Positions 1 to 61,265 of a stretch of DNA of 61,265 bases are shown piece after piece; position 1 is the stretch's first letter; each line of letters opens with the position of its first letter. A program made the position numbers and the translations under genes. Source of the DNA: an uncultured Clostridia bacterium (GTDB lineage Bacteria > Bacillota > Clostridia > Lachnospirales > CAG-274); NCBI GenBank assembly GCA_944381435.1, contig CALWLD010000013.1, positions 1 through 61,265 on the forward strand, in the 5' to 3' direction. Below the pieces are notes generated by a model. It did not search any database and was not told the origin of the DNA. It saw only the letters and a list, made by a program, of their open reading frames with translations.

Positions 1-75
1 AAACCTCCTATGATAGTTTAATTCTACCACAGGAGGTCTCTTTTTTCTATTGTCCATTTTTTACGGACTTGTTCA
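1..75 (-). mobile_element. End of an IS3-like insertion sequence, truncated by the window edge
   Basis: The first 75 bases are the exact reverse complement of the last 76 bases. Read on the minus strand the element begins TGAACAAGTCCG..., resembling IS3/IS150-type terminal repeats that start TGA and carry TGGACA about 20 bases in (family recalled, not searched). Inside it is a long hairpin containing an AGGAGG ribosome-binding site, so the transposase gene should start just beyond base 1, reading outward. No transposase coding sequence is inside the window. Confidence 0.7.
3..37 (-). promoter_or_regulatory. Hairpin hiding the Shine-Dalgarno of the insertion sequence
   Basis: Arms 3-16 and 24-37 with a 7-base loop. 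Read as RNA on the minus strand the 14-bp stem closes completely, two of the pairs being G-U, and the AGGAGGU is entirely paired with ACCUCCU. This is the left copy of the structure at 61228-61262. Confidence 0.6.
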
Positions 76-100
76 AATTTACAGCCTTTTATTTACTTCC

Positions 101-208
101 AATTAATGTATAAACTTAGTTTGTTTAATTAAAATTTGCATACGTTTTTTGTATTAAATTTTAGTTAAATAGCCTGTTTTTAAACACAAAGTGTTAAAAA
201 ATTGATTT
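101..208 (-). repeat. Dispersed double-hairpin element, copy A (reverse orientation)
   Basis: This copy starts directly at the TAA of spoIIIAH and runs in the sense of that gene. It contains the short hairpin (AACAC-UUU-GUGUU core, A/U flanks) followed by the conserved AACAGG... segment, the ATTTAATACAAAAA loop segment and a decayed right arm. It is the most diverged of the five full-length copies. Together with the insertion-sequence end it fills the space downstream of the operon. Confidence 0.8.
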
Positions 209-838
209 TTATTTTTTCATAGGGCTTATTCTTATTTGGTCAACGCTAGCTCCTGTTTTTCTTTTTATAATATCTTCTATCTGTGCAATTTCTGCCTCGC
301 TAAGCTCTGTTTTGTTAACAACAACATCTACAGTTTCATCATCTATTCTAACATAAACTTCTTTAAAACCTTTAGCTTCAATCATAGCCTCTGATGCTGT
401 TTCTTTTTCAATTCTTTCTTGAATTTTAAGCATTTCATCGGCAGCAGTAGCCTTTTTATCTTGTTCGATATTTTCGTTATTAATCATTTCTGTTAAAATA
501 TCTTTTTGTTTAGCCCTTGCTTGCTCTCTTTCTAGCTTAGCCTGAACAAAATAAGATGTATCGTTACTGCTGTTTACAAACACCGCTTTGCCTGCCTCGT
601 CATCTTCATCGTTAGATGCAACAGCCTCTGCCTCTACATTTTCGTTGTTTTCTTCATTATGTACTACCTCTTCACCATATAGGTCATAATCTGGCACAAG
701 CCCTGTTATATCCTCGTCATCTGTTAAAACTACTTCTGCTGTTTCTGTGCTATTTCCTACATAGTTTAAATATCCAGCAGCACCTACCATAACCACTAAA
801 GCTGTTATTATAATTTGATTTCTCTTAAATGCAAACAT
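209..838 (-). CDS. spoIIIAH: Stage III sporulation protein AH
   Basis: A 209-residue protein with one N-terminal membrane segment (about residues 9-27) followed by an acidic low-complexity linker, a charged helical region (about 98-150) and a C-terminal ring-building domain related to the YscJ/FliF fold (about 150-205). SpoIIIAH lies in the mother-cell membrane and binds forespore SpoIIQ across the intermembrane space, forming part of the feeding-tube channel needed for late forespore gene expression. It is the last of eight collinear spoIIIA genes. The ATG has an AAGGAGG site 6 bases upstream. The acidic linker is longer than I expect for the family. Its stop codon abuts repeat copy A. Confidence 0.93.
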   Translation of the reverse strand: MFAFKRNQIIITALVVMVGAAGYLNYVGNSTETAEVVLTDDEDITGLVPDYDLYGEEVVHNEENNENVEAEAVASNDEDDEAGKAVFVNSSNDTSYFVQAKLEREQARAKQKDILTEMINNENIEQDKKATAADEMLKIQERIEKETASEAMIEAKGFKEVYVRIDDETVDVVVNKTELSEAEIAQIEDIIKRKTGASVDQIRISPMKK

Positions 839-919
839 ATTTTGCCTCCTTAATAAAATTTTTTAAAGATACTGAAATAATTTAAGTATTACTAAAATAT
901 AATTTTAGCATTAATAAAA

Positions 920-1477
920 TTATTTCATTTCTAATACTTCTATTTTATGCATTTCAACACCTAATAATGCATTAGTTGCTTCAATTAATGTATTTTTTAT
1001 TTCAACATTACCTCCTCCTTGTGCTACAATTAAAACACCTGATATTTTAGGACTTAACTCTTTTAAAACAAGAGGCTCATCACCTGATATTTTAACAGTG
1101 CTAGATTGAGATTTGTCTGTTGTTATCTGTCTTTTATCTCCGTTTAAAGCCTCTTCATTTGTTGTGCCGTTTTCTTTTATGTTATCATCTTTAGTTACAA
1201 TTTCTTTGCCACTTTCTAAAACAATCATAACATCTACGTTGCCAACACCTTGCACTTTAGATAAAATTTCTTCTAGCCTTTTTTCTAGTTGTTTTTCGTA
1301 GCTATCTTCTGTTATATCTGTGTTTAAAGATTGTCCTTTATAGTCTATGCTTTTATCTTCTTTTTTATTACTATCAAAGATACCACTTATTATAAGTAGC
1401 ATTATCCCTAAAAAAATAACAAATAAAATATTATAGTAATTTTTTTTATCTTTAAATATGTTTCTAAATATGCTCAT
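920..1477 (-). CDS. spoIIIAG: Stage III sporulation protein AG
   Basis: A 185-residue protein with a cytoplasmic N-terminus, a single membrane segment (about 16-34) and an extracytoplasmic domain ending in the ring-building motif region. SpoIIIAG forms a large ring in the mother-cell outer forespore membrane as part of the SpoIIIA-SpoIIQ complex. It sits between spoIIIAF and spoIIIAH in conserved order, separated from spoIIIAH by 81 bases. The central segment (about 85-130) is rich in Lys, Asp, Asn and Thr and is probably the flexible insertion seen in this family. Start ATG is preceded by AAAGGAGAAA. Confidence 0.92.
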   Translation of the reverse strand: MSIFRNIFKDKKNYYNILFVIFLGIMLLIISGIFDSNKKEDKSIDYKGQSLNTDITEDSYEKQLEKRLEEILSKVQGVGNVDVMIVLESGKEIVTKDDNIKENGTTNEEALNGDKRQITTDKSQSSTVKISGDEPLVLKELSPKISGVLIVAQGGGNVEIKNTLIEATNALLGVEMHKIEVLEMK

Positions 1478-1509
1478 TTTTTTCTCCTTTACTGGTTTTA
1501 TAACACGGT

Positions 1510-2061
1510 TTAAATGAAGTTTATAACCACATTTTCTTCTTTTATACCATATAAATTAGCAATATCTTTTTTTATGTTATTTATTTCTTTGTTTTTTAAG
1601 CTTTCATCTTCATTAAAAGGCTTTACATATATTTTGTTGTTATTTTCTGTTAATGTAATATAAATTTTATCAATAGTTAGCTCTAAGTATTTATTTTCAT
1701 ATATTTCTAGCTCTATATCTTTTATTATGTATTTATCCTTTAATACAGTTTTTATTTGGCTTTTTATGTTCTCTTTAAATGCATTTTTTACCATCTCGTT
1801 TTGTATGTTTTCATACTTTTTAATATCTATATTAGCATTTTCTTTAAAATCTTCTTCATTAAAAATAGTTAAAGCTTCCACATTTTTTACGCTATCAAAT
1901 ATTAATCCTAAAGGCTTAATCATTACAAAGATAAGCATCATACCAAAAACTAAATTTATGTAAGAACGGTATTTGTTAGTAGGCAAAATAACCTGTATAA
2001 AAGACATAAATATTAAAAATAAAATAATATTTTTTATATAGTCATAAAAATAATTTATCAT
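1510..2061 (-). CDS. spoIIIAF: Stage III sporulation protein AF
   Basis: A 183-residue protein with two N-terminal membrane helices (about 10-28 and 34-54) and a soluble C-terminal domain of about 110 residues ending in the GIKEENVVINF-type beta strand typical of the family. SpoIIIAF is a component of the SpoIIIA secretion-like complex in the engulfing mother-cell membrane. It lies 12 bases downstream of spoIIIAE, and an AGGAGG site precedes the ATG. The position in the operon and the two-helix-plus-domain layout support the call. Confidence 0.9.
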   Translation of the reverse strand: MINYFYDYIKNIILFLIFMSFIQVILPTNKYRSYINLVFGMMLIFVMIKPLGLIFDSVKNVEALTIFNEEDFKENANIDIKKYENIQNEMVKNAFKENIKSQIKTVLKDKYIIKDIELEIYENKYLELTIDKIYITLTENNNKIYVKPFNEDESLKNKEINNIKKDIANLYGIKEENVVINFI

Positions 2062-2073
2062 AAAAAGCCTCCT

Positions 2074-3189
2074 TTATCCTGTTACGGTAAGCATAATAGC
2101 TATAAAAAATATAAAAAGTATTAAAAATATAACAAGAGCAGATAAAATAAGCTTTGTATATTCTCCCATTGTGTCAACGCAAGTTGTTATTCTTCTATCT
2201 GCTATAGGTTCTATTAATATAGCAGTTATTTTATATATAAGTATTATAGCTATAAGCTTTATTAAAGGCACAATGGAACAAATAATAATAGTTATTACTA
2301 TGCCTATAAAAACACCACTTTTTAAAATACTTACAAAATACATAATGCTATCTACAGCCCCTGTTATGGCATCACCTACAACAGGCACAAAGCTAACAAA
2401 AGTTTTTGCCGTTTTGTTTACCACCCCATTTAAGATAGGAGCCCCTATCCTTTGCATTGATATTATAAATCCTAATATAACTGCAAGACTTCTTAAAGAA
2501 AAATTAACAAGCCATTTTAAAAAATCTATAAGCTTATTTAAAACATCTTTAGGGGTAATATAGTTTATAATATTAAGTATCGCCGTTGCTGATAATAAAG
2601 GTACAAACATATTTTGCATAAAAAATGAAAGCACATTTAAAGATAACAATATAAAGCTACTAAAGATAGCCCCACTGCTAGTTGCTCCAGACATAAATAA
2701 AAGCCCAACAAGCATAGGCATTATACCGCTTATAATGTTAGATACGCTATGTATGGTATCATATAAAATAGAAATAGCTAAGTTAAAGCTTGTGGCAAGA
2801 AGCATAGCTATAACCATATATGTAGTGTAAAAACCTATTTCAGATACACCTTGGCTTTTAAAATTTTCTGTTAATATTTTAAAAAAAGCAGATAAAAAAG
2901 CTATTAATATTACATTTTTTATTATGCTAGAATTTATTACTATTTCTTCAAAAATAGCTTGTACTATGTAATTTAATATTTTAGATATGCTAAAATCTAA
3001 CCCTTTGCCAGATATAATATCCTTTACCATCTTAGAAAATTTAAAATCACTTTTATAAATATTTTCATTTATCAAGGTGTCATATTGCTCTATATCAAGG
3101 CTATTAAGCCCTTCTTGTAAATAATCACTTGCATAAACCTTATTATAAAAAACAAAAACAAAAAGTATAGCAATTAAAATCTTTTTCAT
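2074..3189 (-). CDS. spoIIIAE: Stage III sporulation protein AE
   Basis: A 371-residue polytopic membrane protein with a cleavable-looking signal (residues 1-20, ending YASD) and about seven hydrophobic segments from residue 85 to the C-terminus, including a conserved-looking SGATSSGAIFSS stretch. SpoIIIAE is the largest integral membrane subunit of the SpoIIIA complex and probably contributes to the membrane pore. It starts 10 bases after spoIIIAD ends. The site before the ATG reads TAGGGGG. Length is near the usual 390-400. Confidence 0.93.
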   Translation of the reverse strand: MKKILIAILFVFVFYNKVYASDYLQEGLNSLDIEQYDTLINENIYKSDFKFSKMVKDIISGKGLDFSISKILNYIVQAIFEEIVINSSIIKNVILIAFLSAFFKILTENFKSQGVSEIGFYTTYMVIAMLLATSFNLAISILYDTIHSVSNIISGIMPMLVGLLFMSGATSSGAIFSSFILLSLNVLSFFMQNMFVPLLSATAILNIINYITPKDVLNKLIDFLKWLVNFSLRSLAVILGFIISMQRIGAPILNGVVNKTAKTFVSFVPVVGDAITGAVDSIMYFVSILKSGVFIGIVITIIICSIVPLIKLIAIILIYKITAILIEPIADRRITTCVDTMGEYTKLILSALVIFLILFIFFIAIMLTVTG

Positions 3190-3199
3190 ATAGTACCCC

Positions 3200-3586
3200 C
3201 TAAGGCATAAGGCTTGTTATCAAGCTTAATAACCTTGTAATTATAGGTATAGATATAAACATAATAAGCACCTTTCCTGCTAGCTCTATTTTAGATGCAA
3301 TAGCACCCTCTCCAGCATCTATACAAATCTGGGAAGAAAATTCACATATATAAGATATACCTATTATTTTTAATATAACACCTATATGCTCTATACCTAT
3401 ATCTAGCATAGACACTATATCTAGTATAGAGTTTAAAACTTCTTCTAATGTAGGCATAATAAGCATAAACATTATTACCCCTGTAACAATAGCTATCATA
3501 ACAGACATATTAGCCATTTGTGGCTTTACAATCAAAATAGCTATTACACCTATAATTGCTATTATGCATATTTTTAAAATATCCAT
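3200..3586 (-). CDS. spoIIIAD: Stage III sporulation protein AD
   Basis: A 128-residue hydrophobic protein with about four membrane segments. The central IEHIGVILKIIGISYICEFSS-like region with Glu and Cys is characteristic of the family. It is a small integral membrane subunit of the SpoIIIA channel and is sequence-related to SpoIIIAC. An AGGAGGTGG site precedes the ATG. It is transcribed directly after spoIIIAC, with an 18-base gap. Confidence 0.93.
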   Translation of the reverse strand: MDILKICIIAIIGVIAILIVKPQMANMSVMIAIVTGVIMFMLIMPTLEEVLNSILDIVSMLDIGIEHIGVILKIIGISYICEFSSQICIDAGEGAIASKIELAGKVLIMFISIPIITRLLSLITSLMP

Positions 3587-3604
3587 TTTCCACCTCCTAA
3601 AAGG

Positions 3605-3799
3605 CTAAAGGCTAAAAAGGGTTTGTACCGTTTCAAAAAGCTCACTTATGTACTGTATAACCCAAAATAAAACTACAACCAAGCCTGCTAAAGTTGTTAG
3701 CATAGCTTGCTCTTCTCTGCCCGCTCTTATAAGCACCTGATTTAAAACAGATACCAAAATACCAACTGCTGCTATTTGAAAAATAACTGTAACGTCCAT
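3605..3799 (-). CDS. spoIIIAC: Stage III sporulation protein AC
   Basis: A 64-residue protein with two membrane helices separated by a short polar loop (LIRAGREEQA), which is the family hallmark. It is the smallest membrane subunit of the SpoIIIA complex. The length matches the usual 64-68 residues. It starts 9 bases after spoIIIAB stops and has an AGGTGGA site. Confidence 0.94.
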   Translation of the reverse strand: MDVTVIFQIAAVGILVSVLNQVLIRAGREEQAMLTTLAGLVVVLFWVIQYISELFETVQTLFSL

Positions 3800-3808
3800 A
3801 ATCCACCT

Positions 3809-4327
3809 CTAAATCAATAATATTATTATCATTAGTCCTGACAAGAAACCTAAACTTTGATACATTTTAAAAGTTTTACTTTTTTCTATATTTATATTTT
3901 TTACTGCATTATCTATATAATCTATAACTAGGTTTAAACCTTCTATGTTAAAGCTTCTGTCTATTGAGCCAATTATTTTACCAACAAGAGCTATGTTTTC
4001 TATATCTTCTTTTATAAGATAAGTATCTAGGCTATCATTTTTTATAGCATCTTCCCATAAGATAGCTAGCTCTTCTCCCCTTCTTTCTTCTAAATTTTTT
4101 CTAAATTTTATAAATATATTTTTTATAGGCTTGTCTAAATTTTTTTCAATATTTAACAAAGCCTCATTTAAGCTAGAGAAAAATTTTATTTCAGAAGCTA
4201 GAGAAAGTATTGCTCTTTTTATTTCTAAAAGGTCGTTTTTTCTATAAACAGGCTTATAAGCATAGTAAAATCCTATTGTAGAAAAACCTATTAAAATAAT
4301 AACACTTGCAAATATTTTTATATACAT
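3809..4327 (-). CDS. spoIIIAB: Stage III sporulation protein AB
   Basis: A 172-residue protein with an N-terminal membrane helix (about 5-24), a cytoplasmic helical domain and a C-terminal hydrophobic helix (about 155-171). The layout resembles GspF-like membrane proteins of secretion systems, and the family is thought to partner the SpoIIIAA ATPase. The ATG directly abuts the stop codon of spoIIIAA (TAAATG), indicating translational coupling. Confidence 0.92.
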   Translation of the reverse strand: MYIKIFASVIILIGFSTIGFYYAYKPVYRKNDLLEIKRAILSLASEIKFFSSLNEALLNIEKNLDKPIKNIFIKFRKNLEERRGEELAILWEDAIKNDSLDTYLIKEDIENIALVGKIIGSIDRSFNIEGLNLVIDYIDNAVKNINIEKSKTFKMYQSLGFLSGLMIIILLI

Positions 4328-5272
4328 TTATATAACCTCTTTATATATATTTATTAAATTTTCGTTGTATATTTTATCTATACTACATATATCTTTCTTT
4401 CTATTTAATATTATATAGCGTTCAAAAATTTTCTTATTTAATATATTTTTTATGTTTTCCTTCTGTTTTATATCTTCTATGTTGTAAGCGTGTATAGTGC
4501 ATATAATTTTAACACCGCTATTAGCTATTTTTTCAATAGCCTCTATATCTTCTTTACTGCCTATTTCATCAACAGCTATAACGCTAGGCGACATACTTCT
4601 TAAAACCATAAGCATACCTTCATATTTTGGGCATCTATCTAAAACATCTGTTCTTTTGCCAACATCTAGCTGTATTTTCCCCATATATGTACCTGCAATT
4701 TCAGAACGTTCATCTATTAAGGCTACGTTTTCTTTTAAATCGCTAATATTTCTTATAATATCTCTTAAAAGGGTTGTTTTGCCACAATTAGGCGGTGATA
4801 TTATCATTGTAGATTTTATACTTTCACAATTTATGTAATGCAAAATATGGTTAGAGCAACCTTTTACCTCTCTTGCTATTCTTATATTTATAGAAGATAT
4901 GTTTCTTATGGTTTTTATTTTATTATCCTCTATGATAGCCTTTCCTGTTATGCCTACCCTAAATCCTCCTTTTAATGTTAAAAATCCGTTTTTAAGCTCT
5001 TGCTCTAAAGCATATATAGAGTAATCTCCCATAGTTTCTATAGTTTGAGATATATCTTCCATAGTGGGCTTATATACATTTTCTAAAAATACACTTGATA
5101 AAGTTTTATCTTTTAAAACAATGTATTCCTTATCAAAGGTTTTAAAAATAATGCTTCTATCTAGCCTTATTCTTATTTCTTCTGCCTCTTCAAAATATTT
5201 ACTATCTATATCTTTTAACACCTGCTTTAAGTTTTTCCCAAAATAGTTTATAAGCTTGTCCTTTATAACCAT
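4328..5272 (-). CDS. spoIIIAA: Stage III sporulation protein AA, secretion-type ATPase
   Basis: A 314-residue cytoplasmic ATPase. The Walker A motif PPNCGKTT lies at residues 160-167, followed by ALIDERSEI and the Walker B-like VIAVDEIG. The family is related to type II/IV secretion ATPases and is thought to power the SpoIIIA-SpoIIQ channel. It is the first gene of the operon. The ATG is preceded by AAAGGAGGAA, and a sigma-E-like promoter lies upstream (5300-5329). Length is typical (about 305-335). Confidence 0.95.
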   Translation of the reverse strand: MVIKDKLINYFGKNLKQVLKDIDSKYFEEAEEIRIRLDRSIIFKTFDKEYIVLKDKTLSSVFLENVYKPTMEDISQTIETMGDYSIYALEQELKNGFLTLKGGFRVGITGKAIIEDNKIKTIRNISSINIRIAREVKGCSNHILHYINCESIKSTMIISPPNCGKTTLLRDIIRNISDLKENVALIDERSEIAGTYMGKIQLDVGKRTDVLDRCPKYEGMLMVLRSMSPSVIAVDEIGSKEDIEAIEKIANSGVKIICTIHAYNIEDIKQKENIKNILNKKIFERYIILNRKKDICSIDKIYNENLINIYKEVI

Positions 5273-5299
5273 TTTTCATTCCTCCTTTGTCTATAAAAA

Positions 5300-5329
5300 T
5301 ATATATGTTTTTTAAAAAATAAATATTAC
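5300..5329 (-). promoter_or_regulatory. Predicted sigma-E promoter of the spoIIIA operon
   Basis: Read on the minus strand: GTAATATT, 14 bases, CATATATA. The published sigma-E consensus is approximately KMATATT-N14-CATACAMT. The site is 28 bases upstream of the spoIIIAA start. The spoIIIA operon is sigma-E-dependent in Bacillus subtilis. The assignment here rests on the match alone. Confidence 0.5.
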
Positions 5330-5359
5330 TTTTTTTTATTATTTTTTATTGTAAAATTA

Positions 5360-5388
5360 TTGAAAAAAATGTAAATTTATTATAAAAT
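5360..5388 (+). promoter_or_regulatory. Predicted sigma-A promoter for DUF4321-maf
   Basis: TTGAAA, 17 bases, TAAAAT, ending about 40 bases before the DUF4321 start. It is divergent from the spoIIIA promoter. Confidence 0.5.
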
Positions 5389-5430
5389 ATAAATTGATGT
5401 GTCTTAAACTTATTAAAAGGGGTTGATTTT

Positions 5431-5688
5431 ATAAAAGCTTCAAAAAACACACTTATTTTTGTGCTAACTGTTATATCTGGTTTAATCATTGGTTGTTTTA
5501 TAGGTGATATGGTAAAAGATATAAAATATTTAAATTGGTTAAGCTATGGCAAAACTATAGGCTTAACATCACCTTTAGCAATAAATTTAGAAATAATAGC
5601 TATACAGTTTTCCTTTACAATAAAATTTACTTTAGCTGGTATTATAGGTATGATAATATCTATATTAATATATAAAAAGTTATCTTAA
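5431..5688 (+). CDS. DUF4321-type small membrane protein, apparent AUA start
   Basis: An 85-residue protein with two membrane helices (about 9-27 and 63-82) and the sequence WLSYGKTIGLTSPLAI between them. This matches the small DUF4321 family that commonly precedes maf in clostridia; its function is unknown. The first conventional in-frame start is GTG 5461, which would remove the conserved KxSKN N-terminus and half of helix 1 and would lie 38 bases from the ribosome-binding site. AAAAGGGG (5415-5422) is spaced 8 bases from ATA 5431, exactly where an ATG would be expected. I therefore start at ATA. A single-base change or sequencing error is possible. Confidence 0.65.
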   Translation: MKASKNTLIFVLTVISGLIIGCFIGDMVKDIKYLNWLSYGKTIGLTSPLAINLEIIAIQFSFTIKFTLAGIIGMIISILIYKKLS

Positions 5689-5700
5689 AGGTGGTTTGGT

Positions 5701-6291
5701 ATGAAAAAAATTATATTGGCATCGTCTTCTCCTAGAAGATGTGCTTTGTTAAACCAAATGGGTATACAGTTTGATATAATCCCTAGTGATATAGATGAAG
5801 ATAAATTTAATCATTTAAAGGGTAGTGAGCTTGTAAAAACCCTTTCTTTAGAAAAAGCTAAAAATATTTTTAATAAAATAAAAAAAGAAAATAATGTTTG
5901 TGTAATAGGTTGCGACACAATAGTTTCTATAAACGATAAAATACTTGGAAAGCCAAAAGATAAAAATGAAGCCCTTGATATGCTTTTAGAGCTAAACAAC
6001 AATATGCATACAGTTTTTACAGGTCTTACTGTCATAGGCTTTTCTAACAGCTCTTACTTTGAAGAGACAATTTGCTCTTCTTCAAATGTATATTTTTCTG
6101 ATTTTTCTAAAGATGAGCTTTTATCTTATGTAAATACTTTAGAGCCTATGGATAAGGCAGGAGCTTATGGCATACAAGGAAAAGGTGGTTTTTTAGTATC
6201 TAAAATAGACGGTGATTTTTATTCTATTATGGGGCTACCTATAAATAAGCTTTATAACTTATTAAATAAATACAGTTTTTTACATAACTAA
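5701..6291 (+). CDS. maf: Maf-type nucleoside triphosphate pyrophosphatase
   Basis: A 196-residue cytoplasmic protein beginning IILASSSPRR, the Maf signature (SxSPRR), followed by CDTIV at about 74-78 and EPMDKAGAYGIQGKGG at about 153-168. Maf proteins hydrolyse non-canonical or canonical NTPs to NMPs and diphosphate and are linked to septum formation control. The gene lies 12 bases after the DUF4321 gene, with AAAGGTGG ahead of its ATG. It heads the shape and division block. Its stop codon merges with repeat copy B. Confidence 0.93.
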   Translation: MKKIILASSSPRRCALLNQMGIQFDIIPSDIDEDKFNHLKGSELVKTLSLEKAKNIFNKIKKENNVCVIGCDTIVSINDKILGKPKDKNEALDMLLELNNNMHTVFTGLTVIGFSNSSYFEETICSSSNVYFSDFSKDELLSYVNTLEPMDKAGAYGIQGKGGFLVSKIDGDFYSIMGLPINKLYNLLNKYSFLHN

Positions 6292-6412
6292 TCAATTTTT
6301 TGAACACTTTGTGTTCAAAAACAGGTACTCCTAAAATTTTTCAATTAAAATTTAATACAAAAACCGTATATAATTTTTAATTAAAAAATAAGTCGTACCT
6401 TAATTGTAATAA
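6290..6412 (+). repeat. Dispersed double-hairpin element, copy B (first of a tandem pair)
   Basis: It starts at the TAA of maf. The short hairpin has perfect 11-bp arms 6295-6305 and 6309-6319 (TTTTTGAACAC / GTGTTCAAAAA). The long hairpin pairs AGGTACTCCTAAAATTTTT... with ...AAAAAATAAGTCGTACCT, separated by an ATTTAATACAAAAA...-type loop. It is joined head to tail to copy C. Confidence 0.9.
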
Positions 6413-6535
6413 TCAATTTTTTGAATGCTTAGTATTCAAAAACAGGTACTCCTAAAATTTTTTAATTAAAATTTAATACAAAAACACGTATATAATTTTT
6501 AATTAAAAAATAAGTCGTACCTTAATTGTAATAAT
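6411..6535 (+). repeat. Dispersed double-hairpin element, copy C (second of a tandem pair)
   Basis: About 95% identical to copy B. The short hairpin core is GAATGC / GTATTC, so a G-U pair replaces A-U and a U-A pair replaces C-G relative to copy B. The long hairpin is intact. A third unit seems to start at 6534 (AATCAATTTTTA) but loses similarity at once. Confidence 0.9.
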
Positions 6536-6550
6536 CAATTTTTATGATAT

Positions 6551-6590
6551 AAATTTTTATGACATAAATATTATTATGTCATAAAAATTT
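6551..6590. terminator. 17-bp perfect inverted repeat, possible terminator after maf
   Basis: Arms 6551-6567 and 6574-6590 (AAATTTTTATGACATAA and its complement) with a 6-base loop. It could stop transcription from maf, but no clean T-run follows the stem, so the role is uncertain. Confidence 0.4.
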
Positions 6591-6803
6591 TACAAATTAG
6601 ATTTTGTTTTTCCTTGATATATGTTTAAAAACATTGTATTATATAATAATATAGTATTTATTTAACAAATTAATATATATTTGCAATTTTATGCAAAATA
6701 TATATTTTCAATTTTATACATAATTTATATAAATTTTACCCTTTGTATTACTTTTTTAAATTTTTGGATATAATATAGATAATTATTTTTTAGGAGGATA
6801 TAT
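6591..6803. other. AT-rich upstream region of mreB
   Basis: No gene is visible. In related clostridia radC often sits between maf and mreB (recalled, not checked); no radC-like reading frame is present here. A TATAAT at about 6771-6776, just upstream of the mreB AGGAGG site, is a plausible -10, with only a poor -35. Confidence 0.4.
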
Positions 6804-7841
6804 ATGTTATCGATGACAAAAGATATGGGAATAGATTTAGGTACTGCTAATACGCTAGTTTTTGTTAGAGGCAAAGGTATAATAGTAAATGAGCCTTCTG
6901 TTGTTGCTATAAACACATTAACAAGACAAGTTTTAGCAGTTGGTGATGAAGCTAAAAAAATGATAGGTCGTACACCTGGCTCTATACAAGCTATAAGACC
7001 TATGAAAGATGGCGTTATAGCCGATTTTGAAGTTACACAAGAAATGTTAAAATATTTTATAGGAAAAGCATACAATAAATCTTTATTTTCTAGCAAGCCA
7101 CGTATAGTTATATGTGTACCTTCTGGTGTTACAGAGGTTGAAAAACGTGCTGTTATAGAAGCTGCTATGGCTGCTGGTGCTAAAGAAAAAAATGCTTACC
7201 TTATAGAAGAGCCTATGGCTGCTGCTATTGGTGCTGGCCTTCCTGTTGGTGAGCCTTCTGGTAATATGGTTGTAGATATTGGTGGTGGTACAAGCGAAGT
7301 TGCTGTTATATCTCTTGGTGGTATCGTTACTAGCAAGTCTATAAGAGTAGCAGGTGATGTTTTCGATGCTTCTATAGTAAACTATATAAAGAAAGAATAT
7401 AACCTAGCTATTGGTGATAGAAGCGCTGAAAACATTAAAGTGACTATTGGCTGTGCATATCTTGGAGATGAGCAAACAAAAATGGATATAAGAGGTAGAG
7501 ATTTAGTTACAGGTTTACCTAAAACTATCACTATCACTGCTAAAGAAATACAAGATGCATTAAACGAACCTGTTTATACTATGATAGATGCCATTAAATC
7601 TACATTAGAAAAAACTCCACCAGAGCTTGCCTCAGACATTATGGAAACAGGTATTTATTTAACAGGTGGTGGTGCTCTTCTTCGTGGCCTTGATATATTA
7701 ATTTCAGAAGAAACAGGTATGCCTGTTCACATAGCAGATTCTCCTTTAGATTGTGTTGCTTTAGGTACAGGTATGGTTTTAGAGCAAATTGACACTTTAA
7801 AAAATGTTCTTATATCTTCACAACGATTAAGAATGAGCTAA
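6804..7841 (+). CDS. mreB: Rod shape-determining protein MreB
   Basis: A 345-residue actin-like ATPase. Phosphate-binding loop 1 is GIDLGTANT (9-17), loop 2 is [16 protein letters not shown], and the adenosine motif is [12 protein letters not shown]. MreB forms membrane-bound filaments that steer the elongasome. It is followed by mreC and mreD in the standard order. Of two possible starts (6804 and 6813), the first is best spaced from AGGAGG (6792-6797). Length is typical of Bacillota MreB. Confidence 0.97.
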
Positions 7842-7853
7842 GGAGCGTTTTAA

Positions 7854-8678
7854 TTGAAGGTTATTATAAAAAATAAAAAATTATTTATTGGCTTATTTAT
7901 TGTATTTTCCATAGTTTTAGGCTTGTTCTCTTTTAACAGAATTAGCCCAACTTTATTTGAACGTACCTTTGGCTTTGTTCTCACACCTATCCAAAAAGGG
8001 ATAACAACCTCCGTTAAATGGATAGACCAAAAAGTTAATGCTTTTACTAATATAAACCAGCTGGAGAAAGAAAATGAAGAGCTTAAGATAGAGCTTGAGC
8101 TAAAAAACCAAGAAATAAAACGTTTAAAACAGCTAGAGAGCGAAAACCAAAAGCTTTCAGAGCTTTTAGATGCCTCATCTAGGTATGGAGAGTATAACAC
8201 AATTACCTCCAATATAATAGCTAGAGACCCTGGAAATTGGTATGAAACTTTTACGATAGATAAAGGTTCAAAGGACGGTATAGAAAAAAATATGGTTGTT
8301 TTAGCTTATGGCGGGCTTGTAGGTAAAGTTGAAGAAGTAGGCTCTAACTATGCAAAAGTTAGCTCTATAATAAACGGGACATATTCTGTAAGTGCTAAAA
8401 CTTTAAGAACAGATGATGAGGGCTTTGTTAAAGGAGATATTGCAAACAAAGGCACGCTTAAAATGGAATATATAGATAAAGATGCTGAAATTAAAGAAGG
8501 AGATGAAATAGTTACATCTCATCTAAGTGATATATATCCTGCTGGTATAACAATAGGCTATGTTACCAGTGTATCTTTAGATAGCAACAACAAGCTATCT
8601 AAAACTGCAACTATAAAACCTGCTGTTGATTTTAAACATCTTGAAAAGGTGTTAATTATCGACAAAGATTCTAATTAA
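7854..8678 (+). CDS. mreC: Rod shape-determining protein MreC
   Basis: A 274-residue protein with one N-terminal membrane helix (about 7-25), a Leu/Glu/Lys coiled coil (about 65-105) and a beta-rich periplasmic-side domain containing the DPGNWYETFTIDKGSKDGI stretch typical of MreC. It scaffolds MreB filaments to the wall synthases PBP2 and RodA. It starts with TTG, with AAGGAG spaced 8 bases and overlapping the mreB stop. Confidence 0.95.
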   Translation: MKVIIKNKKLFIGLFIVFSIVLGLFSFNRISPTLFERTFGFVLTPIQKGITTSVKWIDQKVNAFTNINQLEKENEELKIELELKNQEIKRLKQLESENQKLSELLDASSRYGEYNTITSNIIARDPGNWYETFTIDKGSKDGIEKNMVVLAYGGLVGKVEEVGSNYAKVSSIINGTYSVSAKTLRTDDEGFVKGDIANKGTLKMEYIDKDAEIKEGDEIVTSHLSDIYPAGITIGYVTSVSLDSNNKLSKTATIKPAVDFKHLEKVLIIDKDSN

Positions 8679-8699
8679 TATATGTTAGGAGGTTTTTAA

Positions 8700-9218
8700 T
8701 TGCGTTATTTTACTTACATTGTTTTGATAATAATAAACTTTATTTTACAAACAACAGTATTTAACTATATAGAAATAATAGGCATTAAACCAAACACAAT
8801 GCTTATTTTAATAGTTTCTTTTGCCTTTATGCGAGGAGAGATAGAAGGTGGGCTTATTGGCTTTGTATCTGGACTTTTGGTAGACTCTTTATATGGGCAA
8901 GTGCTTGGTTTAAATGCTTTTATAGGGCTTGTTGTAGGCTTTTTATGCGGAAGGATATTTAATGAATTTTATAAAGATAGCTTTTTTATACCTTTCTTTT
9001 TAACATTTGCTTTTAATATACTTCACGGGTTTTTATTTTTCTTTTTTAATGCATTTTTAAGGGGTTACCCTAATGTCTTTCATTTTTTAAAAACTATAAT
9101 TATACCAGAGGCTTTATACACCTCTATTATATCTTTCTTTCTATACAGAATTTTGTTTTTAATAAACAAAAAGTTAGAAAAATTTGACAGAAAAAAGAAA
9201 AATTTATTTAAACAGTAA
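8700..9218 (+). CDS. mreD: Rod shape-determining protein MreD
   Basis: A 172-residue integral membrane protein with about five helices and the conserved KPNTMLILIVSFAFMRGEIEG opening region and GLLVDSLYG motif. MreD is a membrane subunit of the elongasome acting with MreC. It starts with TTG after AGGAGG and lies 21 bases after mreC and 24 bases before the PBP2 gene. Confidence 0.93.
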   Translation: MRYFTYIVLIIINFILQTTVFNYIEIIGIKPNTMLILIVSFAFMRGEIEGGLIGFVSGLLVDSLYGQVLGLNAFIGLVVGFLCGRIFNEFYKDSFFIPFFLTFAFNILHGFLFFFFNAFLRGYPNVFHFLKTIIIPEALYTSIISFFLYRILFLINKKLEKFDRKKKNLFKQ

Positions 9219-9242
9219 TCCTAATATCTTAGGAGGTAATAT

Positions 9243-11786
9243 ATGAAATTAGGCTCAAGAAAACATTATCCTAACAACATAAGGCTTTTAATAATATTTA
9301 TAGGCGTAAGTGTCTTGTTTTTTATATTAATTGCAAAGCTTTATACATTACAAATAGTTCAAGGTGAGTTTTTAAAAAATGAAGTTTTAGGTACAATTTC
9401 AAAACCTATTAATTTAGATGCCCCTCGTGGCAATATATATGATAAATTTGGGCGTCCTCTTGCTACAAATGAATCTTCTTTTACAGTTAATATAGACCCT
9501 AGCATTAGTATAGATGAAAAAATAACAGGATTTACATTAAATGATGTAATTTTAAAAACTATGAAATTACTTGATGAAAACAATGAGCAGATAGTAGATG
9601 AATTTCCTATTTCTAAAGAAAAACCTTACACTTTTTTATTTAATGGTAGCGAATCTTTGGAAAAAACTTGGAAGTCTGATATGAATTTAGAAAAAAATTC
9701 ATTTGATTTACCTGTAGAAGAACTAACAGCCGAACAATGCTTTATTTCTTTAAGAGAAAAATTTGAAATAGATAAAGATTTATCCGATGAAGATGCAAGA
9801 AAAATATTAATGGTTAGAGCAGAGCTTCATAAAAAACGTTTTTCTAAGTTTATCCCTGTAACATTAGCTTATGATGTAAGCCAAAAAACAATATCTACAA
9901 TAGAAGAAAATTCTTCAGAATATCTAAGCGTTTATATAGATGTTGAGGCAAAAAGAGTATACCCTGGAGGAGAGTCTTTTTCTCACACCCTAGGATATAT
10001 AAGAAGTATAAACACTGAAGAACTAGAATACTATCAAAGCCAAGGGTTTACCGAATATACAAATAACGATATTGTAGGAAAAGAAGGTATAGAAAAAGCC
10101 TTCGAAACATCTTTAAATGGTGTAGATGGTACTGCTTATTATGAAGTAGATAACCTTGGTAGAAAAATCAAAAAAAATGAAGAATTATCTATAGAACCTA
10201 TCCCTGGAGATGATGTATTTTTAACTTTAGATGCTAACTTAAACCAAGTTGTATATGATGCTGTAGAATCTACACTAAGTGAAGTTATTGTAAACAGGCT
10301 TTTAGGTAAAAACTCTGCAGGTCCTAACTTAGCATCTAAAGATATATTTGCATCTATGGTAAAAGCTAATACATTAGATATGAAAAAAATATCAGAATCT
10401 AATAATAGTAGTTATTCTTATGAGCTAAAAAAATATATCCTTTCAAAAGATGCTAACGCTTTTAACGATTTAAATAATGCAAGAGAAATTTTATCAAATG
10501 GTATAAAAGATAATTTAGTATCACAAAGAAATGTTGTTTTAGCTTTATATGAGCAAGGTGTTGTTGTAGATGATGAAAAGTATGTAAACCGTATAAAATC
10601 TGGCAATTTATCTCCTTTACAGTTTTTAATAGATAAATTGCAATCTTTACAAATAACCCCTCATATGACAGGTATGTTACAAGCTCCTGCCTCTGCCTCT
10701 GTAATAGTTACAGACATACAATCTGGAGCTATATTGTCTAGCGTTTCTTATCCATCTTATGATAACAACAGGTTTGTTAATAACTTTGATAACGATTATT
10801 ATAGACAACTTAGCAATGACCCTACATCTCCTATGAACAATAGGCCTTTTACAGAGCCTAGAGCTCCTGGCTCTACCTTTAAACCTATAACGGCAATAGC
10901 AGCTTTAGAAACAGGGCTTATAACACCTTATACAACAATTTATGACAAAGATGTTTATACAGAAGCTGGTAGACCTTATGCTCAATGTTGGATATCTGGT
11001 AGCCACGGCCACGTAGATGTGGAAGAATCTTTAGAGGTATCTTGTAACTATTTTTATTATGATATATCTCATAGAATGGGCATAGAAACATTAAATAAAT
11101 ATATGGACGAATTTGGCTTAAATGAGCGTTCTGGTGTTGAAATTTATGAGCTATACGATTCTTCGTCTTTACAAAAATACCCATCTAAAATATCTTCACC
11201 AGAATATAAAAGATATGTAGAATCATCTAGAAATCCTGATGCTAATGAAAGTGATTTAAAATGGTCTGCAGGTGATACAATAAGAACTGCTATAGGTCAA
11301 GCTTATAATAACTATACAGCATCTATAATGGCTAAATATACAGCAACTCTTGCTAATGGTGGATATAGATATTCTTTACATTTCCTTGATAAAATATCTG
11401 ATGCTACAGGAGATGTTATAGAAGAGTATGAACCTATCTTAGAGCATAAAATAGACATAAAGCCAGAAACCTTACAGGCTGTTCACGAAGGTATGTATCG
11501 TGTTACAACAGGTGATCACGGTACACTTAGAAATGCATTTAGAGATTTTCCTGTTAAGGTAGCAGCAAAATCTGGTACTGCTCAAGAAAATAAAAATTAT
11601 AACAACCATAATGTTTATATAGGTTTTGCTCCTTATGATGACCCTCAAATAGCAATAACTGTATTTATACCTTATGGTGATGATAGCTATTCTCCTGCCC
11701 CAAAAATTACTGTAAAAATATTAGAAGAATATTTATGCCTTAATAAAGAACCAGAAAAAAGATATACAAATAGTCTTACAAAATAA
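9243..11786 (+). CDS. mrdA: Penicillin-binding protein 2, class B transpeptidase
   Basis: An 847-residue bitopic protein: membrane helix about 15-37, pedestal/dimerisation domain with the RGNIYDKFGRPLA box (about 61-73), and a C-terminal transpeptidase domain. Active-site motifs are STFK (544-547, nucleophile Ser544), SCN (600-602) and KSGT (776-779). It cross-links lateral-wall peptidoglycan together with RodA. It is about 200 residues longer than E. coli PBP2, with extra helical, acidic segments (about 115-185 and 340-460). Long forms are common in clostridia. ATG preceded by AGGAGG. Confidence 0.93.
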   Translation: MKLGSRKHYPNNIRLLIIFIGVSVLFFILIAKLYTLQIVQGEFLKNEVLGTISKPINLDAPRGNIYDKFGRPLATNESSFTVNIDPSISIDEKITGFTLNDVILKTMKLLDENNEQIVDEFPISKEKPYTFLFNGSESLEKTWKSDMNLEKNSFDLPVEELTAEQCFISLREKFEIDKDLSDEDARKILMVRAELHKKRFSKFIPVTLAYDVSQKTISTIEENSSEYLSVYIDVEAKRVYPGGESFSHTLGYIRSINTEELEYYQSQGFTEYTNNDIVGKEGIEKAFETSLNGVDGTAYYEVDNLGRKIKKNEELSIEPIPGDDVFLTLDANLNQVVYDAVESTLSEVIVNRLLGKNSAGPNLASKDIFASMVKANTLDMKKISESNNSSYSYELKKYILSKDANAFNDLNNAREILSNGIKDNLVSQRNVVLALYEQGVVVDDEKYVNRIKSGNLSPLQFLIDKLQSLQITPHMTGMLQAPASASVIVTDIQSGAILSSVSYPSYDNNRFVNNFDNDYYRQLSNDPTSPMNNRPFTEPRAPGSTFKPITAIAALETGLITPYTTIYDKDVYTEAGRPYAQCWISGSHGHVDVEESLEVSCNYFYYDISHRMGIETLNKYMDEFGLNERSGVEIYELYDSSSLQKYPSKISSPEYKRYVESSRNPDANESDLKWSAGDTIRTAIGQAYNNYTASIMAKYTATLANGGYRYSLHFLDKISDATGDVIEEYEPILEHKIDIKPETLQAVHEGMYRVTTGDHGTLRNAFRDFPVKVAAKSGTAQENKNYNNHNVYIGFAPYDDPQIAITVFIPYGDDSYSPAPKITVKILEEYLCLNKEPEKRYTNSLTK

Positions 11787-11806
11787 GATGTAAGGAGGTA
11801 AAAGTT

Positions 11807-12472
11807 TTGAATAAAAATATTGTTATTTTTAAAGGTACTGAAGATGGTATTTTAATTATGTTAGATGAAAAAGCTTCTTTTAGCCAAATAGAAATTGCTC
11901 TTTTAGAAAAAGTAAAAAATGCTAAATCTTTTTTTCAAGATGCTAACATCTGCATTACCTTTAAAGGTAGAGCTTTAACAGAAGATGAAGAAAATTCTCT
12001 TTTAAGCATTATTTCAAAAGAAACAAACCTAGATATATCTTTCGTAAATAATGCAAAAGTTATCAACTATTCAGAAGAAGAGGAAAAGCCTCTCTCTTCT
12101 GATGTAAATGAAACACCACCAAATATAAACCTAAACAATATAGGCAATCAAACTTATTTTCATAAAGGGTCTTTACGTAGCGGCCAAAAAATAGAATTTA
12201 ACGGCAGTGTTGTTCTAACAGGTGATGTAAACCCTGGTGGACAAATAATCGCCGAAGGAAATGTAATTGTGCTTGGCAAGTTAAAAGGTGTAGTTCACGC
12301 TGGTTGCCTTGGAGATAAAAATTGCTTTATATCTGCCCTTTATATGATGCCAAGCCAGCTTATAATAGGCGATTGTCTAGCATATTTTCCTAACGATATA
12401 AAAAGAGATATTGTTCCAGAATATGCTTATGTAAAAGATAATCAAATATTTGTAGAGCAATTAGTTAAATAA
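11807..12472 (+). CDS. minC: Septum site-determining protein MinC
   Basis: A 221-residue FtsZ inhibitor. The N-terminal half (about 1-90) is the variable FtsZ-binding domain. The C-terminal half (about 120-215) is the beta-helix domain, with repeated G-rich turns such as LTGDVNPGGQIIAEGNVIVLG, that dimerises and binds MinD. It starts with TTG after AAGGAGG. It belongs to the minCDE set, but minD lies 234 bases downstream, so minDE may have its own promoter. Confidence 0.93.
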   Translation: MNKNIVIFKGTEDGILIMLDEKASFSQIEIALLEKVKNAKSFFQDANICITFKGRALTEDEENSLLSIISKETNLDISFVNNAKVINYSEEEEKPLSSDVNETPPNINLNNIGNQTYFHKGSLRSGQKIEFNGSVVLTGDVNPGGQIIAEGNVIVLGKLKGVVHAGCLGDKNCFISALYMMPSQLIIGDCLAYFPNDIKRDIVPEYAYVKDNQIFVEQLVK

Positions 12473-12510
12473 TTTATATGATTTTATAAATTGATAATAT
12501 ATGTAAAAAT

Positions 12511-12555
12511 ATTAAGTGATACCTTAATTGTATTAATTAATTTTTAATACTTTTT
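12511..12555 (+). repeat. Dispersed double-hairpin element, fragment downstream of minC
   Basis: The segment reads as the right end of one element (ATTAAGTGATACCTTAATTG) joined to the left end of the next (AATTTTTAATACTTT). The same junction is seen before copy E at 55225-55260. No complete hairpin remains. Same orientation as minC. Confidence 0.65.
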
Positions 12556-12706
12556 GCTTAAATATAGATATAGATTAATCGTACTAATATTGTATTTTTT
12601 TGTTAATATTTGCTAAAAAAAATTAGTGCAATTTTTATAAAATTCTGTTAATATATATTTATGTTAGAAATTTTATATTTTTATTTTACATTCAGGAGGA
12701 GTTTTA

Positions 12707-13504
12707 ATGAGTGAAGTTATAGTTATTACATCTGGTAAAGGTGGTGTTGGTAAAACAACAACATCTGCAAATTTAGGCACAGGGCTTGCTCTTGCAGGCA
12801 AAAAAGTTGCTATGATAGATGCTGATATCGGTCTTCGTAACCTAGATGTTATTATGGGTCTTGAAAACAGAATTGTATACGACCTTATAGATGTTGTAGA
12901 AGGCAATTGTAGGTTAAAACAAGCCCTTATCAAAGATAAAAGATATGATAATTTATTCTTATTACCTGCTGCTCAAACAAGAGATAAAGATGCTGTTAGC
13001 CCAGAGCAAATGCAAAAATTATGTGATACATTAAAAGAAGAATTTGACTACATAATTATAGACTGCCCTGCTGGTATTGAGCAAGGCTTTAAAAACGCAA
13101 TAGCAGGTGCTGATAGAGCAATAGTTGTTACAACACCAGAAGTTTCTGCTGTTCGTGATGCCGATAGAATAATAGGTCTTTTAGAGGCAAATGAACTTAA
13201 CAACCCTATGCTTATATTAAACCGTATAAGAGTTGATATGGTTAAAAAAGGTGATATGATGGCTATGGAAGATGTAACAGAAATCTTAGCTATTGATATA
13301 TTAGGTATTGTACCTGATGATGAAAGCATCGTTGTATCTGCTAACAAAGGTGAACCTGCTGTTACAGATAGTAACTCTAAAGCAGGACAAGCCTATAGAA
13401 ACATTGCTCAAAGAATTATGGGCAATGAAGTTCCTCTTATGGAATTATCTAGTAATGCTTCTTTGCTAGATAAATTTAGAAGCTTATTTAATAAAAAAGC
13501 TTAA
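12707..13504 (+). CDS. minD: Septum site-determining ATPase MinD
   Basis: A 265-residue deviant-Walker ATPase: GKGGVGKTT at 10-18, IDADIGLRNLD, and DCPAGIEQGF (switch region). The C-terminal LLDKFRSLFNKKA is an amphipathic membrane-targeting helix. MinD recruits MinC to the membrane and is released by MinE-triggered hydrolysis, so placement of the division septum depends on all three. AGGAGG precedes the ATG, and the length is typical. Confidence 0.97.
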   Translation: MSEVIVITSGKGGVGKTTTSANLGTGLALAGKKVAMIDADIGLRNLDVIMGLENRIVYDLIDVVEGNCRLKQALIKDKRYDNLFLLPAAQTRDKDAVSPEQMQKLCDTLKEEFDYIIIDCPAGIEQGFKNAIAGADRAIVVTTPEVSAVRDADRIIGLLEANELNNPMLILNRIRVDMVKKGDMMAMEDVTEILAIDILGIVPDDESIVVSANKGEPAVTDSNSKAGQAYRNIAQRIMGNEVPLMELSSNASLLDKFRSLFNKKA

Positions 13505-13536
13505 TATAATATTATCTCATTAAAGGAGGGTTTGGA

Positions 13537-13821
13537 TTGTTAGACATATTTAATAACCTATTTGGTAAAAAGTCATCTTCAAAAGATGTGGCAAAAGATA
13601 GATTAAAGCTTGTTTTAATTCACGATAGAGCAAATTGTTCAACCCAAGTTTTAGAAATGCTAAAAACAGATATTATTCGTGTTATATCTAACTATATGGA
13701 AATTGATGAAGAAGAGCTAGATATACAAATTACAAAAACAGAAACAGACGATAAAGAAAATAGTGTTCCTATGCTTTATGCAAACATACCTATTAAAAGT
13801 ATGCACAAAAATCAAGGATAA
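13537..13821 (+). CDS. minE: Cell division topological specificity factor MinE
   Basis: A 94-residue protein with an N-terminal amphipathic segment (LDIFNNLFGKK), an anti-MinCD region (KDVAKDRLKLVLIHDRANCS) and a C-terminal dimerisation domain. MinE stimulates MinD ATPase and gives Min oscillation. Its presence in a spore-former with no DivIVA gene in the window points to an oscillating Min system. Start TTG after AAAGGAGGG, 32 bases after minD. Confidence 0.94.
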   Translation: MLDIFNNLFGKKSSSKDVAKDRLKLVLIHDRANCSTQVLEMLKTDIIRVISNYMEIDEEELDIQITKTETDDKENSVPMLYANIPIKSMHKNQG

Positions 13822-13919
13822 TACAATTTGTGTTTAAATTATAAATAAATTATGTTAAGATAGCAAAAGGCAGGGTTTTTATGCTTTTTGCTATTAATTT
13901 TTATAGAAAGGATTTTTCT

Positions 13920-15074
13920 ATGCTTAAAAAAAAGCTACTTTATTTTGATTATTTTTTAGTTTTTTTAGTTTTTTGTATGGCCATTATAGGTATAACTGCC
14001 ATAGGTAGTGCTAGCAGGATAAATAATTTAGAAATAGGCTTTAATAAAGAATTTTTATCTTCTGAATTTATGAGCCAAATTATATGGTTTTTATTAGGGT
14101 TTATAGCTATGCTATTTGCGGCTTTTACAGATTATCGTTTTATATCTAAATTTTATATACCTATATATATTTTTAATATTATATTATTACTGCTTGTGCT
14201 ATCTCCTTTAGGTAAAAGCATTAATAACGTTAAAAGATGGATTTTTGGTATACAACCTTCTGAATTTTGTAAAATATTTATGATTATATTTATTGCAACG
14301 TTCATAGATAAAAACAAAGACACTATAAACGAATTTAAAACTCTTTTTATTTTAGTAGTATTAACACTAATACCTGTAGTTTTAATAAAAGCTCAACCTT
14401 CCTTATCTGCATCTTTAGTTATATTAGCTATTTTAGCTTTTCAAATATTTGCAGGAAATTTAGATTCTAAATATATTAAAGTTATTTTAATGATTTTAAT
14501 ACCTATAGTTATAGTTTTAGCTATTGATATTATTAGCGGTAAATATTTTATCTTAAGTAAAATATTAAAAGATTATCAGTTAGATAGGGTTATAGGTATG
14601 GTATCTTTCGATTTAAACACAAATGATAGCTCCCTATATCAAACTAAAAACTCAGCTTGGGCTATAGGTTCTGGTCAGCTTACAGGAAAAGGTCTTTTTA
14701 ACGGAAGTATGAACCAGTTAAACTATATCCCCTACTCTCATAACGACTTTATCTTTGCAGTTATAGGCGAGGAGTTTGGATTTATCGGCTGTTGTGTTGT
14801 TATTTTACTTGCTCTTCTCATAATAGGAAAATGCCTTTTGGTAGCTAACAAAGCTGTAGATATGCTTGGTATGCTTATTGTTGTTGGTGTTGTTGGTATG
14901 CTAGCTTTTCAAATATTTGTAAATATTGGCGTTGCAAGCAGTTTACTGCCTAACACAGGTATGCCTTTTCCTTTTCTAAGTGCAGGTGGTAGCTCTATGC
15001 TTGTAAATATGGCTTGTATTGGTTTAGTTTTAAACGTAGGTATGGTTAAACCTAAAAATTTATTTGAAAAATAA
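13920..15074 (+). CDS. rodA: RodA/FtsW/SpoVE-family peptidoglycan glycosyltransferase
   Basis: A 384-residue protein with about ten membrane helices and SEDS-family signatures: SPLGKSINNVKRWIFGIQPSEFCK and the C-terminal NTGMPFPFLSAGGSSM. SEDS proteins polymerise glycan strands from lipid II with a class B PBP; linkage to mreBCD-PBP2 indicates RodA rather than FtsW. I prefer ATG 13920 (AGAAAGGA, 7 bases away). ATG 13881 would add 13 residues and has an AGGCAGGG site, so it cannot be excluded. Confidence 0.92.
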   Translation: MLKKKLLYFDYFLVFLVFCMAIIGITAIGSASRINNLEIGFNKEFLSSEFMSQIIWFLLGFIAMLFAAFTDYRFISKFYIPIYIFNIILLLLVLSPLGKSINNVKRWIFGIQPSEFCKIFMIIFIATFIDKNKDTINEFKTLFILVVLTLIPVVLIKAQPSLSASLVILAILAFQIFAGNLDSKYIKVILMILIPIVIVLAIDIISGKYFILSKILKDYQLDRVIGMVSFDLNTNDSSLYQTKNSAWAIGSGQLTGKGLFNGSMNQLNYIPYSHNDFIFAVIGEEFGFIGCCVVILLALLIIGKCLLVANKAVDMLGMLIVVGVVGMLAFQIFVNIGVASSLLPNTGMPFPFLSAGGSSMLVNMACIGLVLNVGMVKPKNLFEK

Positions 15075-15086
15075 ACAAAATTTTAT

Positions 15087-15116
15087 TTGTTTTTTTATTA
15101 TTTTTTGTGGTATAAT
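15087..15116 (+). promoter_or_regulatory. Predicted sigma-A promoter for mgsA
   Basis: TTGTTT, 18 bases, TATAAT, with an extended -10 (TGG immediately before TATAAT). It lies 34 bases before the mgsA start, so mgsA can be expressed separately from rodA. Confidence 0.55.
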
Positions 15117-15149
15117 ATAATAAGTTCAAAAATTTAAGGGGTGATTGTT

Positions 15150-15548
15150 ATGAATATTGCTTTAGTTGCACACGATAATAAAAAAATTCTTATGGAAAAT
15201 TTATGTATTGCCTATAGACATATATTAAATAAGCATACTTTATTTGCTACAGGCTCTACAGGTACTTTAATAGAAGAAACTGCTAATTTACAAGTAAATA
15301 AATATTTAGCAGGTCATCTAGGTGGAGAGCAACAGCTAGGTTCACAAATTATAAATAACGATATAGATTTACTTATTTTTTTAAGAGACCCTTCTTATGC
15401 TAAAGATTATGAAGACGATATCAACAGCATAATGAGGTTATGTGATATGCACAATATACCATTAGCAAGTAACCTTGCTACAGCTGAAGCTCTTCTCTTA
15501 ACTCTTGATAGAGGTGATTTAGATTGGAGAGAAATTATGAAGCAATAG
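15150..15548 (+). CDS. mgsA: Methylglyoxal synthase family protein with altered active site
   Basis: A 132-residue protein with the MgsA landmarks NIALVAHD (catalytic-site Asp), LFATGSTGTLI (phosphate loop), GGEQQLGSQI and LLIFLRDP. The enzyme converts dihydroxyacetone phosphate to methylglyoxal and phosphate, relieving sugar-phosphate stress. By comparison with E. coli MgsA as I remember it, Asp71 (GGDQQ) is Glu here and His98 falls on Tyr. Activity therefore needs testing. ATG 15150 is well spaced from AAGGGG; GTG 15141 overlaps that site. The final 25 bases overlap the DUF1294 gene. Confidence 0.85.
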   Translation: MNIALVAHDNKKILMENLCIAYRHILNKHTLFATGSTGTLIEETANLQVNKYLAGHLGGEQQLGSQIINNDIDLLIFLRDPSYAKDYEDDINSIMRLCDMHNIPLASNLATAEALLLTLDRGDLDWREIMKQ

Positions 15549-15811
15549 TTTATATTGGCTTATATTATATAATTATAAATTTTCTATTATTTTTATTTAT
15601 ATTTGTTGATAAAAGAAAAGCTATAAAAAATAAATGGCGTATTAAAGAAAGCACCTTATTTAAGTTATTTCTTTTAGGTGGCTTTTTAGGTGGCTTTCTA
15701 TCTATGAAACTCTTTAATCATAAAACTAAAAAGAAAAAGTTTTATTTTATAGGTGTTTTTTCTTTATTGCTCCATTTATCTATAATTTTTTTATTAATAA
15801 AATTTATTTGA
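15524..15811 (+). CDS. DUF1294 small membrane protein
   Basis: A 95-residue protein with three membrane segments and the family pattern DKRKAIKNKWRIKESTLFKLFLLGG...HKTKKKKF. DUF1294 function is unknown. There is no in-frame ATG. TTG 15524 lies 7 bases after a perfect GAGGTG site (15511-15516) inside mgsA, so the two genes overlap by 25 bases and are probably translationally coupled. Confidence 0.8.
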   Translation: MERNYEAIVYIGLYYIIINFLLFLFIFVDKRKAIKNKWRIKESTLFKLFLLGGFLGGFLSMKLFNHKTKKKKFYFIGVFSLLLHLSIIFLLIKFI

Positions 15812-15820
15812 GAGGTATCT

Positions 15821-16393
15821 ATGACAACAATTTATTTTGTAAGGCACGCTTTACCAGATTTTACCATAAAATCAGATAGAGAAAGACCTTTAACAGATGA
15901 AGGCAAAAAAGCTTCTTTTAAAGTTTTAGAATATTTAAAAGATAAAAATATAGATATATTACTATCAAGCCCTTATAAAAGGGCTATCGATACAATTAAG
16001 CCTTTTGCAGATTCTATAAATAAAGATATAATATTAATAGAAGATTTTAGAGAACGAAAAATAGATAGCTGTTGGATTGAAGACTTTGAAACCTTCTCTA
16101 AAAATCAATGGCAAGATTTTAGCTATAAACTTACAGATGGGGAAAGCTTAAAAGAAGTACAAGATAGAAATATAAATGCTTTAAAAAATATATTAAATAC
16201 ATATAATAACAAAAATATAGTAATAGGTACTCACGGTACTGCCCTATCTACTATTATTAATTTTTATGACCCAAGCTTTAACTATGAAAAATTTGTATCA
16301 ATAAAAAATATTATGCCTTTAATAGTTAAATTTACCTTTAATAACAAAGAATTAACAAATATATCTATTTTAAATAATATTTTATGTCAATAA
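15821..16393 (+). CDS. Histidine phosphatase family protein (phosphoglycerate mutase-like)
   Basis: A 190-residue cytoplasmic enzyme. The RHA motif (VRHALPDF, about 7-14) carries the phosphorylated His. LSSPYKRAIDT, EDFRERK and GTHGTALS supply the remaining conserved Arg, Glu and second His. Family members dephosphorylate small phosphosugars, nucleotides or cofactor precursors; the substrate cannot be told from sequence. AGAGGTA site 6 bases before the ATG, 9 bases after the DUF1294 gene. A terminator hairpin begins at the stop codon. Confidence 0.85.
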   Translation: MTTIYFVRHALPDFTIKSDRERPLTDEGKKASFKVLEYLKDKNIDILLSSPYKRAIDTIKPFADSINKDIILIEDFRERKIDSCWIEDFETFSKNQWQDFSYKLTDGESLKEVQDRNINALKNILNTYNNKNIVIGTHGTALSTIINFYDPSFNYEKFVSIKNIMPLIVKFTFNNKELTNISILNNILCQ

Positions 16394-16422
16394 AAACCTA
16401 CTACAATATAAAGTAGGTTTTT
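16392..16422 (+). terminator. Terminator after the histidine phosphatase gene
   Basis: Stem AAAAACCTACT / AGTAGGTTTTT (arms 16392-16402 and 16412-16422) ending in a T-run. The left arm overlaps the stop codon. Confidence 0.85.
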
Positions 16423-16492
16423 ATTGACTTTTTTTATGTTTTAATGTAAAATTCTATTAATATTTAATATTATTATATAAGGAGTTGTTTTT

Positions 16493-16699
16493 ATGAAATG
16501 TCCTAGATGTGGTGGAGATTGTCACCCTATTACAGAAATTCATACCACTGGTAAAGATTTTTCTGCTAGCAAAGCTTGTTGTGGTTTTATATGCTTTAAC
16601 TGGATAGGATTATTATGTGGGCTTTGTGGTGAAGGTAAGCAAACTCATAGCAATACATATTGGCTATGTAACCAATGTGGCAATAAGTTTAAGGTGTAA
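16493..16699 (+). CDS. Small zinc-ribbon-like protein
   Basis: A 68-residue protein with eight cysteines: CPRCGGDC at the N-terminus, CC at about 28-29, CGLCGEGKQT in the middle and CNQCGNKFKV at the end. The outer CxxC pairs could bind one zinc; the middle is Gly- and Cys-rich with a short hydrophobic stretch. I know of similar short proteins of unknown function but cannot assign a role. AAGGAG precedes the ATG. The next gene starts 4 bases after its stop, suggesting joint expression. Confidence 0.75.
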   Translation: MKCPRCGGDCHPITEIHTTGKDFSASKACCGFICFNWIGLLCGLCGEGKQTHSNTYWLCNQCGNKFKV

Positions 16700-16702
16700 T
16701 CT

Positions 16703-17062
16703 ATGGATAGGAAGACAAAAATATGGATAAATCTTATGAATTTATTTGAACCTTGTTGTCATCAAATGCCAGAAAGAAGTTTTTTTATAAAAGGATATCA
16801 AATGCCTGTATGTGCAAGATGTGTAGGTGTATTTATATCATCTATTATTGCTATATTTATATTCTTTAAAAAGAAAATATCATTTATATCTAGCTTTTTA
16901 ATGTCTGCTGTAATGCTTATAGATTGGTTATTACAATTTTTTAAAATAAAACAATCAACCAATATAAGAAGACTTATAACTGGTCTTATAGGTGGCTTTG
17001 GCTGGACTATGTTAAACCTTAAATTTTTTAAATGGTTGTTAAATAAAAGCAAAATAAATTAA
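16703..17062 (+). CDS. DUF2085 membrane protein
   Basis: A 119-residue protein with the DUF2085 pattern CCHQMPERSFFIKGYQMPVCARC (about 18-40), which is cysteine/histidine-rich, followed by three hydrophobic segments and a conserved-type IRRLITGLIGGFG stretch. Function unknown; the Cys/His cluster suggests metal binding at the membrane. The spacing to the zinc-ribbon gene is only 3 bases. Followed by repeat copy D and a bidirectional terminator. Confidence 0.8.
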   Translation: MDRKTKIWINLMNLFEPCCHQMPERSFFIKGYQMPVCARCVGVFISSIIAIFIFFKKKISFISSFLMSAVMLIDWLLQFFKIKQSTNIRRLITGLIGGFGWTMLNLKFFKWLLNKSKIN

Positions 17063-17066
17063 TAAA

Positions 17067-17192
17067 TAATCAATTTTTTAAATACTTCGTATTCAAAAAC
17101 AGGTACTCCTAAAATTTATTTAATTAAAATTTAATACAAAAACCCGTATATAATTTTTAACTAAATAAATTAAGTCGTACCTTAACTGTAAT
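17067..17192 (+). repeat. Dispersed double-hairpin element, copy D
   Basis: It begins 5 bases after the DUF2085 stop, in the sense of that gene. The short hairpin core is AATAC-UUC-GUAUU. The long-hairpin arms contain AAATTTATTTA on the left and its near-complement TAAATAAATT on the right, a paired difference from copies B and C. Confidence 0.9.
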
Positions 17193-17196
17193 AAAT

Positions 17197-17231
17197 AAAA
17201 AGGTTGTAGAAATAAATTCTACAACCTTTTT
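17197..17231. terminator. Bidirectional terminator between DUF2085 and cyclophilin genes
   Basis: Stem AAAAAGGTTGTAGAA / TTCTACAACCTTTTT, arms 17197-17211 and 17217-17231. It ends in T-runs on both strands and serves two convergent genes. The core GGTTGTAGA is shared with terminators at 33279 and 38520. Confidence 0.85.
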
Positions 17232-17232
17232 A

Positions 17233-18054
17233 TTATTTATATTCTTCTATAACTATACTTTCTATAATAACATCTTCTACAGGTTTATCATTTTCATCTT
17301 TTTCTACTTTAGCTATTTTTTCTACAACGTCCATACCTTCATAAACTTGACCAAAAACAGTGTGTTGTCCATCAAGCCAAGGTGTACCACCAACTTCTAT
17401 ATATTTTTCACATACATTAGCAGGAAAAACATCTTTTACTTTAACACCGTTTTGCTCTTCTTCTTGGTTATCTATAAAATATTCTAACTCACTTTTAAAA
17501 GAGCTATCTATTTTATCATTTTGTACTATGAAAAATTGACTTCCGTTAGTATCAGGCCCACTGTTAGCCATACTTAAAGCACCTTTAAAATGTCTTAAAT
17601 TAGATAAACTTATTTCGTTTTCAAAAGGTTCGCCATATATACTCTCGCCACCCATTCCTGTACCTGTAGGGTCGCCACCTTGTATCATAAAATCTTCTAT
17701 AACTCTATGGAAAGTAAGCCCGTCATAATATCCTTCTTTAGCGTGTGTTATAAAGTTTTCAACAGCTTTAGGAGCTTGCTCTTTAAAAAACCTTATTTTT
17801 ATATCACCATAGTTAGTTTTTAAAATAGCTATTTCTTCACCTTGTTTTATTTCAGAAAACTGTAAAAGCTCGTTAGATACTTGTGCACTTGCATCTTGGC
17901 TGTTAGTTTCTTCTTTTGATGTATCTTCTATAGTAGATTCTGTTGTACTTTCTGTTGTAGATTCTGTTGTAGTTGTGCTTTCTTCTTTTTTACTACAAGC
18001 AACATTTAGCATCATAGAACCTAGAACTAAAAATATTAATAACTTCTTTTTCAT
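17233..18054 (-). CDS. Cyclophilin-type peptidyl-prolyl isomerase lipoprotein
   Basis: A 273-residue surface protein. A signal peptide ends at Cys20 (LNVAC), a probable lipoprotein site although the -3 residue is Asn rather than Leu. Residues 25-55 are a Ser/Thr/Glu-rich repetitive linker. The cyclophilin domain (about 70-270) has FHRVIEDFMIQGGDPTGTG with the catalytic Arg, and NSGPDTNGSQFFI. An insertion of about 30 residues (about 175-205) separates the FFI strand from the rest. It probably assists folding of exported proteins. ATG after GGAGGC. Confidence 0.9.
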   Translation of the reverse strand: MKKKLLIFLVLGSMMLNVACSKKEESTTTTESTTESTTESTIEDTSKEETNSQDASAQVSNELLQFSEIKQGEEIAILKTNYGDIKIRFFKEQAPKAVENFITHAKEGYYDGLTFHRVIEDFMIQGGDPTGTGMGGESIYGEPFENEISLSNLRHFKGALSMANSGPDTNGSQFFIVQNDKIDSSFKSELEYFIDNQEEEQNGVKVKDVFPANVCEKYIEVGGTPWLDGQHTVFGQVYEGMDVVEKIAKVEKDENDKPVEDVIIESIVIEEYK

Positions 18055-18089
18055 AAAATATGCCTCCGTATATCATTCTTTCTATATAT

Positions 18090-18117
18090 ATTTTATACAA
18101 AATTATAGATTTGTCAA
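18090..18117 (-). promoter_or_regulatory. Predicted sigma-A promoter for the cyclophilin gene
   Basis: TTGACA, 16 bases, TAAAAT on the minus strand, about 35 bases before the start codon. Confidence 0.6.
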
Positions 18118-18280
18118 TAAAATCATAAAATGTTCACATAATATTAAAAATTAATATCTAATATTTTTAATATTAGCAATGTTACTAAAAATATTACTAA
18201 TATTATATGTAAATATCTAGTTGTTTTTAATATATACATTTGATATACTGTATTAAATAATATTTTAAGGAGGTATTTTT

Positions 18281-19705
18281 TTGAAAGATAACATCATTTT
18301 AATAACTACAGACCAACAACGTTTCGATACAATACAAGCCCTTGGTAATAATAGCATATTTACGCCTCATCTTAATTACTTAGTATCTCAAGGTATATCT
18401 TTTACAAGATGTTATGCAGATTGCCCTATATGCGTACCATCTAGAACTACAATTATGACAGGTAAAAAAGGCTTTGAAAGCAAGGTTATATCTAATGCTA
18501 ACCATCAGTCATTTATGGAAGAAACTACAAATAAAAAAGAAACTTTGCCTGGCATCTTAACTCACAATGGATATCAAACAAAAGCAATGGGAAAAATGCA
18601 TTTTGAGCCTGCTAGAGCTTGCTATGGTTTTGAAAGTATGCGTTTACCTTTAGATTATATGCGTGAATATGATAAAAAAGATAGCATAAGACCAAAAGCT
18701 CACGGTATAGGAGAATGTGAGCTTGAGCCTGTTATATCAACAGTTGATGTTAAAGATAGCATAACAACCTGGACTATAGATGGTTCAATAGACTTTATAG
18801 AAACAAGAGACCCTCTAAGACCTTTCTTTTTGTGGACTAGCTTTACAAAGCCTCATCCACCTTTTGACCCTTGCAAAGATTTTTGGGATTTATATGAAAA
18901 TATACCTATGCCCGATGCCATATATGGCGATTGGTCTAAAAATATAGAAGATGTGCCTATGGGCTTTTTAGAAGGTTCTTTTGAAAACACTAATGTACAT
19001 TTATTTAGTAAAGAGCAATTGAGAGCTAGCAGACGAGCATATTATGCTTGCATTAGCCAGATAGATTATTCTCTTGGACTGTTGTTTGGCTGTTTAAGAG
19101 AAAATAACCTTTTTGAAAATACTTGGATAATATTTACATCAGACCACGGAGAAATGTTAGGCGACCATCACCTAGGTCAAAAAAATTTATTTTTTGAAGG
19201 TTCATCTCATATACCACTTATAATAGTACCTCCTAAAAACAGTAACTATGAGATAAACAAAACTATAGATTATCTTGCAGAAATAAACGATATATACCCT
19301 ACTATCCTTTCAATAGCAGGTATAGATATGCCTAAAGGTATTACAGGTAAAAACCTTTTAGAGCTAAACGAAGAAAGAATATTTTATGGTAATAGCTTAA
19401 ACAAGCATTTTTGTGTTATGAAAGATAATATAAAGCTTATTTATTGCTCAAGAGGAGATAACAAGCTTTTGTTTGACCTTAACAAAGATAAAATGGAAAC
19501 AAAAAATCTTATTAACGATGAAAACTATAAAGATATAAAAAATGAGCTATGGAATTTACTTATAGAAAATACTAAAAAATATAACAAAGAACTTTTAAAA
19601 GATGGTTATTTTATAACATCTAACCCACCTAAAAATATTAATGAAATAAAAAATCGTTGGTTTGGTTTTCATTTTAAAGATTATAGCGTAGATACGTTCC
19701 ATTAA
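18281..19705 (+). CDS. Cysteine-type sulfatase
   Basis: A 474-residue enzyme of the alkaline-phosphatase superfamily. The N-terminal metal site is TTDQQR; the sulfatase signature CVPSRTTIMTGK starts at Cys51, which must be oxidised to formylglycine; TSDHGEMLGDH supplies the second metal site. It hydrolyses sulfate esters, plausibly on host glycans. No signal peptide is present, so it is probably cytoplasmic. Cysteine-type sulfatases in anaerobes need a radical-SAM maturase, which is not in this window. Start TTG after AAGGAGG. A three-codon gene relic follows. Confidence 0.9.
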   Translation: MKDNIILITTDQQRFDTIQALGNNSIFTPHLNYLVSQGISFTRCYADCPICVPSRTTIMTGKKGFESKVISNANHQSFMEETTNKKETLPGILTHNGYQTKAMGKMHFEPARACYGFESMRLPLDYMREYDKKDSIRPKAHGIGECELEPVISTVDVKDSITTWTIDGSIDFIETRDPLRPFFLWTSFTKPHPPFDPCKDFWDLYENIPMPDAIYGDWSKNIEDVPMGFLEGSFENTNVHLFSKEQLRASRRAYYACISQIDYSLGLLFGCLRENNLFENTWIIFTSDHGEMLGDHHLGQKNLFFEGSSHIPLIIVPPKNSNYEINKTIDYLAEINDIYPTILSIAGIDMPKGITGKNLLELNEERIFYGNSLNKHFCVMKDNIKLIYCSRGDNKLLFDLNKDKMETKNLINDENYKDIKNELWNLLIENTKKYNKELLKDGYFITSNPPKNINEIKNRWFGFHFKDYSVDTFH

Positions 19706-19710
19706 AATAA

Positions 19711-19737
19711 AGGAAGAAGGATTTTATGAAAAAATAA
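19711..19737 (+). pseudogene. Start of a lost gene after the sulfatase
   Basis: A good ribosome-binding site (AGGAAGAAGG) is followed 5 bases later by ATGAAAAAATAA: Met-Lys-Lys-stop. It looks like the first codons of a gene whose body was deleted or frameshifted. Nothing recognisable follows before the terminator at 19788. Confidence 0.35.
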
Positions 19738-19787
19738 TACTTGTTATGCATAACTTTAATTTTTATAATTATAAAAACAAAAATATA

Positions 19788-19835
19788 TTAAAATAGAAAA
19801 TGTAGGTTTTTAAAAACCTACATTTTCTATTTTAA
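19788..19835. terminator. Bidirectional terminator, 24-bp perfect palindrome
   Basis: Arms 19788-19811 and 19812-19835 are exact complements with no spacer (centre GGTTTTTAAAAACC). It lies between the convergent sulfatase and acetyltransferase genes. Confidence 0.8.
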
Positions 19836-19838
19836 GTT

Positions 19839-20333
19839 TTAAACAATATTTATCATATAAATTGGCAAATTATCATCTTCTGAAAACTTATTTGTAAAAG
19901 AATAACCTAGCTTTTTATACAAACTTAAAGCCTTTTCATTAGGTGTAATTTCTATAAATTTACCACCTAATTTTTTAAGGTTATTATAGATTATATTATG
20001 TACATTTAAGCCTATCCCTTTATTTCTATATTCAGGATAAATGTAAAAATTGCCTATAATACATTTGCCCTTTTCATCTAAATAACAAACATAGTCTATA
20101 AATCCTATTAAGTCATTATCTTTTATTATTTTCATTATATAAAATTTATTTTCTTTTCTATTTGCAAGGGTTAATATATTTTGCTTATACTCATTACTTT
20201 CTAGGTAATTTAATAACTCTAAATAATTTTTATCTTCAAAATATATTTCTTTTATATAGCTAATAAAAATATTAATATATGACAAATATTGTTTATCTTC
20301 ATATAAATTAAATTCATCTAAAACAATATTCAT
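19839..20333 (-). CDS. GNAT-family N-acetyltransferase
   Basis: A 164-residue protein. The acetyl-CoA-binding motif is YIYPEYRNKGIGLNVHNIIY (about 105-124), followed by ITPNEKALSLYKKLGY. The N-terminal third is charged and matches nothing I know. The substrate is unknown. ATG 20333 lies just after the metK stop; a TTG at 20348 would overlap metK. Neither has a clear Shine-Dalgarno, so translation may be coupled to metK, and the gene is likely under the same SAM riboswitch. Confidence 0.8.
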   Translation of the reverse strand: MNIVLDEFNLYEDKQYLSYINIFISYIKEIYFEDKNYLELLNYLESNEYKQNILTLANRKENKFYIMKIIKDNDLIGFIDYVCYLDEKGKCIIGNFYIYPEYRNKGIGLNVHNIIYNNLKKLGGKFIEITPNEKALSLYKKLGYSFTNKFSEDDNLPIYMINIV

Positions 20334-20334
20334 T

Positions 20335-21498
20335 TTATAAATTTTCAAAAACGTGAACCATATCTAGTTTTTCCCAAGGTAAATCTAAATCATCTCTACC
20401 AAAATGTCCATAAGCTGCTGTTTGTTTATAAATAGGTCTTTTTAAATCAAATTTATCAATGATAGCAGATGGTCTTAAGTCAAAGTTTTCTTTTACAATT
20501 TCTGCTATTTTATCATCAGATATTTTACCTGTGCCGTGAGTATTAACTAATACAGATAAAGGCTTAGCAACGCCAATAGCGTAAGCTATTTCTATTTCAC
20601 ATTTTTTAGCAATTTTGCTTGCAACAATATTTTTAGCAACATATCTAGCAGCATAAGCACCGGAGCGGTCTACTTTTGTAGGGTCTTTACCAGAGAAAGC
20701 ACCGCCACCGTGGCTAGCATATCCACCGTAAGTATCTACTATTATTTTTCTACCTGTAAGACCACAGTCTCCTTGAGGTCCACCTATAACAAATCTACCT
20801 GTTGGGTTTATGTAATATTTAGTATCTTCATCTAAAAGCTCTTTTGGTATAACAGCTTCTATAACGTGTTTTTTAATATCTTCGCATATTTGTTTATGAC
20901 TAACTGCCTCGTTATGTTGGCTAGATATAACAACAGAATCTATCCTAACAACTTTATCATCATCATATTCTACAGTAACTTGTCCTTTACCATCTGGTCT
21001 TAAATAAGATAATGTGCCGTTTTTTCTAACTTCTGATAAACGTCTTGTTAATTTATGAGCAAGATATATAGGCATAGGCATATAGCTTTCTGTTTCATCA
21101 CAAGCAAAGCCAAACATCATACCTTGGTCGCCTGCTCCTGTATCTTGTTCATCGTCTTCTCTAGTTTCAAAAGCACTATCAACGCCTTGTGCTATATCTG
21201 GAGATTGCCCTTTTAAAGATGTCATAACAGCACAAGTATCGCAGTCAAAGCCATATTTAGCTCTGTCATATCCTATGCCACGAACAGTTTCTCTAGCTAT
21301 AGTATCAATATCTACATAACAATTTGTTGTTATTTCCCCTGCTACCATAATAAGCCCTGTTGTAGCTAACGTTTCACAGGCAACCCTTGCATTTGGGTCT
21401 TTTTTTAATATTTCATCTAAAATAGCATCTGATATTTGGTCACAAATTTTATCTGGATGACCTTCTGTAACAGATTCTGATGTAAATAATCTTCTCAT
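20335..21498 (-). CDS. metK: S-adenosylmethionine synthetase
   Basis: A 387-residue enzyme making SAM from methionine and ATP. Signatures: [18 protein letters not shown] (N-terminal), [16 protein letters not shown] (ATP loop), and [19 protein letters not shown] (catalytic phosphate loop). It is preceded by an S-box riboswitch, which fits feedback by its product. Ribosome-binding site AGGAGG. Length is typical. Confidence 0.97.
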
Positions 21499-21569
21499 TT
21501 GTTTTCCTCCTAAAAATAAAATTAAAGGCTATATTTTATTAACATTTGTATTATCTTGTATTTTAGTAA

Positions 21570-21592
21570 TAAAAAAAAGCCGTTATGGCTTA
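21570..21592 (-). terminator. Expression-platform terminator of the SAM riboswitch
   Basis: On the minus strand AAGCC-ATAAC-GGCTT followed by eight T residues. The stem is short. It lies between the SAM aptamer and metK and would be formed when SAM is bound. Confidence 0.6.
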
Positions 21593-21604
21593 TACAAAAA
21601 AATC

Positions 21605-21699
21605 CTCATCTTCCGTAAAAACGGGGGATTTAGCACCAATGCTAAAAAGCTGGTTGCCGGGTATCATAGGGCCCTTATCCCTCCACCACTCTTGATAAG
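21605..21699 (-). promoter_or_regulatory. SAM-I (S-box) riboswitch aptamer
   Basis: On the minus strand the conserved S-box segments appear in order: CTTATCAAGAG, GGTGGAGGGA, GGGCCCTATGATACCCGGC, AACC, and a closing GATGAG that pairs with the opening CTTATC (P1). A variable stem AATCCCCCGTTTTTACGG lies in the expected P4 position. It controls metK by SAM-dependent termination. Confidence 0.92.
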
Positions 21700-21716
21700 A
21701 CATATATTACAAAAAT

Positions 21717-21745
21717 AATATATCATACCCTTTTAAAAAAGTCAA
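21717..21745 (-). promoter_or_regulatory. Predicted sigma-A promoter for the SAM riboswitch-metK transcript
   Basis: TTGACT, 17 bases, TATATT on the minus strand, about 18 bases before the aptamer. Confidence 0.6.
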
Positions 21746-21791
21746 GATAATATTTTTATTATTATAATTATAAATTTTTAAACATAAGCTT

Positions 21792-21820
21792 AAGAGCTGT
21801 AGATAAAATCTACAGCTCTT
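21792..21820 (-). terminator. Hairpin after the M18 aminopeptidase gene
   Basis: Stem AAGAGCTGTAGAT / ATCTACAGCTCTT with a 3-base loop. It is strong, but the T-run is short on either strand, so termination efficiency is uncertain. Confidence 0.6.
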
Positions 21821-21830
21821 TAACATTATT

Positions 21831-23219
21831 TTAAGCTTCATCTAAAAATACTCTGTAACCTTTAACAGCTTCATATATATCCGCTTTACTTGTTATTTCC
21901 CAAGGAGCGTGCATACATAACACAGCAACGCCACTATCAATAACTTGCATACCATAGTTAGCAAGGATATAAGCTATTGTTCCACCACCGCCAAGGTCTA
22001 CCTTACCAAGCTCTGCAGTTTGGTAAGCAATATCATTTTTATCCATAATATTTCTTAAATGAGCAATATATTCTGGGTTAGCATCGTTAGAGCCACCTTT
22101 ACCGCCAGAACCTGTAAATTTATTAAATACAAGCCCTTTTGCAAAATATGCAGAGTTTTTCTTTTCGTAAGCACTAGCATATAATGGGTCATAAGCTGCA
22201 CTAACATCTGATGATAACATTTTGCAGTTTTCTAAAGCACGTCTAAGCTTAAGCTCAGAATATTCTCCCATTCTGTCCATAAGCTCTGCTAAGCTATTTT
22301 CAAAAAATTTACCGTGCATACCTGTAGCACCAACGCTACCTATTTCTTCTTTATCAACTAAGATACAGCAAGAAGTTCTTTTAACCTTTTTATCTTCTAA
22401 CATAGCCATTAAAGATGTAAAAGCACAAACCCTATCATCTTGTCCATAAGCCATTATCATACTTTTATCTAAGCCACATTCTCTAGCTTTACCAGCAGGT
22501 ACAATTTCTAGCTCAGCAGATAAAAAGTCTTCTTCTTCTATATCATAAGTATCTTTTAAAAGTTTTAAAACATTAGCTTTAACAGCATCTTTTTCTTCAC
22601 CTTTTAATGGTTTGTTACCTATTAAAAGGTCTAGGTTTTCACCTTCTACAACAGTTCTTGCATTTTTATCCATTTGCTCTCTTGAAAGATGAGCTAATAA
22701 ATCTGTAATAACAAAAACAGGGTCTTCTTCTTTTTCACCTATGTTTATAGTAACTTTTGTGCCATCTTTTTTAATGATTACGCCGTGAAGTGCAAGAGGT
22801 GTTGCAACCCATTGATATTTTTTAATACCGCCATAATAATGTGTATCAAAAAATGCAAGTTCGCTATCTTCATAAAGAGGGTTTTGCTTAACATCTATAC
22901 GAGGAGAATCTATGTGAGCACCTAATATGTTCATACCATTTTCAATAGGCTCTTCACCTATTTGATATAAAATGATAGCTTTTTCCATACAAGTTACATA
23001 AACTTTGTCCCCTGTTTTTAAAGTGCCACAGTTTTTAACAACTTCTTTTAAATCTTTATAGCCTGCTTTTTTAGCTAAATCTATAGTTAGCTCAACACAT
23101 TCTCTTTCTGTTTTGCCTAAATCAAGCATTTCTCTGTACTGAGCGTTAATTTTTTCAAGTTCTTTTAATTGTTCATCGTTATAAACTTTCCAACGGTTTT
23201 CTCTTTTCACTAAAATCAC
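21831..23219 (-). CDS. M18-family metal aminopeptidase
   Basis: A 462-residue enzyme. Metal-ligand regions seen are LGAHIDSPRID (about 101-111), VDKEEIGSVGATG (about 284-296), AYGQDDRVCAFTSL and, near the C-terminus, CMHAPWEITSKADIYEAVKGY. M18 peptidases are dodecameric cytosolic enzymes that remove N-terminal residues during peptide recycling. The length fits the bacterial M18 form. It is transcribed alone, from a clear sigma-A-type promoter, with the metK riboswitch promoter downstream in the same direction. Confidence 0.9.
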   Translation of the reverse strand: MILVKRENRWKVYNDEQLKELEKINAQYREMLDLGKTERECVELTIDLAKKAGYKDLKEVVKNCGTLKTGDKVYVTCMEKAIILYQIGEEPIENGMNILGAHIDSPRIDVKQNPLYEDSELAFFDTHYYGGIKKYQWVATPLALHGVIIKKDGTKVTINIGEKEEDPVFVITDLLAHLSREQMDKNARTVVEGENLDLLIGNKPLKGEEKDAVKANVLKLLKDTYDIEEEDFLSAELEIVPAGKARECGLDKSMIMAYGQDDRVCAFTSLMAMLEDKKVKRTSCCILVDKEEIGSVGATGMHGKFFENSLAELMDRMGEYSELKLRRALENCKMLSSDVSAAYDPLYASAYEKKNSAYFAKGLVFNKFTGSGGKGGSNDANPEYIAHLRNIMDKNDIAYQTAELGKVDLGGGGTIAYILANYGMQVIDSGVAVLCMHAPWEITSKADIYEAVKGYRVFLDEA

Positions 23220-23249
23220 ACACCTTTTTATATAAATTATATTTCTATA

Positions 23250-23278
23250 ATTTTAACAACAAAACTAGAATATGTCAA
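23250..23278 (-). promoter_or_regulatory. Predicted sigma-A promoter for the M18 aminopeptidase gene
   Basis: TTGACA, 17 bases, TAAAAT on the minus strand, 30 bases before the start. Confidence 0.65.
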
Positions 23279-23285
23279 CTAATAA

Positions 23286-23609
23286 TGTTAAGGTATAATA
23301 CATCGATAACAAAAAATAAAAAGATTGAACGTAAACATAGGAAGGACAAAGAAAGATTTTACAAACATTTAAAAATCTTTGATTTTGCAGACAGCCTAAA
23401 ACCATTATCTAAATATAAATTAAAATCAAATAATTATATAAAAACTTATTTAGGGATTATAACATAACAAATTATTAGAACAATATTTATTTGCATTTTA
23501 AAATATATAAATTTATTATATTAACACAAAATAAAAATAAGATAATATTATTTATTCTTATCTTTGTTAAAAATCTTTTAAGTGTAACCTATGTTTGACA
23601 CTTTAACAA
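23286..23609. mobile_element. Insertion-sequence relic, copy 1, with both terminal repeats
   Basis: The ends are related inverted repeats: TGTTAAGGTATAATACAT at the left and the complement of TGTTAAAGTGTCAAACATAG at the right. The interior encodes a transposase-like tail fragment (ERFYKHLKIFDF...) and ends in a hairpin (AATAAGA / TCTTATT region). Copy 2 lies at 34518-35012. At 324 bp it cannot encode a working transposase. The family is not recognised. Confidence 0.65.
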
Positions 23610-23638
23610 AATAAAATTTTATTTCATTGATTTATATA

Positions 23639-23667
23639 TTGACAAAAATATATGATAATGGTATAAT
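23639..23667 (+). promoter_or_regulatory. Predicted sigma-A promoter for rplU-prp-rpmA
   Basis: Near-perfect: TTGACA, 17 bases, TATAAT. It lies directly beyond the right end of the insertion-sequence relic. Confidence 0.8.
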
Positions 23668-23675
23668 ATTCATTG

Positions 23676-23732
23676 TTTGCCGCACAGAGAGGTTTAAGCT
23701 TAGCACCGTATCTGGCGAGTTATTTTTAAGGA
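23676..23732 (+). promoter_or_regulatory. Probable L21 leader RNA
   Basis: The leader between promoter and rplU contains GCCGCACAGAGAGG... and GCACCGTATCTGGCGAG, resembling the described L21 leader family of Bacillota, in which L21 is thought to control its own operon. Called by resemblance and position; no covariance model was run. Confidence 0.65.
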
Positions 23733-23741
23733 GGTGTACTA

Positions 23742-24053
23742 ATGTACGCAATTATCGAAACTGGTGGAAAACAATATAAAGTTTCTGAAGGAGATATCAT
23801 CAAAGTTGAAAAATTAGAGGTAGCAGCTGGTGCTTCTTACACTTTTGACAAAGTTTTAACTGTAGCTAACGGTGATGATGTTAAATTTGGTGCTCCTGTT
23901 GTTTCTGGTGCAACTGTTAATGCATCTGTTATAGGTGATGGTAAAGCTAAAAAAGTTATCATCTATAAATATAAACCTAAAAAAGGTTTCCATAAGAAAA
24001 AAGGTCATAGACAACCTTTTACAATGCTTAAAATCGAAAAAATCAATGGTTAA
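23742..24053 (+). CDS. rplU: Large ribosomal subunit protein bL21
   Basis: A 103-residue ribosomal protein. [18 protein letters not shown] opens it, and the basic [20 protein letters not shown] region binds 23S rRNA. It is the first gene of rplU-prp-rpmA. AAGGAGGTG lies 7 bases before the ATG. Length is standard. Confidence 0.98.
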
Positions 24054-24068
24054 TCTTAGGTTTTTATA

Positions 24069-24383
24069 ATGATACAAGCTGTTATTTTTAAACAAAACGA
24101 TAATATAATCGGGTTTGAAATTAAAAACCACGGCAGAGATATTGTTTGCTCTGCAGTATCTATTTTAGCTTTAAACACTGTAAATAGCATAGAGGCTTTT
24201 ACAGATGCTAAATACACTATAGATTATGACACAAACGGTGGTTTTTTAAAATGTTTTATAAATAAAGATAGCCTTAATGATAAAGTCTCTTTGCTGTTAT
24301 CTAGCTTAGAGCTTGGGCTTAAAGGCATAGAACTAGAATATCAAAAAGATATTTCTTTAAAATATAAGGAGGTGCAACAATGA
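24069..24383 (+). CDS. prp: Ribosomal-processing cysteine protease Prp
   Basis: A 104-residue protease with catalytic His in [12 protein letters not shown] (about 22-33) and Cys a few residues after it. Prp removes the N-terminal extension of bL27, a step essential in Bacillota. It lies between rplU and rpmA as usual, and its TGA overlaps the rpmA ATG (ATGA). The substrate extension is visible in the next gene. Confidence 0.93.
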
Positions 24384-24664
24384 TTAGAATTAATCTTCAA
24401 TTTTTCGCTCATAAAAAAGGTGTAGGTTCTACTAAAAACGGTCGTGATTCTGAATCTAAAAGATTAGGACCTAAAAGAGCTGATGGTCAATTCGTTAAAG
24501 CAGGTAACATTCTTTACACTCAAAGAGGTACAAAAATTCACCCTGGTGTAAACGTTGGTAAAGGTGGTAATGATACACTTTTTGCTTTAGTTGATGGTAT
24601 CGTTAGATACGAAAGAAAAGGTAGAGATAAAAAACAACTTTCTGTTCATCCTATCGCTCAATAA
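24380..24664 (+). CDS. rpmA: Large ribosomal subunit protein bL27, with cleavable extension
   Basis: A 94-residue ribosomal protein beginning [14 protein letters not shown]. The LQFF/AHKK junction is the known Prp cleavage site, leaving AHKKG... at the peptidyl-transferase centre. The rest ([14 protein letters not shown]..., [15 protein letters not shown]) is standard bL27. obgE often follows rpmA in other genomes but is absent here; a strong terminator follows instead. Confidence 0.98.
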
Positions 24665-24665
24665 T

Positions 24666-24712
24666 AAAAATATATAAAAACACCTGTTAAACAGGTGTTT
24701 TTATATATTTTT
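24666..24712. terminator. Bidirectional terminator between rpmA and the ABC transporter gene
   Basis: A 23-bp stem (24666-24688 and 24690-24712) with core CACCTGTT / AACAGGTG and A/T flanks. The T-run continues to 24714. It adjoins the stop codon of the convergent ABC gene. Confidence 0.88.
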
Positions 24713-26359
24713 TTAATTTTCTTTTTTTAATAAAATTTTTTCATCACAATAGCTATAAGCAACTTCACCGTGAGCAACCATTATACATATATAATCTTTA
24801 GATAGCTCTTTTATTGTTTGTAACACTATCTTTTCTGCATCAATATCTAAAGATGCTGTTGGCTCATCTAAAATAAGTATAGGTCTATTTCTTATTAAAG
24901 CCCTTGCTATAGTAACCCTTTGAGCTTGCCCCAGTGATATACCTGTGCCTCCCTCTCCAAGCATTGTATCTAACCCTTTAGGCAAACTTTTTATTACATC
25001 GCTAAGGTGTGCTTTTTTTATTACCTCATTTAACTGTTCTTCTGTTGCCTCTTTGTTACCTTTTAAAATATTTTCCCTTATAGTACCGCTCATCAAAAAA
25101 TTATTTTGAGGTACATAAGATATGTATTCTCTTATTTCTTTGCCAGATAAAGCTTCTCCTTTACAGTTAATGATTATTTTTCCTTTTTGTGGCAAATGCA
25201 AACCTAACAATAATTTTACTAATGTACTTTTACCACAGCCACTTTCTCCAATAACCCCAATAAGTTTACCTTTTTCAAAATTTGCATTAAAATTATTTAA
25301 TATAACTTTATCTTCATCGTAATAAAATTTAACATTTTCTACTTTTAAAATTTTATCATTATCTTTGTTAATTAAATTTTTATGTAAGGTAGTATTTTTA
25401 TCAATTTCTTTTATTTCCTCTTTAGGGATATTAAATATTTCTTCTACCCTCTTTTTAGAGGATAGCTTGCTTTGTGATAAAGCTATAACCCCCATTATAT
25501 AAGTAGCAGAATATAAAACACTGCTCATTACCTGAGAAAAGCCTACAACACTTCCCACAGTCATTTCGTTTTTAAGCACAAAATAGCTACCTATAGATAA
25601 ACAAACTATAAATGCTATTGTACCTAATATGTTACCACCTCCCCAAGCAATATGGTTCATTATATCACTTTTTATCACTAAATGCATTTTATCTTTATTT
25701 TCTTTTATAAATTGCTCCTTGCTATCTTTTATAAGCCCAAAAGATTTTATAAAGGTTGCATTTTGAACTTGCTCTTGTATGTAAATACGTAAGCTACTTT
25801 CCTTTTCTTGTCTTGTTTTATATATCCCTTGCAATTTAGGCATTGCATATTTCCCCCAAAGAGAAATAGGTATTATAAAAAGCATTATTATCAAAGCCAT
25901 TTTATAGTTTACAAATAACAAATATCCTACTGCAGATAAAGTTAGCAATATACTTTGTATTAAATCTATAAAAATATCTGGCACTATGCTAGATACACTT
26001 TCTGAATCTTGGTTAAGCCTTGTTAAAAACTCCCCTGAGTGATATTTGCTATAATCATCTAAAGATATACTTTCTATATGTTCTAACAAATCTGCCTTTA
26101 AAACTTCATTATGCTTTTGCCCTATTTTACTTTTAAAATAGGTACATATCCCATTTAACACAGGGTCTAAAATAGCAACGCTTAAACCTATAATAGTTGC
26201 TAGTAGTAATGATATATTGGCATCTCCTGTTGCCGAATTAATAATCAAACTAACAGATATACCTTTAAATACATTTAATATAGCTAAAAAAACTGTAGTT
26301 ATCAATGCACAAAGTATTAACCCTTTGTTAGTAAATAACTTTATTTTATATTCTTTCAT
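24713..26359 (-). CDS. ABC transporter, fused membrane and ATPase domains
   Basis: A 548-residue half-transporter: six-helix exporter-type membrane domain (about 10-305) and ATPase domain (about 335-545). Walker A is GESGCGKST, the signature is SLGQAQRV (a variant of LSGGQ), and Walker B is ILILDEPTASLD. It probably works as a homodimer or with a partner elsewhere, exporting a peptide, lipid or drug. The next upstream gene, a phosphotransferase, lies 22 bases away and may be co-transcribed. Confidence 0.88.
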   Translation of the reverse strand: MKEYKIKLFTNKGLILCALITTVFLAILNVFKGISVSLIINSATGDANISLLLATIIGLSVAILDPVLNGICTYFKSKIGQKHNEVLKADLLEHIESISLDDYSKYHSGEFLTRLNQDSESVSSIVPDIFIDLIQSILLTLSAVGYLLFVNYKMALIIMLFIIPISLWGKYAMPKLQGIYKTRQEKESSLRIYIQEQVQNATFIKSFGLIKDSKEQFIKENKDKMHLVIKSDIMNHIAWGGGNILGTIAFIVCLSIGSYFVLKNEMTVGSVVGFSQVMSSVLYSATYIMGVIALSQSKLSSKKRVEEIFNIPKEEIKEIDKNTTLHKNLINKDNDKILKVENVKFYYDEDKVILNNFNANFEKGKLIGVIGESGCGKSTLVKLLLGLHLPQKGKIIINCKGEALSGKEIREYISYVPQNNFLMSGTIRENILKGNKEATEEQLNEVIKKAHLSDVIKSLPKGLDTMLGEGGTGISLGQAQRVTIARALIRNRPILILDEPTASLDIDAEKIVLQTIKELSKDYICIMVAHGEVAYSYCDEKILLKKEN

Positions 26360-26381
26360 ATATTCCCTCTTTTAAACATAA

Positions 26382-27338
26382 TTATAATTCTTCTAAAAAT
26401 TTTAATATTTTTTCTTTTATTTCATTACCTATTTGTTTATTATTATATTGAACAAACCAAACATAACAATCTAATAAATTATAGATTACAAAATAAATTT
26501 TTCTTTTTATAATATTATTTTCATTATTACTTAAATCTTTACCATAACCTTTTATAAAATGTTCGTTAACCATATAAGGACAACCAAATTCGTATTCTTC
26601 ATCGGCAAATATAGCCCTATCTCCATCTATAATAGCAACTATTTCTGTTAGGTTATTTTTATTAAGTAAAATATTACCCTCCCATAAATCACAATGAGTT
26701 AATCTTGGTGTAGTAATTTTATCTAGTATATAACTGTATTTCTCTGGTAAGTTTCTTATTTTATCTACTTGTTCTAAAGTTAAAATATTATGTTTTAAAT
26801 GTAAATCAGTTATTTTTTCAATATCATTTTTAAGATAATCTACCCAGCTATAAAAGCCTTCTCCTTTTACAATATCTGCTAAACGTCCAAACTTTTCTCC
26901 TTTTATGTTCTGTATTTTATAGGCATATTCTCCAACTTTTTCGTATAAAAAGTCTTTTTCTTCTTTTGTCAGGCTTGCTTCGCTCATAGCTATACTTTCA
27001 ATATATTCTACTAGCATATAATCTCTATCTAAAACAGATTTTGTTGTATCACAAGCTATAACATTAGATACAGGTATCCCTTCTTTTTTACATAGCTCAT
27101 AAAAATATTTTTCTGCATTCATTAAGTTCTGCTCAAAAGGCATTAACAAATGTCTATTTATAGGTCCTAAACGTAATACGTATTTTTTATTATCTTCTAA
27201 TGTTATTAAATATGTTGTATTAAATAACCCACCTTTTAATAGGTTATAACTTTTTAAGCCTATATTAAAATTATGATTTATTATATTTTTTAATTCGTTT
27301 TCATTTAATTCTTTATATAAATTTGAATTAGTATTCAT
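26382..27338 (-). CDS. Aminoglycoside/choline-type phosphotransferase family protein
   Basis: A 318-residue protein of the APH/choline kinase fold. The catalytic loop is THCDLWEGNIL (about 217-227) and the metal-binding Asp lies in AIIDGDRA. The N-terminal lobe has YVLRLGP. Substrates in this family range from antibiotics to choline and sugars; none can be assigned here. It is adjacent to an ABC exporter, so a resistance role is conceivable but only inferred. It lacks a strong terminator of its own. Confidence 0.8.
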   Translation of the reverse strand: MNTNSNLYKELNENELKNIINHNFNIGLKSYNLLKGGLFNTTYLITLEDNKKYVLRLGPINRHLLMPFEQNLMNAEKYFYELCKKEGIPVSNVIACDTTKSVLDRDYMLVEYIESIAMSEASLTKEEKDFLYEKVGEYAYKIQNIKGEKFGRLADIVKGEGFYSWVDYLKNDIEKITDLHLKHNILTLEQVDKIRNLPEKYSYILDKITTPRLTHCDLWEGNILLNKNNLTEIVAIIDGDRAIFADEEYEFGCPYMVNEHFIKGYGKDLSNNENNIIKRKIYFVIYNLLDCYVWFVQYNNKQIGNEIKEKILKFLEEL

Positions 27339-27406
27339 TTATTCCTCCAAATTATAATATAAAATTTTACAATATTTATAATCTTTTAAAGCTTTATAAA
27401 AAATAA

Positions 27407-27437
27407 AAGGCTATATACCTAAATGATATATAGCCTT
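27407..27437 (-). terminator. Terminator after the pts operon
   Basis: Stem AAGGCTATATA / TATATAGCCTT with a 9-base loop. On the minus strand it is followed by TTTTATTT. Confidence 0.85.
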
Positions 27438-27455
27438 AAAATTTATTTATGATTT

Positions 27456-27938
27456 TTATTCAAAAGTTGCAACTATATCTTCTCCAGCTTTTGCATCAAA
27501 ACCTGTATTAAATTTTATATTTTTAGCATTGCCTTCGCCAGTTACAACTAGCATACTTGTTGTGCTGTAGCCTGCTTCTTTAATTTTTTGAGGGTCAAAA
27601 GTGATAAGAGTTTGCCCAGCTTTAACCTTATCTCCCATTTCAACTAAACATTCAAAGCCTTCACCTTTCATATTTACAGTGTCAATACCTATATGAAGAA
27701 TCATTTCCATACCGTTATCAAGCTTTAATGCACAAGCGTGTTTAGAGTCTTTCATAACTAAAGCAATTTCACCATCTGCAGGTGCTACAACTTTGTTATC
27801 TGTAGGTAAAATACCAATGCCATCACCCATACTTTTGCTAGCGAAAGCTTCATCTTCTACCTCTGTGATAGGAACAACTTTACCACTTAAAAATGCTTTT
27901 AATTCTTTATTTTTATTTTTTTTAAAAAATGAAAACAT
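27456..27938 (-). CDS. crr: PTS glucose-type IIA component
   Basis: A 160-residue single-domain EIIA(Glc)-type protein. The phosphorylated His is His82 (LHIGIDTV), with the partner His67 (KHACAL) and the ADGEI beta-strand region. It receives phosphate from HPr and passes it to a separate IIB/IIC permease that is not in this window. It may also regulate other transporters. It ends the ptsH-ptsI-IIA operon; AGGAGG precedes the ATG. Confidence 0.92.
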   Translation of the reverse strand: MFSFFKKNKNKELKAFLSGKVVPITEVEDEAFASKSMGDGIGILPTDNKVVAPADGEIALVMKDSKHACALKLDNGMEMILHIGIDTVNMKGEGFECLVEMGDKVKAGQTLITFDPQKIKEAGYSTTSMLVVTGEGNAKNIKFNTGFDAKAGEDIVATFE

Positions 27939-27966
27939 AAATAATTCCTCCTGTTAGATATAAGCG

Positions 27967-29649
27967 TTATTTATCTAAAAATTCCATAACGCTTTCAACT
28001 GTTGTTTTTGATAAGACTTCATTAGCATATTTTTTGGCATCTTCGTAAGATGTTTCTAAAATTTGTTTTTTAACGTTATTTATTTCTGATGCAGACATAG
28101 AAAACTCATCTAAGCCTAAGCCTAATAAAATTTTTGCTGCCCTAGCATCACTTGCAAATTCGCCACACATACCAACTTTGATATTTTCTTTATGGCCTGC
28201 TTCAATAACTTTTTTAATGCTTTGTAAAACAACAGGGTGGAAAGAATTATACATATTAGATATTCTTTTGTTACCTCTGTCTACAACAAGCATATATTGA
28301 GTTAAATCGTTAGTACCAATGCTAAAGAAATCTACATATTTAGCAAATTCATCTGCTAAAATTACAGATGCTGGAGTTTCTATCATCATACCAACTTCTA
28401 TTTCTTCATCAAATTTGATACCTGCATCTCTAAGCTCTTGTTTACATTCTTCTAAAACTTTGTTAGCCTCAACTATTTCTTCAATAGAAATAATCATAGG
28501 ATACATTATTCTTATATATCCAAAAGCACTAGCTCTTAAAATAGCTTTTAGCTGAGCTTTAAATACATCTTTAAGCTCTAAAGATATACGGATAGCTCTC
28601 CAACCTAAAAATGGGTTTTCTTCAAAATCAAATTTATAGTATGGTAAAGATTTGTCTCCACCAATATCTAAAGTACGGATAGTAACTTCTTTGCCTCCAC
28701 ATAAAACAGCAGCTTGTTTATATATTTCAAACTGTTCATCTTCTGTAGGGAAATGAGTGTTTTCCATATAAACACATTCACTTCTAAAAAGCCCTATACC
28801 ATCTATATTATGTTTAACTGCCATTTCTATGTCTAAAATATTACCTACGTTAGCACATAATTGAACTTCTCTACCATCTGTAGTAACAGCTTGTAAGTTT
28901 TCAAGTTTTTTAAGCATTTCTTCTTCTTGCTTAAATATTTCTTCAAGCTTTTTATATTCAGAAAGCTCGCTATCATCAGGGTTTACAATAATATTACCTT
29001 TAGATGCATCCATAGCTATAATATCGTTATCTTTTACAGAGCTCATTATACCATTAACACCTACTAAAGCAGGTAAACCTAGGTTTCTTGCAATGATAGA
29101 CACGTGACTTGTAACCCCGCCAAGCTCTGTAATAAAGCCTTTAACAAGGTTTAAATCTATTAACGCTGTATCTGAAGGCGTTAAATCTTCTGCTATTAAA
29201 ACAACCTCTTCTTTTATGCTTTCAAAAGGATTGATATTAACCCTTTTTAGCTTAGACATAAGCCTGTTACCAACGTCTTTAACGTCAGCTGCTCTTTCTT
29301 TCATATATTCATCATCCATCATTTTAAAAATGTTAGATATTTCTTCTATAGCGTTAGAAACAGCAATTTGTGCATTTTGCCCTTCATCATTTATTTTACC
29401 TAAAACAGCATCATATAATGTAATATCTTGTATAATCATATTATGCCCTTGGAAAATTTCTGATTCTACAGCAAGCTCTGCTATTTCTTGTTTAGCTTCG
29501 TTTAATGCAGATTCAAATTTGTTAACTTCATCTTCTTTGTTAGAAACAGAATAATTTTCTGGTGTTAAATCTGCTTTTTCTATAACAAAAGCCTTACCTA
29601 TAACAATGCCTTTAGAAGATGTTTTTTCTACAAAAAGTTTTTTTGACAT
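27967..29649 (-). CDS. ptsI: Phosphoenolpyruvate-protein phosphotransferase, Enzyme I
   Basis: A 560-residue enzyme that moves phosphate from phosphoenolpyruvate to HPr. GGVTSHVSIIARN carries the active His182. The C-terminal phosphoenolpyruvate-binding barrel has IGLFRSE, GIGTNDLTQY and KVGMCGEFASD. It is co-transcribed with ptsH (11-base gap) and followed by the IIA gene. Confidence 0.96.
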   Translation of the reverse strand: MSKKLFVEKTSSKGIVIGKAFVIEKADLTPENYSVSNKEDEVNKFESALNEAKQEIAELAVESEIFQGHNMIIQDITLYDAVLGKINDEGQNAQIAVSNAIEEISNIFKMMDDEYMKERAADVKDVGNRLMSKLKRVNINPFESIKEEVVLIAEDLTPSDTALIDLNLVKGFITELGGVTSHVSIIARNLGLPALVGVNGIMSSVKDNDIIAMDASKGNIIVNPDDSELSEYKKLEEIFKQEEEMLKKLENLQAVTTDGREVQLCANVGNILDIEMAVKHNIDGIGLFRSECVYMENTHFPTEDEQFEIYKQAAVLCGGKEVTIRTLDIGGDKSLPYYKFDFEENPFLGWRAIRISLELKDVFKAQLKAILRASAFGYIRIMYPMIISIEEIVEANKVLEECKQELRDAGIKFDEEIEVGMMIETPASVILADEFAKYVDFFSIGTNDLTQYMLVVDRGNKRISNMYNSFHPVVLQSIKKVIEAGHKENIKVGMCGEFASDARAAKILLGLGLDEFSMSASEINNVKKQILETSYEDAKKYANEVLSKTTVESVMEFLDK

Positions 29650-29660
29650 ATTAACACCTC

Positions 29661-29924
29661 TTATTCGCCTAAACCACTTTCAACTGCATCAACTAATACT
29701 TGTAAATCTTCTGCTTCGCTAGCTCCATCGCATTGAATAGTTATTTCATCATCACATTTAATGCCAGCAGCCATAATGTTTAAAACGCTTTTAGCATTAA
29801 TAACTTTTTCTTTGTGAACAATTTTTACATCTGATGTACATTTTGTAGCTAATTTAGCAAATTCTCCTGCTGGACGCATATGTAAGCCCGCTTGATTTTT
29901 TATAGTTATAGTTTTTTCTACCAT
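29661..29924 (-). CDS. ptsH: Phosphocarrier protein HPr
   Basis: An 87-residue protein. His15 (AGLHMRPAG) is the Enzyme I phosphorylation site. Ser46 (NAKSVLNIMA) is the site used by HPr kinase for catabolite control through CcpA, so this is the regulatory HPr form of Bacillota. First gene of ptsH-ptsI-IIA, with a strong promoter at 30064-30092. Confidence 0.97.
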   Translation of the reverse strand: MVEKTITIKNQAGLHMRPAGEFAKLATKCTSDVKIVHKEKVINAKSVLNIMAAGIKCDDEITIQCDGASEAEDLQVLVDAVESGLGE

Positions 29925-30063
29925 GATTTCAATCTCCTTTTAAATACAATATAATGTTTTATTTTTTGTATTATTTAAAATATTATTACATAAAATTAAT
30001 ATATTTTTAACAATACAAATTTTTAGTACAAATAAACATAAACAGTAATATATTAATATAGAA

Positions 30064-30092
30064 ATTATAGTCCATTTAATGTTAAAAGTCAA
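30064..30092 (-). promoter_or_regulatory. Predicted sigma-A promoter for ptsH-ptsI-IIA
   Basis: TTGACT, 17 bases, TATAAT on the minus strand, leaving a leader of about 130 bases before ptsH. Confidence 0.75.
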
Positions 30093-30310
30093 CTATTTTA
30101 CTATTTTAGAGACTAAAAAGGTTATATTGTACAATTTTTAACATACTTTTTTGTGCATATTTAACAATTTTTTGATTTGTTTATATTTACATATATTACC
30201 AAGGGCATTGTAAATTTTGCTAATTTTTAGTTAAATAAAAACATATAATTTAACTAAATTTTTTCTACTTAAATATGGCATTTTTACAGCATAAACATAC
30301 TCCCTTATCA

Positions 30311-30339
30311 TTGACATAGTATAGTTATTTATATATAAT
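30311..30339 (+). promoter_or_regulatory. Predicted sigma-A promoter for the mannosidase gene
   Basis: A perfect consensus match: TTGACA, 17 bases, TATAAT, 66 bases before the start codon. Confidence 0.8.
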
Positions 30340-30405
30340 ATACTTAAAAGATAGATTAATTTCTACCTTATTAAAATAAAATTTAACTTAATCTGGAGGT
30401 AAAAA

Positions 30406-33108
30406 ATGAAAAAAGCACATATTATTTCTCATAGCCATTGGGACAGAGAATGGTACTTACCATACGAAAAACACCATATGTTATTGATAGAATTTTTTGA
30501 TACATTAATAGATACTTTAGAAAATGATAAAGATTACAAAAGCTTCCATTTAGACGGTCAAACTTTATTAATAGAAGATTATTTACAAGTTAGACCAGAA
30601 AATAAAGAAAGACTTAAAAAATTAATAGAAGAAAAAAGAATCCACGTTGGTCCTTGGTTTATCTTACAAGATGAGTTTTTAACAAGTAGCGAAGCTAACG
30701 TTAGAAACTTACAAATAGGACATCAACTAGCTAGAGAATATGGCGAGGTATGTAAAGTAGGTTATTTCCCTGATTCTTTTGGTAATATGGGACAAGCTCC
30801 TCAAATGCTTAAAAAAGCAGGCATTGATACTGCTGTTTTTGGTAGAGGTGTTAAACCTACAGGCTTTAACAACCAAGTTAGCGAAAGCGATACTTACGAA
30901 TCTCCATATTCTGAAATGTATTGGAGCTCTGAAGATGGCTCTTCTGTTTTAGGTATACTTTTTGCAAACTGGTATAGCAACGGTATCCACGTACCTACAG
31001 ATGAAAATGAAGCTAAAGAATACTGGGCTAAAAAATTAGAAGATGCATCTAAGTATGCAAGCACATCTCATTTATTATTTATGAACGGTTGTGACCATCA
31101 GCCTGTACAAACAGACTTATCTAAAGCTATAGAAACTGCAAAAAAAGTATATCCTGATGTAGAGTTTATTCATTCTAACTTTGAAGACTATATAAAAGCT
31201 TTAAAAACAGAATTAAAAGACGATATGACAACTATTACAGGGGAGCTTAGAAGCCAACAAACAGATGGTTGGTACACTCTTGCTAACACTGCATCTTCTC
31301 GTATATATATAAAACAAATGAACGCTAGATGCCAAATGTTATTTGAAAAAGTTGCAGAACCTTTAGCTACTATGGCTTATATAAACGGTAAAGATTACCC
31401 TCATCATTTATTCAAATATGGTTGGAAACTTTTAATGGAAAACCACCCTCACGATAGTATTTGTGGCTGTAGCGTTGACGATGTTCATAGAGAAATGGTT
31501 ACAAGGTTTGAAAAGGCAGAAAACGTAGCTAAACATATTATAGATGAAAGCCTTGCTTATTTAAAATCTAAAGTTAATACTAAAAACTTTGAAGCTATAA
31601 ACAAAGATGCTATACCTTTTATAGTTACTAACACAAGTGCTGATAACCGCTCTGGCGTTGTGGAGCTTGATGTTGAAGTGTTTAAAAAATACTTTAAAGA
31701 AGGAACTGTTTCTGGCATTGTTAAAGAGCTAAACGAAATGAGCTTACCTACATATAAAGTTGTAGATGCAAAGGGTAATGAGGTTGTTGCCAAGGTTGAA
31801 GTTATCCCTAATTACTTTAACTATGACCTTCCAAAAGATAAATTTAGAGACCCTTATATTGCTAAAAGGGTAAAAGTAACTTTAGAAGTTGTAGATATGA
31901 AATCTTTTAGCTTTGAAAGCTTTGCTCTTATCCCTAACGAAGAAAATAAACCTAACAATGAATCTATGGTTAAAGATAGCAATAAATTAGATACACCTTT
32001 CTATGAAGTAAGCTTTAACAAAGATGGTAGCTTTAACCTTTTAGATAAAGCAAATAACAAAACTTGGGAAAACCTTGGTGTATTTGAAGATTGCGGAGAT
32101 ATAGGCAATGAATATATTTACTTTATGCCTGTAGGTGAAACACCTATAACTACAAAAGGTATAGATGCTAAAGTTGAAGTTATAGAAAATGAGCCTTACA
32201 GAGCTACTGTTCAAGTTATTCATACTATGAAAGTGCCTAAAAAAGCTAACGAAACTTTAGATAAAGAAATTCAAGACCTTGTAGAATTTAAAAATAGAAA
32301 AGCACAACGTGTAAATGACTTAATAGAACAAGTTATAACTGTTAAATACACATTTGAAAAACATAACCCTGTTATTAAAGCAACTGCAAGCTTTAATAAC
32401 AAAGCTTTAGACCATAGAATAAGAGCTTTATTTGAAACTAACTTAAATACACCTTATCACTATGCAGATGCTATATTTGAAGTTGCTAAAAGGGATAATA
32501 CACCAGATAAAGCTTGGGAAAACCCTTGCAATGCTCAGCATCAACAAGCTTTTGTTAATGTTCATACAGAAGAATGTGGCTTAACAATAGCTAATAAGGG
32601 CTTAAATGAATATGAAATCTTAAGAGATGGTAAAAACACAATAGCTGTTACTATCCATAGAGGAACAAGAGAGCTTGGCGACTGGGGTGTATTCTTAACT
32701 CCTGAAGCTCAATGTTTAGGTGAAAGACAAGTAGAATTTGCAATTATCCCTCACGGTAAAGATAAAGATGTTTATAAATCTTATAAATTAGCTTATCAGT
32801 ATCAAATAGATTGGACTTATGCTCAAACTAGCTTACAAGATGGTAGCTTAAATAGTGGTTATCAATTATTAGATACAAACCATTTAGAAGTTGCTCATTC
32901 TGCTCTTAAATTAAGCTATGATAACAAATATATTGTTACAAGATGGTTTAACCTTGCTACAGAAGATGCTAACCTTAATATCAATACAAATATGGATATG
33001 GTAGAGTTAGATTTATTAGAAGAAAATGAAATAAAACCTTTAAACAATAATATTACTCTAGGCAAAAAAGAAATTATTACTATCGGTTTAAAAAATAATA
33101 ATAAATAA
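30406..33108 (+). CDS. GH38 alpha-mannosidase
   Basis: A 900-residue glycosidase. The N-terminal metal/active-site motif is HSHWDREWYLPYE (8-20), and the catalytic nucleophile Asp lies in GYFPDSFGNMGQ (about 119-130). A helical mid-domain follows (MENHPHDSICGCSVDD) and then large beta domains. It resembles cytoplasmic MngB-type enzymes that hydrolyse alpha-mannosides, including mannosylglycerate or N-glycan mannose. No signal peptide. It is a single-gene unit with a perfect promoter and a terminator, divergent from the pts operon. Confidence 0.9.
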   Translation: MKKAHIISHSHWDREWYLPYEKHHMLLIEFFDTLIDTLENDKDYKSFHLDGQTLLIEDYLQVRPENKERLKKLIEEKRIHVGPWFILQDEFLTSSEANVRNLQIGHQLAREYGEVCKVGYFPDSFGNMGQAPQMLKKAGIDTAVFGRGVKPTGFNNQVSESDTYESPYSEMYWSSEDGSSVLGILFANWYSNGIHVPTDENEAKEYWAKKLEDASKYASTSHLLFMNGCDHQPVQTDLSKAIETAKKVYPDVEFIHSNFEDYIKALKTELKDDMTTITGELRSQQTDGWYTLANTASSRIYIKQMNARCQMLFEKVAEPLATMAYINGKDYPHHLFKYGWKLLMENHPHDSICGCSVDDVHREMVTRFEKAENVAKHIIDESLAYLKSKVNTKNFEAINKDAIPFIVTNTSADNRSGVVELDVEVFKKYFKEGTVSGIVKELNEMSLPTYKVVDAKGNEVVAKVEVIPNYFNYDLPKDKFRDPYIAKRVKVTLEVVDMKSFSFESFALIPNEENKPNNESMVKDSNKLDTPFYEVSFNKDGSFNLLDKANNKTWENLGVFEDCGDIGNEYIYFMPVGETPITTKGIDAKVEVIENEPYRATVQVIHTMKVPKKANETLDKEIQDLVEFKNRKAQRVNDLIEQVITVKYTFEKHNPVIKATASFNNKALDHRIRALFETNLNTPYHYADAIFEVAKRDNTPDKAWENPCNAQHQQAFVNVHTEECGLTIANKGLNEYEILRDGKNTIAVTIHRGTRELGDWGVFLTPEAQCLGERQVEFAIIPHGKDKDVYKSYKLAYQYQIDWTYAQTSLQDGSLNSGYQLLDTNHLEVAHSALKLSYDNKYIVTRWFNLATEDANLNINTNMDMVELDLLEENEIKPLNNNITLGKKEIITIGLKNNNK

Positions 33109-33115
33109 TTTTAAT

Positions 33116-33151
33116 AAAAAAAGCTTATAGACAAAGTCTATAAGCTTTTTT
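33116..33151 (+). terminator. Terminator after the mannosidase gene
   Basis: Stem AAGCTTATAGAC / GTCTATAAGCTT with a 3-base loop, flanked by A and T runs. Confidence 0.88.
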
Positions 33152-33278
33152 ATTTTTTACTTTTTCCATTTTGAACATTTGTAAAACAGGTAATATTCTA
33201 TGGATAAATAAAGATTGGTATGTGTGTTTAGATAATTTTCAAAACCTTACATTAAATTAAAAAATCTAATAATTACAA

Positions 33279-33308
33279 AAAGGTTGTAGACAAAAGTCTA
33301 CAACCTTT
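33279..33308 (-). terminator. Terminator after rplL
   Basis: Stem AAAGGTTGTAGAC / GTCTACAACCTTT with a 4-base loop; on the minus strand the T-run continues. The core is shared with the terminators at 17197 and 38520. Confidence 0.85.
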
Positions 33309-33336
33309 ATTTATGCTTAATAAACTATAAAATTAA

Positions 33337-33714
33337 TTATTTTAAAGTTACTTTTGCACCAGCTTCTTCTAATTTAGCTTTGCAGTTGTCAGCGTCGTCT
33401 TTAGCAACAGCTTCTTTAACGATTTTAGGTGCACCGTCAACGATTTCTTTAGCTTCTTTAAGACCAAGACCTGTTAATTCTCTAACAACTTTGATAACTT
33501 TAACTTTAGAATCAGCAGGTACTTCTGTTAATTCTACGTCAAATTCTGTTTTTTCTTCGCCACCTGCAGCAGCACCGCCAGCAGCAGCAACTACAACACC
33601 TGCAGAAGCAGATACTCCAAATTTTTCTTCACAAGCTTTAACTAATTCGTTAAGTTCTAAAACTGAAAGCTCTTCAATAGCAGCTATAAATTCTTCAATT
33701 GTTAATTTAGCCAT
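33337..33714 (-). CDS. rplL: Large ribosomal subunit protein bL12 (L7/L12)
   Basis: A 125-residue stalk protein: dimerisation domain, Ala/Gly-rich hinge (about 38-53) and C-terminal factor-binding domain ([24 protein letters not shown]). Start chosen at MAKLTIEEF, 8 bases after AGGAGGA; an upstream in-frame start would overlap that site. Unlike most Bacillota, no rpoB follows; a terminator does. Confidence 0.97.
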
Positions 33715-33800
33715 TTTAAATTCCTCCATATAATATAATTTATTTTTATTTATAAGTAATTTTTAAAGATACTATATTTTAAATATTATTGTATCTAAGA

Positions 33801-34292
33801 TTATGCAGTTTCTTTTTCGTCTGCGATAGCTTTAAGCACACGAGCAAATGCACCAACAGGACCTTGGATACTGCCAAGAAGTCTTGAAAGAAGAACTTCT
33901 CTTGATGGGATATCTGCAATGATTTCCATACCTTTTGTATCGTAGTAAGTACCTTCGATAACACCGCCTTTAAACTCTAAAGCTTTAGCTTCTTGTCTAA
34001 ATTTGTTTAAGATACCAGCAGCTACCGTTGGGTCTTCATAGCAAAGAGCTAATGTGCTAGGACCTTCTAAATGTTGACCTAAGCTTTCAAACTCTGTACC
34101 TTCGATAGCAAATCTCATCATAGTATTTTTGTAAACTTTATAGTCTACACCAGCTTCTCTTAAAGTTTTTCTAAGTTTTGTATCTTGCTCAACAGTAAGA
34201 CCACGAGCGTCAACTAAAACTGCAGAAGTTGCTTTAGAAAGCTTTTCTTTAATTTCATTTACTATGACTTGTTTTTGTTCTACTTTAGCCAT
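33801..34292 (-). CDS. rplJ: Large ribosomal subunit protein uL10
   Basis: A 163-residue stalk base protein with the N-terminal rRNA-binding domain (DARGLTVEQDTKLRKTLREAG) and a C-terminal helix for L7/L12 dimers. It is preceded by an L10 leader and a consensus promoter, which allow autoregulation of rplJL. AGGAGG site. No rplK-rplA upstream in this window. Confidence 0.96.
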   Translation of the reverse strand: MAKVEQKQVIVNEIKEKLSKATSAVLVDARGLTVEQDTKLRKTLREAGVDYKVYKNTMMRFAIEGTEFESLGQHLEGPSTLALCYEDPTVAAGILNKFRQEAKALEFKGGVIEGTYYDTKGMEIIADIPSREVLLSRLLGSIQGPVGAFARVLKAIADEKETA

Positions 34293-34324
34293 TTCTTTAC
34301 CTCCTATAATATTTTTAAGGCAAA

Positions 34325-34456
34325 AGCCTAAAAGTAGCCGTAAAAATTAAATACAAAAAAACCTTGCAGACAGGCAAGGGTAAAATCTTCGATTCTAATT
34401 CCTCGGTAGGTTGCAAAAGCATTACGTAAAAACACCTACTGTCTACGGCACTTTTA
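34325..34456 (-). promoter_or_regulatory. L10 leader RNA
   Basis: On the minus strand the 5' untranslated region contains the L10-leader-like stems GCCGTAGACAGTAGGTG...CACCTACCGAGG-type pairing and ACCTTGCCTGTCTGCAAGGT with conserved loops. In Bacillota L10(L12)4 binds this RNA to repress rplJL. Called from recognisable elements and position. Confidence 0.75.
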
Positions 34457-34458
34457 AT

Positions 34459-34487
34459 ATAATACTATATATTTTTTAAAATGTCAA
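34459..34487 (-). promoter_or_regulatory. Predicted sigma-A promoter for rplJ-rplL
   Basis: TTGACA, 17 bases, TATTAT on the minus strand, a few bases upstream of the L10 leader. Confidence 0.75.
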
Positions 34488-34517
34488 GTATATTTTTTAT
34501 TTTTTTAGACATATTTT

Positions 34518-35012
34518 TGTTAAGGTACAATACATAGGTAACAAAAAATAATAAAAAAAAGATTTCCCCTTTTGGTATATTATATTTAGAAAAAAAGAAA
34601 TATCAAAAATGAGAAATCATATATGTTACCACAAATAAAGTCTTATCGATGGCGTTTTATTAAATATACAATAAAAAAAACTATCCCTAAGAAGCATACA
34701 AAAGAAGAGTAGCAACACCAAGGCACAACGTAAAGGTAGAACACAACATAAACATAACATTGAAAGATTTTACAAACATTTAAAAATGTTTGATTTGAGA
34801 GACCAACGAAAATAATTAGCTAAATATCAATTAAAATCAAATAATTATATAAAAGCTTGTTTATAATTCAAATCACCTATCCAAGTAATAGAATAATATT
34901 TATTTGCATTTTAAAATATATAAGTTTACTATATTAATACAAAAACAAAGATAAGATAATATTATTTATTCTTATCTTTGTTAAAAATCTTTTAAGTGTA
35001 ACCTATATTTGA
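34518..35012. mobile_element. Insertion-sequence relic, copy 2, right end cut off
   Basis: The left end begins TGTTAAGGTACAATACATAG. The interior has stops in all frames, but a peptide like copy 1 is visible (IERFYKHLKMFDL). The last 130 bases are about 90% identical to copy 1, including the hairpin AAAGATAAGA / TCTTATCTTT. The right repeat stops at about 35012, where the phosphopantetheinyl transferase gene continues. An internal inverted repeat (34561 and 34619 region, GATTTC...) is also present. Confidence 0.65.
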
Positions 35013-35593
35013 AAAGCTTTTAACTTTTCTTTAGTTATAAAAGTTAAGTTATTGTTTAGTTTTTGTTTTTTATCATAGCACATAGCAAAATATAATTTTT
35101 CGTTATCTATATTGTATATAGCGTTTTCTGTATTAGATTTTTCTTTTATATCTTCTATGGAAATTTTAGAAAAATCTAATTTTAACCCTATACCTAAATA
35201 TTTACTATATGCCTCTTTTATGTTCCAAAGCTCTATTAAGCTTATGTTTTCATCCTTATGGTGTTTTATTTTTTCTATTATATTAGTTTTTATAACTCTA
35301 TCTTGTTCTATATCAATACCTATATTAACAGGGGCAATGCTACAAGCTATATAATCTTTGCTATGGCTAATATTAAAATATAAATCTTTATCACAAAAAA
35401 TAGGTTTTCCATTTTCATCTCTAACTATTGTATCCATATTTATGCACTTTTTAAAATTTTTATAATGTAATGCATTTAATAATAAATATGCTATTTTTGT
35501 TTCGTTTCTAAAACTTTCATAACATTCTGGGATATTAACATATGTACTGCTTGCATCATATTTTTTTATAACAAATGTTTCTATATCATTCAT
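35003..35593 (-). CDS. 4'-phosphopantetheinyl transferase family protein
   Basis: A 196-residue Sfp/AcpT-type enzyme. The magnesium-binding motif is NIGIDIEQDRV and the second motif WNIKEAYSKYLGIGL. It transfers phosphopantetheine from CoA to a Ser on a carrier protein. The ATG overlaps the recombinase stop (TAATG). The last two residues and TAG stop lie within the terminal repeat of the relic at 34518-35012, so the original C-terminus has probably been replaced; the lost part seems small. Confidence 0.88.
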   Translation of the reverse strand: MNDIETFVIKKYDASSTYVNIPECYESFRNETKIAYLLLNALHYKNFKKCINMDTIVRDENGKPIFCDKDLYFNISHSKDYIACSIAPVNIGIDIEQDRVIKTNIIEKIKHHKDENISLIELWNIKEAYSKYLGIGLKLDFSKISIEDIKEKSNTENAIYNIDNEKLYFAMCYDKKQKLNNNLTFITKEKLKAFQI

Positions 35594-36663
35594 TATTGTT
35601 CCTCCCTAAGCTTTGTTACTTTAGCTGCTTGCTTTCTTCTTTCTTCGTGTATTTTAGCATAGTGTTTTTTAGTTGTGTTTATATCTGCGTGTCCTAGTGC
35701 ATCTGCAACAAGATATATATCTTCTGTTTTTTCATAAAGAGCAGTGCCGTAAGTACTTCTTAGCTTATGAGGTGATATATTTTTAAGAGGTGCAATAATG
35801 GTTGCATATTTTTTAACTAAATTTTGTACTGCCCTTGTTGTTATCCTTCTTTTTTGCATAGATAAAAACAAAGCATTTTCATTGCCTTCTAAAGGCTCCA
35901 TTTCTTCTCTTTCATCTAAATATGTATTAAGAGCTTGATAAACTTCCTCTCCAAAATATACAATGCTTTTGTTTCCACCTTTTCTTGTTATCCTTATCCC
36001 CTGTGTAAAAAAATCTATATCATCAATGTTTATGCCAACACATTCTGAAACACGTATACCTGTTCCTAATAAAAGACAAATAATAGCAAAATCTCTTTTT
36101 TTAGTATAGTTATGATATCCCTTTTGGCTTTTTGTAAGCTTTGTGCCATTTTCTACTGCATCTAATAAGGCATTTACCTCTTCTTTGTCTAAATAAATAA
36201 TATTTTTTTGATGTATTTTAGGTGTATCTACAAGCTCTGCAGGGTTTGCGCTTATTTCCCCTACTTTATATAAATAAGAAAATAAACGCCTAATAGCAGA
36301 TAGCTTTCTTGCTTTGCCGTTTTCTCTGTTAGTGCGGTTTATAGATGTAGTTTTGCCAAGCTTTGTTGTATTTTCTGTTTGATGGTAAGAAACATAATCT
36401 AAAAATCTATCTATATCTTTATAGCTTATTTTTTCTAAATCCTTTACTTCTATATCTAGCACGTTTTTATCTTTAAAATATCTTATGTTTTCACATAAAA
36501 AGTCAAAAAAAAGCCTTAAATCATAGGCATAGGCTAGTCTTGTTTTTATATCTGTAGTTTGGTTTATAGATACAAAAAACTCTGCACATATTTCAGGTAG
36601 TTCTTTTAAAACATTTTTTAATCTTTCATTAAGCTCTATTTCTATCTCTTGTCTATATTCCAT
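35593..36663 (-). CDS. Tyrosine recombinase, Xer-like (possibly XerS-type)
   Basis: A 356-residue site-specific recombinase: N-terminal core-binding domain (about 10-140) and catalytic domain with Arg204 (GTGIRVSE), Lys232, His299-x-x-Arg302 (HKLR), His325 (GHADINTT) and nucleophile Tyr335. The single-gene housekeeping context, with no prophage, suggests chromosome dimer resolution. The length equals that I recall for streptococcal XerS, whose site lies beside its gene. A 21-bp inverted repeat lies 26 bases upstream here. No strong Shine-Dalgarno is visible at the ATG. Confidence 0.85.
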   Translation of the reverse strand: MEYRQEIEIELNERLKNVLKELPEICAEFFVSINQTTDIKTRLAYAYDLRLFFDFLCENIRYFKDKNVLDIEVKDLEKISYKDIDRFLDYVSYHQTENTTKLGKTTSINRTNRENGKARKLSAIRRLFSYLYKVGEISANPAELVDTPKIHQKNIIYLDKEEVNALLDAVENGTKLTKSQKGYHNYTKKRDFAIICLLLGTGIRVSECVGINIDDIDFFTQGIRITRKGGNKSIVYFGEEVYQALNTYLDEREEMEPLEGNENALFLSMQKRRITTRAVQNLVKKYATIIAPLKNISPHKLRSTYGTALYEKTEDIYLVADALGHADINTTKKHYAKIHEERRKQAAKVTKLREEQ

Positions 36664-36688
36664 AACAACACCTTTTTCTATTAAATTA

Positions 36689-36743
36689 ATATTTTATCTG
36701 TGAAAATTATAAGCAAAAGCCTTAATTTTCACAGATAAAATAT
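36689..36743. repeat. 21-bp perfect inverted repeat upstream of the recombinase gene
   Basis: Arms 36689-36709 and 36723-36743 (ATATTTTATCTGTGAAAATTA and its exact complement) around a 13-base spacer. It lacks a T-run, so it is a poor terminator. It could be an operator or recombination site for the adjacent recombinase. Confidence 0.7.
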
Positions 36744-36759
36744 ATTAAAATATAGGTTT

Positions 36760-37002
36760 TTAATTTTCATCATCTAAAACTTTAATATTAAATCTACTAA
36801 CTATATCCCTGTAACAACTATCGCATAAATCAAAGCTATGGCTTTGCCCATCTAGGCTTGATAAATATCCCCATTTTTTATCTATTGATAAATATTCATA
36901 AAATTTTCCAAACTTGTCTTTTTCTATAGCCTTGCCACACATATTGCAATAAACTTCGTATATTTCTTCGGTTTCTGTTAGCACTTTTTTAACTTTTCTC
37001 AT
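36760..37002 (-). CDS. Small CxxC protein of unknown function
   Basis: An 80-residue protein with two paired-cysteine motifs, CNMCGK (about 18-23) and CDSCYRD (about 62-68), likely forming one zinc site. Around them are charged and aromatic residues (YEYLSIDKKWGY). I do not recognise a named family. ATG 37002 follows AGGGGG; an upstream in-frame start would add 11 unlikely residues. It lies between nrdR and the recombinase on the same strand. Confidence 0.75.
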   Translation of the reverse strand: MRKVKKVLTETEEIYEVYCNMCGKAIEKDKFGKFYEYLSIDKKWGYLSSLDGQSHSFDLCDSCYRDIVSRFNIKVLDDEN

Positions 37003-37089
37003 AAAATTATACCACCCCCTAATTTTAAGATACATATATATTATACACTATTTTATAGGGGTATGTATACAGGTAAAATATGATATTTA

Positions 37090-37542
37090 TTAGTGTTTAA
37101 AAACTTTGCCTACCTCGTCCATAAAAGAGTCTATATCTTTAAATTCTTTATAGACAGATGCAAACCTTACATAAGCTATTGGGTCTAGCTCTTTTAACCT
37201 ATCCATTATCATTTCGCCTAAATCTTGGCTGCTTATTTCTTTTTTAGCAGTTGCATATACTTTGTTTTCTATCTCTTTAACCATTTGTTCTATATCGTTC
37301 ATAGATATAGGCCTTTTGTTACAAGCAAGCAAAACACCCTTTAAAAGCTTATTTGTGTCAAACCTTTCTCTTGTCATATCTCTTTTTATAACAGATATAG
37401 GTATCATATCTAGCTTTTCATAGGTATTAAACCTTTCGTTACATTTTTCGCACATTCTTCTTCTTTTTATAATGGTGTTATCTTCCATACTTCTTGTATC
37501 TATAACCTTTGTATCCTCATTGTTACAAAAAGGGCATCTCAT
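37090..37542 (-). CDS. nrdR: Transcriptional repressor NrdR
   Basis: A 150-residue regulator. The N-terminal zinc ribbon is CPFC...CEKC (residues 3-34) with RRRMCEKC, and the ATP-cone follows (about 49-139, VIKRDMTRERFD). NrdR senses ATP/dATP and represses ribonucleotide reductase genes by binding NrdR boxes. ATG 37542 gives the usual MRCPFC start; AAGGAGAAG precedes it. Confidence 0.96.
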   Translation of the reverse strand: MRCPFCNNEDTKVIDTRSMEDNTIIKRRRMCEKCNERFNTYEKLDMIPISVIKRDMTRERFDTNKLLKGVLLACNKRPISMNDIEQMVKEIENKVYATAKKEISSQDLGEMIMDRLKELDPIAYVRFASVYKEFKDIDSFMDEVGKVFKH

Positions 37543-37645
37543 TACATTCTTCTCCTTAAAATACAAATTTTACCTTATTATAACACACCTATTTTAAAAT
37601 TAATAGTATTTTATTGATTTTTCTAGTCAATTTTTAAATATATTG

Positions 37646-37654
37646 CATATTATA
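37646..37654 (+). promoter_or_regulatory. Possible sigma-K -10 element before dpaA
   Basis: CATATTATA fits the sigma-K -10 pattern CATAnnnTA, 21 bases before the start codon. The -35 (AC) is only weakly matched. Dipicolinate synthase is sigma-K-dependent in B. subtilis. Confidence 0.35.
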
Positions 37655-37675
37655 AATAGAGAAAGGAGTGGTTTT

Positions 37676-38521
37676 ATGGTATTTGGAATTTTAGGTGGAG
37701 ACCTTAGGTACAAATTTTTATATGAAATGTTAAAAAAAGAAAATTATAATGTTTTTTCATACAGAAATAAACATATAGATAAAGATGTATCATTTGAAAA
37801 TTTAGATGATTTTTTAAATAAAATTGATGTTTTAATAACACCTATCCCTTTTACAAAAGATAATAAAACAGTATTTAACATTGATATAGAAACAATAGAA
37901 ATTGATACACTTATAAATAAAATAATAGATTTTAAGATAAATAGCTTTTTTGGAGGCTTGCTTCCTAAAGAACTAATAGAAAAACTAGAAGAAAATAACA
38001 TAAAAACTTTAGATTTTTTAAATGATAACTCTATAGCTATATTAAATGCTATTCCAACAGCAGAAGGTGCTATACAAACAGCTATGGAGCAAAGCTTTAA
38101 AACTATTTTTAATAGCAACTGTCTAGTTTTAGGCTATGGAAGATGCGGAAAAATCTTGGCTAATATGCTAAAAGGCATAGGTGCTAATGTAGATGTAAGC
38201 TATAGAAAAGACGAAGATTGTTCTTATATAAAGGCTTATGGCTTAAACCCTATTAATTTGTATAAAGTTAAAAACTCTATTGAAAAATATGATTTTATAT
38301 TTAATACTATACCTTTTGAAATTTTAAACAAAGATTTGTTAGAAAATGTAAATAAAGATGTAATCATCATAGATTTAGCTAGTGCCCCTGGAGGCGTAGA
38401 TTATAACTATGCAAGAGAAATAAACATAAATGCTATATATTGCCCTAGCCTTCCTGGAAGGGTTGCCCCTTATAGTGCTAGCCAAATATTAAAAGATAAA
38501 ATTTTACAAATTATAAACTAA
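37676..38521 (+). CDS. dpaA: Dipicolinate synthase subunit A
   Basis: A 281-residue NAD(P)-binding protein. The N-terminal GILGGDLRYKFLYEML and the second Rossmann motif VLGYGRCGKILANMLKGIGA match SpoVFA/DpaA. The enzyme oxidises dihydroxydipicolinate to dipicolinic acid in the mother cell, giving spore heat resistance. ATG 37676 after AAAGGAG; an upstream start would add 11 residues. dpaB usually follows but is absent here; a terminator begins at the stop codon. A missing B subunit must be elsewhere if this system works. Confidence 0.9.
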   Translation: MVFGILGGDLRYKFLYEMLKKENYNVFSYRNKHIDKDVSFENLDDFLNKIDVLITPIPFTKDNKTVFNIDIETIEIDTLINKIIDFKINSFFGGLLPKELIEKLEENNIKTLDFLNDNSIAILNAIPTAEGAIQTAMEQSFKTIFNSNCLVLGYGRCGKILANMLKGIGANVDVSYRKDEDCSYIKAYGLNPINLYKVKNSIEKYDFIFNTIPFEILNKDLLENVNKDVIIIDLASAPGGVDYNYAREININAIYCPSLPGRVAPYSASQILKDKILQIIN

Positions 38522-38549
38522 GGTTGTAGACTTTGTCTACAACCTTTTT
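38520..38549 (+). terminator. Terminator after dpaA
   Basis: Stem AAGGTTGTAGAC / GTCTACAACCTT with a 3-base loop and T-run. It uses the last two bases of the stop codon. Confidence 0.88.
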
Positions 38550-38560
38550 ATAAAAAACAA

Positions 38561-38956
38561 TTATTTTTCTAAAATATCAAATTTTAAAGATATAAAGCTA
38601 GCTATTAAAGATATAACAAAAAAATCTAGCCCACTAGCATAAATACTAGGCATAAAATAATCTACAACGCTCATAACTAAAAATGTTATGTTTGTATATG
38701 CAAATATATATAATATCTTTAAATTTTTTATGCTTGTCATTTTATATTTTATAATATTTTTTGTTAAATATTTTAATCCCTTTTCTAAAGGATAAGCTAT
38801 TATTTCTGCTAATATAAAAAATATAAAAACAGATAATAATCTATCGTATCTAAAACCTAAAAACCTCATTATAAAAATAAAAAAAGAAATACAAAATATA
38901 AATAACAAAGATAAAAACAAAGAAAATACAATAAAAGATAATATTTTCTTTATCAT
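38561..38956 (-). CDS. YrvL-like membrane protein
   Basis: A 131-residue protein with four membrane helices and the pattern GFRYDRLLSVFIFFILAEII...YPLEKG and SVVDYFMPSIYASGLDFFVI. This resembles the YrvL family of Bacillota, of which B. subtilis YrvL affects the OxdC oxalate decarboxylase regulators (recalled). Its ATG overlaps the cutC stop (TAATG), so it is coupled to cutC. Confidence 0.6.
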   Translation of the reverse strand: MIKKILSFIVFSLFLSLLFIFCISFFIFIMRFLGFRYDRLLSVFIFFILAEIIAYPLEKGLKYLTKNIIKYKMTSIKNLKILYIFAYTNITFLVMSVVDYFMPSIYASGLDFFVISLIASFISLKFDILEK

Positions 38957-39699
38957 TATCTAGCACCTTCTACAAGCTTTTTAACAAGCTCTAAGGATAC
39001 AACATCGTATTTATCTTCGTTACTTAAATAAGCATAAGAAACATTTTCACCTGTTGTCGTAACATCATTTATAAAATCTTTACAAGAGCTATGTACTTGA
39101 TGAATGCCTGTTTTTTCTATTATTTCTTTAGCATTTTGATAGTTTATGCCACTACCTGCTAATATTTCTATTTTATCGCTATATTTATCGTTTAAATCTT
39201 TTATTAAATCTAAACCATCATAAGCCTTATCTTTTAGCCCGCTTGTAAGAAGCCTATCTATGCCTAAATCTATAAGCTGTTCTATAGCTTTATAAGGGTT
39301 TTCTACACAGTCAAAGGCACGGTGAAAAACTGCCTCTTTGTTTCTGTCAAAACTTTTTATTATATCTACCATTTTTCTAGTGCTTTCTATATCTATAGTT
39401 TTATCTTCATTTAAAAAGCCAAAAGCTATACCATCTGTGTTAGCCTTTAAAAGAGACTTTGCATCTTTAAACATAACCTTTTTATCTTCATCGTTATAAA
39501 AAAAGCCTGCTCCTCTTGGCCTTACCATACATATAGTATTTATATCAAGCTCTTCTTTTACAAGCTGAAGAGTTGCCATAGAAGGTGTAAGCCCTCCTAA
39601 AAACAGTGCACTGTTAAGCTCTATCCTATCTGCACCACCTAAAAAAGCTTGCTTTGCATCATAATAACTTCCGCAACATATTTCTACTATGTTTTTCAT
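38956..39699 (-). CDS. cutC: CutC family protein
   Basis: A 247-residue TIM-barrel protein. MKNIVEICCGSYYDAKQAFLGGADRIELNS is the typical N-terminus, and FHRAFD and LTSGLKDKAYDGLDLI also match. CutC was first linked to copper tolerance in E. coli, but its enzymatic role is unclear. It is coupled with the YrvL-like gene and follows the pseudouridine synthase gene by 14 bases. AGGAGG precedes the ATG. Confidence 0.92.
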   Translation of the reverse strand: MKNIVEICCGSYYDAKQAFLGGADRIELNSALFLGGLTPSMATLQLVKEELDINTICMVRPRGAGFFYNDEDKKVMFKDAKSLLKANTDGIAFGFLNEDKTIDIESTRKMVDIIKSFDRNKEAVFHRAFDCVENPYKAIEQLIDLGIDRLLTSGLKDKAYDGLDLIKDLNDKYSDKIEILAGSGINYQNAKEIIEKTGIHQVHSSCKDFINDVTTTGENVSYAYLSNEDKYDVVSLELVKKLVEGAR

Positions 39700-39713
39700 A
39701 TAAAAACCTCCTT

Positions 39714-40373
39714 TTATCTATAAAAGTTTTTAAACATTTCATCATCTTTAGGATAAATTGTAAAACTTAAGTATTCATTGGTTACAGGGTGGTTAAAAGC
39801 CATTTTATAGCAAAATAACCCTATGTTACCACTGCCTATTTTTCTTCTTATATTTTTGTTATATTTAACATCATTATATAAAGGCAAATTGGCATTTGCA
39901 AGTTGCACTCTTATTTGATGATGTCTGCCTGTTTTAAGGCTTACATCTAACAGGCTATAAATATTTCCTTCTAGCTCTATATAATTTATCCTTTTATAAG
40001 ACAAAATAGCCTCTTTAGCCCCTGTGCTATTTTTATTAACTATTTTTGATATATTTTGCCTTTGATTTTTCATAATATAATCAACAAGCGTATCTTCTTC
40101 TTTAGAAAGGTTACAAGCTATGGCTAAATATCCTTTTTCAAAGCTATGCTCTTTCATATAGCTTGTTAAAGTGTTTGCTGTTTTGCTATTTTTAGCAAAC
40201 AACACAAGACCTCCAACACCTCTATCTAACCTATTTATTATGTTTAATTTGTTATTTATTTTTTCTTCTAATATAGTTTGTAAATCTTTATCTATGCCTT
40301 TTTTATCTTTACAAGAGAGCATATTAAAAGGTTTATTAGCTAATAAAATGTTATCATCTTGAAAAATAACCAT
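39714..40373 (-). CDS. RluA-family pseudouridine synthase
   Basis: A 219-residue enzyme. The catalytic Asp lies in INRLDRGVGGLVLFAKN (about 45-61); GRHHQIRVQLA is the conserved C-terminal motif. It isomerises uridine in rRNA or tRNA; the target is unknown. It lacks an S4 domain and is short for the family. First gene of a rluA-cutC-yrvL-like operon. Confidence 0.9.
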   Translation of the reverse strand: MVIFQDDNILLANKPFNMLSCKDKKGIDKDLQTILEEKINNKLNIINRLDRGVGGLVLFAKNSKTANTLTSYMKEHSFEKGYLAIACNLSKEEDTLVDYIMKNQRQNISKIVNKNSTGAKEAILSYKRINYIELEGNIYSLLDVSLKTGRHHQIRVQLANANLPLYNDVKYNKNIRRKIGSGNIGLFCYKMAFNHPVTNEYLSFTIYPKDDEMFKNFYR

Positions 40374-40462
40374 ATTTTACCTCATTTATTATATTATTTA
40401 CATTTATTATATATTTTATTTTTGTTTTTTGTCAATTTATTTTTATGTTTATATTCTTAAAA

Positions 40463-40495
40463 ATGACAAAAGTTATAAACATAATATTTTATAAT
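40463..40495 (+). promoter_or_regulatory. Possible Spo0A-controlled promoter of spoIIE
   Basis: ATGACA, 21 bases, TATAAT. The wide 21-bp spacing is the known arrangement of Spo0A-activated sigma-A promoters such as spoIIE and spoIIG in B. subtilis. TGACAAA over the -35 matches the 0A box TGTCGAA at 5 of 7 positions. It starts 58 bases upstream of the ATG. Confidence 0.5.
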
Positions 40496-40520
40496 AAAGC
40501 ATATTAAAGGAGGAAAAAAT

Positions 40521-42851
40521 ATGGAAAAATACTTAAGAAAACAAAATATGGAAAATATTATTTTTGTTATTTTGTCAATACTTGGCTTTTTTATAGGTAG
40601 AATTAGCATATTTTTTATGTTAAACCCTATAGCTATTGCCTATCTTTCTTGTCTTTTGTTAAAGGGCAAAATGTTTAACCTTGCTTTAGGCTTTACCTTT
40701 TTAGGTTTTTTTAGCAAAAATGATAGTTTTTATATATCAAAGTACATTATATGTTTAGTTATTTTATTTTTTATAAACTTTTTATTTTATAGGCACAAAA
40801 ACAAAAATAGCATTGTTTTTAAATCATTGTTAGGTAGCTTTTCTATCCTTGTATCTGGGCTTGTTATAAGCTTTTTAAACGATTTTTCTACATATTATTT
40901 AGTTTTAGCTATTTTAGAAACCGTTTTAACCTTTTGTATGTGCTTTATATTAAATAAGGGCTTTGAATATATTAACAAAAAAGATAAATCTCTATTAACA
41001 AATGAAGAGATAATAAGCCTTGGGGTACTTATTGGCTCTGTTATTTGTGGCTCATCAGATGTATTTTTAGGTAGCATTTCATTTACATATTTTTTTATTA
41101 TAACCCTTTTATTGTTTGTAAGCTATATATATGGTAGCTCTATAGGTGCTATTGTATCTATGTTATCAAGCTTTTTACTTTTTATAACAAACTCTTTAAA
41201 TGGGGATATAATAATTATTTTTACAATTTCTTCTATACTATCAAGCTTGTTTAGAGAAAAAGGTAAAATATTTGTTAGTATCGCTTTTACTATATGTGTT
41301 TATATATTAAGCCTTATGATAAACATAAGTTTGCTAGATAATGTTTTGCTGTTTTCAATAATAGGTAGTAATATTTTATTTTTAGCTATCCCTTGCAACC
41401 TAAAAGCAAATATTTCATTTAATAATACATTAAAAAGAGAAACTGCTGTTACTTATACAGAAAAATTGCAGATTTTAACAAGTGATAGACTAGATAAATA
41501 TGCAAGCTCTTTTGAAAAGCTTTCTAAAACATTTTATAACTTATCTGAAAAAAAGACTAACCTAGACCAGCAAGATATATCAAACCTTATAGACGATGTT
41601 GCAACAAAAATGTGTAATAACTGCCAAATGAAAGGCTTTTGTTGGGAAAAAAATTTTTATAGCACCTATCAAAACATATTTTCAATATTAAATATGTACG
41701 AAAAAACAGGACAAATAGAAATAAATGCCATATCACAAGATTTTATAAACAACTGTATAAATATAAACCAATTTATAGATGTTTTAAACAGAACTTTTGA
41801 AATATATAAGCTAAATTTAGCTTGGAAAAACAAAGTAATAGAAAGCCGTGAGCTAGTGGGTAAACAATTAACAGGTATTTCTTCTATAATATCTAATTTA
41901 TCAAAAACCCTTTGTGAAAATGTTTCATTTAAAGAAAACTACGAAACAAAAATTAAATATGCATTAGAAAATAACGATATCCCAACAAAAAGCGTTATTA
42001 TCACAGAAAATGATAAAGGCAAGCTAGAAGTGCTTTTAAAAATTAAGCCTTGTTATGTTCCTAACAAATGTAGCAAAACTATTGTTCCTATAGTTAGTGA
42101 AATTTTAGGCAAAAAAATGTATAAACCTTGTTATGAGTGTATAGTTACAAAAGAAGATAACGAAAGCATATGCTCCCTAACCCTTGTAGAAGAGCAACTT
42201 TTTAGAGTTAGTACCTATTGTTTAACCCTTGCAAAAGATGGTTCTAACGAATGCGGTGATAGCCATTCCTTTTTATCTCTTCCAGATGGCACATATCTTT
42301 TAGCTTTATCTGATGGTATGGGCTCTGGCAAAAATGCCAAAATGGAGAGTATGGCAACCATAGAGCTTTTAGAAGATTTTTTACAAGCTGGCTTTTCTAA
42401 AGATTTAGCTATAAATATGATAAATTCTGTATTATTTTTAAAATCATCTAAAGATACATTTGCAACCTTAGATATGTGCACCATAGATTTATATACTGGC
42501 TTTTGTGAAATATTAAAAATAGGTGCTGTATCTACCATAATATTACACAATAATAAAATAGATATAATAAAATCTACCTCTCTTCCTGTTGGAGTTTTAA
42601 ATAACATAGAGCCTGATGTAAGAAAGAAAAAGCTATCTAACGGGGATATAATAGTTATGTTTACAGATGGTGTGCTAGATTCTACAAATGCTATAATAAA
42701 CAAAGAACATTTTATAGCAGATATTTTATTAAATAACAAATCTACAAACCCTCAAGATATAGCAAATGCTATTTTTGAAAAAACTAAAGAAAATTATAAA
42801 AACCATATAAAAGATGATATAACAATACTTGTAGCTAGGATATGGCATTAA
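40521..42851 (+). CDS. spoIIE: Stage II sporulation protein E, serine phosphatase
   Basis: A 776-residue protein: about ten membrane helices (residues 14-300), a central region with a cysteine cluster (CNNCQMKGFCWEK, about 365-378), and a C-terminal PP2C phosphatase domain with LALSDGMGSGKNA (about 593-606) and ITDGVLD-type metal motifs. SpoIIE dephosphorylates SpoIIAA, releasing sigma-F in the forespore, and takes part in polar septation. It heads the spoIIE-tilS-hpt-ftsH cluster common in spore-formers. AAAGGAGG site. Confidence 0.96.
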   Translation: MEKYLRKQNMENIIFVILSILGFFIGRISIFFMLNPIAIAYLSCLLLKGKMFNLALGFTFLGFFSKNDSFYISKYIICLVILFFINFLFYRHKNKNSIVFKSLLGSFSILVSGLVISFLNDFSTYYLVLAILETVLTFCMCFILNKGFEYINKKDKSLLTNEEIISLGVLIGSVICGSSDVFLGSISFTYFFIITLLLFVSYIYGSSIGAIVSMLSSFLLFITNSLNGDIIIIFTISSILSSLFREKGKIFVSIAFTICVYILSLMINISLLDNVLLFSIIGSNILFLAIPCNLKANISFNNTLKRETAVTYTEKLQILTSDRLDKYASSFEKLSKTFYNLSEKKTNLDQQDISNLIDDVATKMCNNCQMKGFCWEKNFYSTYQNIFSILNMYEKTGQIEINAISQDFINNCININQFIDVLNRTFEIYKLNLAWKNKVIESRELVGKQLTGISSIISNLSKTLCENVSFKENYETKIKYALENNDIPTKSVIITENDKGKLEVLLKIKPCYVPNKCSKTIVPIVSEILGKKMYKPCYECIVTKEDNESICSLTLVEEQLFRVSTYCLTLAKDGSNECGDSHSFLSLPDGTYLLALSDGMGSGKNAKMESMATIELLEDFLQAGFSKDLAINMINSVLFLKSSKDTFATLDMCTIDLYTGFCEILKIGAVSTIILHNNKIDIIKSTSLPVGVLNNIEPDVRKKKLSNGDIIVMFTDGVLDSTNAIINKEHFIADILLNNKSTNPQDIANAIFEKTKENYKNHIKDDITILVARIWH

Positions 42852-42920
42852 ATTATATTTTATAAGTATAGCTTTCTAAATTTTGTTAATAATTAAAATA
42901 TAAAATTTAGGAGGAGCTTT

Positions 42921-43250
42921 ATGAACAACAAGAAAAAAGTTATACTTATAAACGGAAATAACTCTAACTGGTACGAGCAAGTTATATTTATAGTTAAAGA
43001 AAAAAACGAAAATATTATTCCAAAAAATTTAGTTTTAGAGGCGGAAAAAATAATACAAGATTATATGTCTAAAAAATATACAGCTACAAATGTTAATAAC
43101 CTTAATAACAACAATAGGCAAAATATAGCATATAAACAAAATAAACCTAAAAATAAAGAAAAAATAAAGCTTTATAACAATATTTTAAATGTATCTATAT
43201 TTTGTACTATTGCTTTTATATGCTTTCTTTTATATCAAATTTATATATAG
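42921..43250 (+). CDS. Small C-tail membrane protein between spoIIE and tilS
   Basis: A 109-residue protein of unknown family. Residues 1-60 are soluble, mixed charged (VILINGNNSNWYEQVIFIVK), 61-85 are Asn-rich low complexity, and 88-107 form a single C-terminal membrane helix. AGGAGG 6 bases before the ATG supports it as real. It is possibly sporulation-linked by position, which is only inference. Confidence 0.7.
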   Translation: MNNKKKVILINGNNSNWYEQVIFIVKEKNENIIPKNLVLEAEKIIQDYMSKKYTATNVNNLNNNNRQNIAYKQNKPKNKEKIKLYNNILNVSIFCTIAFICFLLYQIYI

Positions 43251-43312
43251 TTGTTTATCTTTTATGCAATTTATATTATAATTATAACAAATAGTTATAA
43301 AGAGGTGATAAT

Positions 43313-44686
43313 TTGCTAGAAAAGATAGCTTTAAATACTATATTAAATAATAACCTTATATGTAATAACGACCATATAGTTGTGGGTGTATCTGGTGGTG
43401 CAGATTCTATATGCTTGTTGCACTTTTTATATAGTATAAAAGATAGATTTAATTTAAAAATAACAGCAGTGCATATAAACCATCTTATGCGAGGGGAAGA
43501 ATCTGACCTTGATAATAAGTTTGTTATAGAATTTTGTAATAAGCTTAACATACCTATAAAAGTTTTTTCTTTTGATATAAACAAAATAGCTAAAGATGAA
43601 AACTTATCATCAGAAGAAGCAGGAAGAAAATACCGATATATAGCTTTTAACGAAACCTTAAAAAAAGAAAATGCTACAAAAATAGCTATAGCTCATAACA
43701 AAGATGATAACGCCGAAACCATTATTATGCGTTTTTTAAGAGGCACAGGCATAAAAGGCTTATCTGGCATAGCTTATAAACGAGATAACATAATAAGACC
43801 TATTTTAGATTGCTTAAGGCTTGATATAGAAGATTATTGTAAAAGACACAGCCTATCTTACAGAAATGATTCTACAAACAGCCTAGATATTTATACTCGT
43901 AACAAAATAAGGCTAAACTTTATACCTAGTATAAAAGAAAATTTTAACCCTAACATTATAGACACTTTAACCAATATGGCAAAAACATTTAATGACGAAA
44001 ATAACTTTTTAGATAACCTTTCAAAAGATTATCTTAACAAATGTTTAATAGAACAAAACAAAGATAAGATAGCATTAAATATAAATATATTAAACACCCT
44101 AGATTTAGTTATACAAAAAAGAATTTTAAGGCTTTGTTTTTCACATTTTAACAAAGAGCTATATAATATATCTTTAGAGCATATAAATATGGTTATAGAC
44201 ATATTAAAAAAACAAACAGGTAAAAAGCTAAACTTACCAGACAACTTATACGTATATAAACAATATGATAACTTAATAATTACAAAAACTAATCTTTCCT
44301 CTGAAAATAACCTTATGTATAATTATAAAATAGATTTAGATAAACAAATTTATGTTAAAGAAATAAACAAAAATATGCTTTTATCTAAAAATATTGTAAA
44401 TATTTCAACAAAAGGCTATACTATTTCTCTAAATTATGATAAAATAAAAGATAGCTTATTTATAAGGCAACGAAATGCCGGGGATAAAATCTATATAAAT
44501 AATATGACAAAAAAAATAAAAAATATATTTATAGATTTAAAAATACCATCTAACGAAAGAAATTTATACCCTATCTTATTATGTAATAACACCATAATAG
44601 GCATTTTGGGCCTTTGTTTATGTAATGATTATAAGCCAACTAACCTTAATAACACTATTTATTTATACATTTGGGAGGAAAATTAA
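43313..44686 (+). CDS. tilS: tRNA(Ile)-lysidine synthase
   Basis: A 457-residue enzyme. The PP-loop SGGADS lies at 27-32; HINHLMRGEES and AIAHNKDDNAETIIMRFLRGTG complete the N-terminal domain; the C-terminal region contains IKNIFIDLKIP. It converts C34 of the AUA-reading tRNA-Ile to lysidine, letting it decode AUA. Start TTG after GAGGTGA. It is followed 4 bases later by hpt. Confidence 0.95.
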   Translation: MLEKIALNTILNNNLICNNDHIVVGVSGGADSICLLHFLYSIKDRFNLKITAVHINHLMRGEESDLDNKFVIEFCNKLNIPIKVFSFDINKIAKDENLSSEEAGRKYRYIAFNETLKKENATKIAIAHNKDDNAETIIMRFLRGTGIKGLSGIAYKRDNIIRPILDCLRLDIEDYCKRHSLSYRNDSTNSLDIYTRNKIRLNFIPSIKENFNPNIIDTLTNMAKTFNDENNFLDNLSKDYLNKCLIEQNKDKIALNINILNTLDLVIQKRILRLCFSHFNKELYNISLEHINMVIDILKKQTGKKLNLPDNLYVYKQYDNLIITKTNLSSENNLMYNYKIDLDKQIYVKEINKNMLLSKNIVNISTKGYTISLNYDKIKDSLFIRQRNAGDKIYINNMTKKIKNIFIDLKIPSNERNLYPILLCNNTIIGILGLCLCNDYKPTNLNNTIYLYIWEEN

Positions 44687-44689
44687 AAA

Positions 44690-45220
44690 ATGAGTGAAAG
44701 AATTGAAGTTTTAATTACAGAAGAGCAACTTGATAAAAGAATATCTGAAATAGCTGCTGAAATAACTAAAGATTACGGAGATAAAGATATATCTCTTGTT
44801 TGTGTTTTAAAAGGTGGCGTAATGTTTATGACAGATATAGCTAAAAAATTAAAACAAAAAGTTGAGTTTGAATTTATAGATGTATCTAGCTATGGCAATA
44901 ACACTGTGTCTAGCGGTAAAATCACTATAAACAAAGATTTAGAAACATCTATAGAAGGTAAACACGTTATCTTATTAGAAGATATTGTTGACACAGGTAG
45001 AACTTTAAGCTATCTTATAGAATATTTAAAAGAGAAAAATCCTGCTAGCCTAAAGCTTTGTACATTGTTAGATAAACCAAGCAGACGTATAGTAGATGTT
45101 AATGCTGATTATATAGGCTTTACTATACCAGATGCCTTTATCGTAGGCTATGGTCTTGACTATGCTCAAAAATATAGAAATTTACCTTACATAGGTATCC
45201 TTCATTTAGATGAAGAATAA
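44690..45220 (+). CDS. hpt: Hypoxanthine phosphoribosyltransferase
   Basis: A 176-residue purine-salvage enzyme making IMP or GMP from hypoxanthine or guanine and PRPP. The PRPP loop is [11 protein letters not shown] (95-105). Conserved tilS-hpt-ftsH order. GGGAGG lies 12 bases before the ATG, inside the end of tilS. Confidence 0.95.
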
Positions 45221-45255
45221 TCTTTAAATCAATTCATTACAAGGGAGGTTTTGCC

Positions 45256-47220
45256 TTGAAAAAAGATACAGTATTTAAAACATTTTTAACATATATATTC
45301 ATATTAGTGTTTATATTTTTATTTTTTATGATTTACAAAAATATTAGTTTATATGAAAATAATAATACTTCTTATTATACATATAGTACATTAGTAAATG
45401 ATATCAAAACAGATAATACATCTAATATAGAATATATATTAATACAAACAAGCGAAGATTTATACGATAAAGGATATGCCATTGTTAAATTTAAAGATGG
45501 AAGCAAAAAAACTATCCCTGTACCTAGTATGTCTTCCTTTATGAATGTTATTCATTCATCGGAAAATGGTATGCAGCTTATAGAAACTTTAAAACCTAGC
45601 AAACCTGGCATTTTATCTTCAACATATTTACCTATTATTATTGTTATTATATGTATCATCATTGTGTTAATAATAATAGCTCAACAAACAAAAGGCAGTA
45701 GCGGTGGCGGTGGTAGCCGTGTGCTATCTTTTGGAAAAAACAAAGCAAAAATTTTAACAGATGGGCAAAAAACTGCCTCCTTTAAAGATGTTGCAGGGCT
45801 TAAAGAAGAAAAACACGATTTAGAAGAAGTTGTAGATTTTCTAAAAGACCCTAAAAAATATAAAGATATAGGTGCTAGAATCCCTAAAGGTATATTATTA
45901 GTAGGCCCTCCTGGTACAGGTAAAACATTGCTTGCCCGTGCTATAGCAGGAGAAGCTGGTGTTCAGTTTTTTAGCATCTCTGGTTCAGACTTTGTTGAAA
46001 TGTTTGTTGGTGTTGGTGCATCTAGGGTGCGTGATATGTTTGAAGAGGCTAAAAAGAACAAACCTTGCCTTATCTTCATTGACGAAATAGACGCCGTTGG
46101 TAGAAGGCGTGGTTCAGGGCTTGGTGGAGGTCACGATGAGCGTGAGCAAACCCTTAACCAGCTTCTTGTAGAGATGGACGGTTTTTCTACTAACGAAAAC
46201 ATAATAATAATAGCAGCAACAAACCGTGTAGATATATTAGACCCTGCCCTTTTAAGACCTGGTAGGTTTGATAGACAAATATACGTAGGTGCTCCTGATG
46301 TTAAAGGTAGAGAAGAAATATTAAAAGTACACGCAAGAACTAAAAAACTAGATAAAGATGTAGACCTTGAAGAAGTTGCTAAAACAACAGCTGGTTTTAC
46401 AGGTGCTCAGCTAGAAAACTTATTAAACGAAGCAGCTATCATATCTGCTAGAAAAAATAAACAATCTATATCTATGGAAGAAATAAGAAAAGCTTTCATT
46501 AAAGTTGGTGTTGGTACAGAAAAGAAAAGCCGTGTTATAAGCCAAGAAGAAAGAGCTATAACTGCTTATCACGAGGCAGGCCACGCTATAGTTACAGAAA
46601 TGCTTCCTCTTATGGACGCTGTTCATATCATATCTATCATACCTACAGGTGGTGCTGGTGGTTATACAATGCATTTACCTGTTGATAAAGGATATTTTTC
46701 TAAAAACTATCTTTTACAAGAAATAATGGTTTTATTTGGAGGAAGGATAGCTGAGGAAATTATCTTCGATGATATAACAACAGGTGCATCTAGCGATATA
46801 GAAAGAGCATCTAAAATAGCAAGAGGTATGGTTACAAAATATGGTATGAGCTCTTTAGGACCTATAGAGTTTATAGAAGATGAAATAAGCCCAACCCTTG
46901 CATCTTCTATAGATGAGGAAATAAAAAATATTATTGCATCTTGCTATGACAAGGCAAAACAAATTTTATTGGATAATTTAGATTATTTACATTCTGTTTC
47001 TAACCTTCTTTTAGAAAAAGAAAAAATAACAGGTGATGAATTTAGAGGAATATTTCCTGAAAACTTCTTCCCTGAAAAAAAACTTCCAACTTATCCTGAA
47101 AAGGAAGGTAAAAAATGTGATAACATAGAAGAAGATAATAAAGATAAATTAAACAGCAATGTGGATAAAGAAAATATCCTTTGTGATGACAATGTTGAAA
47201 ACAATGATAATAACTTATAA
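45256..47220 (+). CDS. ftsH: ATP-dependent zinc metalloprotease FtsH
   Basis: A 654-residue membrane protease: two N-terminal helices (about 10-28 and 122-142), AAA+ domain with Walker A GPPGTGKT (about 216-223) and the second-region motif, and the zinc site HEAGH (439-443). It degrades membrane and regulatory proteins. The C-terminal 50 residues are Asn/Asp/Glu-rich low complexity. Start TTG after GGGAGG, 35 bases from hpt. A strong terminator follows. Confidence 0.97.
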
Positions 47221-47278
47221 TGTTAATAACTTTTTTAAATTTATTTTAATTTATTAACAATTTTTTAAACTAAATGTT

Positions 47279-47312
47279 AAAAACCCCATATATAACTATA
47301 TATGGGGTTTTT
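47279..47312 (+). terminator. Terminator after ftsH
   Basis: Stem CCCCATATATA / TATATATGGGG flanked by A5 and T5. Confidence 0.9.
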
Positions 47313-47347
47313 AGTTTATAGCTAAATTTTAAATCTATTTTTTATAA

Positions 47348-48853
47348 TCATAACCTTTCTAACACTATAGGTTCTCCTAAGTTTCCTTTAATTTCTATGG
47401 TTTCTCCATTAGATTTTATTATATCATCATTATGTCTCCATTGGCCCTTTGGTATATATACAAATCTATAATGTTTACCCTTTTCATAAATAGGTGCAAC
47501 TAAATATTTACTGCCTAACATAAATTGATTTATTATTTTTTCTACAGGTTCATCGCTAAATTCATAAGACATATATCTTGTTATAGGTTCACCTGTTTTA
47601 GATGTATGCTCAATTAATTCCATAATATATTCTATATATTTTTTTCTAACCTCTATACTTTTTAATATACATTTAAAACTATCACCACTTAAAACTCTAA
47701 AAGGTGCTGCCGAAAACTGCATACAAGGCATTAAACAAGCTATTTCGCTATGCCTTATAAAAAGCTCCTCATCAAGCCTACCTTCCATTTGTTTAAAATT
47801 TAAATATTCTCCTCCCCCTATCATATCAGGGCAAGAATATGGGTGACCTGTTATACCTTGTAACAATACATCAGGAATTAAAGATAAAACCCCTTCTTCT
47901 CCCCAGCTATGTGCCTTATCACAAAGGCGTTGCATTAAAGAGTATCCTCCTGCTTTAAATGTAACCCTATACTCATTAAAGTCATATGTTTCACCAAATT
48001 CTGCCCATAGCCTTGACTGTTCATCTGGTGTAACTTTTTTATAAGTTATATTATCTTCCTTATAATATAAGCTATCTCCTGCATCAAATTTAAATCCATC
48101 AACCCCTATTTTCATAAGCTCATCTAACTGGCTTCTCAACCATTTTTCTGCATTAGGGTTTGTAAAATCTAAAACTGCCGAATATCCATTCCACCATCTA
48201 CATATATATGTTTCATTATTTTTATCTTTTATTAATATATCGAGATTTTCTGCTTCTCTAAATTTTATAGTATCTGGTGTTATAAAAGGGCATATCCAAA
48301 CCATAACCTTAAAACCCATATTATGTAACTTTTGTATCATTTCTTTTGCATTTTTAAATTTACCTGTGTGAAAACTCCAGTCCCCATAATATTCTGACCA
48401 ACCATCATCTATCATTATAACGCCCTTTGGCATACCAGATTTTATAATATTATTTGCATAATTTAATATATCATCTTCATTTTGATAAAAAGTAATCTCT
48501 ATCCAAGTATTATATATTACATTTTTAAAAAGTTCTTTGTTAGGTATGCTATTTTTAAAAGGAAAATATTTTTTCATTGCGTATAAATAAGCATCTTTTA
48601 ATGTATTCCCTCCATTTTCTAAAACACAATCATCATCTGTTATAATTTTACCTTTGTTAAATTTTACCTTATAACCTTCTTCTTTCCATATAACACGACC
48701 TTTTGTGGATAATAACAAAGGCATAGCTTGGTTAGGTGTTGTATTTATTCTAAAATCAATAGTTTCATCTGTATCTTTTGAAAAAGGCATTTTTATGCCG
48801 TATTTAACACAAGTTCCATACCAAAATTCATTTTCTAAAAAATTTATTTCCAT
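47348..48853 (-). CDS. GH31-family glycosidase
   Basis: A 501-residue protein with GH31 features: VIMIDDGWSEYYGDW, GFKVMVWICPFITPD, and GVDGFKFDAGDS carrying the catalytic nucleophile Asp (about residue 242). It is shorter than most GH31 enzymes (about 650-800) because the N-terminal beta domain is reduced. The substrate may be an alpha-glucoside, alpha-xyloside or alpha-galactoside; it cannot be told from sequence. No signal peptide. A single-gene unit downstream of a terminator on the same strand. Confidence 0.85.
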   Translation of the reverse strand: MEINFLENEFWYGTCVKYGIKMPFSKDTDETIDFRINTTPNQAMPLLLSTKGRVIWKEEGYKVKFNKGKIITDDDCVLENGGNTLKDAYLYAMKKYFPFKNSIPNKELFKNVIYNTWIEITFYQNEDDILNYANNIIKSGMPKGVIMIDDGWSEYYGDWSFHTGKFKNAKEMIQKLHNMGFKVMVWICPFITPDTIKFREAENLDILIKDKNNETYICRWWNGYSAVLDFTNPNAEKWLRSQLDELMKIGVDGFKFDAGDSLYYKEDNITYKKVTPDEQSRLWAEFGETYDFNEYRVTFKAGGYSLMQRLCDKAHSWGEEGVLSLIPDVLLQGITGHPYSCPDMIGGGEYLNFKQMEGRLDEELFIRHSEIACLMPCMQFSAAPFRVLSGDSFKCILKSIEVRKKYIEYIMELIEHTSKTGEPITRYMSYEFSDEPVEKIINQFMLGSKYLVAPIYEKGKHYRFVYIPKGQWRHNDDIIKSNGETIEIKGNLGEPIVLERL

Positions 48854-48875
48854 ATAATCACCTTTTTAACATAAT

Positions 48876-48901
48876 AAAAGACACCTTATAAAGTGCCTTT
48901 T
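48876..48901 (-). terminator. Terminator after the CNNM/CorC-type gene
   Basis: On the minus strand AAAAGGCAC, 8-base loop, GTGTCTTTT (one G-U pair), then TTATTATG. Confidence 0.65.
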
Positions 48902-48907
48902 ATCATA

Positions 48908-50188
48908 TTAACCTTCTATATTTTCTATATTATCATCTTCTTTTATGTTTGTAAAAACTAAAAGCTTTTCTATCCTATTTTTTTCTATTTCTTCAACAAT
49001 AAATTTAACGTTACCTATTTTTATAGAATCTTTTTTATCTGGAAATTTGCCAAAAGTCTCAATAACAAAACCACCTATAGAATCAAAATCTTCAGATTCA
49101 AAGTTAGTACCTAGAGATTCATTTACATCTTCTATTTTTGTTGAGCCTAACACAACATATTCATTTTCTTTCATAACTTTTATTTCTTCGTCGTGTTCGT
49201 CATATTCATCAGCTAAATCCCCTACTATTTCTTCTAGCATATCCTCTAATGTAACAATGCCAGATGTACCGCCATATTCATCTAAGATAATAGCCATAGG
49301 TATCCTGTTTATACGCATTTCTGCAAAAAGCTCTCTTAAGCATTTAGATTCATAAGTGAAGAAAGGCTCTCGCATATAATCACGAATGTTAAATTCTTTA
49401 TTTTTATCTACAAATAACAAATCTTTTAAAGATATTATACCAACTATGTTATCAATAGATTCTTCATATACAGGCATTCTTGAGCAAGTTTCTTTTTTAA
49501 ATAAAGCAGTAAGCTCATCATAGCTAGCACATACATTAATAGCTATAATATCTGTTCTTGGCACCATAACATCTTCTGCATCACTATTTGCAAAGTAAAC
49601 AACATTATTTATCATTTCCCTTTCATCTATCTCTAAAACCCCTTCTTCGTGGCTAACATTAACCATAGTTAAAAGCTCAGATTCTGTGATAGTTGGTGTT
49701 TTTTCATCTTTTTTAACACCAAGTAACCTTAACAAGAAACCTGTTATAAAGTTTAAAACTATTATAAAAGGCGTAAAAATTATCATACAAAATTTAATAA
49801 TTTTTACAACAGAAAGAGAAATTTTTTCTGCGTTTTTAGTAGCAAAAGTTTTAGGCGTTATCTCACCAAAAATAAGGATAACTATGGTAAGAACAACTGT
49901 GGCAATCCCAACACCGCTAGAGCCAACCTTTTCTACGATAATAGCTGTTGCAAGAGAAGATGCACCGATGTTTACAAGGTTGTTACCTATTAATATAGCG
50001 CTTAAAAGCTTCCCTGGGTCTTCTATAACGTTTTGTATAAGCTTTGCATTTTTTATATTTTCATCAACCATCGTTCTAAGCCTTATCTTGCTAATAGATG
50101 TAAGAGCTGTCTCTGACATAGAGAAAAAAGCTGATAAAACAATCAAAATAGCTAAAATTATAAACTGCAAACTGGCATAAGAATCCAA
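48908..50188 (-). CDS. CNNM/CorC (hemolysin C) family membrane protein
   Basis: A 426-residue protein: N-terminal DUF21 membrane domain (about 1-190, four helices), a CBS pair (about 205-330, with VMVPRTDI and GIVTLEDMLEEIVGDL), and a C-terminal CorC/HlyC domain (about 340-415). Family members are linked to magnesium or cobalt efflux. Start TTG, with AGGAGTG upstream. Transcribed leftward, with its own terminator. Confidence 0.9.
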   Translation of the reverse strand: MDSYASLQFIILAILIVLSAFFSMSETALTSISKIRLRTMVDENIKNAKLIQNVIEDPGKLLSAILIGNNLVNIGASSLATAIIVEKVGSSGVGIATVVLTIVILIFGEITPKTFATKNAEKISLSVVKIIKFCMIIFTPFIIVLNFITGFLLRLLGVKKDEKTPTITESELLTMVNVSHEEGVLEIDEREMINNVVYFANSDAEDVMVPRTDIIAINVCASYDELTALFKKETCSRMPVYEESIDNIVGIISLKDLLFVDKNKEFNIRDYMREPFFTYESKCLRELFAEMRINRIPMAIILDEYGGTSGIVTLEDMLEEIVGDLADEYDEHDEEIKVMKENEYVVLGSTKIEDVNESLGTNFESEDFDSIGGFVIETFGKFPDKKDSIKIGNVKFIVEEIEKNRIEKLLVFTNIKEDDNIENIEG

Positions 50189-50546
50189 ATAAAATCACAC
50201 TCCTAAAATTTAATTATAATAATGATATGTATTATACCATATAATTTTTATAATTAAAAGCCTTAAATTAAGCAATTTTAAACATATTTAGCCCTTTTTT
50301 TAAGTTTAATACAATTTTTAATTATTAATTTCATACAATTTTTTTAATTAAAATGCTATGTTTTAGGTATTTTTTATTTTTGATAATATATTTATATTTT
50401 TTGTTTTTCTTTATTTTTTAACCTTTTTCTTTTGTTTACTTTTATTTTCTTTTATTTTCATAATATGAAATAATAAATTATTGACATTGGTTAATCATAT
50501 ATTTAAAATTATAGTATAATTTATTTTATTTTTTTAGGAGGCTTAT
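50189..50546. other. Divergent gap between the CorC-type gene and degV
   Basis: A 358-base AT-rich region. The only clear element is the degV promoter at 50481-50509. The stretches 50280-50420 are T-rich with no structure I can support. Confidence 0.5.
50481..50509 (+). promoter_or_regulatory. Predicted sigma-A promoter for degV
   Basis: TTGACA, 17 bases, TAAAAT, 37 bases before the degV start. A second TATAAT at 50515-50520 has no matching -35. Confidence 0.65.
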
Positions 50547-51422
50547 ATGGCAAACTTTATTGTTTTATCAGATACTTCTTGTGATTTACCAGAAAGTTTA
50601 AAACAAGAATATAATATTGAAACTATCCCTTTTTATGTTTCATTTGATAAAGAAAATTATTTAAAAGAAAATATAGATATAAATATAAACGATTTTTACG
50701 AAAAAATAATTAGCGAAAAAACAATTCCAAAAACATCTCTTCCTTCTATGGAAGACTATTGTAACCATTTTAAACCTTATTTAGATAAAGGGCTTGATAT
50801 TTTATGCTTTTGCCTATGCTCAGACCTTAGTGGCTCTTACCAAAGTGCAGTAAATGCTGGTAATATTTTAGCAGAAGAATACCCTGATAGAAAAATATTA
50901 ATAATAGATTCTAGAAAAGCTACTGTTGCACAAGGATTATTAGTTATAGAAGCATCTAAAATGGAAAAAGCTGGCTTTTCTATAGAAGAAACTTACGAAA
51001 AAATGGAACAATTAAAAAAAGAAGGTATAATTGTTTTTACAATAGATACTTTAGAATATTTGCAAAAAGGAGGAAGGATAGGCAAAGCATCTGCCCTTGC
51101 AGGTAGCCTTCTTAACATAAAACCTATTTTGTTATTAAATGATGGGGTGCTAGAGCCTCATTCTAAAGTAAGAGGTAGAAAAAAATCTTTATCTGATATT
51201 TTAAAAATATTTAACGAATATGTAAAAGATGATTTAGATAAATATCAAATAGCAATAGCTCACGCTCATTGTAAAGATGAGGCTATAGAGCTTGAAAAAG
51301 CTTTAAACGAAAAATATAACATTAAGCTAAACTACCCTATATTTGATATAGGTGTAACAATAGGTGCTCATACAGGTCCTACTGCTATAGGTGTTGGCTT
51401 TATAAAAAAATATAATGCATAG
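50547..51422 (+). CDS. DegV family fatty-acid-binding protein
   Basis: A 291-residue protein with the DegV signatures SDTSCDLP (7-14) and LSGSYQSAVNAG, and a C-terminal IGAHTGPTAIGVGF motif. Bacillota DegV/FakB proteins bind a fatty acid that FakA kinase phosphorylates. AGGAGG precedes the ATG. The regulator gene begins 11 bases downstream. Confidence 0.92.
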   Translation: MANFIVLSDTSCDLPESLKQEYNIETIPFYVSFDKENYLKENIDININDFYEKIISEKTIPKTSLPSMEDYCNHFKPYLDKGLDILCFCLCSDLSGSYQSAVNAGNILAEEYPDRKILIIDSRKATVAQGLLVIEASKMEKAGFSIEETYEKMEQLKKEGIIVFTIDTLEYLQKGGRIGKASALAGSLLNIKPILLLNDGVLEPHSKVRGRKKSLSDILKIFNEYVKDDLDKYQIAIAHAHCKDEAIELEKALNEKYNIKLNYPIFDIGVTIGAHTGPTAIGVGFIKKYNA

Positions 51423-51433
51423 GAAGTGTTTTT

Positions 51434-51925
51434 ATGGAAAATGATATACTAGAGTTATTAGAAAAAAACAGCAGAATATCTTTTGATGATATGGCTAAAA
51501 TGCTTAACACAACAAAAGAAAATATAGAAAATACAGTAAAAAAATTAGAAGATAACAAAACTATATGCGGTTATACAACTCTTATAAACTGGGATAAAAC
51601 AGAAAAAGAAGGAGAATATATTACATCTTTGATAGAGGTAAAGGTAACTCCTCAAAGAGAGCAAGGCTTTGATAAAATAGCAAAAAGAATATATAGCTTT
51701 GATGAGGTAAAATCTTTATATCTTATGTCTGGTACATTTGATTTATTAATTGTTGTAGAAGGCAAAAATATTAAGGATATATCTTCTTTTGTATCTAGCA
51801 AGCTAGCTACCTTAGAATGTGTAATTAGCACATCTACCCATTTTGTGCTAAAAAAATATAAAGACCACGGGGTTATAATAGATGAAAACACACCAAACGA
51901 TGAAAGGATAATTATAACACCTTGA
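51434..51925 (+). CDS. Lrp/AsnC-family transcription regulator
   Basis: A 163-residue regulator: N-terminal winged helix (about 1-55, ISFDDMAKMLNTTKENIENTVKKLE) and C-terminal RAM domain (about 65-145) that binds an amino acid. Its stop overlaps the next start (TTGA), so it is probably translated with the aminotransferase gene and may regulate it. Confidence 0.88.
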   Translation: MENDILELLEKNSRISFDDMAKMLNTTKENIENTVKKLEDNKTICGYTTLINWDKTEKEGEYITSLIEVKVTPQREQGFDKIAKRIYSFDEVKSLYLMSGTFDLLIVVEGKNIKDISSFVSSKLATLECVISTSTHFVLKKYKDHGVIIDENTPNDERIIITP

Positions 51926-53079
51926 GCCTAGTTGCTAAACATATACAAGATATACCTTATTCTGGTATTAGAAAATTTTTTGATATTGCAAGCGAAATAG
52001 AAGGCGTTATATCTCTTGGTGTGGGAGAGCCTGATTTTAATACCCCTTGGGCTTGCACAGAAAAAGCAATATACACGTTAGAGCAAGGCAAAACTACCTA
52101 TACATCTAACGCAGGGCTTTTAGAGCTTAGGCAAGAAATAGCTAAATATATAAAAAATACTTTAAATATAAATTATTGTCCTAAAAGCCAAATTTTAGTT
52201 ACTGTAGGTGCTAGCGAAGGTATAGATTTAGCCCTTAGAGCAGTTATATGCCCTAACGATGAGGTGCTTGTTGTAGAGCCTTCTTTTGTATCTTACAAAC
52301 CTTGTATAACTATGTGTGGTGGTATACCCGTTGTTGTAAATACAAAAGAAGAAAATAACTTTAAGCTAACCCCTGAAGACATTTTGCCTAAGCTATCTAA
52401 CAAAACAAAAGCTATCATAATATCTTATCCTAACAACCCTACAGGTGCTATTATGGAAAAAGAAGATTTAGAAAAAATAGCTAATATATTAAAAGATAAA
52501 GATATTTTAGTTATTAGCGATGAAATATATTCAGAGCTTACTTATGAAGGTAAAAAACACACATCTATTGCACAATTTGAAGGTATGTATGAAAAAACGG
52601 TTGTTTTAAATGGCTTTTCTAAATCCTTTGCAATGACAGGCTGGCGTCTTGGCTTTGCCCTTGGGCCTAAAGATATTATATCTGCTATGACAAAAATACA
52701 TCAATACATTATAATGTGTGCCCCTACAATGAGCCAATATGCTGGGCTTGAGGCTTTAACCTCTTCTTTATCTAGCGTTGATAAAATGAGAAAAGAATAT
52801 AATATGCGTAGAAAATTTATGTTAAATGGTTTTAGAGAGATGGGGCTTGATTGTTTTGAGGCTTTAGGAGCTTTTTATCTTTTCCCTTCTATAAAATCTA
52901 CAGGGCTATCTTCTCAAGAATTTTGCAAGCGTTTAGTTTATGAAGAAAAGGTGGCTGTTGTTCCTGGCACTGCTTTTGGAGAATGCGGTGAAGGCTTTAT
53001 AAGATGCTCTTATGCCTATTCTATAGAAGAAATAAAAGAAGCTCTTTTACGCATTAAAAACTTTATAAACAAGTTATAA
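51922..53079 (+). CDS. Class I/II PLP-dependent aminotransferase
   Basis: A 385-residue enzyme. The PLP Lys is in SFAMTGWRLGFA-region (NGFSKSFAMTGWR), and SYPNNPTGAIM and VSDEIYSEL are the other signatures. It is similar to PatA/AlaT-like transaminases; the amino acid substrate is uncertain. Start TTG overlapping the Lrp-type stop. The Lrp-aminotransferase pair suggests amino-acid-responsive control. Confidence 0.9.
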   Translation: MSLVAKHIQDIPYSGIRKFFDIASEIEGVISLGVGEPDFNTPWACTEKAIYTLEQGKTTYTSNAGLLELRQEIAKYIKNTLNINYCPKSQILVTVGASEGIDLALRAVICPNDEVLVVEPSFVSYKPCITMCGGIPVVVNTKEENNFKLTPEDILPKLSNKTKAIIISYPNNPTGAIMEKEDLEKIANILKDKDILVISDEIYSELTYEGKKHTSIAQFEGMYEKTVVLNGFSKSFAMTGWRLGFALGPKDIISAMTKIHQYIIMCAPTMSQYAGLEALTSSLSSVDKMRKEYNMRRKFMLNGFREMGLDCFEALGAFYLFPSIKSTGLSSQEFCKRLVYEEKVAVVPGTAFGECGEGFIRCSYAYSIEEIKEALLRIKNFINKL

Positions 53080-53089
53080 GGAGAGAGTT

Positions 53090-55225
53090 ATGAGCTGTTT
53101 AGTTATTGCAGAAAAGCCCTCTGTTGCTAGAGATATAGCAAAAGTTTTAAACTGTACAAAAAAAGGCGATGGATACCTTTATAACGATAAATATATTATA
53201 TCTTGGGCTATAGGTCATTTAGTTACCCTTTATGAACCTGAAGAATACGACGAAAGCCTTAAAAAATGGACAATGGAAACCTTACCTATAATGCCTGATA
53301 ACCTAAAGCTAAAAGCTATAAAAAATACAAAACAACAGTTTAATGTATTAAAAAGCCTTATAAATTCTAAAAATGTAGAAGAGCTTATATGTGCAACAGA
53401 TAGTGGGCGTGAAGGTGAACTTATATTTAGGTATATTTATGAGCTTACAAAATGTAAAAAACCTTTTAAAAGGCTATGGATATCTAGTATGACTAACGAG
53501 GCTATAAAAGAAGGCTTTGAAAATCTAAAAGACGGCAAAGAATATGATAACCTTTACTTTTCAGCAAAATGCAGGTCAGAGGCAGATTGGCTTGTAGGCA
53601 TAAATGCCTCACGAGCTTTTACCATAAAGTTTCATTCTTTGCTATCTATAGGTAGGGTGCAAACCCCTACCCTTGCTATATTGGTAGATAAACATAAAGA
53701 AATACAAAATTTTAAGGTGCAAGAATATTTTGAAATAGAGGCTAATTTTAAAACATTAGATAATGGACAAACTTTTAAAGGTATATGGATAGATGAAAAT
53801 AACGAAACTAAAATATTAGATAAAGAAAAAGCTAATAATATTTTAGAAACAGTAAAAGAAAAAAATGGCATTATAGATAAAATAGAAAAAGAAACAAAAA
53901 AACAACCTCCACCTTTGTTATACGATTTAACAGAGCTACAAAGAGATTGTAACAAAAAGTTTTCTTATTCTGCTCAAAAAACCTTATCTATAGCACAAGA
54001 TTTATACGAAAAAAGAAAGCTTATAACATATCCTAGAACAGATAGTAGGTATTTATCTAAAGATATGAGCTCAAAGCTTTTACCTATATTAAAAATTTTA
54101 AAAAATATAGAAAATTATAGCCCATTTTTAGATTATGTATTAAATTTAGAAAAACTACCTATAACAAAACGTATAATAGATGATAGCAAGGTTACAGACC
54201 ACCACGCAATTATCCCTACCCTTTCTAAAGCTAATATATCATCTTTATCTAAAGATGAATTTAATGTATATGACCTTATAGTAAGGCGTTTTATAGCGGT
54301 TTTTTACCCTGCCTATGTTTATAACATTACAAAGATTATAACAAACATAGAAAACAATTTATTTTTAACAAAAGGCACAACAATAAAAGAAGAAGGCTTT
54401 ACAAAGCTTAATTTAAAAACAGAAAAAGAAAAAAAAGAAGACGAAATTTTACCTAATGTAAAAAAAGGACAAAGCGTTTGTAACAAAAAAAGTGATTTAC
54501 TTACTAAAAAGACTACCCCTCCAAAACCTTATAACGAGGCAACCTTGTTATCTGCTATGGAAAACGCGGGAAGGTTTATAGATAACGAAGATTTAAAAGA
54601 ACAATTAAAAGAATCTGGGCTTGGCACCCCTGCTACAAGAGCCTCTATTATAGAGCGTTTAATAAAAGTAGGCTATATAGAGCGAAAAGGCAAAAGTCTA
54701 ATACCTACAGAAAAAGGTATAAAGCTTATAGACATTGTGCCAAAAGAGCTAAAATCTCCTGAAACAACAGGCAAATGGGAAAAAGGCTTGTCTTCTATTT
54801 CTAAAGGTAATATGGAGCCTAAAAGATTTATGGATAGCATAGGAAGATATGTAAACTTTTTAGTAGATTATGCTAAAAATGCACAACAAAATATTATTTT
54901 TGATGTAGAAAGATATAATAATTTTAAAAAATCAGAAAAATATAAAGCTTTAGAAAAGTTTGGTAACTGCCCTATTTGTAATAACGATATTTTAGAAAAT
55001 AGCAAAAGTTATTATTGCTCTAACTGGCAAAGTGGTTGCAAATTTGGCATATGGAAAAATGCTTTAGAAAAATACAATATTTTTATTCATAAAGATATGG
55101 CAAAAAGCCTTATAAAAGATAAAACATTAAAAGATATAAAAATTATAGATTTTAAAGATAAAAAAGAAAAACTAGCAGATTTAACACTGCTTGATAACGG
55201 CAATATTAATGTAATTATAAAATAA
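53090..55225 (+). CDS. topB: DNA topoisomerase III
   Basis: A 711-residue type IA topoisomerase. The N-terminal TOPRIM region is CLVIAEKPSVARDIAKVL; ATDSGREGELIFRYI is the metal site; the nucleophile Tyr314 lies in ITYPRTDSRYL. The C-terminus has one zinc-ribbon-like motif CPICNNDI...CSNWQSGC. It unlinks DNA during replication and recombination. GGAGAG precedes the ATG, 10 bases after the aminotransferase. Confidence 0.95.
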   Translation: MSCLVIAEKPSVARDIAKVLNCTKKGDGYLYNDKYIISWAIGHLVTLYEPEEYDESLKKWTMETLPIMPDNLKLKAIKNTKQQFNVLKSLINSKNVEELICATDSGREGELIFRYIYELTKCKKPFKRLWISSMTNEAIKEGFENLKDGKEYDNLYFSAKCRSEADWLVGINASRAFTIKFHSLLSIGRVQTPTLAILVDKHKEIQNFKVQEYFEIEANFKTLDNGQTFKGIWIDENNETKILDKEKANNILETVKEKNGIIDKIEKETKKQPPPLLYDLTELQRDCNKKFSYSAQKTLSIAQDLYEKRKLITYPRTDSRYLSKDMSSKLLPILKILKNIENYSPFLDYVLNLEKLPITKRIIDDSKVTDHHAIIPTLSKANISSLSKDEFNVYDLIVRRFIAVFYPAYVYNITKIITNIENNLFLTKGTTIKEEGFTKLNLKTEKEKKEDEILPNVKKGQSVCNKKSDLLTKKTTPPKPYNEATLLSAMENAGRFIDNEDLKEQLKESGLGTPATRASIIERLIKVGYIERKGKSLIPTEKGIKLIDIVPKELKSPETTGKWEKGLSSISKGNMEPKRFMDSIGRYVNFLVDYAKNAQQNIIFDVERYNNFKKSEKYKALEKFGNCPICNNDILENSKSYYCSNWQSGCKFGIWKNALEKYNIFIHKDMAKSLIKDKTLKDIKIIDFKDKKEKLADLTLLDNGNINVIIK

Positions 55226-55248
55226 ATTAAGTGCTACCTTAATTGTAA
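55225..55248 (+). repeat. Dispersed double-hairpin element, right-end fragment after topB
   Basis: Starting at the last base of the topB stop: AATTAAGTGCTACCTTAATTG is the right end of an element whose rest is missing, directly followed by full copy E. This indicates a tandem pair here too. Confidence 0.75.
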
Positions 55249-55374
55249 TAATCAATTTTTTTAATACTTTGTATTCAAAAACAGGTACTCCTAAAATTTA
55301 TTTAATTAAAATTTAATACAAAAATCCGTATATAATCTTTAACTAAATAAATTAAGTCGTACCTTAATTGTAAT
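55249..55374 (+). repeat. Dispersed double-hairpin element, copy E
   Basis: Full-length, about 95% identical to copy D, in the same direction as topB and radA. Short hairpin core AATAC-UUU-GUAUU; long-hairpin arms carry the AAATTTATTTA / TAAATAAATT variant. The radA ribosome-binding site AAAGGAG follows directly. Confidence 0.9.
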
Positions 55375-55390
55375 AAATAAAGGAGTTTTT

Positions 55391-56752
55391 ATGGCAAAAG
55401 TTAAAACAAAATATGTATGCCAAGAATGTGGCTATGAAACAGTTAGGTGGCTTGGCAGATGCCCTTCTTGTGGTAGCTTTTCAAGATTTTCTGAAGAAAT
55501 TGAAGAAAAGTCAAGTAAATCTAGCACCACAAGCATATCTGCAAGTCATAAAGCCTTAGATTTAGATAGCATAGCACCTATTAGCGAAGTTAGAACAAGA
55601 ACAAAAATAGGTGAGCTTGATAGAGTTTTAGGCGGTGGTATTGTACAAGGTTCTTTAACCTTAGTAGGTGGCGACCCTGGCATTGGTAAATCTACCTTGC
55701 TTTTACAAATTTGCCAAGCTATAGGCGATGCCGATAAAAAAATCTTATATGTATCTGGGGAGGAATCTGCTCAACAGATAAAGCTTCGTGCAAACAGGCT
55801 AAATATTACAACAAAAAATTTGCTTTTATTATCAGAAACTAATTTTAATATTGTAGAAAATACAATAAAAGAAATTAGACCCGATTTAGTAATTATAGAT
55901 TCTATACAAACTATGTTTCTTGATGATTTATCATCTGCCCCTGGTAGCGTAACGCAAGTTAGAGAATGTACTGCAAGGATAATGCGTATAGGTAAAGGAG
56001 AAAACATTTCCATATTTATAGTAGGCCACGTTACAAAAGATGGTGCTATAGCAGGCCCTAGAATATTGGAGCATATGGTAGATACAGTTTTATATTTTGA
56101 AGGTGAAAGGCTTGCCAGCTATCGTATCCTTAGAGCTGTTAAAAATAGGTTTGGCTCTACAAATGAAATAGGTGTTTTTGAAATGCGTCAATCTGGGCTT
56201 GTAGAAATAACAAACCCATCAGAATATATGTTATCAGGAAGACCTATTGGTGCTAATGGCTCCTGCGTAACTTGTAGCATAGAAGGTACAAGACCAATAC
56301 TAGCTGAGGTTCAATCTTTGGTAAGCTATACAACATTTAATATACCAAGGCGAATGGCAACAGGAATGGACGTAAACCGTATGATACTTATAATTGCTGT
56401 TTTAGAAAAAAAGCTAAACTTACAGCTAGGCTCTTATGATGCTTATGTGAATTTAGCAGGTGGTATAAAAATAGCCGAGCCTGCACTAGATGCCTCTGTT
56501 GCTTGCTCTATTATATCTAGCTATAAAAATAAACCTATCGATGCAAAAACTTTAATTTTTGGAGAAATAGGCTTATCAGGAGAGATAAGAGCAGTATCTT
56601 TTTGTGAAAAACGTGTTATAGAAGCTTTAAAGCTTGGCTTTGAAACAGTTGTTATCCCTAAAGATAACCTAAAAGAAGTTTCATCTATAAAAAATATAAA
56701 AGTATGCCCTGTTTCTAATATTAACGAACTTTTAAGGCTTGTTTTATCTTAA
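55391..56752 (+). CDS. radA: DNA repair protein RadA
   Basis: A 453-residue RecA-related ATPase: N-terminal zinc motif CQECGYETVRWLGRCPSC (10-27), Walker A GGDPGIGKST (about 93-102), the KNRFG motif specific to RadA, and a C-terminal Lon-type domain. It promotes branch migration in recombination. AAAGGAG lies 6 bases before the ATG, inside the end of repeat copy E. Confidence 0.97.
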   Translation: MAKVKTKYVCQECGYETVRWLGRCPSCGSFSRFSEEIEEKSSKSSTTSISASHKALDLDSIAPISEVRTRTKIGELDRVLGGGIVQGSLTLVGGDPGIGKSTLLLQICQAIGDADKKILYVSGEESAQQIKLRANRLNITTKNLLLLSETNFNIVENTIKEIRPDLVIIDSIQTMFLDDLSSAPGSVTQVRECTARIMRIGKGENISIFIVGHVTKDGAIAGPRILEHMVDTVLYFEGERLASYRILRAVKNRFGSTNEIGVFEMRQSGLVEITNPSEYMLSGRPIGANGSCVTCSIEGTRPILAEVQSLVSYTTFNIPRRMATGMDVNRMILIIAVLEKKLNLQLGSYDAYVNLAGGIKIAEPALDASVACSIISSYKNKPIDAKTLIFGEIGLSGEIRAVSFCEKRVIEALKLGFETVVIPKDNLKEVSSIKNIKVCPVSNINELLRLVLS

Positions 56753-56951
56753 TTTATATTGTATAATAAGTAAAAATAGGGTATAATATTTATTATTCCA
56801 TAAAATTATATATAATTTTATATAATTTTATAGACATTTTGTAATTTTTAAGGTAAAATATATAAGATTAAAAAGTTTTTATATAACTTTATAAATATTA
56901 ATAAACATTTAATTGATAATACTTAATTATTATCTTTAAGGAGGATAAAAA

Positions 56952-57449
56952 ATGAATTTATATCAAAGTTGGTTTAAAAATGCATATACTCAAGACGGTA
57001 GAATAAACGACGTATTTTGGAATGATTTTATGCCAAAAGAACAAAAAATATACGAATATATTTTAAGAGATAAAGTTGAAAAAATAGAAGGTAGCATAAA
57101 AGACCTTGCTAAAAAGTTTGATATGAGCGTAGAGCAGTTTGTTGGCTTTATCGATGGTATCAACGATATACAACCAGAAAAAATTAACCTAGAATCTTTA
57201 GAAGAAGATAGCAACGTTTGTATAAACATTAACTTTGAAACTTTATACAAAAAAATGGTTGAATACAAAGCAGACCATCTTTATAACCTTCCAGAATGGG
57301 AAAACATATTTACAAAAGAGCAATTAAAAGTATTATACAAAGGTCAAAAAAGCTCTACTACATTTGTTAGAGAGCCAAAAATCGAAAGAAACGACCCTTG
57401 CCCTTGCGGTAGCGGTAAAAAATATAAAAAATGTTGTGGGGCTAACTAA
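56952..57449 (+). CDS. SEC-C motif protein
   Basis: A 165-residue protein with a C-terminal SEC-C metal-binding motif [17 protein letters not shown] (147-163) and an N-terminal domain of mixed helices that matches nothing I know. SEC-C motifs bind zinc and often help attach to partners such as ribosomes or SecB. Ends with an adjacent start for the Sua5-type gene. AAGGAGG precedes the ATG. Confidence 0.75.
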
Positions 57450-57450
57450 T

Positions 57451-58506
57451 TTGGATACAATTTTAGAAAAAGTAGACAAGCTAAACCCATATTTAAATAT
57501 AGTCGCCTTAAAAAAGGCGGCTAATATTTTAAAAAATAACAATTTAGTAGCCTTCCCTACAGAAACTGTATATGGCCTAGGAGCAAATGCCTTAGAAGAA
57601 GATGCTGTTAGAAAAATTTATATAGCAAAAGGTAGACCTTCTGATAACCCTCTTATCGTCCATATAGCAGATAAAAATGATATTTATAACCTTGTAGATG
57701 ATGTACCTGAAACTGCTCTTATTTTAATGGAAAATTTTTGGCCTGGTGCTTTAACTATAGTTTTAAAAAAATCACCTATTATCCCAAAAACAACTTCAGG
57801 CGGTTTAGATACTGTTGCTATAAGAATGCCTAGCAACAAAATAGCACTTGCTTTGATAAAAGAATGTGGCTTTCCTTTAGCTGCTCCTAGTGCAAACACA
57901 TCTACAAAGCCAAGCCCTACCCTTGCAAGCCACGTTTATAACGACCTAAACGGTAAAATAGATATGATAATAGATGGTGGTAGCTGCGATTTAGGCTTAG
58001 AATCTACTGTTATACAGGTGGTAAATGATAAAGTTATTATATTAAGACCAGGAAGTATAACAAAAGAAATGCTTGAAAAATTTGTTAAAAACGTTAGCAT
58101 TGATAAAGCTTTGCTAGATAACAAATCTGATGCTGTAGCAAAAGCTCCTGGTATGAAATATAAACATTATGCCCCTGCAGGGGAAGTTTTTTTAATTGAT
58201 GGTAACATTAATAATGTTACATCTTATATAATAGATGCTTTACGAGATGACCGTTTTAACAACATAAAATCTATAGTTATTGCATCTGACGAAACAATAA
58301 AAAATTATGCATCTTTTGATGCTATAAACATTGGTAGCCGTAATAACCTAGATGTAATTGCAAAAAATATGTTTAATGCATTAAGGCAATGTGATAGCCT
58401 TAACGCCGATAAAATATATATAGAATCCTTTTTAGAAGAAGGCATAGGATTTGCCATTATGAATAGGCTTAAAAAAGCTGCTAGTTATAAAATTATTAGA
58501 GTGTAA
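57451..58506 (+). CDS. ywlC: L-threonylcarbamoyladenylate synthase
   Basis: A 351-residue Sua5/YrdC-type enzyme: YrdC domain (about 15-200, with FPTETVYGLGANA and KGRPSDNPLIVHIA) plus a C-terminal Sua5 domain (about 240-350). It makes threonylcarbamoyl-AMP for t6A37 in ANN-decoding tRNAs. Start TTG at 57451, just after the SEC-C stop and spaced from GTGGGG; an in-frame start at 57364 would lie within the SEC-C gene. ywlC-ywlE-rpiB-upp resembles the order in B. subtilis. Confidence 0.93.
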   Translation: MDTILEKVDKLNPYLNIVALKKAANILKNNNLVAFPTETVYGLGANALEEDAVRKIYIAKGRPSDNPLIVHIADKNDIYNLVDDVPETALILMENFWPGALTIVLKKSPIIPKTTSGGLDTVAIRMPSNKIALALIKECGFPLAAPSANTSTKPSPTLASHVYNDLNGKIDMIIDGGSCDLGLESTVIQVVNDKVIILRPGSITKEMLEKFVKNVSIDKALLDNKSDAVAKAPGMKYKHYAPAGEVFLIDGNINNVTSYIIDALRDDRFNNIKSIVIASDETIKNYASFDAINIGSRNNLDVIAKNMFNALRQCDSLNADKIYIESFLEEGIGFAIMNRLKKAASYKIIRV

Positions 58507-58516
58507 GGTTGATTTT

Positions 58517-59404
58517 ATGAAAAATATAATATTTGTTTGTAGTGGTAATACCTGCCGTAGCCCTATGGCAGAAGCTATAGCTAAATCTTTATGTAATCAC
58601 AAAGATATAAACATACTATCTATGGGTATATTTGTTTATAACAATTTACCTATAAACGAAAATGCAAAGCTAGTTTTACAAAATAACAACATTAATGTTT
58701 CTAACCACGTTTCAAAACCTCTTACATTATCAGAGCTTGAAAATGCAGATTTAATATTAACAATGGAGAAAGAACAAAAAGCTCTCTTAATAGAATTTGC
58801 CAAAGCTAATAATATAAAAACTAACAATATTTTTACATTATATGAGTACACATTAAACAAAGATACAGATATAAAAGACCCATTTGGCAGTGATTTAACA
58901 ACTTATAATGAGTGTTTTAATGAAATTTATAGCCTTGTATCTAAAATAAATTTTGATAATATATCGGAGGAAACTATGATAGGTATAGGTTCAGACCACG
59001 GCGGTTTTCATTTAAAAGAAGAAATTATTAAATACTTAAAAGATAACAATATACCATTTAAAGACTATGGAACATATTCAACAGATGCTGTAGATTACCC
59101 TATTTATGGCAAAAAAGTTGCTAACGATGTTGCTAACGGCACTTTAGAAAAAGGTATATTAATATGTGGCACAGGTATTGGTATATCAATATCTGCTAAT
59201 AAGGTTAAAGGTGTACGTGCTGCTTTATGTCACGATGTTTTCTCTGCAAAAGCAACAAGAGAGCATAACGATGCAAATATTTTATGTATGGGCGAGCGTG
59301 TTATAGGCGTTGGGTTAGCCCTTGAAATTGTTAAAGCATTTTTAGAAACACCTTTTTCTAACGACGAAAGACACATAAGAAGAATTAATATGATAGAAGA
59401 ATAG
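58517..59404 (+). CDS. Fused arginine-phosphatase-like (YwlE) and ribose-5-phosphate isomerase B (RpiB) protein
   Basis: A 295-residue two-domain reading frame. Residues 1-145: low-molecular-weight phosphatase with P-loop [14 protein letters not shown] (nucleophile Cys8, Arg14) and general acid Asp121 in KDPFGSD; Thr12 after GN matches YwlE, where the equivalent Thr selects phosphoarginine. Residues 154-295: RpiB with GSDHGGFHL (158-166) and [15 protein letters not shown]. The genes are separate in B. subtilis (ywlE, ywlF). GGAGG (58966-58970) and ATG 58976 (Met154) at the junction could allow separate RpiB translation. Confidence 0.88.
58966..58978 (+). promoter_or_regulatory. Internal ribosome-binding site and start for RpiB within the fusion
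   Basis: CGGAGGAAACTATG: GGAGG 5 bases before an in-frame ATG (Met154), exactly at the start of the RpiB domain. Confidence 0.6.
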
Positions 59405-59415
59405 GAGTGATTTTT

Positions 59416-60045
59416 TTGAGTAAATTATACATAGTAGACCACCCTGTTGTACAAAGTAAAGTTACTATGCTTAGAGATGTAAACACTGGTAACAAGGAAT
59501 TTAGAGAGCTTGTATCAGAAATTGCAAGCTTTATATGCTATGAAGCAACTAAAGATTTAGAAACTAAAGAAATAGAGGTAGAATCTGTTTTATGTAAAAC
59601 AAAAGGAAATGTTTTAAACAAAAAAGTTGGCATTGTTCCTATATTAAGAGCAGGGCTTGGTATGGTTGATGGTATATTAAATTTAATACCTAATGCAAGC
59701 ATTGGGCATATTGGGCTTTATAGAGACCCAGAAACTCTTATGCCTGTAGAATATTACTGTAAGCTACCTTCTTCTGACCCTGCAAACACAGATATACTCC
59801 TTGTAGACCCTATGCTAGCTACAGGTGGTACTGCAATAGCTGCTATGCAATTTATGAAAGAACGTGGATTTAAAAACATTAAGTTTTTATGTTTAATAGC
59901 ATCTCCTGAAGGTGTTAAAAAAGTTAGCGATGCTCACCCTGATATAGATATATATACAGCTGCTTTAGATGACCATTTAAACGACCACGGATATATTATC
60001 CCTGGCCTTGGTGATGCTGGTGATAGAATTTTTGGAACAAAATAA
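59416..60045 (+). CDS. upp: Uracil phosphoribosyltransferase
   Basis: A 209-residue pyrimidine-salvage enzyme converting uracil and PRPP to [16 protein letters not shown] and the PRPP motif [13 protein letters not shown] are visible; the C-terminus [12 protein letters not shown] is conserved. Start TTG 59416, 6 bases after AGGAGTG; GTG 59407 overlaps that site. It follows the RpiB fusion by 11 bases. Confidence 0.96.
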
Positions 60046-60101
60046 GGCTAAATATTTAGTATTTTATACTAAAAAACTTTATCCTATAAGGAGGGTTTTT
60101 C

Positions 60102-61133
60102 TTGAATCATAATTGGTTATTATATTTAGCTGGTTTCTCTATAGCCTTTGCTGTTTCTATGCTTACCACGCCTTTTGCTAAAAAGGTTGCTTTTAAGGTA
60201 AAGGCTATAGATTATCCTAAATCTAGAGGTTTAAACAAAGAGCCTATGCCACGCATAGGTGGACTAGCTATATTTTTAGGGTTTTTAGCATCTGTTGCTA
60301 TCTTATCATTTTTTGTAGAAGATTTTCATACAAAGCAATTTTTTGGGTTTTTAACAGGTGGTGTATTAATAGTAATATTAGGTATTTTTGATGATATATA
60401 TGAGCTTTCACCAAAAATAAAATTTATAGTACAGTTAATAGTGGCTATTATTGTTGTATCAACAGGTACAAGGATAGATGTTATGTCTTGGCCTTTTTGG
60501 CAATATCTACGACCTTTTAACGCTATAATAACTATGATATGGATAATAGGGCTTGTAAATGCTGTAAACCTTATAGATGGTGTTGACGGGCTTGCTGCTG
60601 GTGTATCTTCTATTGCATCTTTATGCCTTATGATACTTTGCCTAATATCTGGTAGCAATTTAGCTGTTGCTTTAACTGCTATCTTAGCAGGTTCTTGCCT
60701 TGGCTTTTTGCCTCGTAATTTTAGCCCTGCTGAAATATATATGGGAGATACAGGCTCAACGTTTTTAGGCTATGTATTAGCAGTTACATCTTGTATAGGT
60801 GTATATAAAAGCTATGCCGTTTTATCTATCGTTATATCTATATTAGCTGTAGCTTTACCTATATTAGATACCCTTTTTGCTATGATAAGACGTGCTATAA
60901 ACAGAAAACCTTTAATGAGTGCAGATAGAGGTCATCTTCATCATAGGCTTATAGATAGCGGATATAGCCATAAACAAGCTGTTATTATCCTTTATGGCCT
61001 TAGTTTATTTAGTGCTGTTATAGCCATACTTATCGCTATACAAGACTATCAGGCAACTATTGTTGTGTTTATTTTCTTTTTAATACTTATGCTTATGATG
61101 TATGTTTATAAAAGCCGTACTAACCAACAATAA
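60102..61133 (+). CDS. tagO: Undecaprenyl-phosphate sugar-1-phosphate transferase (TagO/WecA type)
   Basis: A 343-residue membrane enzyme with about ten helices. Motifs: DDIYELSPKIKF (Asp-rich), NLIDGVDGLAAG, MGDTGSTFLG and HLHHRLIDSGYSHKQA. It moves GlcNAc-1-P onto undecaprenyl phosphate, the first step of wall teichoic acid or related polymer synthesis. Start TTG after AAGGAGGG, 57 bases after upp. A terminator and the insertion-sequence end follow. Confidence 0.92.
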   Translation: MNHNWLLYLAGFSIAFAVSMLTTPFAKKVAFKVKAIDYPKSRGLNKEPMPRIGGLAIFLGFLASVAILSFFVEDFHTKQFFGFLTGGVLIVILGIFDDIYELSPKIKFIVQLIVAIIVVSTGTRIDVMSWPFWQYLRPFNAIITMIWIIGLVNAVNLIDGVDGLAAGVSSIASLCLMILCLISGSNLAVALTAILAGSCLGFLPRNFSPAEIYMGDTGSTFLGYVLAVTSCIGVYKSYAVLSIVISILAVALPILDTLFAMIRRAINRKPLMSADRGHLHHRLIDSGYSHKQAVIILYGLSLFSAVIAILIAIQDYQATIVVFIFFLILMLMMYVYKSRTNQQ

Positions 61134-61153
61134 AAACTATATATTTTATATAA

Positions 61154-61184
61154 AAAAGAGTGAAGAAAAAGTCTTCACTCTTTT
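61154..61184 (+). terminator. Terminator after the tagO/wecA-type gene
   Basis: Stem AAAAGAGTGAAGA / TCTTCACTCTTTT with a 5-base loop and T-run; it ends 5 bases before the insertion-sequence end. Confidence 0.88.
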
Positions 61185-61189
61185 GAGGT

Positions 61190-61265
61190 TGAACAAGTCC
61201 GTAAAAAATGGACAATAGAAAAAAGAGACCTCCTGTGGTAGAATTAAACTATCATAGGAGGTTTT
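61190..61265 (+). mobile_element. End of an IS3-like insertion sequence, second inverted copy
   Basis: Identical, on the opposite strand, to bases 1-75. TGAACAAGTCCG...TGGACA is followed by a Shine-Dalgarno at 61257-61262, so a transposase gene should start within a few bases beyond the window. It is cut by the window end. Confidence 0.7.
61228..61262 (+). promoter_or_regulatory. Hairpin hiding the Shine-Dalgarno of the insertion sequence, right copy
   Basis: Arms 61228-61241 and 61249-61262 form 14 base pairs as RNA on this strand, including two G-U pairs, with a 7-base loop. The AGGAGGU needed for translation is fully paired. Confidence 0.6.

What the first reader, a model, noticed from the sequence alone, without database searches (positions are those of the whole stretch)
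101..55374. Dispersed 3'-UTR element with two hairpins and compensatory changes
At least five full-length or nearly full-length copies (101-208 reverse, 6290-6412, 6411-6535, 17067-17192, 55249-55374) and two fragments (12511-12555, 55225-55248) share a ~125-bp unit: a short hairpin, then a long hairpin around an ATTTAATACAAAAA-type loop. Arm changes are partly paired: the short stem has C-G (A, B) or U-A (C, D, E) at one position; the long stem has TTTTTT/AAAAAA (B, C) or TTATTT/AAATAA (D, E). All sites except the minC fragment lie within about 5 bases of a stop codon, and all are in the sense of the upstream gene (spoIIIAH minus, others plus). This argues for a structured RNA acting in the 3' untranslated region, or a mobile element that favours such sites.
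Basis: partly seen in the sequence, partly recalled or inferred. Interest (0 to 1): 0.75.

Follow-up and report, generated by a model that had tools for sequence, protein, structure and literature searches.

The report
Terminator-side mobile repeat with paired hairpins
A gut bacterium and its close relatives carry a tiny gene-less jumping DNA, about 125 bases long and folding into two hairpins, that tends to land right beside the natural stop signals of transcription; it is probably selfish DNA using safe landing sites rather than a regulatory RNA.

Summary
The repeats are real. In the window's genome (2.16 Mb, 38 contigs) a covariance model finds 70 copies at E<=0.001 (two antisense self-matches dropped). 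The family occurs in 7 of 8 genomes of this unnamed Clostridia genus and in 0 of 53 outside it. Pairing is strongly supported by compensatory changes. The 'sense, at the stop codon' rule fails: 15 of 62 own insertion units start within 10 nt of a sense stop, and same-direction gene pairs hold sense and antisense copies about equally. What holds is a terminator-like hairpin beyond the 3' end (80 of 126 units; 26 of 122 on the other side). At ten own sites the element is missing in 56 of 57 orthologous loci. It is therefore mobile, shows no target duplication in own copies, forms tandem pairs and has a 53-nt minimal form. G.U pairs are not favoured over A.C. IS200 copies of the genus also sit just 3' of terminators (16 of 16 left ends) and resemble the repeat read on its other strand. 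Best reading: a non-autonomous element moved by an IS200/IS605-like transposase; the mobiliser was not found.

The parts
96..207 (-). copy A, degenerate, 112 nt, part of hairpin 2 deleted
   Evidence: model match 45.6 bits, E 8.8e-7; 0 of 500 shuffles reach its alignment score
6290..6410 (+). copy B, first of a head-to-tail pair; the insertion probably truncated the upstream gene by a few codons
   Evidence: 106.2 bits; relatives at this site lack the element
6411..6532 (+). copy C, second of the pair
   Evidence: 105.3 bits; fold z -8.3
6551..6590 (.). hairpin just 3' of copy C
   Evidence: 17-nt perfect inverted repeat (pair I6)
12512..12555 (+). remnant: 3' end of one copy joined to the 5' start of another
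   Evidence: 0 of 500 shuffles reach its score
17068..17192 (+). copy D, full length
   Evidence: 118.5 bits
17075..17099 (+). hairpin 1 of copy D
   Evidence: model structure columns 8-32
17101..17182 (+). hairpin 2 of copy D
   Evidence: model structure columns 34-115
17198..17235 (.). terminator-like hairpin just 3' of copy D
   Evidence: sequence and fold of the right flank, -21.5 kcal/mol over 75 nt
55222..55249 (+). 3' end fragment of an older copy, directly after the stop codon of the upstream gene
   Evidence: 0 of 500 shuffles reach its score
55250..55374 (+). copy E, between clpC-like and radA-like genes (names from memory of the sequence and order)
   Evidence: 114.1 bits; site without element in 6 of 7 congeners

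Best explanation
The repeat is a small non-autonomous mobile DNA element of about 116-125 bp. It is bounded by a short inverted repeat (CAATT...AATTG, or TAATT...AATTA) inside AT-rich tips, with a short hairpin near one end and a long, dispensable hairpin near the other. It enters AT-rich spacers as a simple insertion, preferably beside transcription terminators, on either side of them, with one fixed end facing the terminator. Shown here: mobility, restriction to one genus among the genomes searched, the terminator-facing bias, no target duplication in own copies, tandem pairs, conserved folding, smaller forms at several loci. On that strand it lies 3' of the terminator T-tract, as the IS200 copies of the genus do, and most copies end in TTGAT or TTGAC like them. 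On this view the hairpins are kept because they fold in single-stranded DNA, and nearby stop codons are a by-product of terminators lying just downstream of genes.
For: Mobility: 56 of 57 orthologous loci at ten own sites without the element; polymorphic sites between the close pair G005/G006; two identical 125-nt copies with unrelated flanks. Target: fold <= -8 kcal/mol in the 60 nt beyond the 3' end in 80 of 126 units against 26 of 122 on the 5' side and 45 of 179 A-tract background sites. 32 of 50 empty loci fold at <= -8 over 80 nt at the projected point, so the hairpin is often there before the element. Folding: 31 and 28 of 44 pairs with changes on both sides, slid controls collapse. Y1 likeness: 16 of 16 distinct IS200 left ends at host sites follow a terminator-like hairpin and T-tract; shared right-end TTGAT/TTGAC; the element's other strand has positive GC skew in 70 of 107 units beyond +-0.05 (p 0.0018), the same sign as 12 of 13 IS200 copies; one IS200 lies between a terminator and a remnant of the element.
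Against: No Y1 locus of the 29 fetched carries the element's ends. Y1 presence does not track copy number: G006 has 39 hits with only a weak Y1 remnant, G002 and G007 have hits and no Y1 match, G004 has many Y1 genes and 7 hits; assemblies may miss repeated IS. IS200/IS605 elements have no terminal inverted repeats (PMC7290912), while this element has one of 5-6 bp. Hairpin sequences and the bases 5' of them differ from those of the IS200 copies. Hairpin 2 is dispensable. Some copies sit before ribosome-binding sites without a hairpin. The congeneric set shows a small 3-base direct-repeat excess (117 against 101 shuffled, 0 of 2000).
Confidence: 0.5

Rival explanations
1. A MITE or small mobile repeat moved in trans by an ordinary double-strand (DDE) or unknown transposase that reads the CAATT terminal inverted repeat and prefers A-tracts or palindromes beside terminators. 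The hairpins then matter little or are kept equal by arm-to-arm repair.
For: Terminal repeat with a compensatory change (C:G in 36, T:A in 19, neither in 6 of 61 parsed congeneric copies); hairpin 2 dispensable; no Y1 partner with these ends; a 53-nt form that looks like a template switch across hairpin 2.
Against: No per-copy target duplication in own copies (k=4: 169 matches, shuffled 166); conserved internal loops and a bulge inside hairpin 2 are not expected if arms are merely kept equal; the BLAST at E<=10 listed no larger own element with these ends.
Confidence: 0.33
2. A structured RNA acting in the 3' untranslated region, copied around the genome.
For: Strong compensatory changes; 31 of 52 own units lie downstream of a sense gene, and several start right at its stop codon; often followed by a terminator.
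Against: Sense and antisense about equal in same-direction pairs (29 against 37 over both sets); the hairpin faces the same end also in '--' contexts (right 12 of 17, left 2 of 17 own); G.U not favoured over A.C; sites not kept between species; long hairpin lost in spread forms.
Confidence: 0.05
3. Insertion is nearly random and selection alone leaves copies between a gene end and the next promoter.
For: Divergent promoter spacers are rare (11 of 108 units with both neighbours); most insertions that damage genes or promoters would be lost.
Against: Survival does not explain why one fixed end faces the hairpin (80 of 126 against 26 of 122), in antisense positions as well. My background set leaves out 80 nt around elements and so is somewhat too low.
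Confidence: 0.12

Closest known systems
PATEs, palindrome-associated transposable elements of IS605 type (PMC3119063 and PMC7290912, passages read)
   Same: Short, no transposase, near-terminal hairpins, no target duplication, core-deleted 'terminal-only' forms of about 52 bp, moved in trans
   Different: PATEs have no terminal inverted repeats and their palindromes resemble those of IS605-type transposons; here there is a 5-6 bp inverted repeat and no resident Y1 element with like hairpins
SMR-A small mobile repeats of Haloquadratum (PMC3119063, passages read)
   Same: About 110 bp, terminal inverted repeats unlike known transposons, no target duplication, tens of copies, preference for palindromes, mobiliser unknown
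   Different: SMR-A insert within the palindromes of PATEs and IS605 transposons; this repeat lies beside terminator hairpins and has an internal long hairpin with compensatory changes
Resident IS200 (Y1 transposase) of the same genus
   Same: Sits just 3' of terminator T-tracts; right end hairpin followed by TTGAT or TTGAC; same skew orientation when the repeat is read on its other strand
   Different: Carries a transposase gene, different hairpin sequences, left end TCGCCGAATAGG or TATACAGAATACC, no CAATT inverted repeat
REP/REPIN with RAYT (abstract starts seen in listings)
   Same: Hairpin-forming extragenic repeats thought to be moved in trans by a Y1-like protein
   Different: REPs are 20-40 bp and GTAG- or CGTC-tagged; this repeat is about 125 bp without such a tag at the hairpin foot
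BOX, RUP and SPRITE repeats of pneumococcus (PMC10969869 passages, PMC3049150 listing)
   Same: Small interspersed repeats that fold, in intergenic DNA
   Different: Other sequences and hosts; no fixed terminator-facing position was seen stated in the passages read
Group IIC introns (recalled)
   Same: Insert just downstream of terminators
   Different: Large ribozymes with a reverse transcriptase; no such features here

Membership tests
PATE (IS605-type) | too short to code for a transposase | tested here: met
   53-146 nt copies
PATE (IS605-type) | no target duplication | tested here: met
   own copies k=4: 169 against 166 shuffled; small k=3 excess in the congeneric set only; empty site L240 reads as a simple insertion
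PATE (IS605-type) | no terminal inverted repeats | tested here: not met
   CAATT...AATTG / TAATT...AATTA with compensatory change
PATE (IS605-type) | near-terminal palindromes related to those of an IS605-type transposon | tested here: not met
   IS200 hairpins are CCACC..GGTGG; none of 29 Y1 loci has the element's ends
SMR (Haloquadratum type) | about 110 bp, terminal inverted repeats unlike known transposons, no target duplication | tested here: inconclusive
   size, repeat and duplication fit; compared only with Y1 loci of this genus, not with all transposons
SMR (Haloquadratum type) | inserts within palindromes of PATEs or IS605 transposons | tested here: not met
   lies beside, not inside, terminator hairpins
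Non-autonomous IS200/IS605 derivative | a resident Y1 element with the same ends | tested here: not met
Non-autonomous IS200/IS605 derivative | insertion 3' of a short fixed motif on the active strand | tested here: inconclusive
   T-tract plus ATT on the other strand; exact junction uncertain by a few bases
Non-autonomous IS200/IS605 derivative | moved by a Y1 transposase | not testable with these tools
   needs a transposition assay
Classical MITE | terminal inverted repeats shared with an autonomous transposon, usually with target duplication | tested here: inconclusive
   no larger own element with these ends listed in a BLAST at E<=10; no duplication in own copies; other transposase families were not searched
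REP/REPIN | 20-40 bp, GTAG or CGTC tag | tested here: not met
   size and sequence of the copies
3'-UTR structured RNA family | sense orientation to the upstream gene | tested here: not met
   same-direction pairs 29 sense, 37 antisense
3'-UTR structured RNA family | G.U pairs tolerated more than A.C mismatches | tested here: not met
   94 against 176 cells; 79 against 105 after dropping 7 of 88 columns
Rfam 15 families | match at the gathering score over a copy | tested here: not met
   whole window; loci L001, L009, L013 with E up to 5

The most novel reading that the evidence does not exclude
Transcription terminators are a shared, structure-defined landing site for single-strand transposition in this genus: an autonomous IS200 and a gene-less repeat both read hairpin plus T-tract as the target, so insertion follows the fold of the terminator more than its sequence, and terminators act as a genome-wide safe harbour for selfish DNA.
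Probability: 0.3. Interest if true: 0.75.

Novelty: new variant of a known kind. Interest (0 to 1): 0.5.

Why it matters
If right, it gives a well-populated natural case (70 copies in one genome, none to 70 model hits across one genus) of a minimal mobile DNA that finds terminators. It would make it directly testable whether terminator hairpins, or single-stranded DNA around them, are the true target of IS200-type transposases. It also warns that strong covariation together with a position after stop codons, the usual signs of a new regulatory RNA, can come from a mobile element whose hairpins matter at the DNA level.

Tried and rejected
RNAalifold on the MAFFT alignment gave no consensus structure. 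A covariance model was therefore built from 16 near-canonical copies with the structure of one fold, and other copies were aligned to it. Pair counts on such alignments lean towards the structure; shuffled and slid controls are given.

A target duplication (TAAT or longer) was suspected from copy D and rejected for own copies by the per-copy test. The earlier script mis-read right ends and was replaced, which parsed 116 of 141 copies; 25 were left out.

TnpB (IS605) as partner: PF07282 matches only in G003, which has no model hit. Y1 loci with the element's ends: none of 29. Other transposase families were not searched. Integron attC sites and group II introns were considered and dropped on recalled criteria. 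Viral contigs: no exact match to the conserved 3' end.

Own sites against relatives are 78-92% identical over the coding query, too far to fix the junction. In the G005/G006 pair, L142/L240 and L144/L243 were usable, L166 and L084 ambiguous, and L139/L244 was not an empty site.

Nine answered literature searches listed no paper that describes this repeat or, in what I saw, IS200 targeting of terminators. I saw listings, and passages of five papers only; the library lacks most subscription journals.
Full report
Observation. A BLAST of copy C against the window's own genome (2,156,706 bases, 38 contigs) gave 109 matches at E<=10, including fragments and antisense self-matches. A covariance model from 16 near-canonical copies finds 72 matches at E<=0.001 in 56 own stretches. 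Two are antisense self-matches (L128 plus, L006 minus), leaving 70 copies. No Rfam family covers the window copies at the gathering score, and none of three loci matched over its copy in a laxer search. The remnant near 12512-12555, the fragment at 55222-55249 and copy A each beat 500 of 500 shuffles.

Distribution. With the same model, 7 of 61 genomes (own plus 60 relatives) match at E<=0.01. All seven belong to the window's genus (G000 57, G001 20, G002 2, G004 7, G005 49, G006 39, G007 6; G003 none). None of 53 genomes outside the genus matches. Counts are lower bounds: 57 candidates were scored per genome with stricter filters. G003 has one weak BLAST match. An exact scan of named genomes for the conserved 3' end found nine contigs, all from metagenome-assembled uncultured Clostridia or Eubacteriaceae (records near the own genome may be left out there).

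Structure. Copies fold into hairpin 1 (11 pairs), hairpin 2 (foot AGGYAC/GTACCT, internal loops, a stem of about 25 pairs, a bulge and a conserved loop) and a terminal inverted repeat. In own copies 92.2% of cells pair (shuffled mean 83.4) and 31 of 44 pairs have changes on both sides. In congeneric copies it is 92.5% (80.6) and 28 of 44. Sliding partners by 1-3 columns lowers pairing to 34-58%. Counts are per sequence, not per event. In the congeneric set the outermost repeat pair is C:G in 36, T:A in 19 and neither in 6 of 61 parsed copies; in the own set it hardly varies (C:G in 50 of 55). G.T cells number 94 and A.C cells 176; after dropping 7 skewed columns of 88 they are 79 and 105. RNA pairing on this strand should favour G.U. 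On the other strand these A.C cells read as G.T, though strand-biased mutation could also cause the tilt.

Position. Merging arrays gives 62 own and 64 congeneric insertion units; 8 and 7 of them are head-to-tail pairs. With simple ORF calls, units with both neighbours split as own ++ 12, -- 17, +- 19, -+ 4 and genus ++ 17, -- 20, +- 12, -+ 7 (first sign: upstream gene relative to the element). Sense stops within 10 nt: 15 of 62 and 11 of 64. So the window's rule does not hold. The 60 nt beyond the 3' end fold at <= -8 kcal/mol in 40 of 62 own and 40 of 64 congeneric units; the 5' side does so in 14 of 62 and 12 of 60. Intergenic A-tract sites in the own stretches do so in 45 of 179, and any intergenic position in 620 of 2332. 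That background leaves out 80 nt around each element and is therefore somewhat low. About a third of the units have no such hairpin; some of these lie before a ribosome-binding site. The right flank reads about TAATWAATAAAA. In contig C5 two copies point at one terminator from opposite sides (C5:23672 plus, C5:23841 minus).

Mobility. At clpC-radA (names recalled) six of seven congeners have a short spacer and no element; G006 carries a different copy. For nine further own sites 50 orthologous loci were found. None has a model match (E<=0.1) within 300 nt of the projected point; the two matches among these 50 loci lie about 400 nt (L221) and 1300 nt (L193) away. By eye, the G005 loci at s5 and s8 hold pieces like hairpin 1, but no piece within -100 to +260 reached my alignment threshold. 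In 32 of the 50 empty loci 80 nt at the projected point fold at <= -8, clearest at s1 and s11, so the hairpin was often there first; at s7, and in most loci at s9, it was not. The close pair G005/G006 has shared insertions (L154/L167, L155/L163) and polymorphic ones. L142 against L240 reads as a simple insertion, and L144 against L243 as an insertion right after a stop codon TAA. Own copies show no target duplication (k=4: 169 matches, shuffled 166). The congeneric set shows a small k=3 excess (117 against 101, 0 of 2000), which may follow subfamilies.

Forms. Besides 120-127-nt copies there are 145-146-nt forms with an extra hairpin, 78-94-nt forms with a shortened hairpin 2, and a 53-nt form with hairpin 1 and the ends only, at five own loci. 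A pattern of the short form with up to 3 mismatches has 5 matches in the own genome and one each in G001 and G005, none in the other five genomes, and none for the reversed control. Hairpin 2 is thus probably not needed for spread.

Mobiliser. Y1 transposase matches were found in the own genome (5 places) and in 5 of 7 congeners (24 places). Among the 29 loci, 16 distinct IS200 left ends at host sites could be read: 13 and 3 more (L278, L288, L290). All 16 follow a terminator-like hairpin and T-tract (60-nt fold <= -14 kcal/mol). The other rows of those listings are repeats of the same places, ends that follow another IS200's right end, or chance matches. Twelve of the 13 have positive GC skew on the IS strand, one of them only 0.003. 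IS200 right ends read hairpin-TTTTGAT or hairpin-TCTTGAC. Read on its other strand, the repeat also follows the terminator T-tract, most copies end in hairpin-ATTGATT or -ATTGACT, and its skew is positive in 70 of 107 units beyond +-0.05 (19 of 126 lay within; p 0.0018). One own IS200 sits between a terminator and a remnant of the repeat (L051). That leading strands are G-rich here and that IS200/IS605 prefers the lagging-strand template is recalled, not tested. Against this reading: no Y1 locus has the repeat's ends, Y1 presence does not track copy number, the repeat has a terminal inverted repeat, and one subfamily lacks the TTGAT end (TAATT ends). The mobiliser remains inferred.

Comparison. 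PATEs (PMC3119063 and PMC7290912, passages) share absence of duplication, near-terminal palindromes and terminal-only forms of about 52 bp, but lack inverted repeats. SMR-A repeats (PMC3119063, passages) share size, inverted repeats, no duplication, copy number and a palindrome preference with an unknown mobiliser, but insert within palindromes. ISDra2 inserts 3' of TTGAT (PMC2806898, passages). The repeat fits neither the PATE nor the SMR definition wholly, so it is reported as a new variant of the small gene-less mobile repeats. None of nine answered literature searches listed a paper describing it.

Noticed in passing
G000 loci L051-L055; G001 L278; G004 and G005 loci L270-L293: IS200 copies of this genus sit just 3' of terminator T-tracts, often after ATTG: 16 of 16 readable left ends at host sites.
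   Followed up: partly
IS200 right ends, loci: The base 5' of the right-end hairpin and the last base of the end change together (CAAA with TTGAT, CAAG with TTGAC), as expected for a guide-to-cut-site pairing; seen by eye, not counted.
   Followed up: no
G004:C1:610915-614292 and 656487-659864: The clpC-radA region occurs twice, about 45.6 kb apart, with equal scores in this single-contig genome: a large duplication or an assembly artefact.
   Followed up: no
L129, L130, L133, L135, L137: The 53-nt form joins CAGGTAC to GACTTAATTG, the reverse complement of the other foot of hairpin 2: it looks like a template switch across the hairpin.
   Followed up: partly
window 21603-21701 (-) and 34347-34466 (-): SAM riboswitch and ribosomal protein L10 leader (Rfam).
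   Followed up: no
window 1-50: A hairpin with a T-run at the contig edge shares AAACCTCCTATGATAG with the IS200 leader region; may be chance.
   Followed up: no
window 6270-6291: The gene upstream of copy B ends several codons earlier than in relatives, apparently because of the insertion.
   Followed up: partly
G006:C7, locus L178: G006 carries a different copy of the repeat at the same clpC-radA spacer as copy E: an independent insertion at one spot or an old shared one.
   Followed up: no
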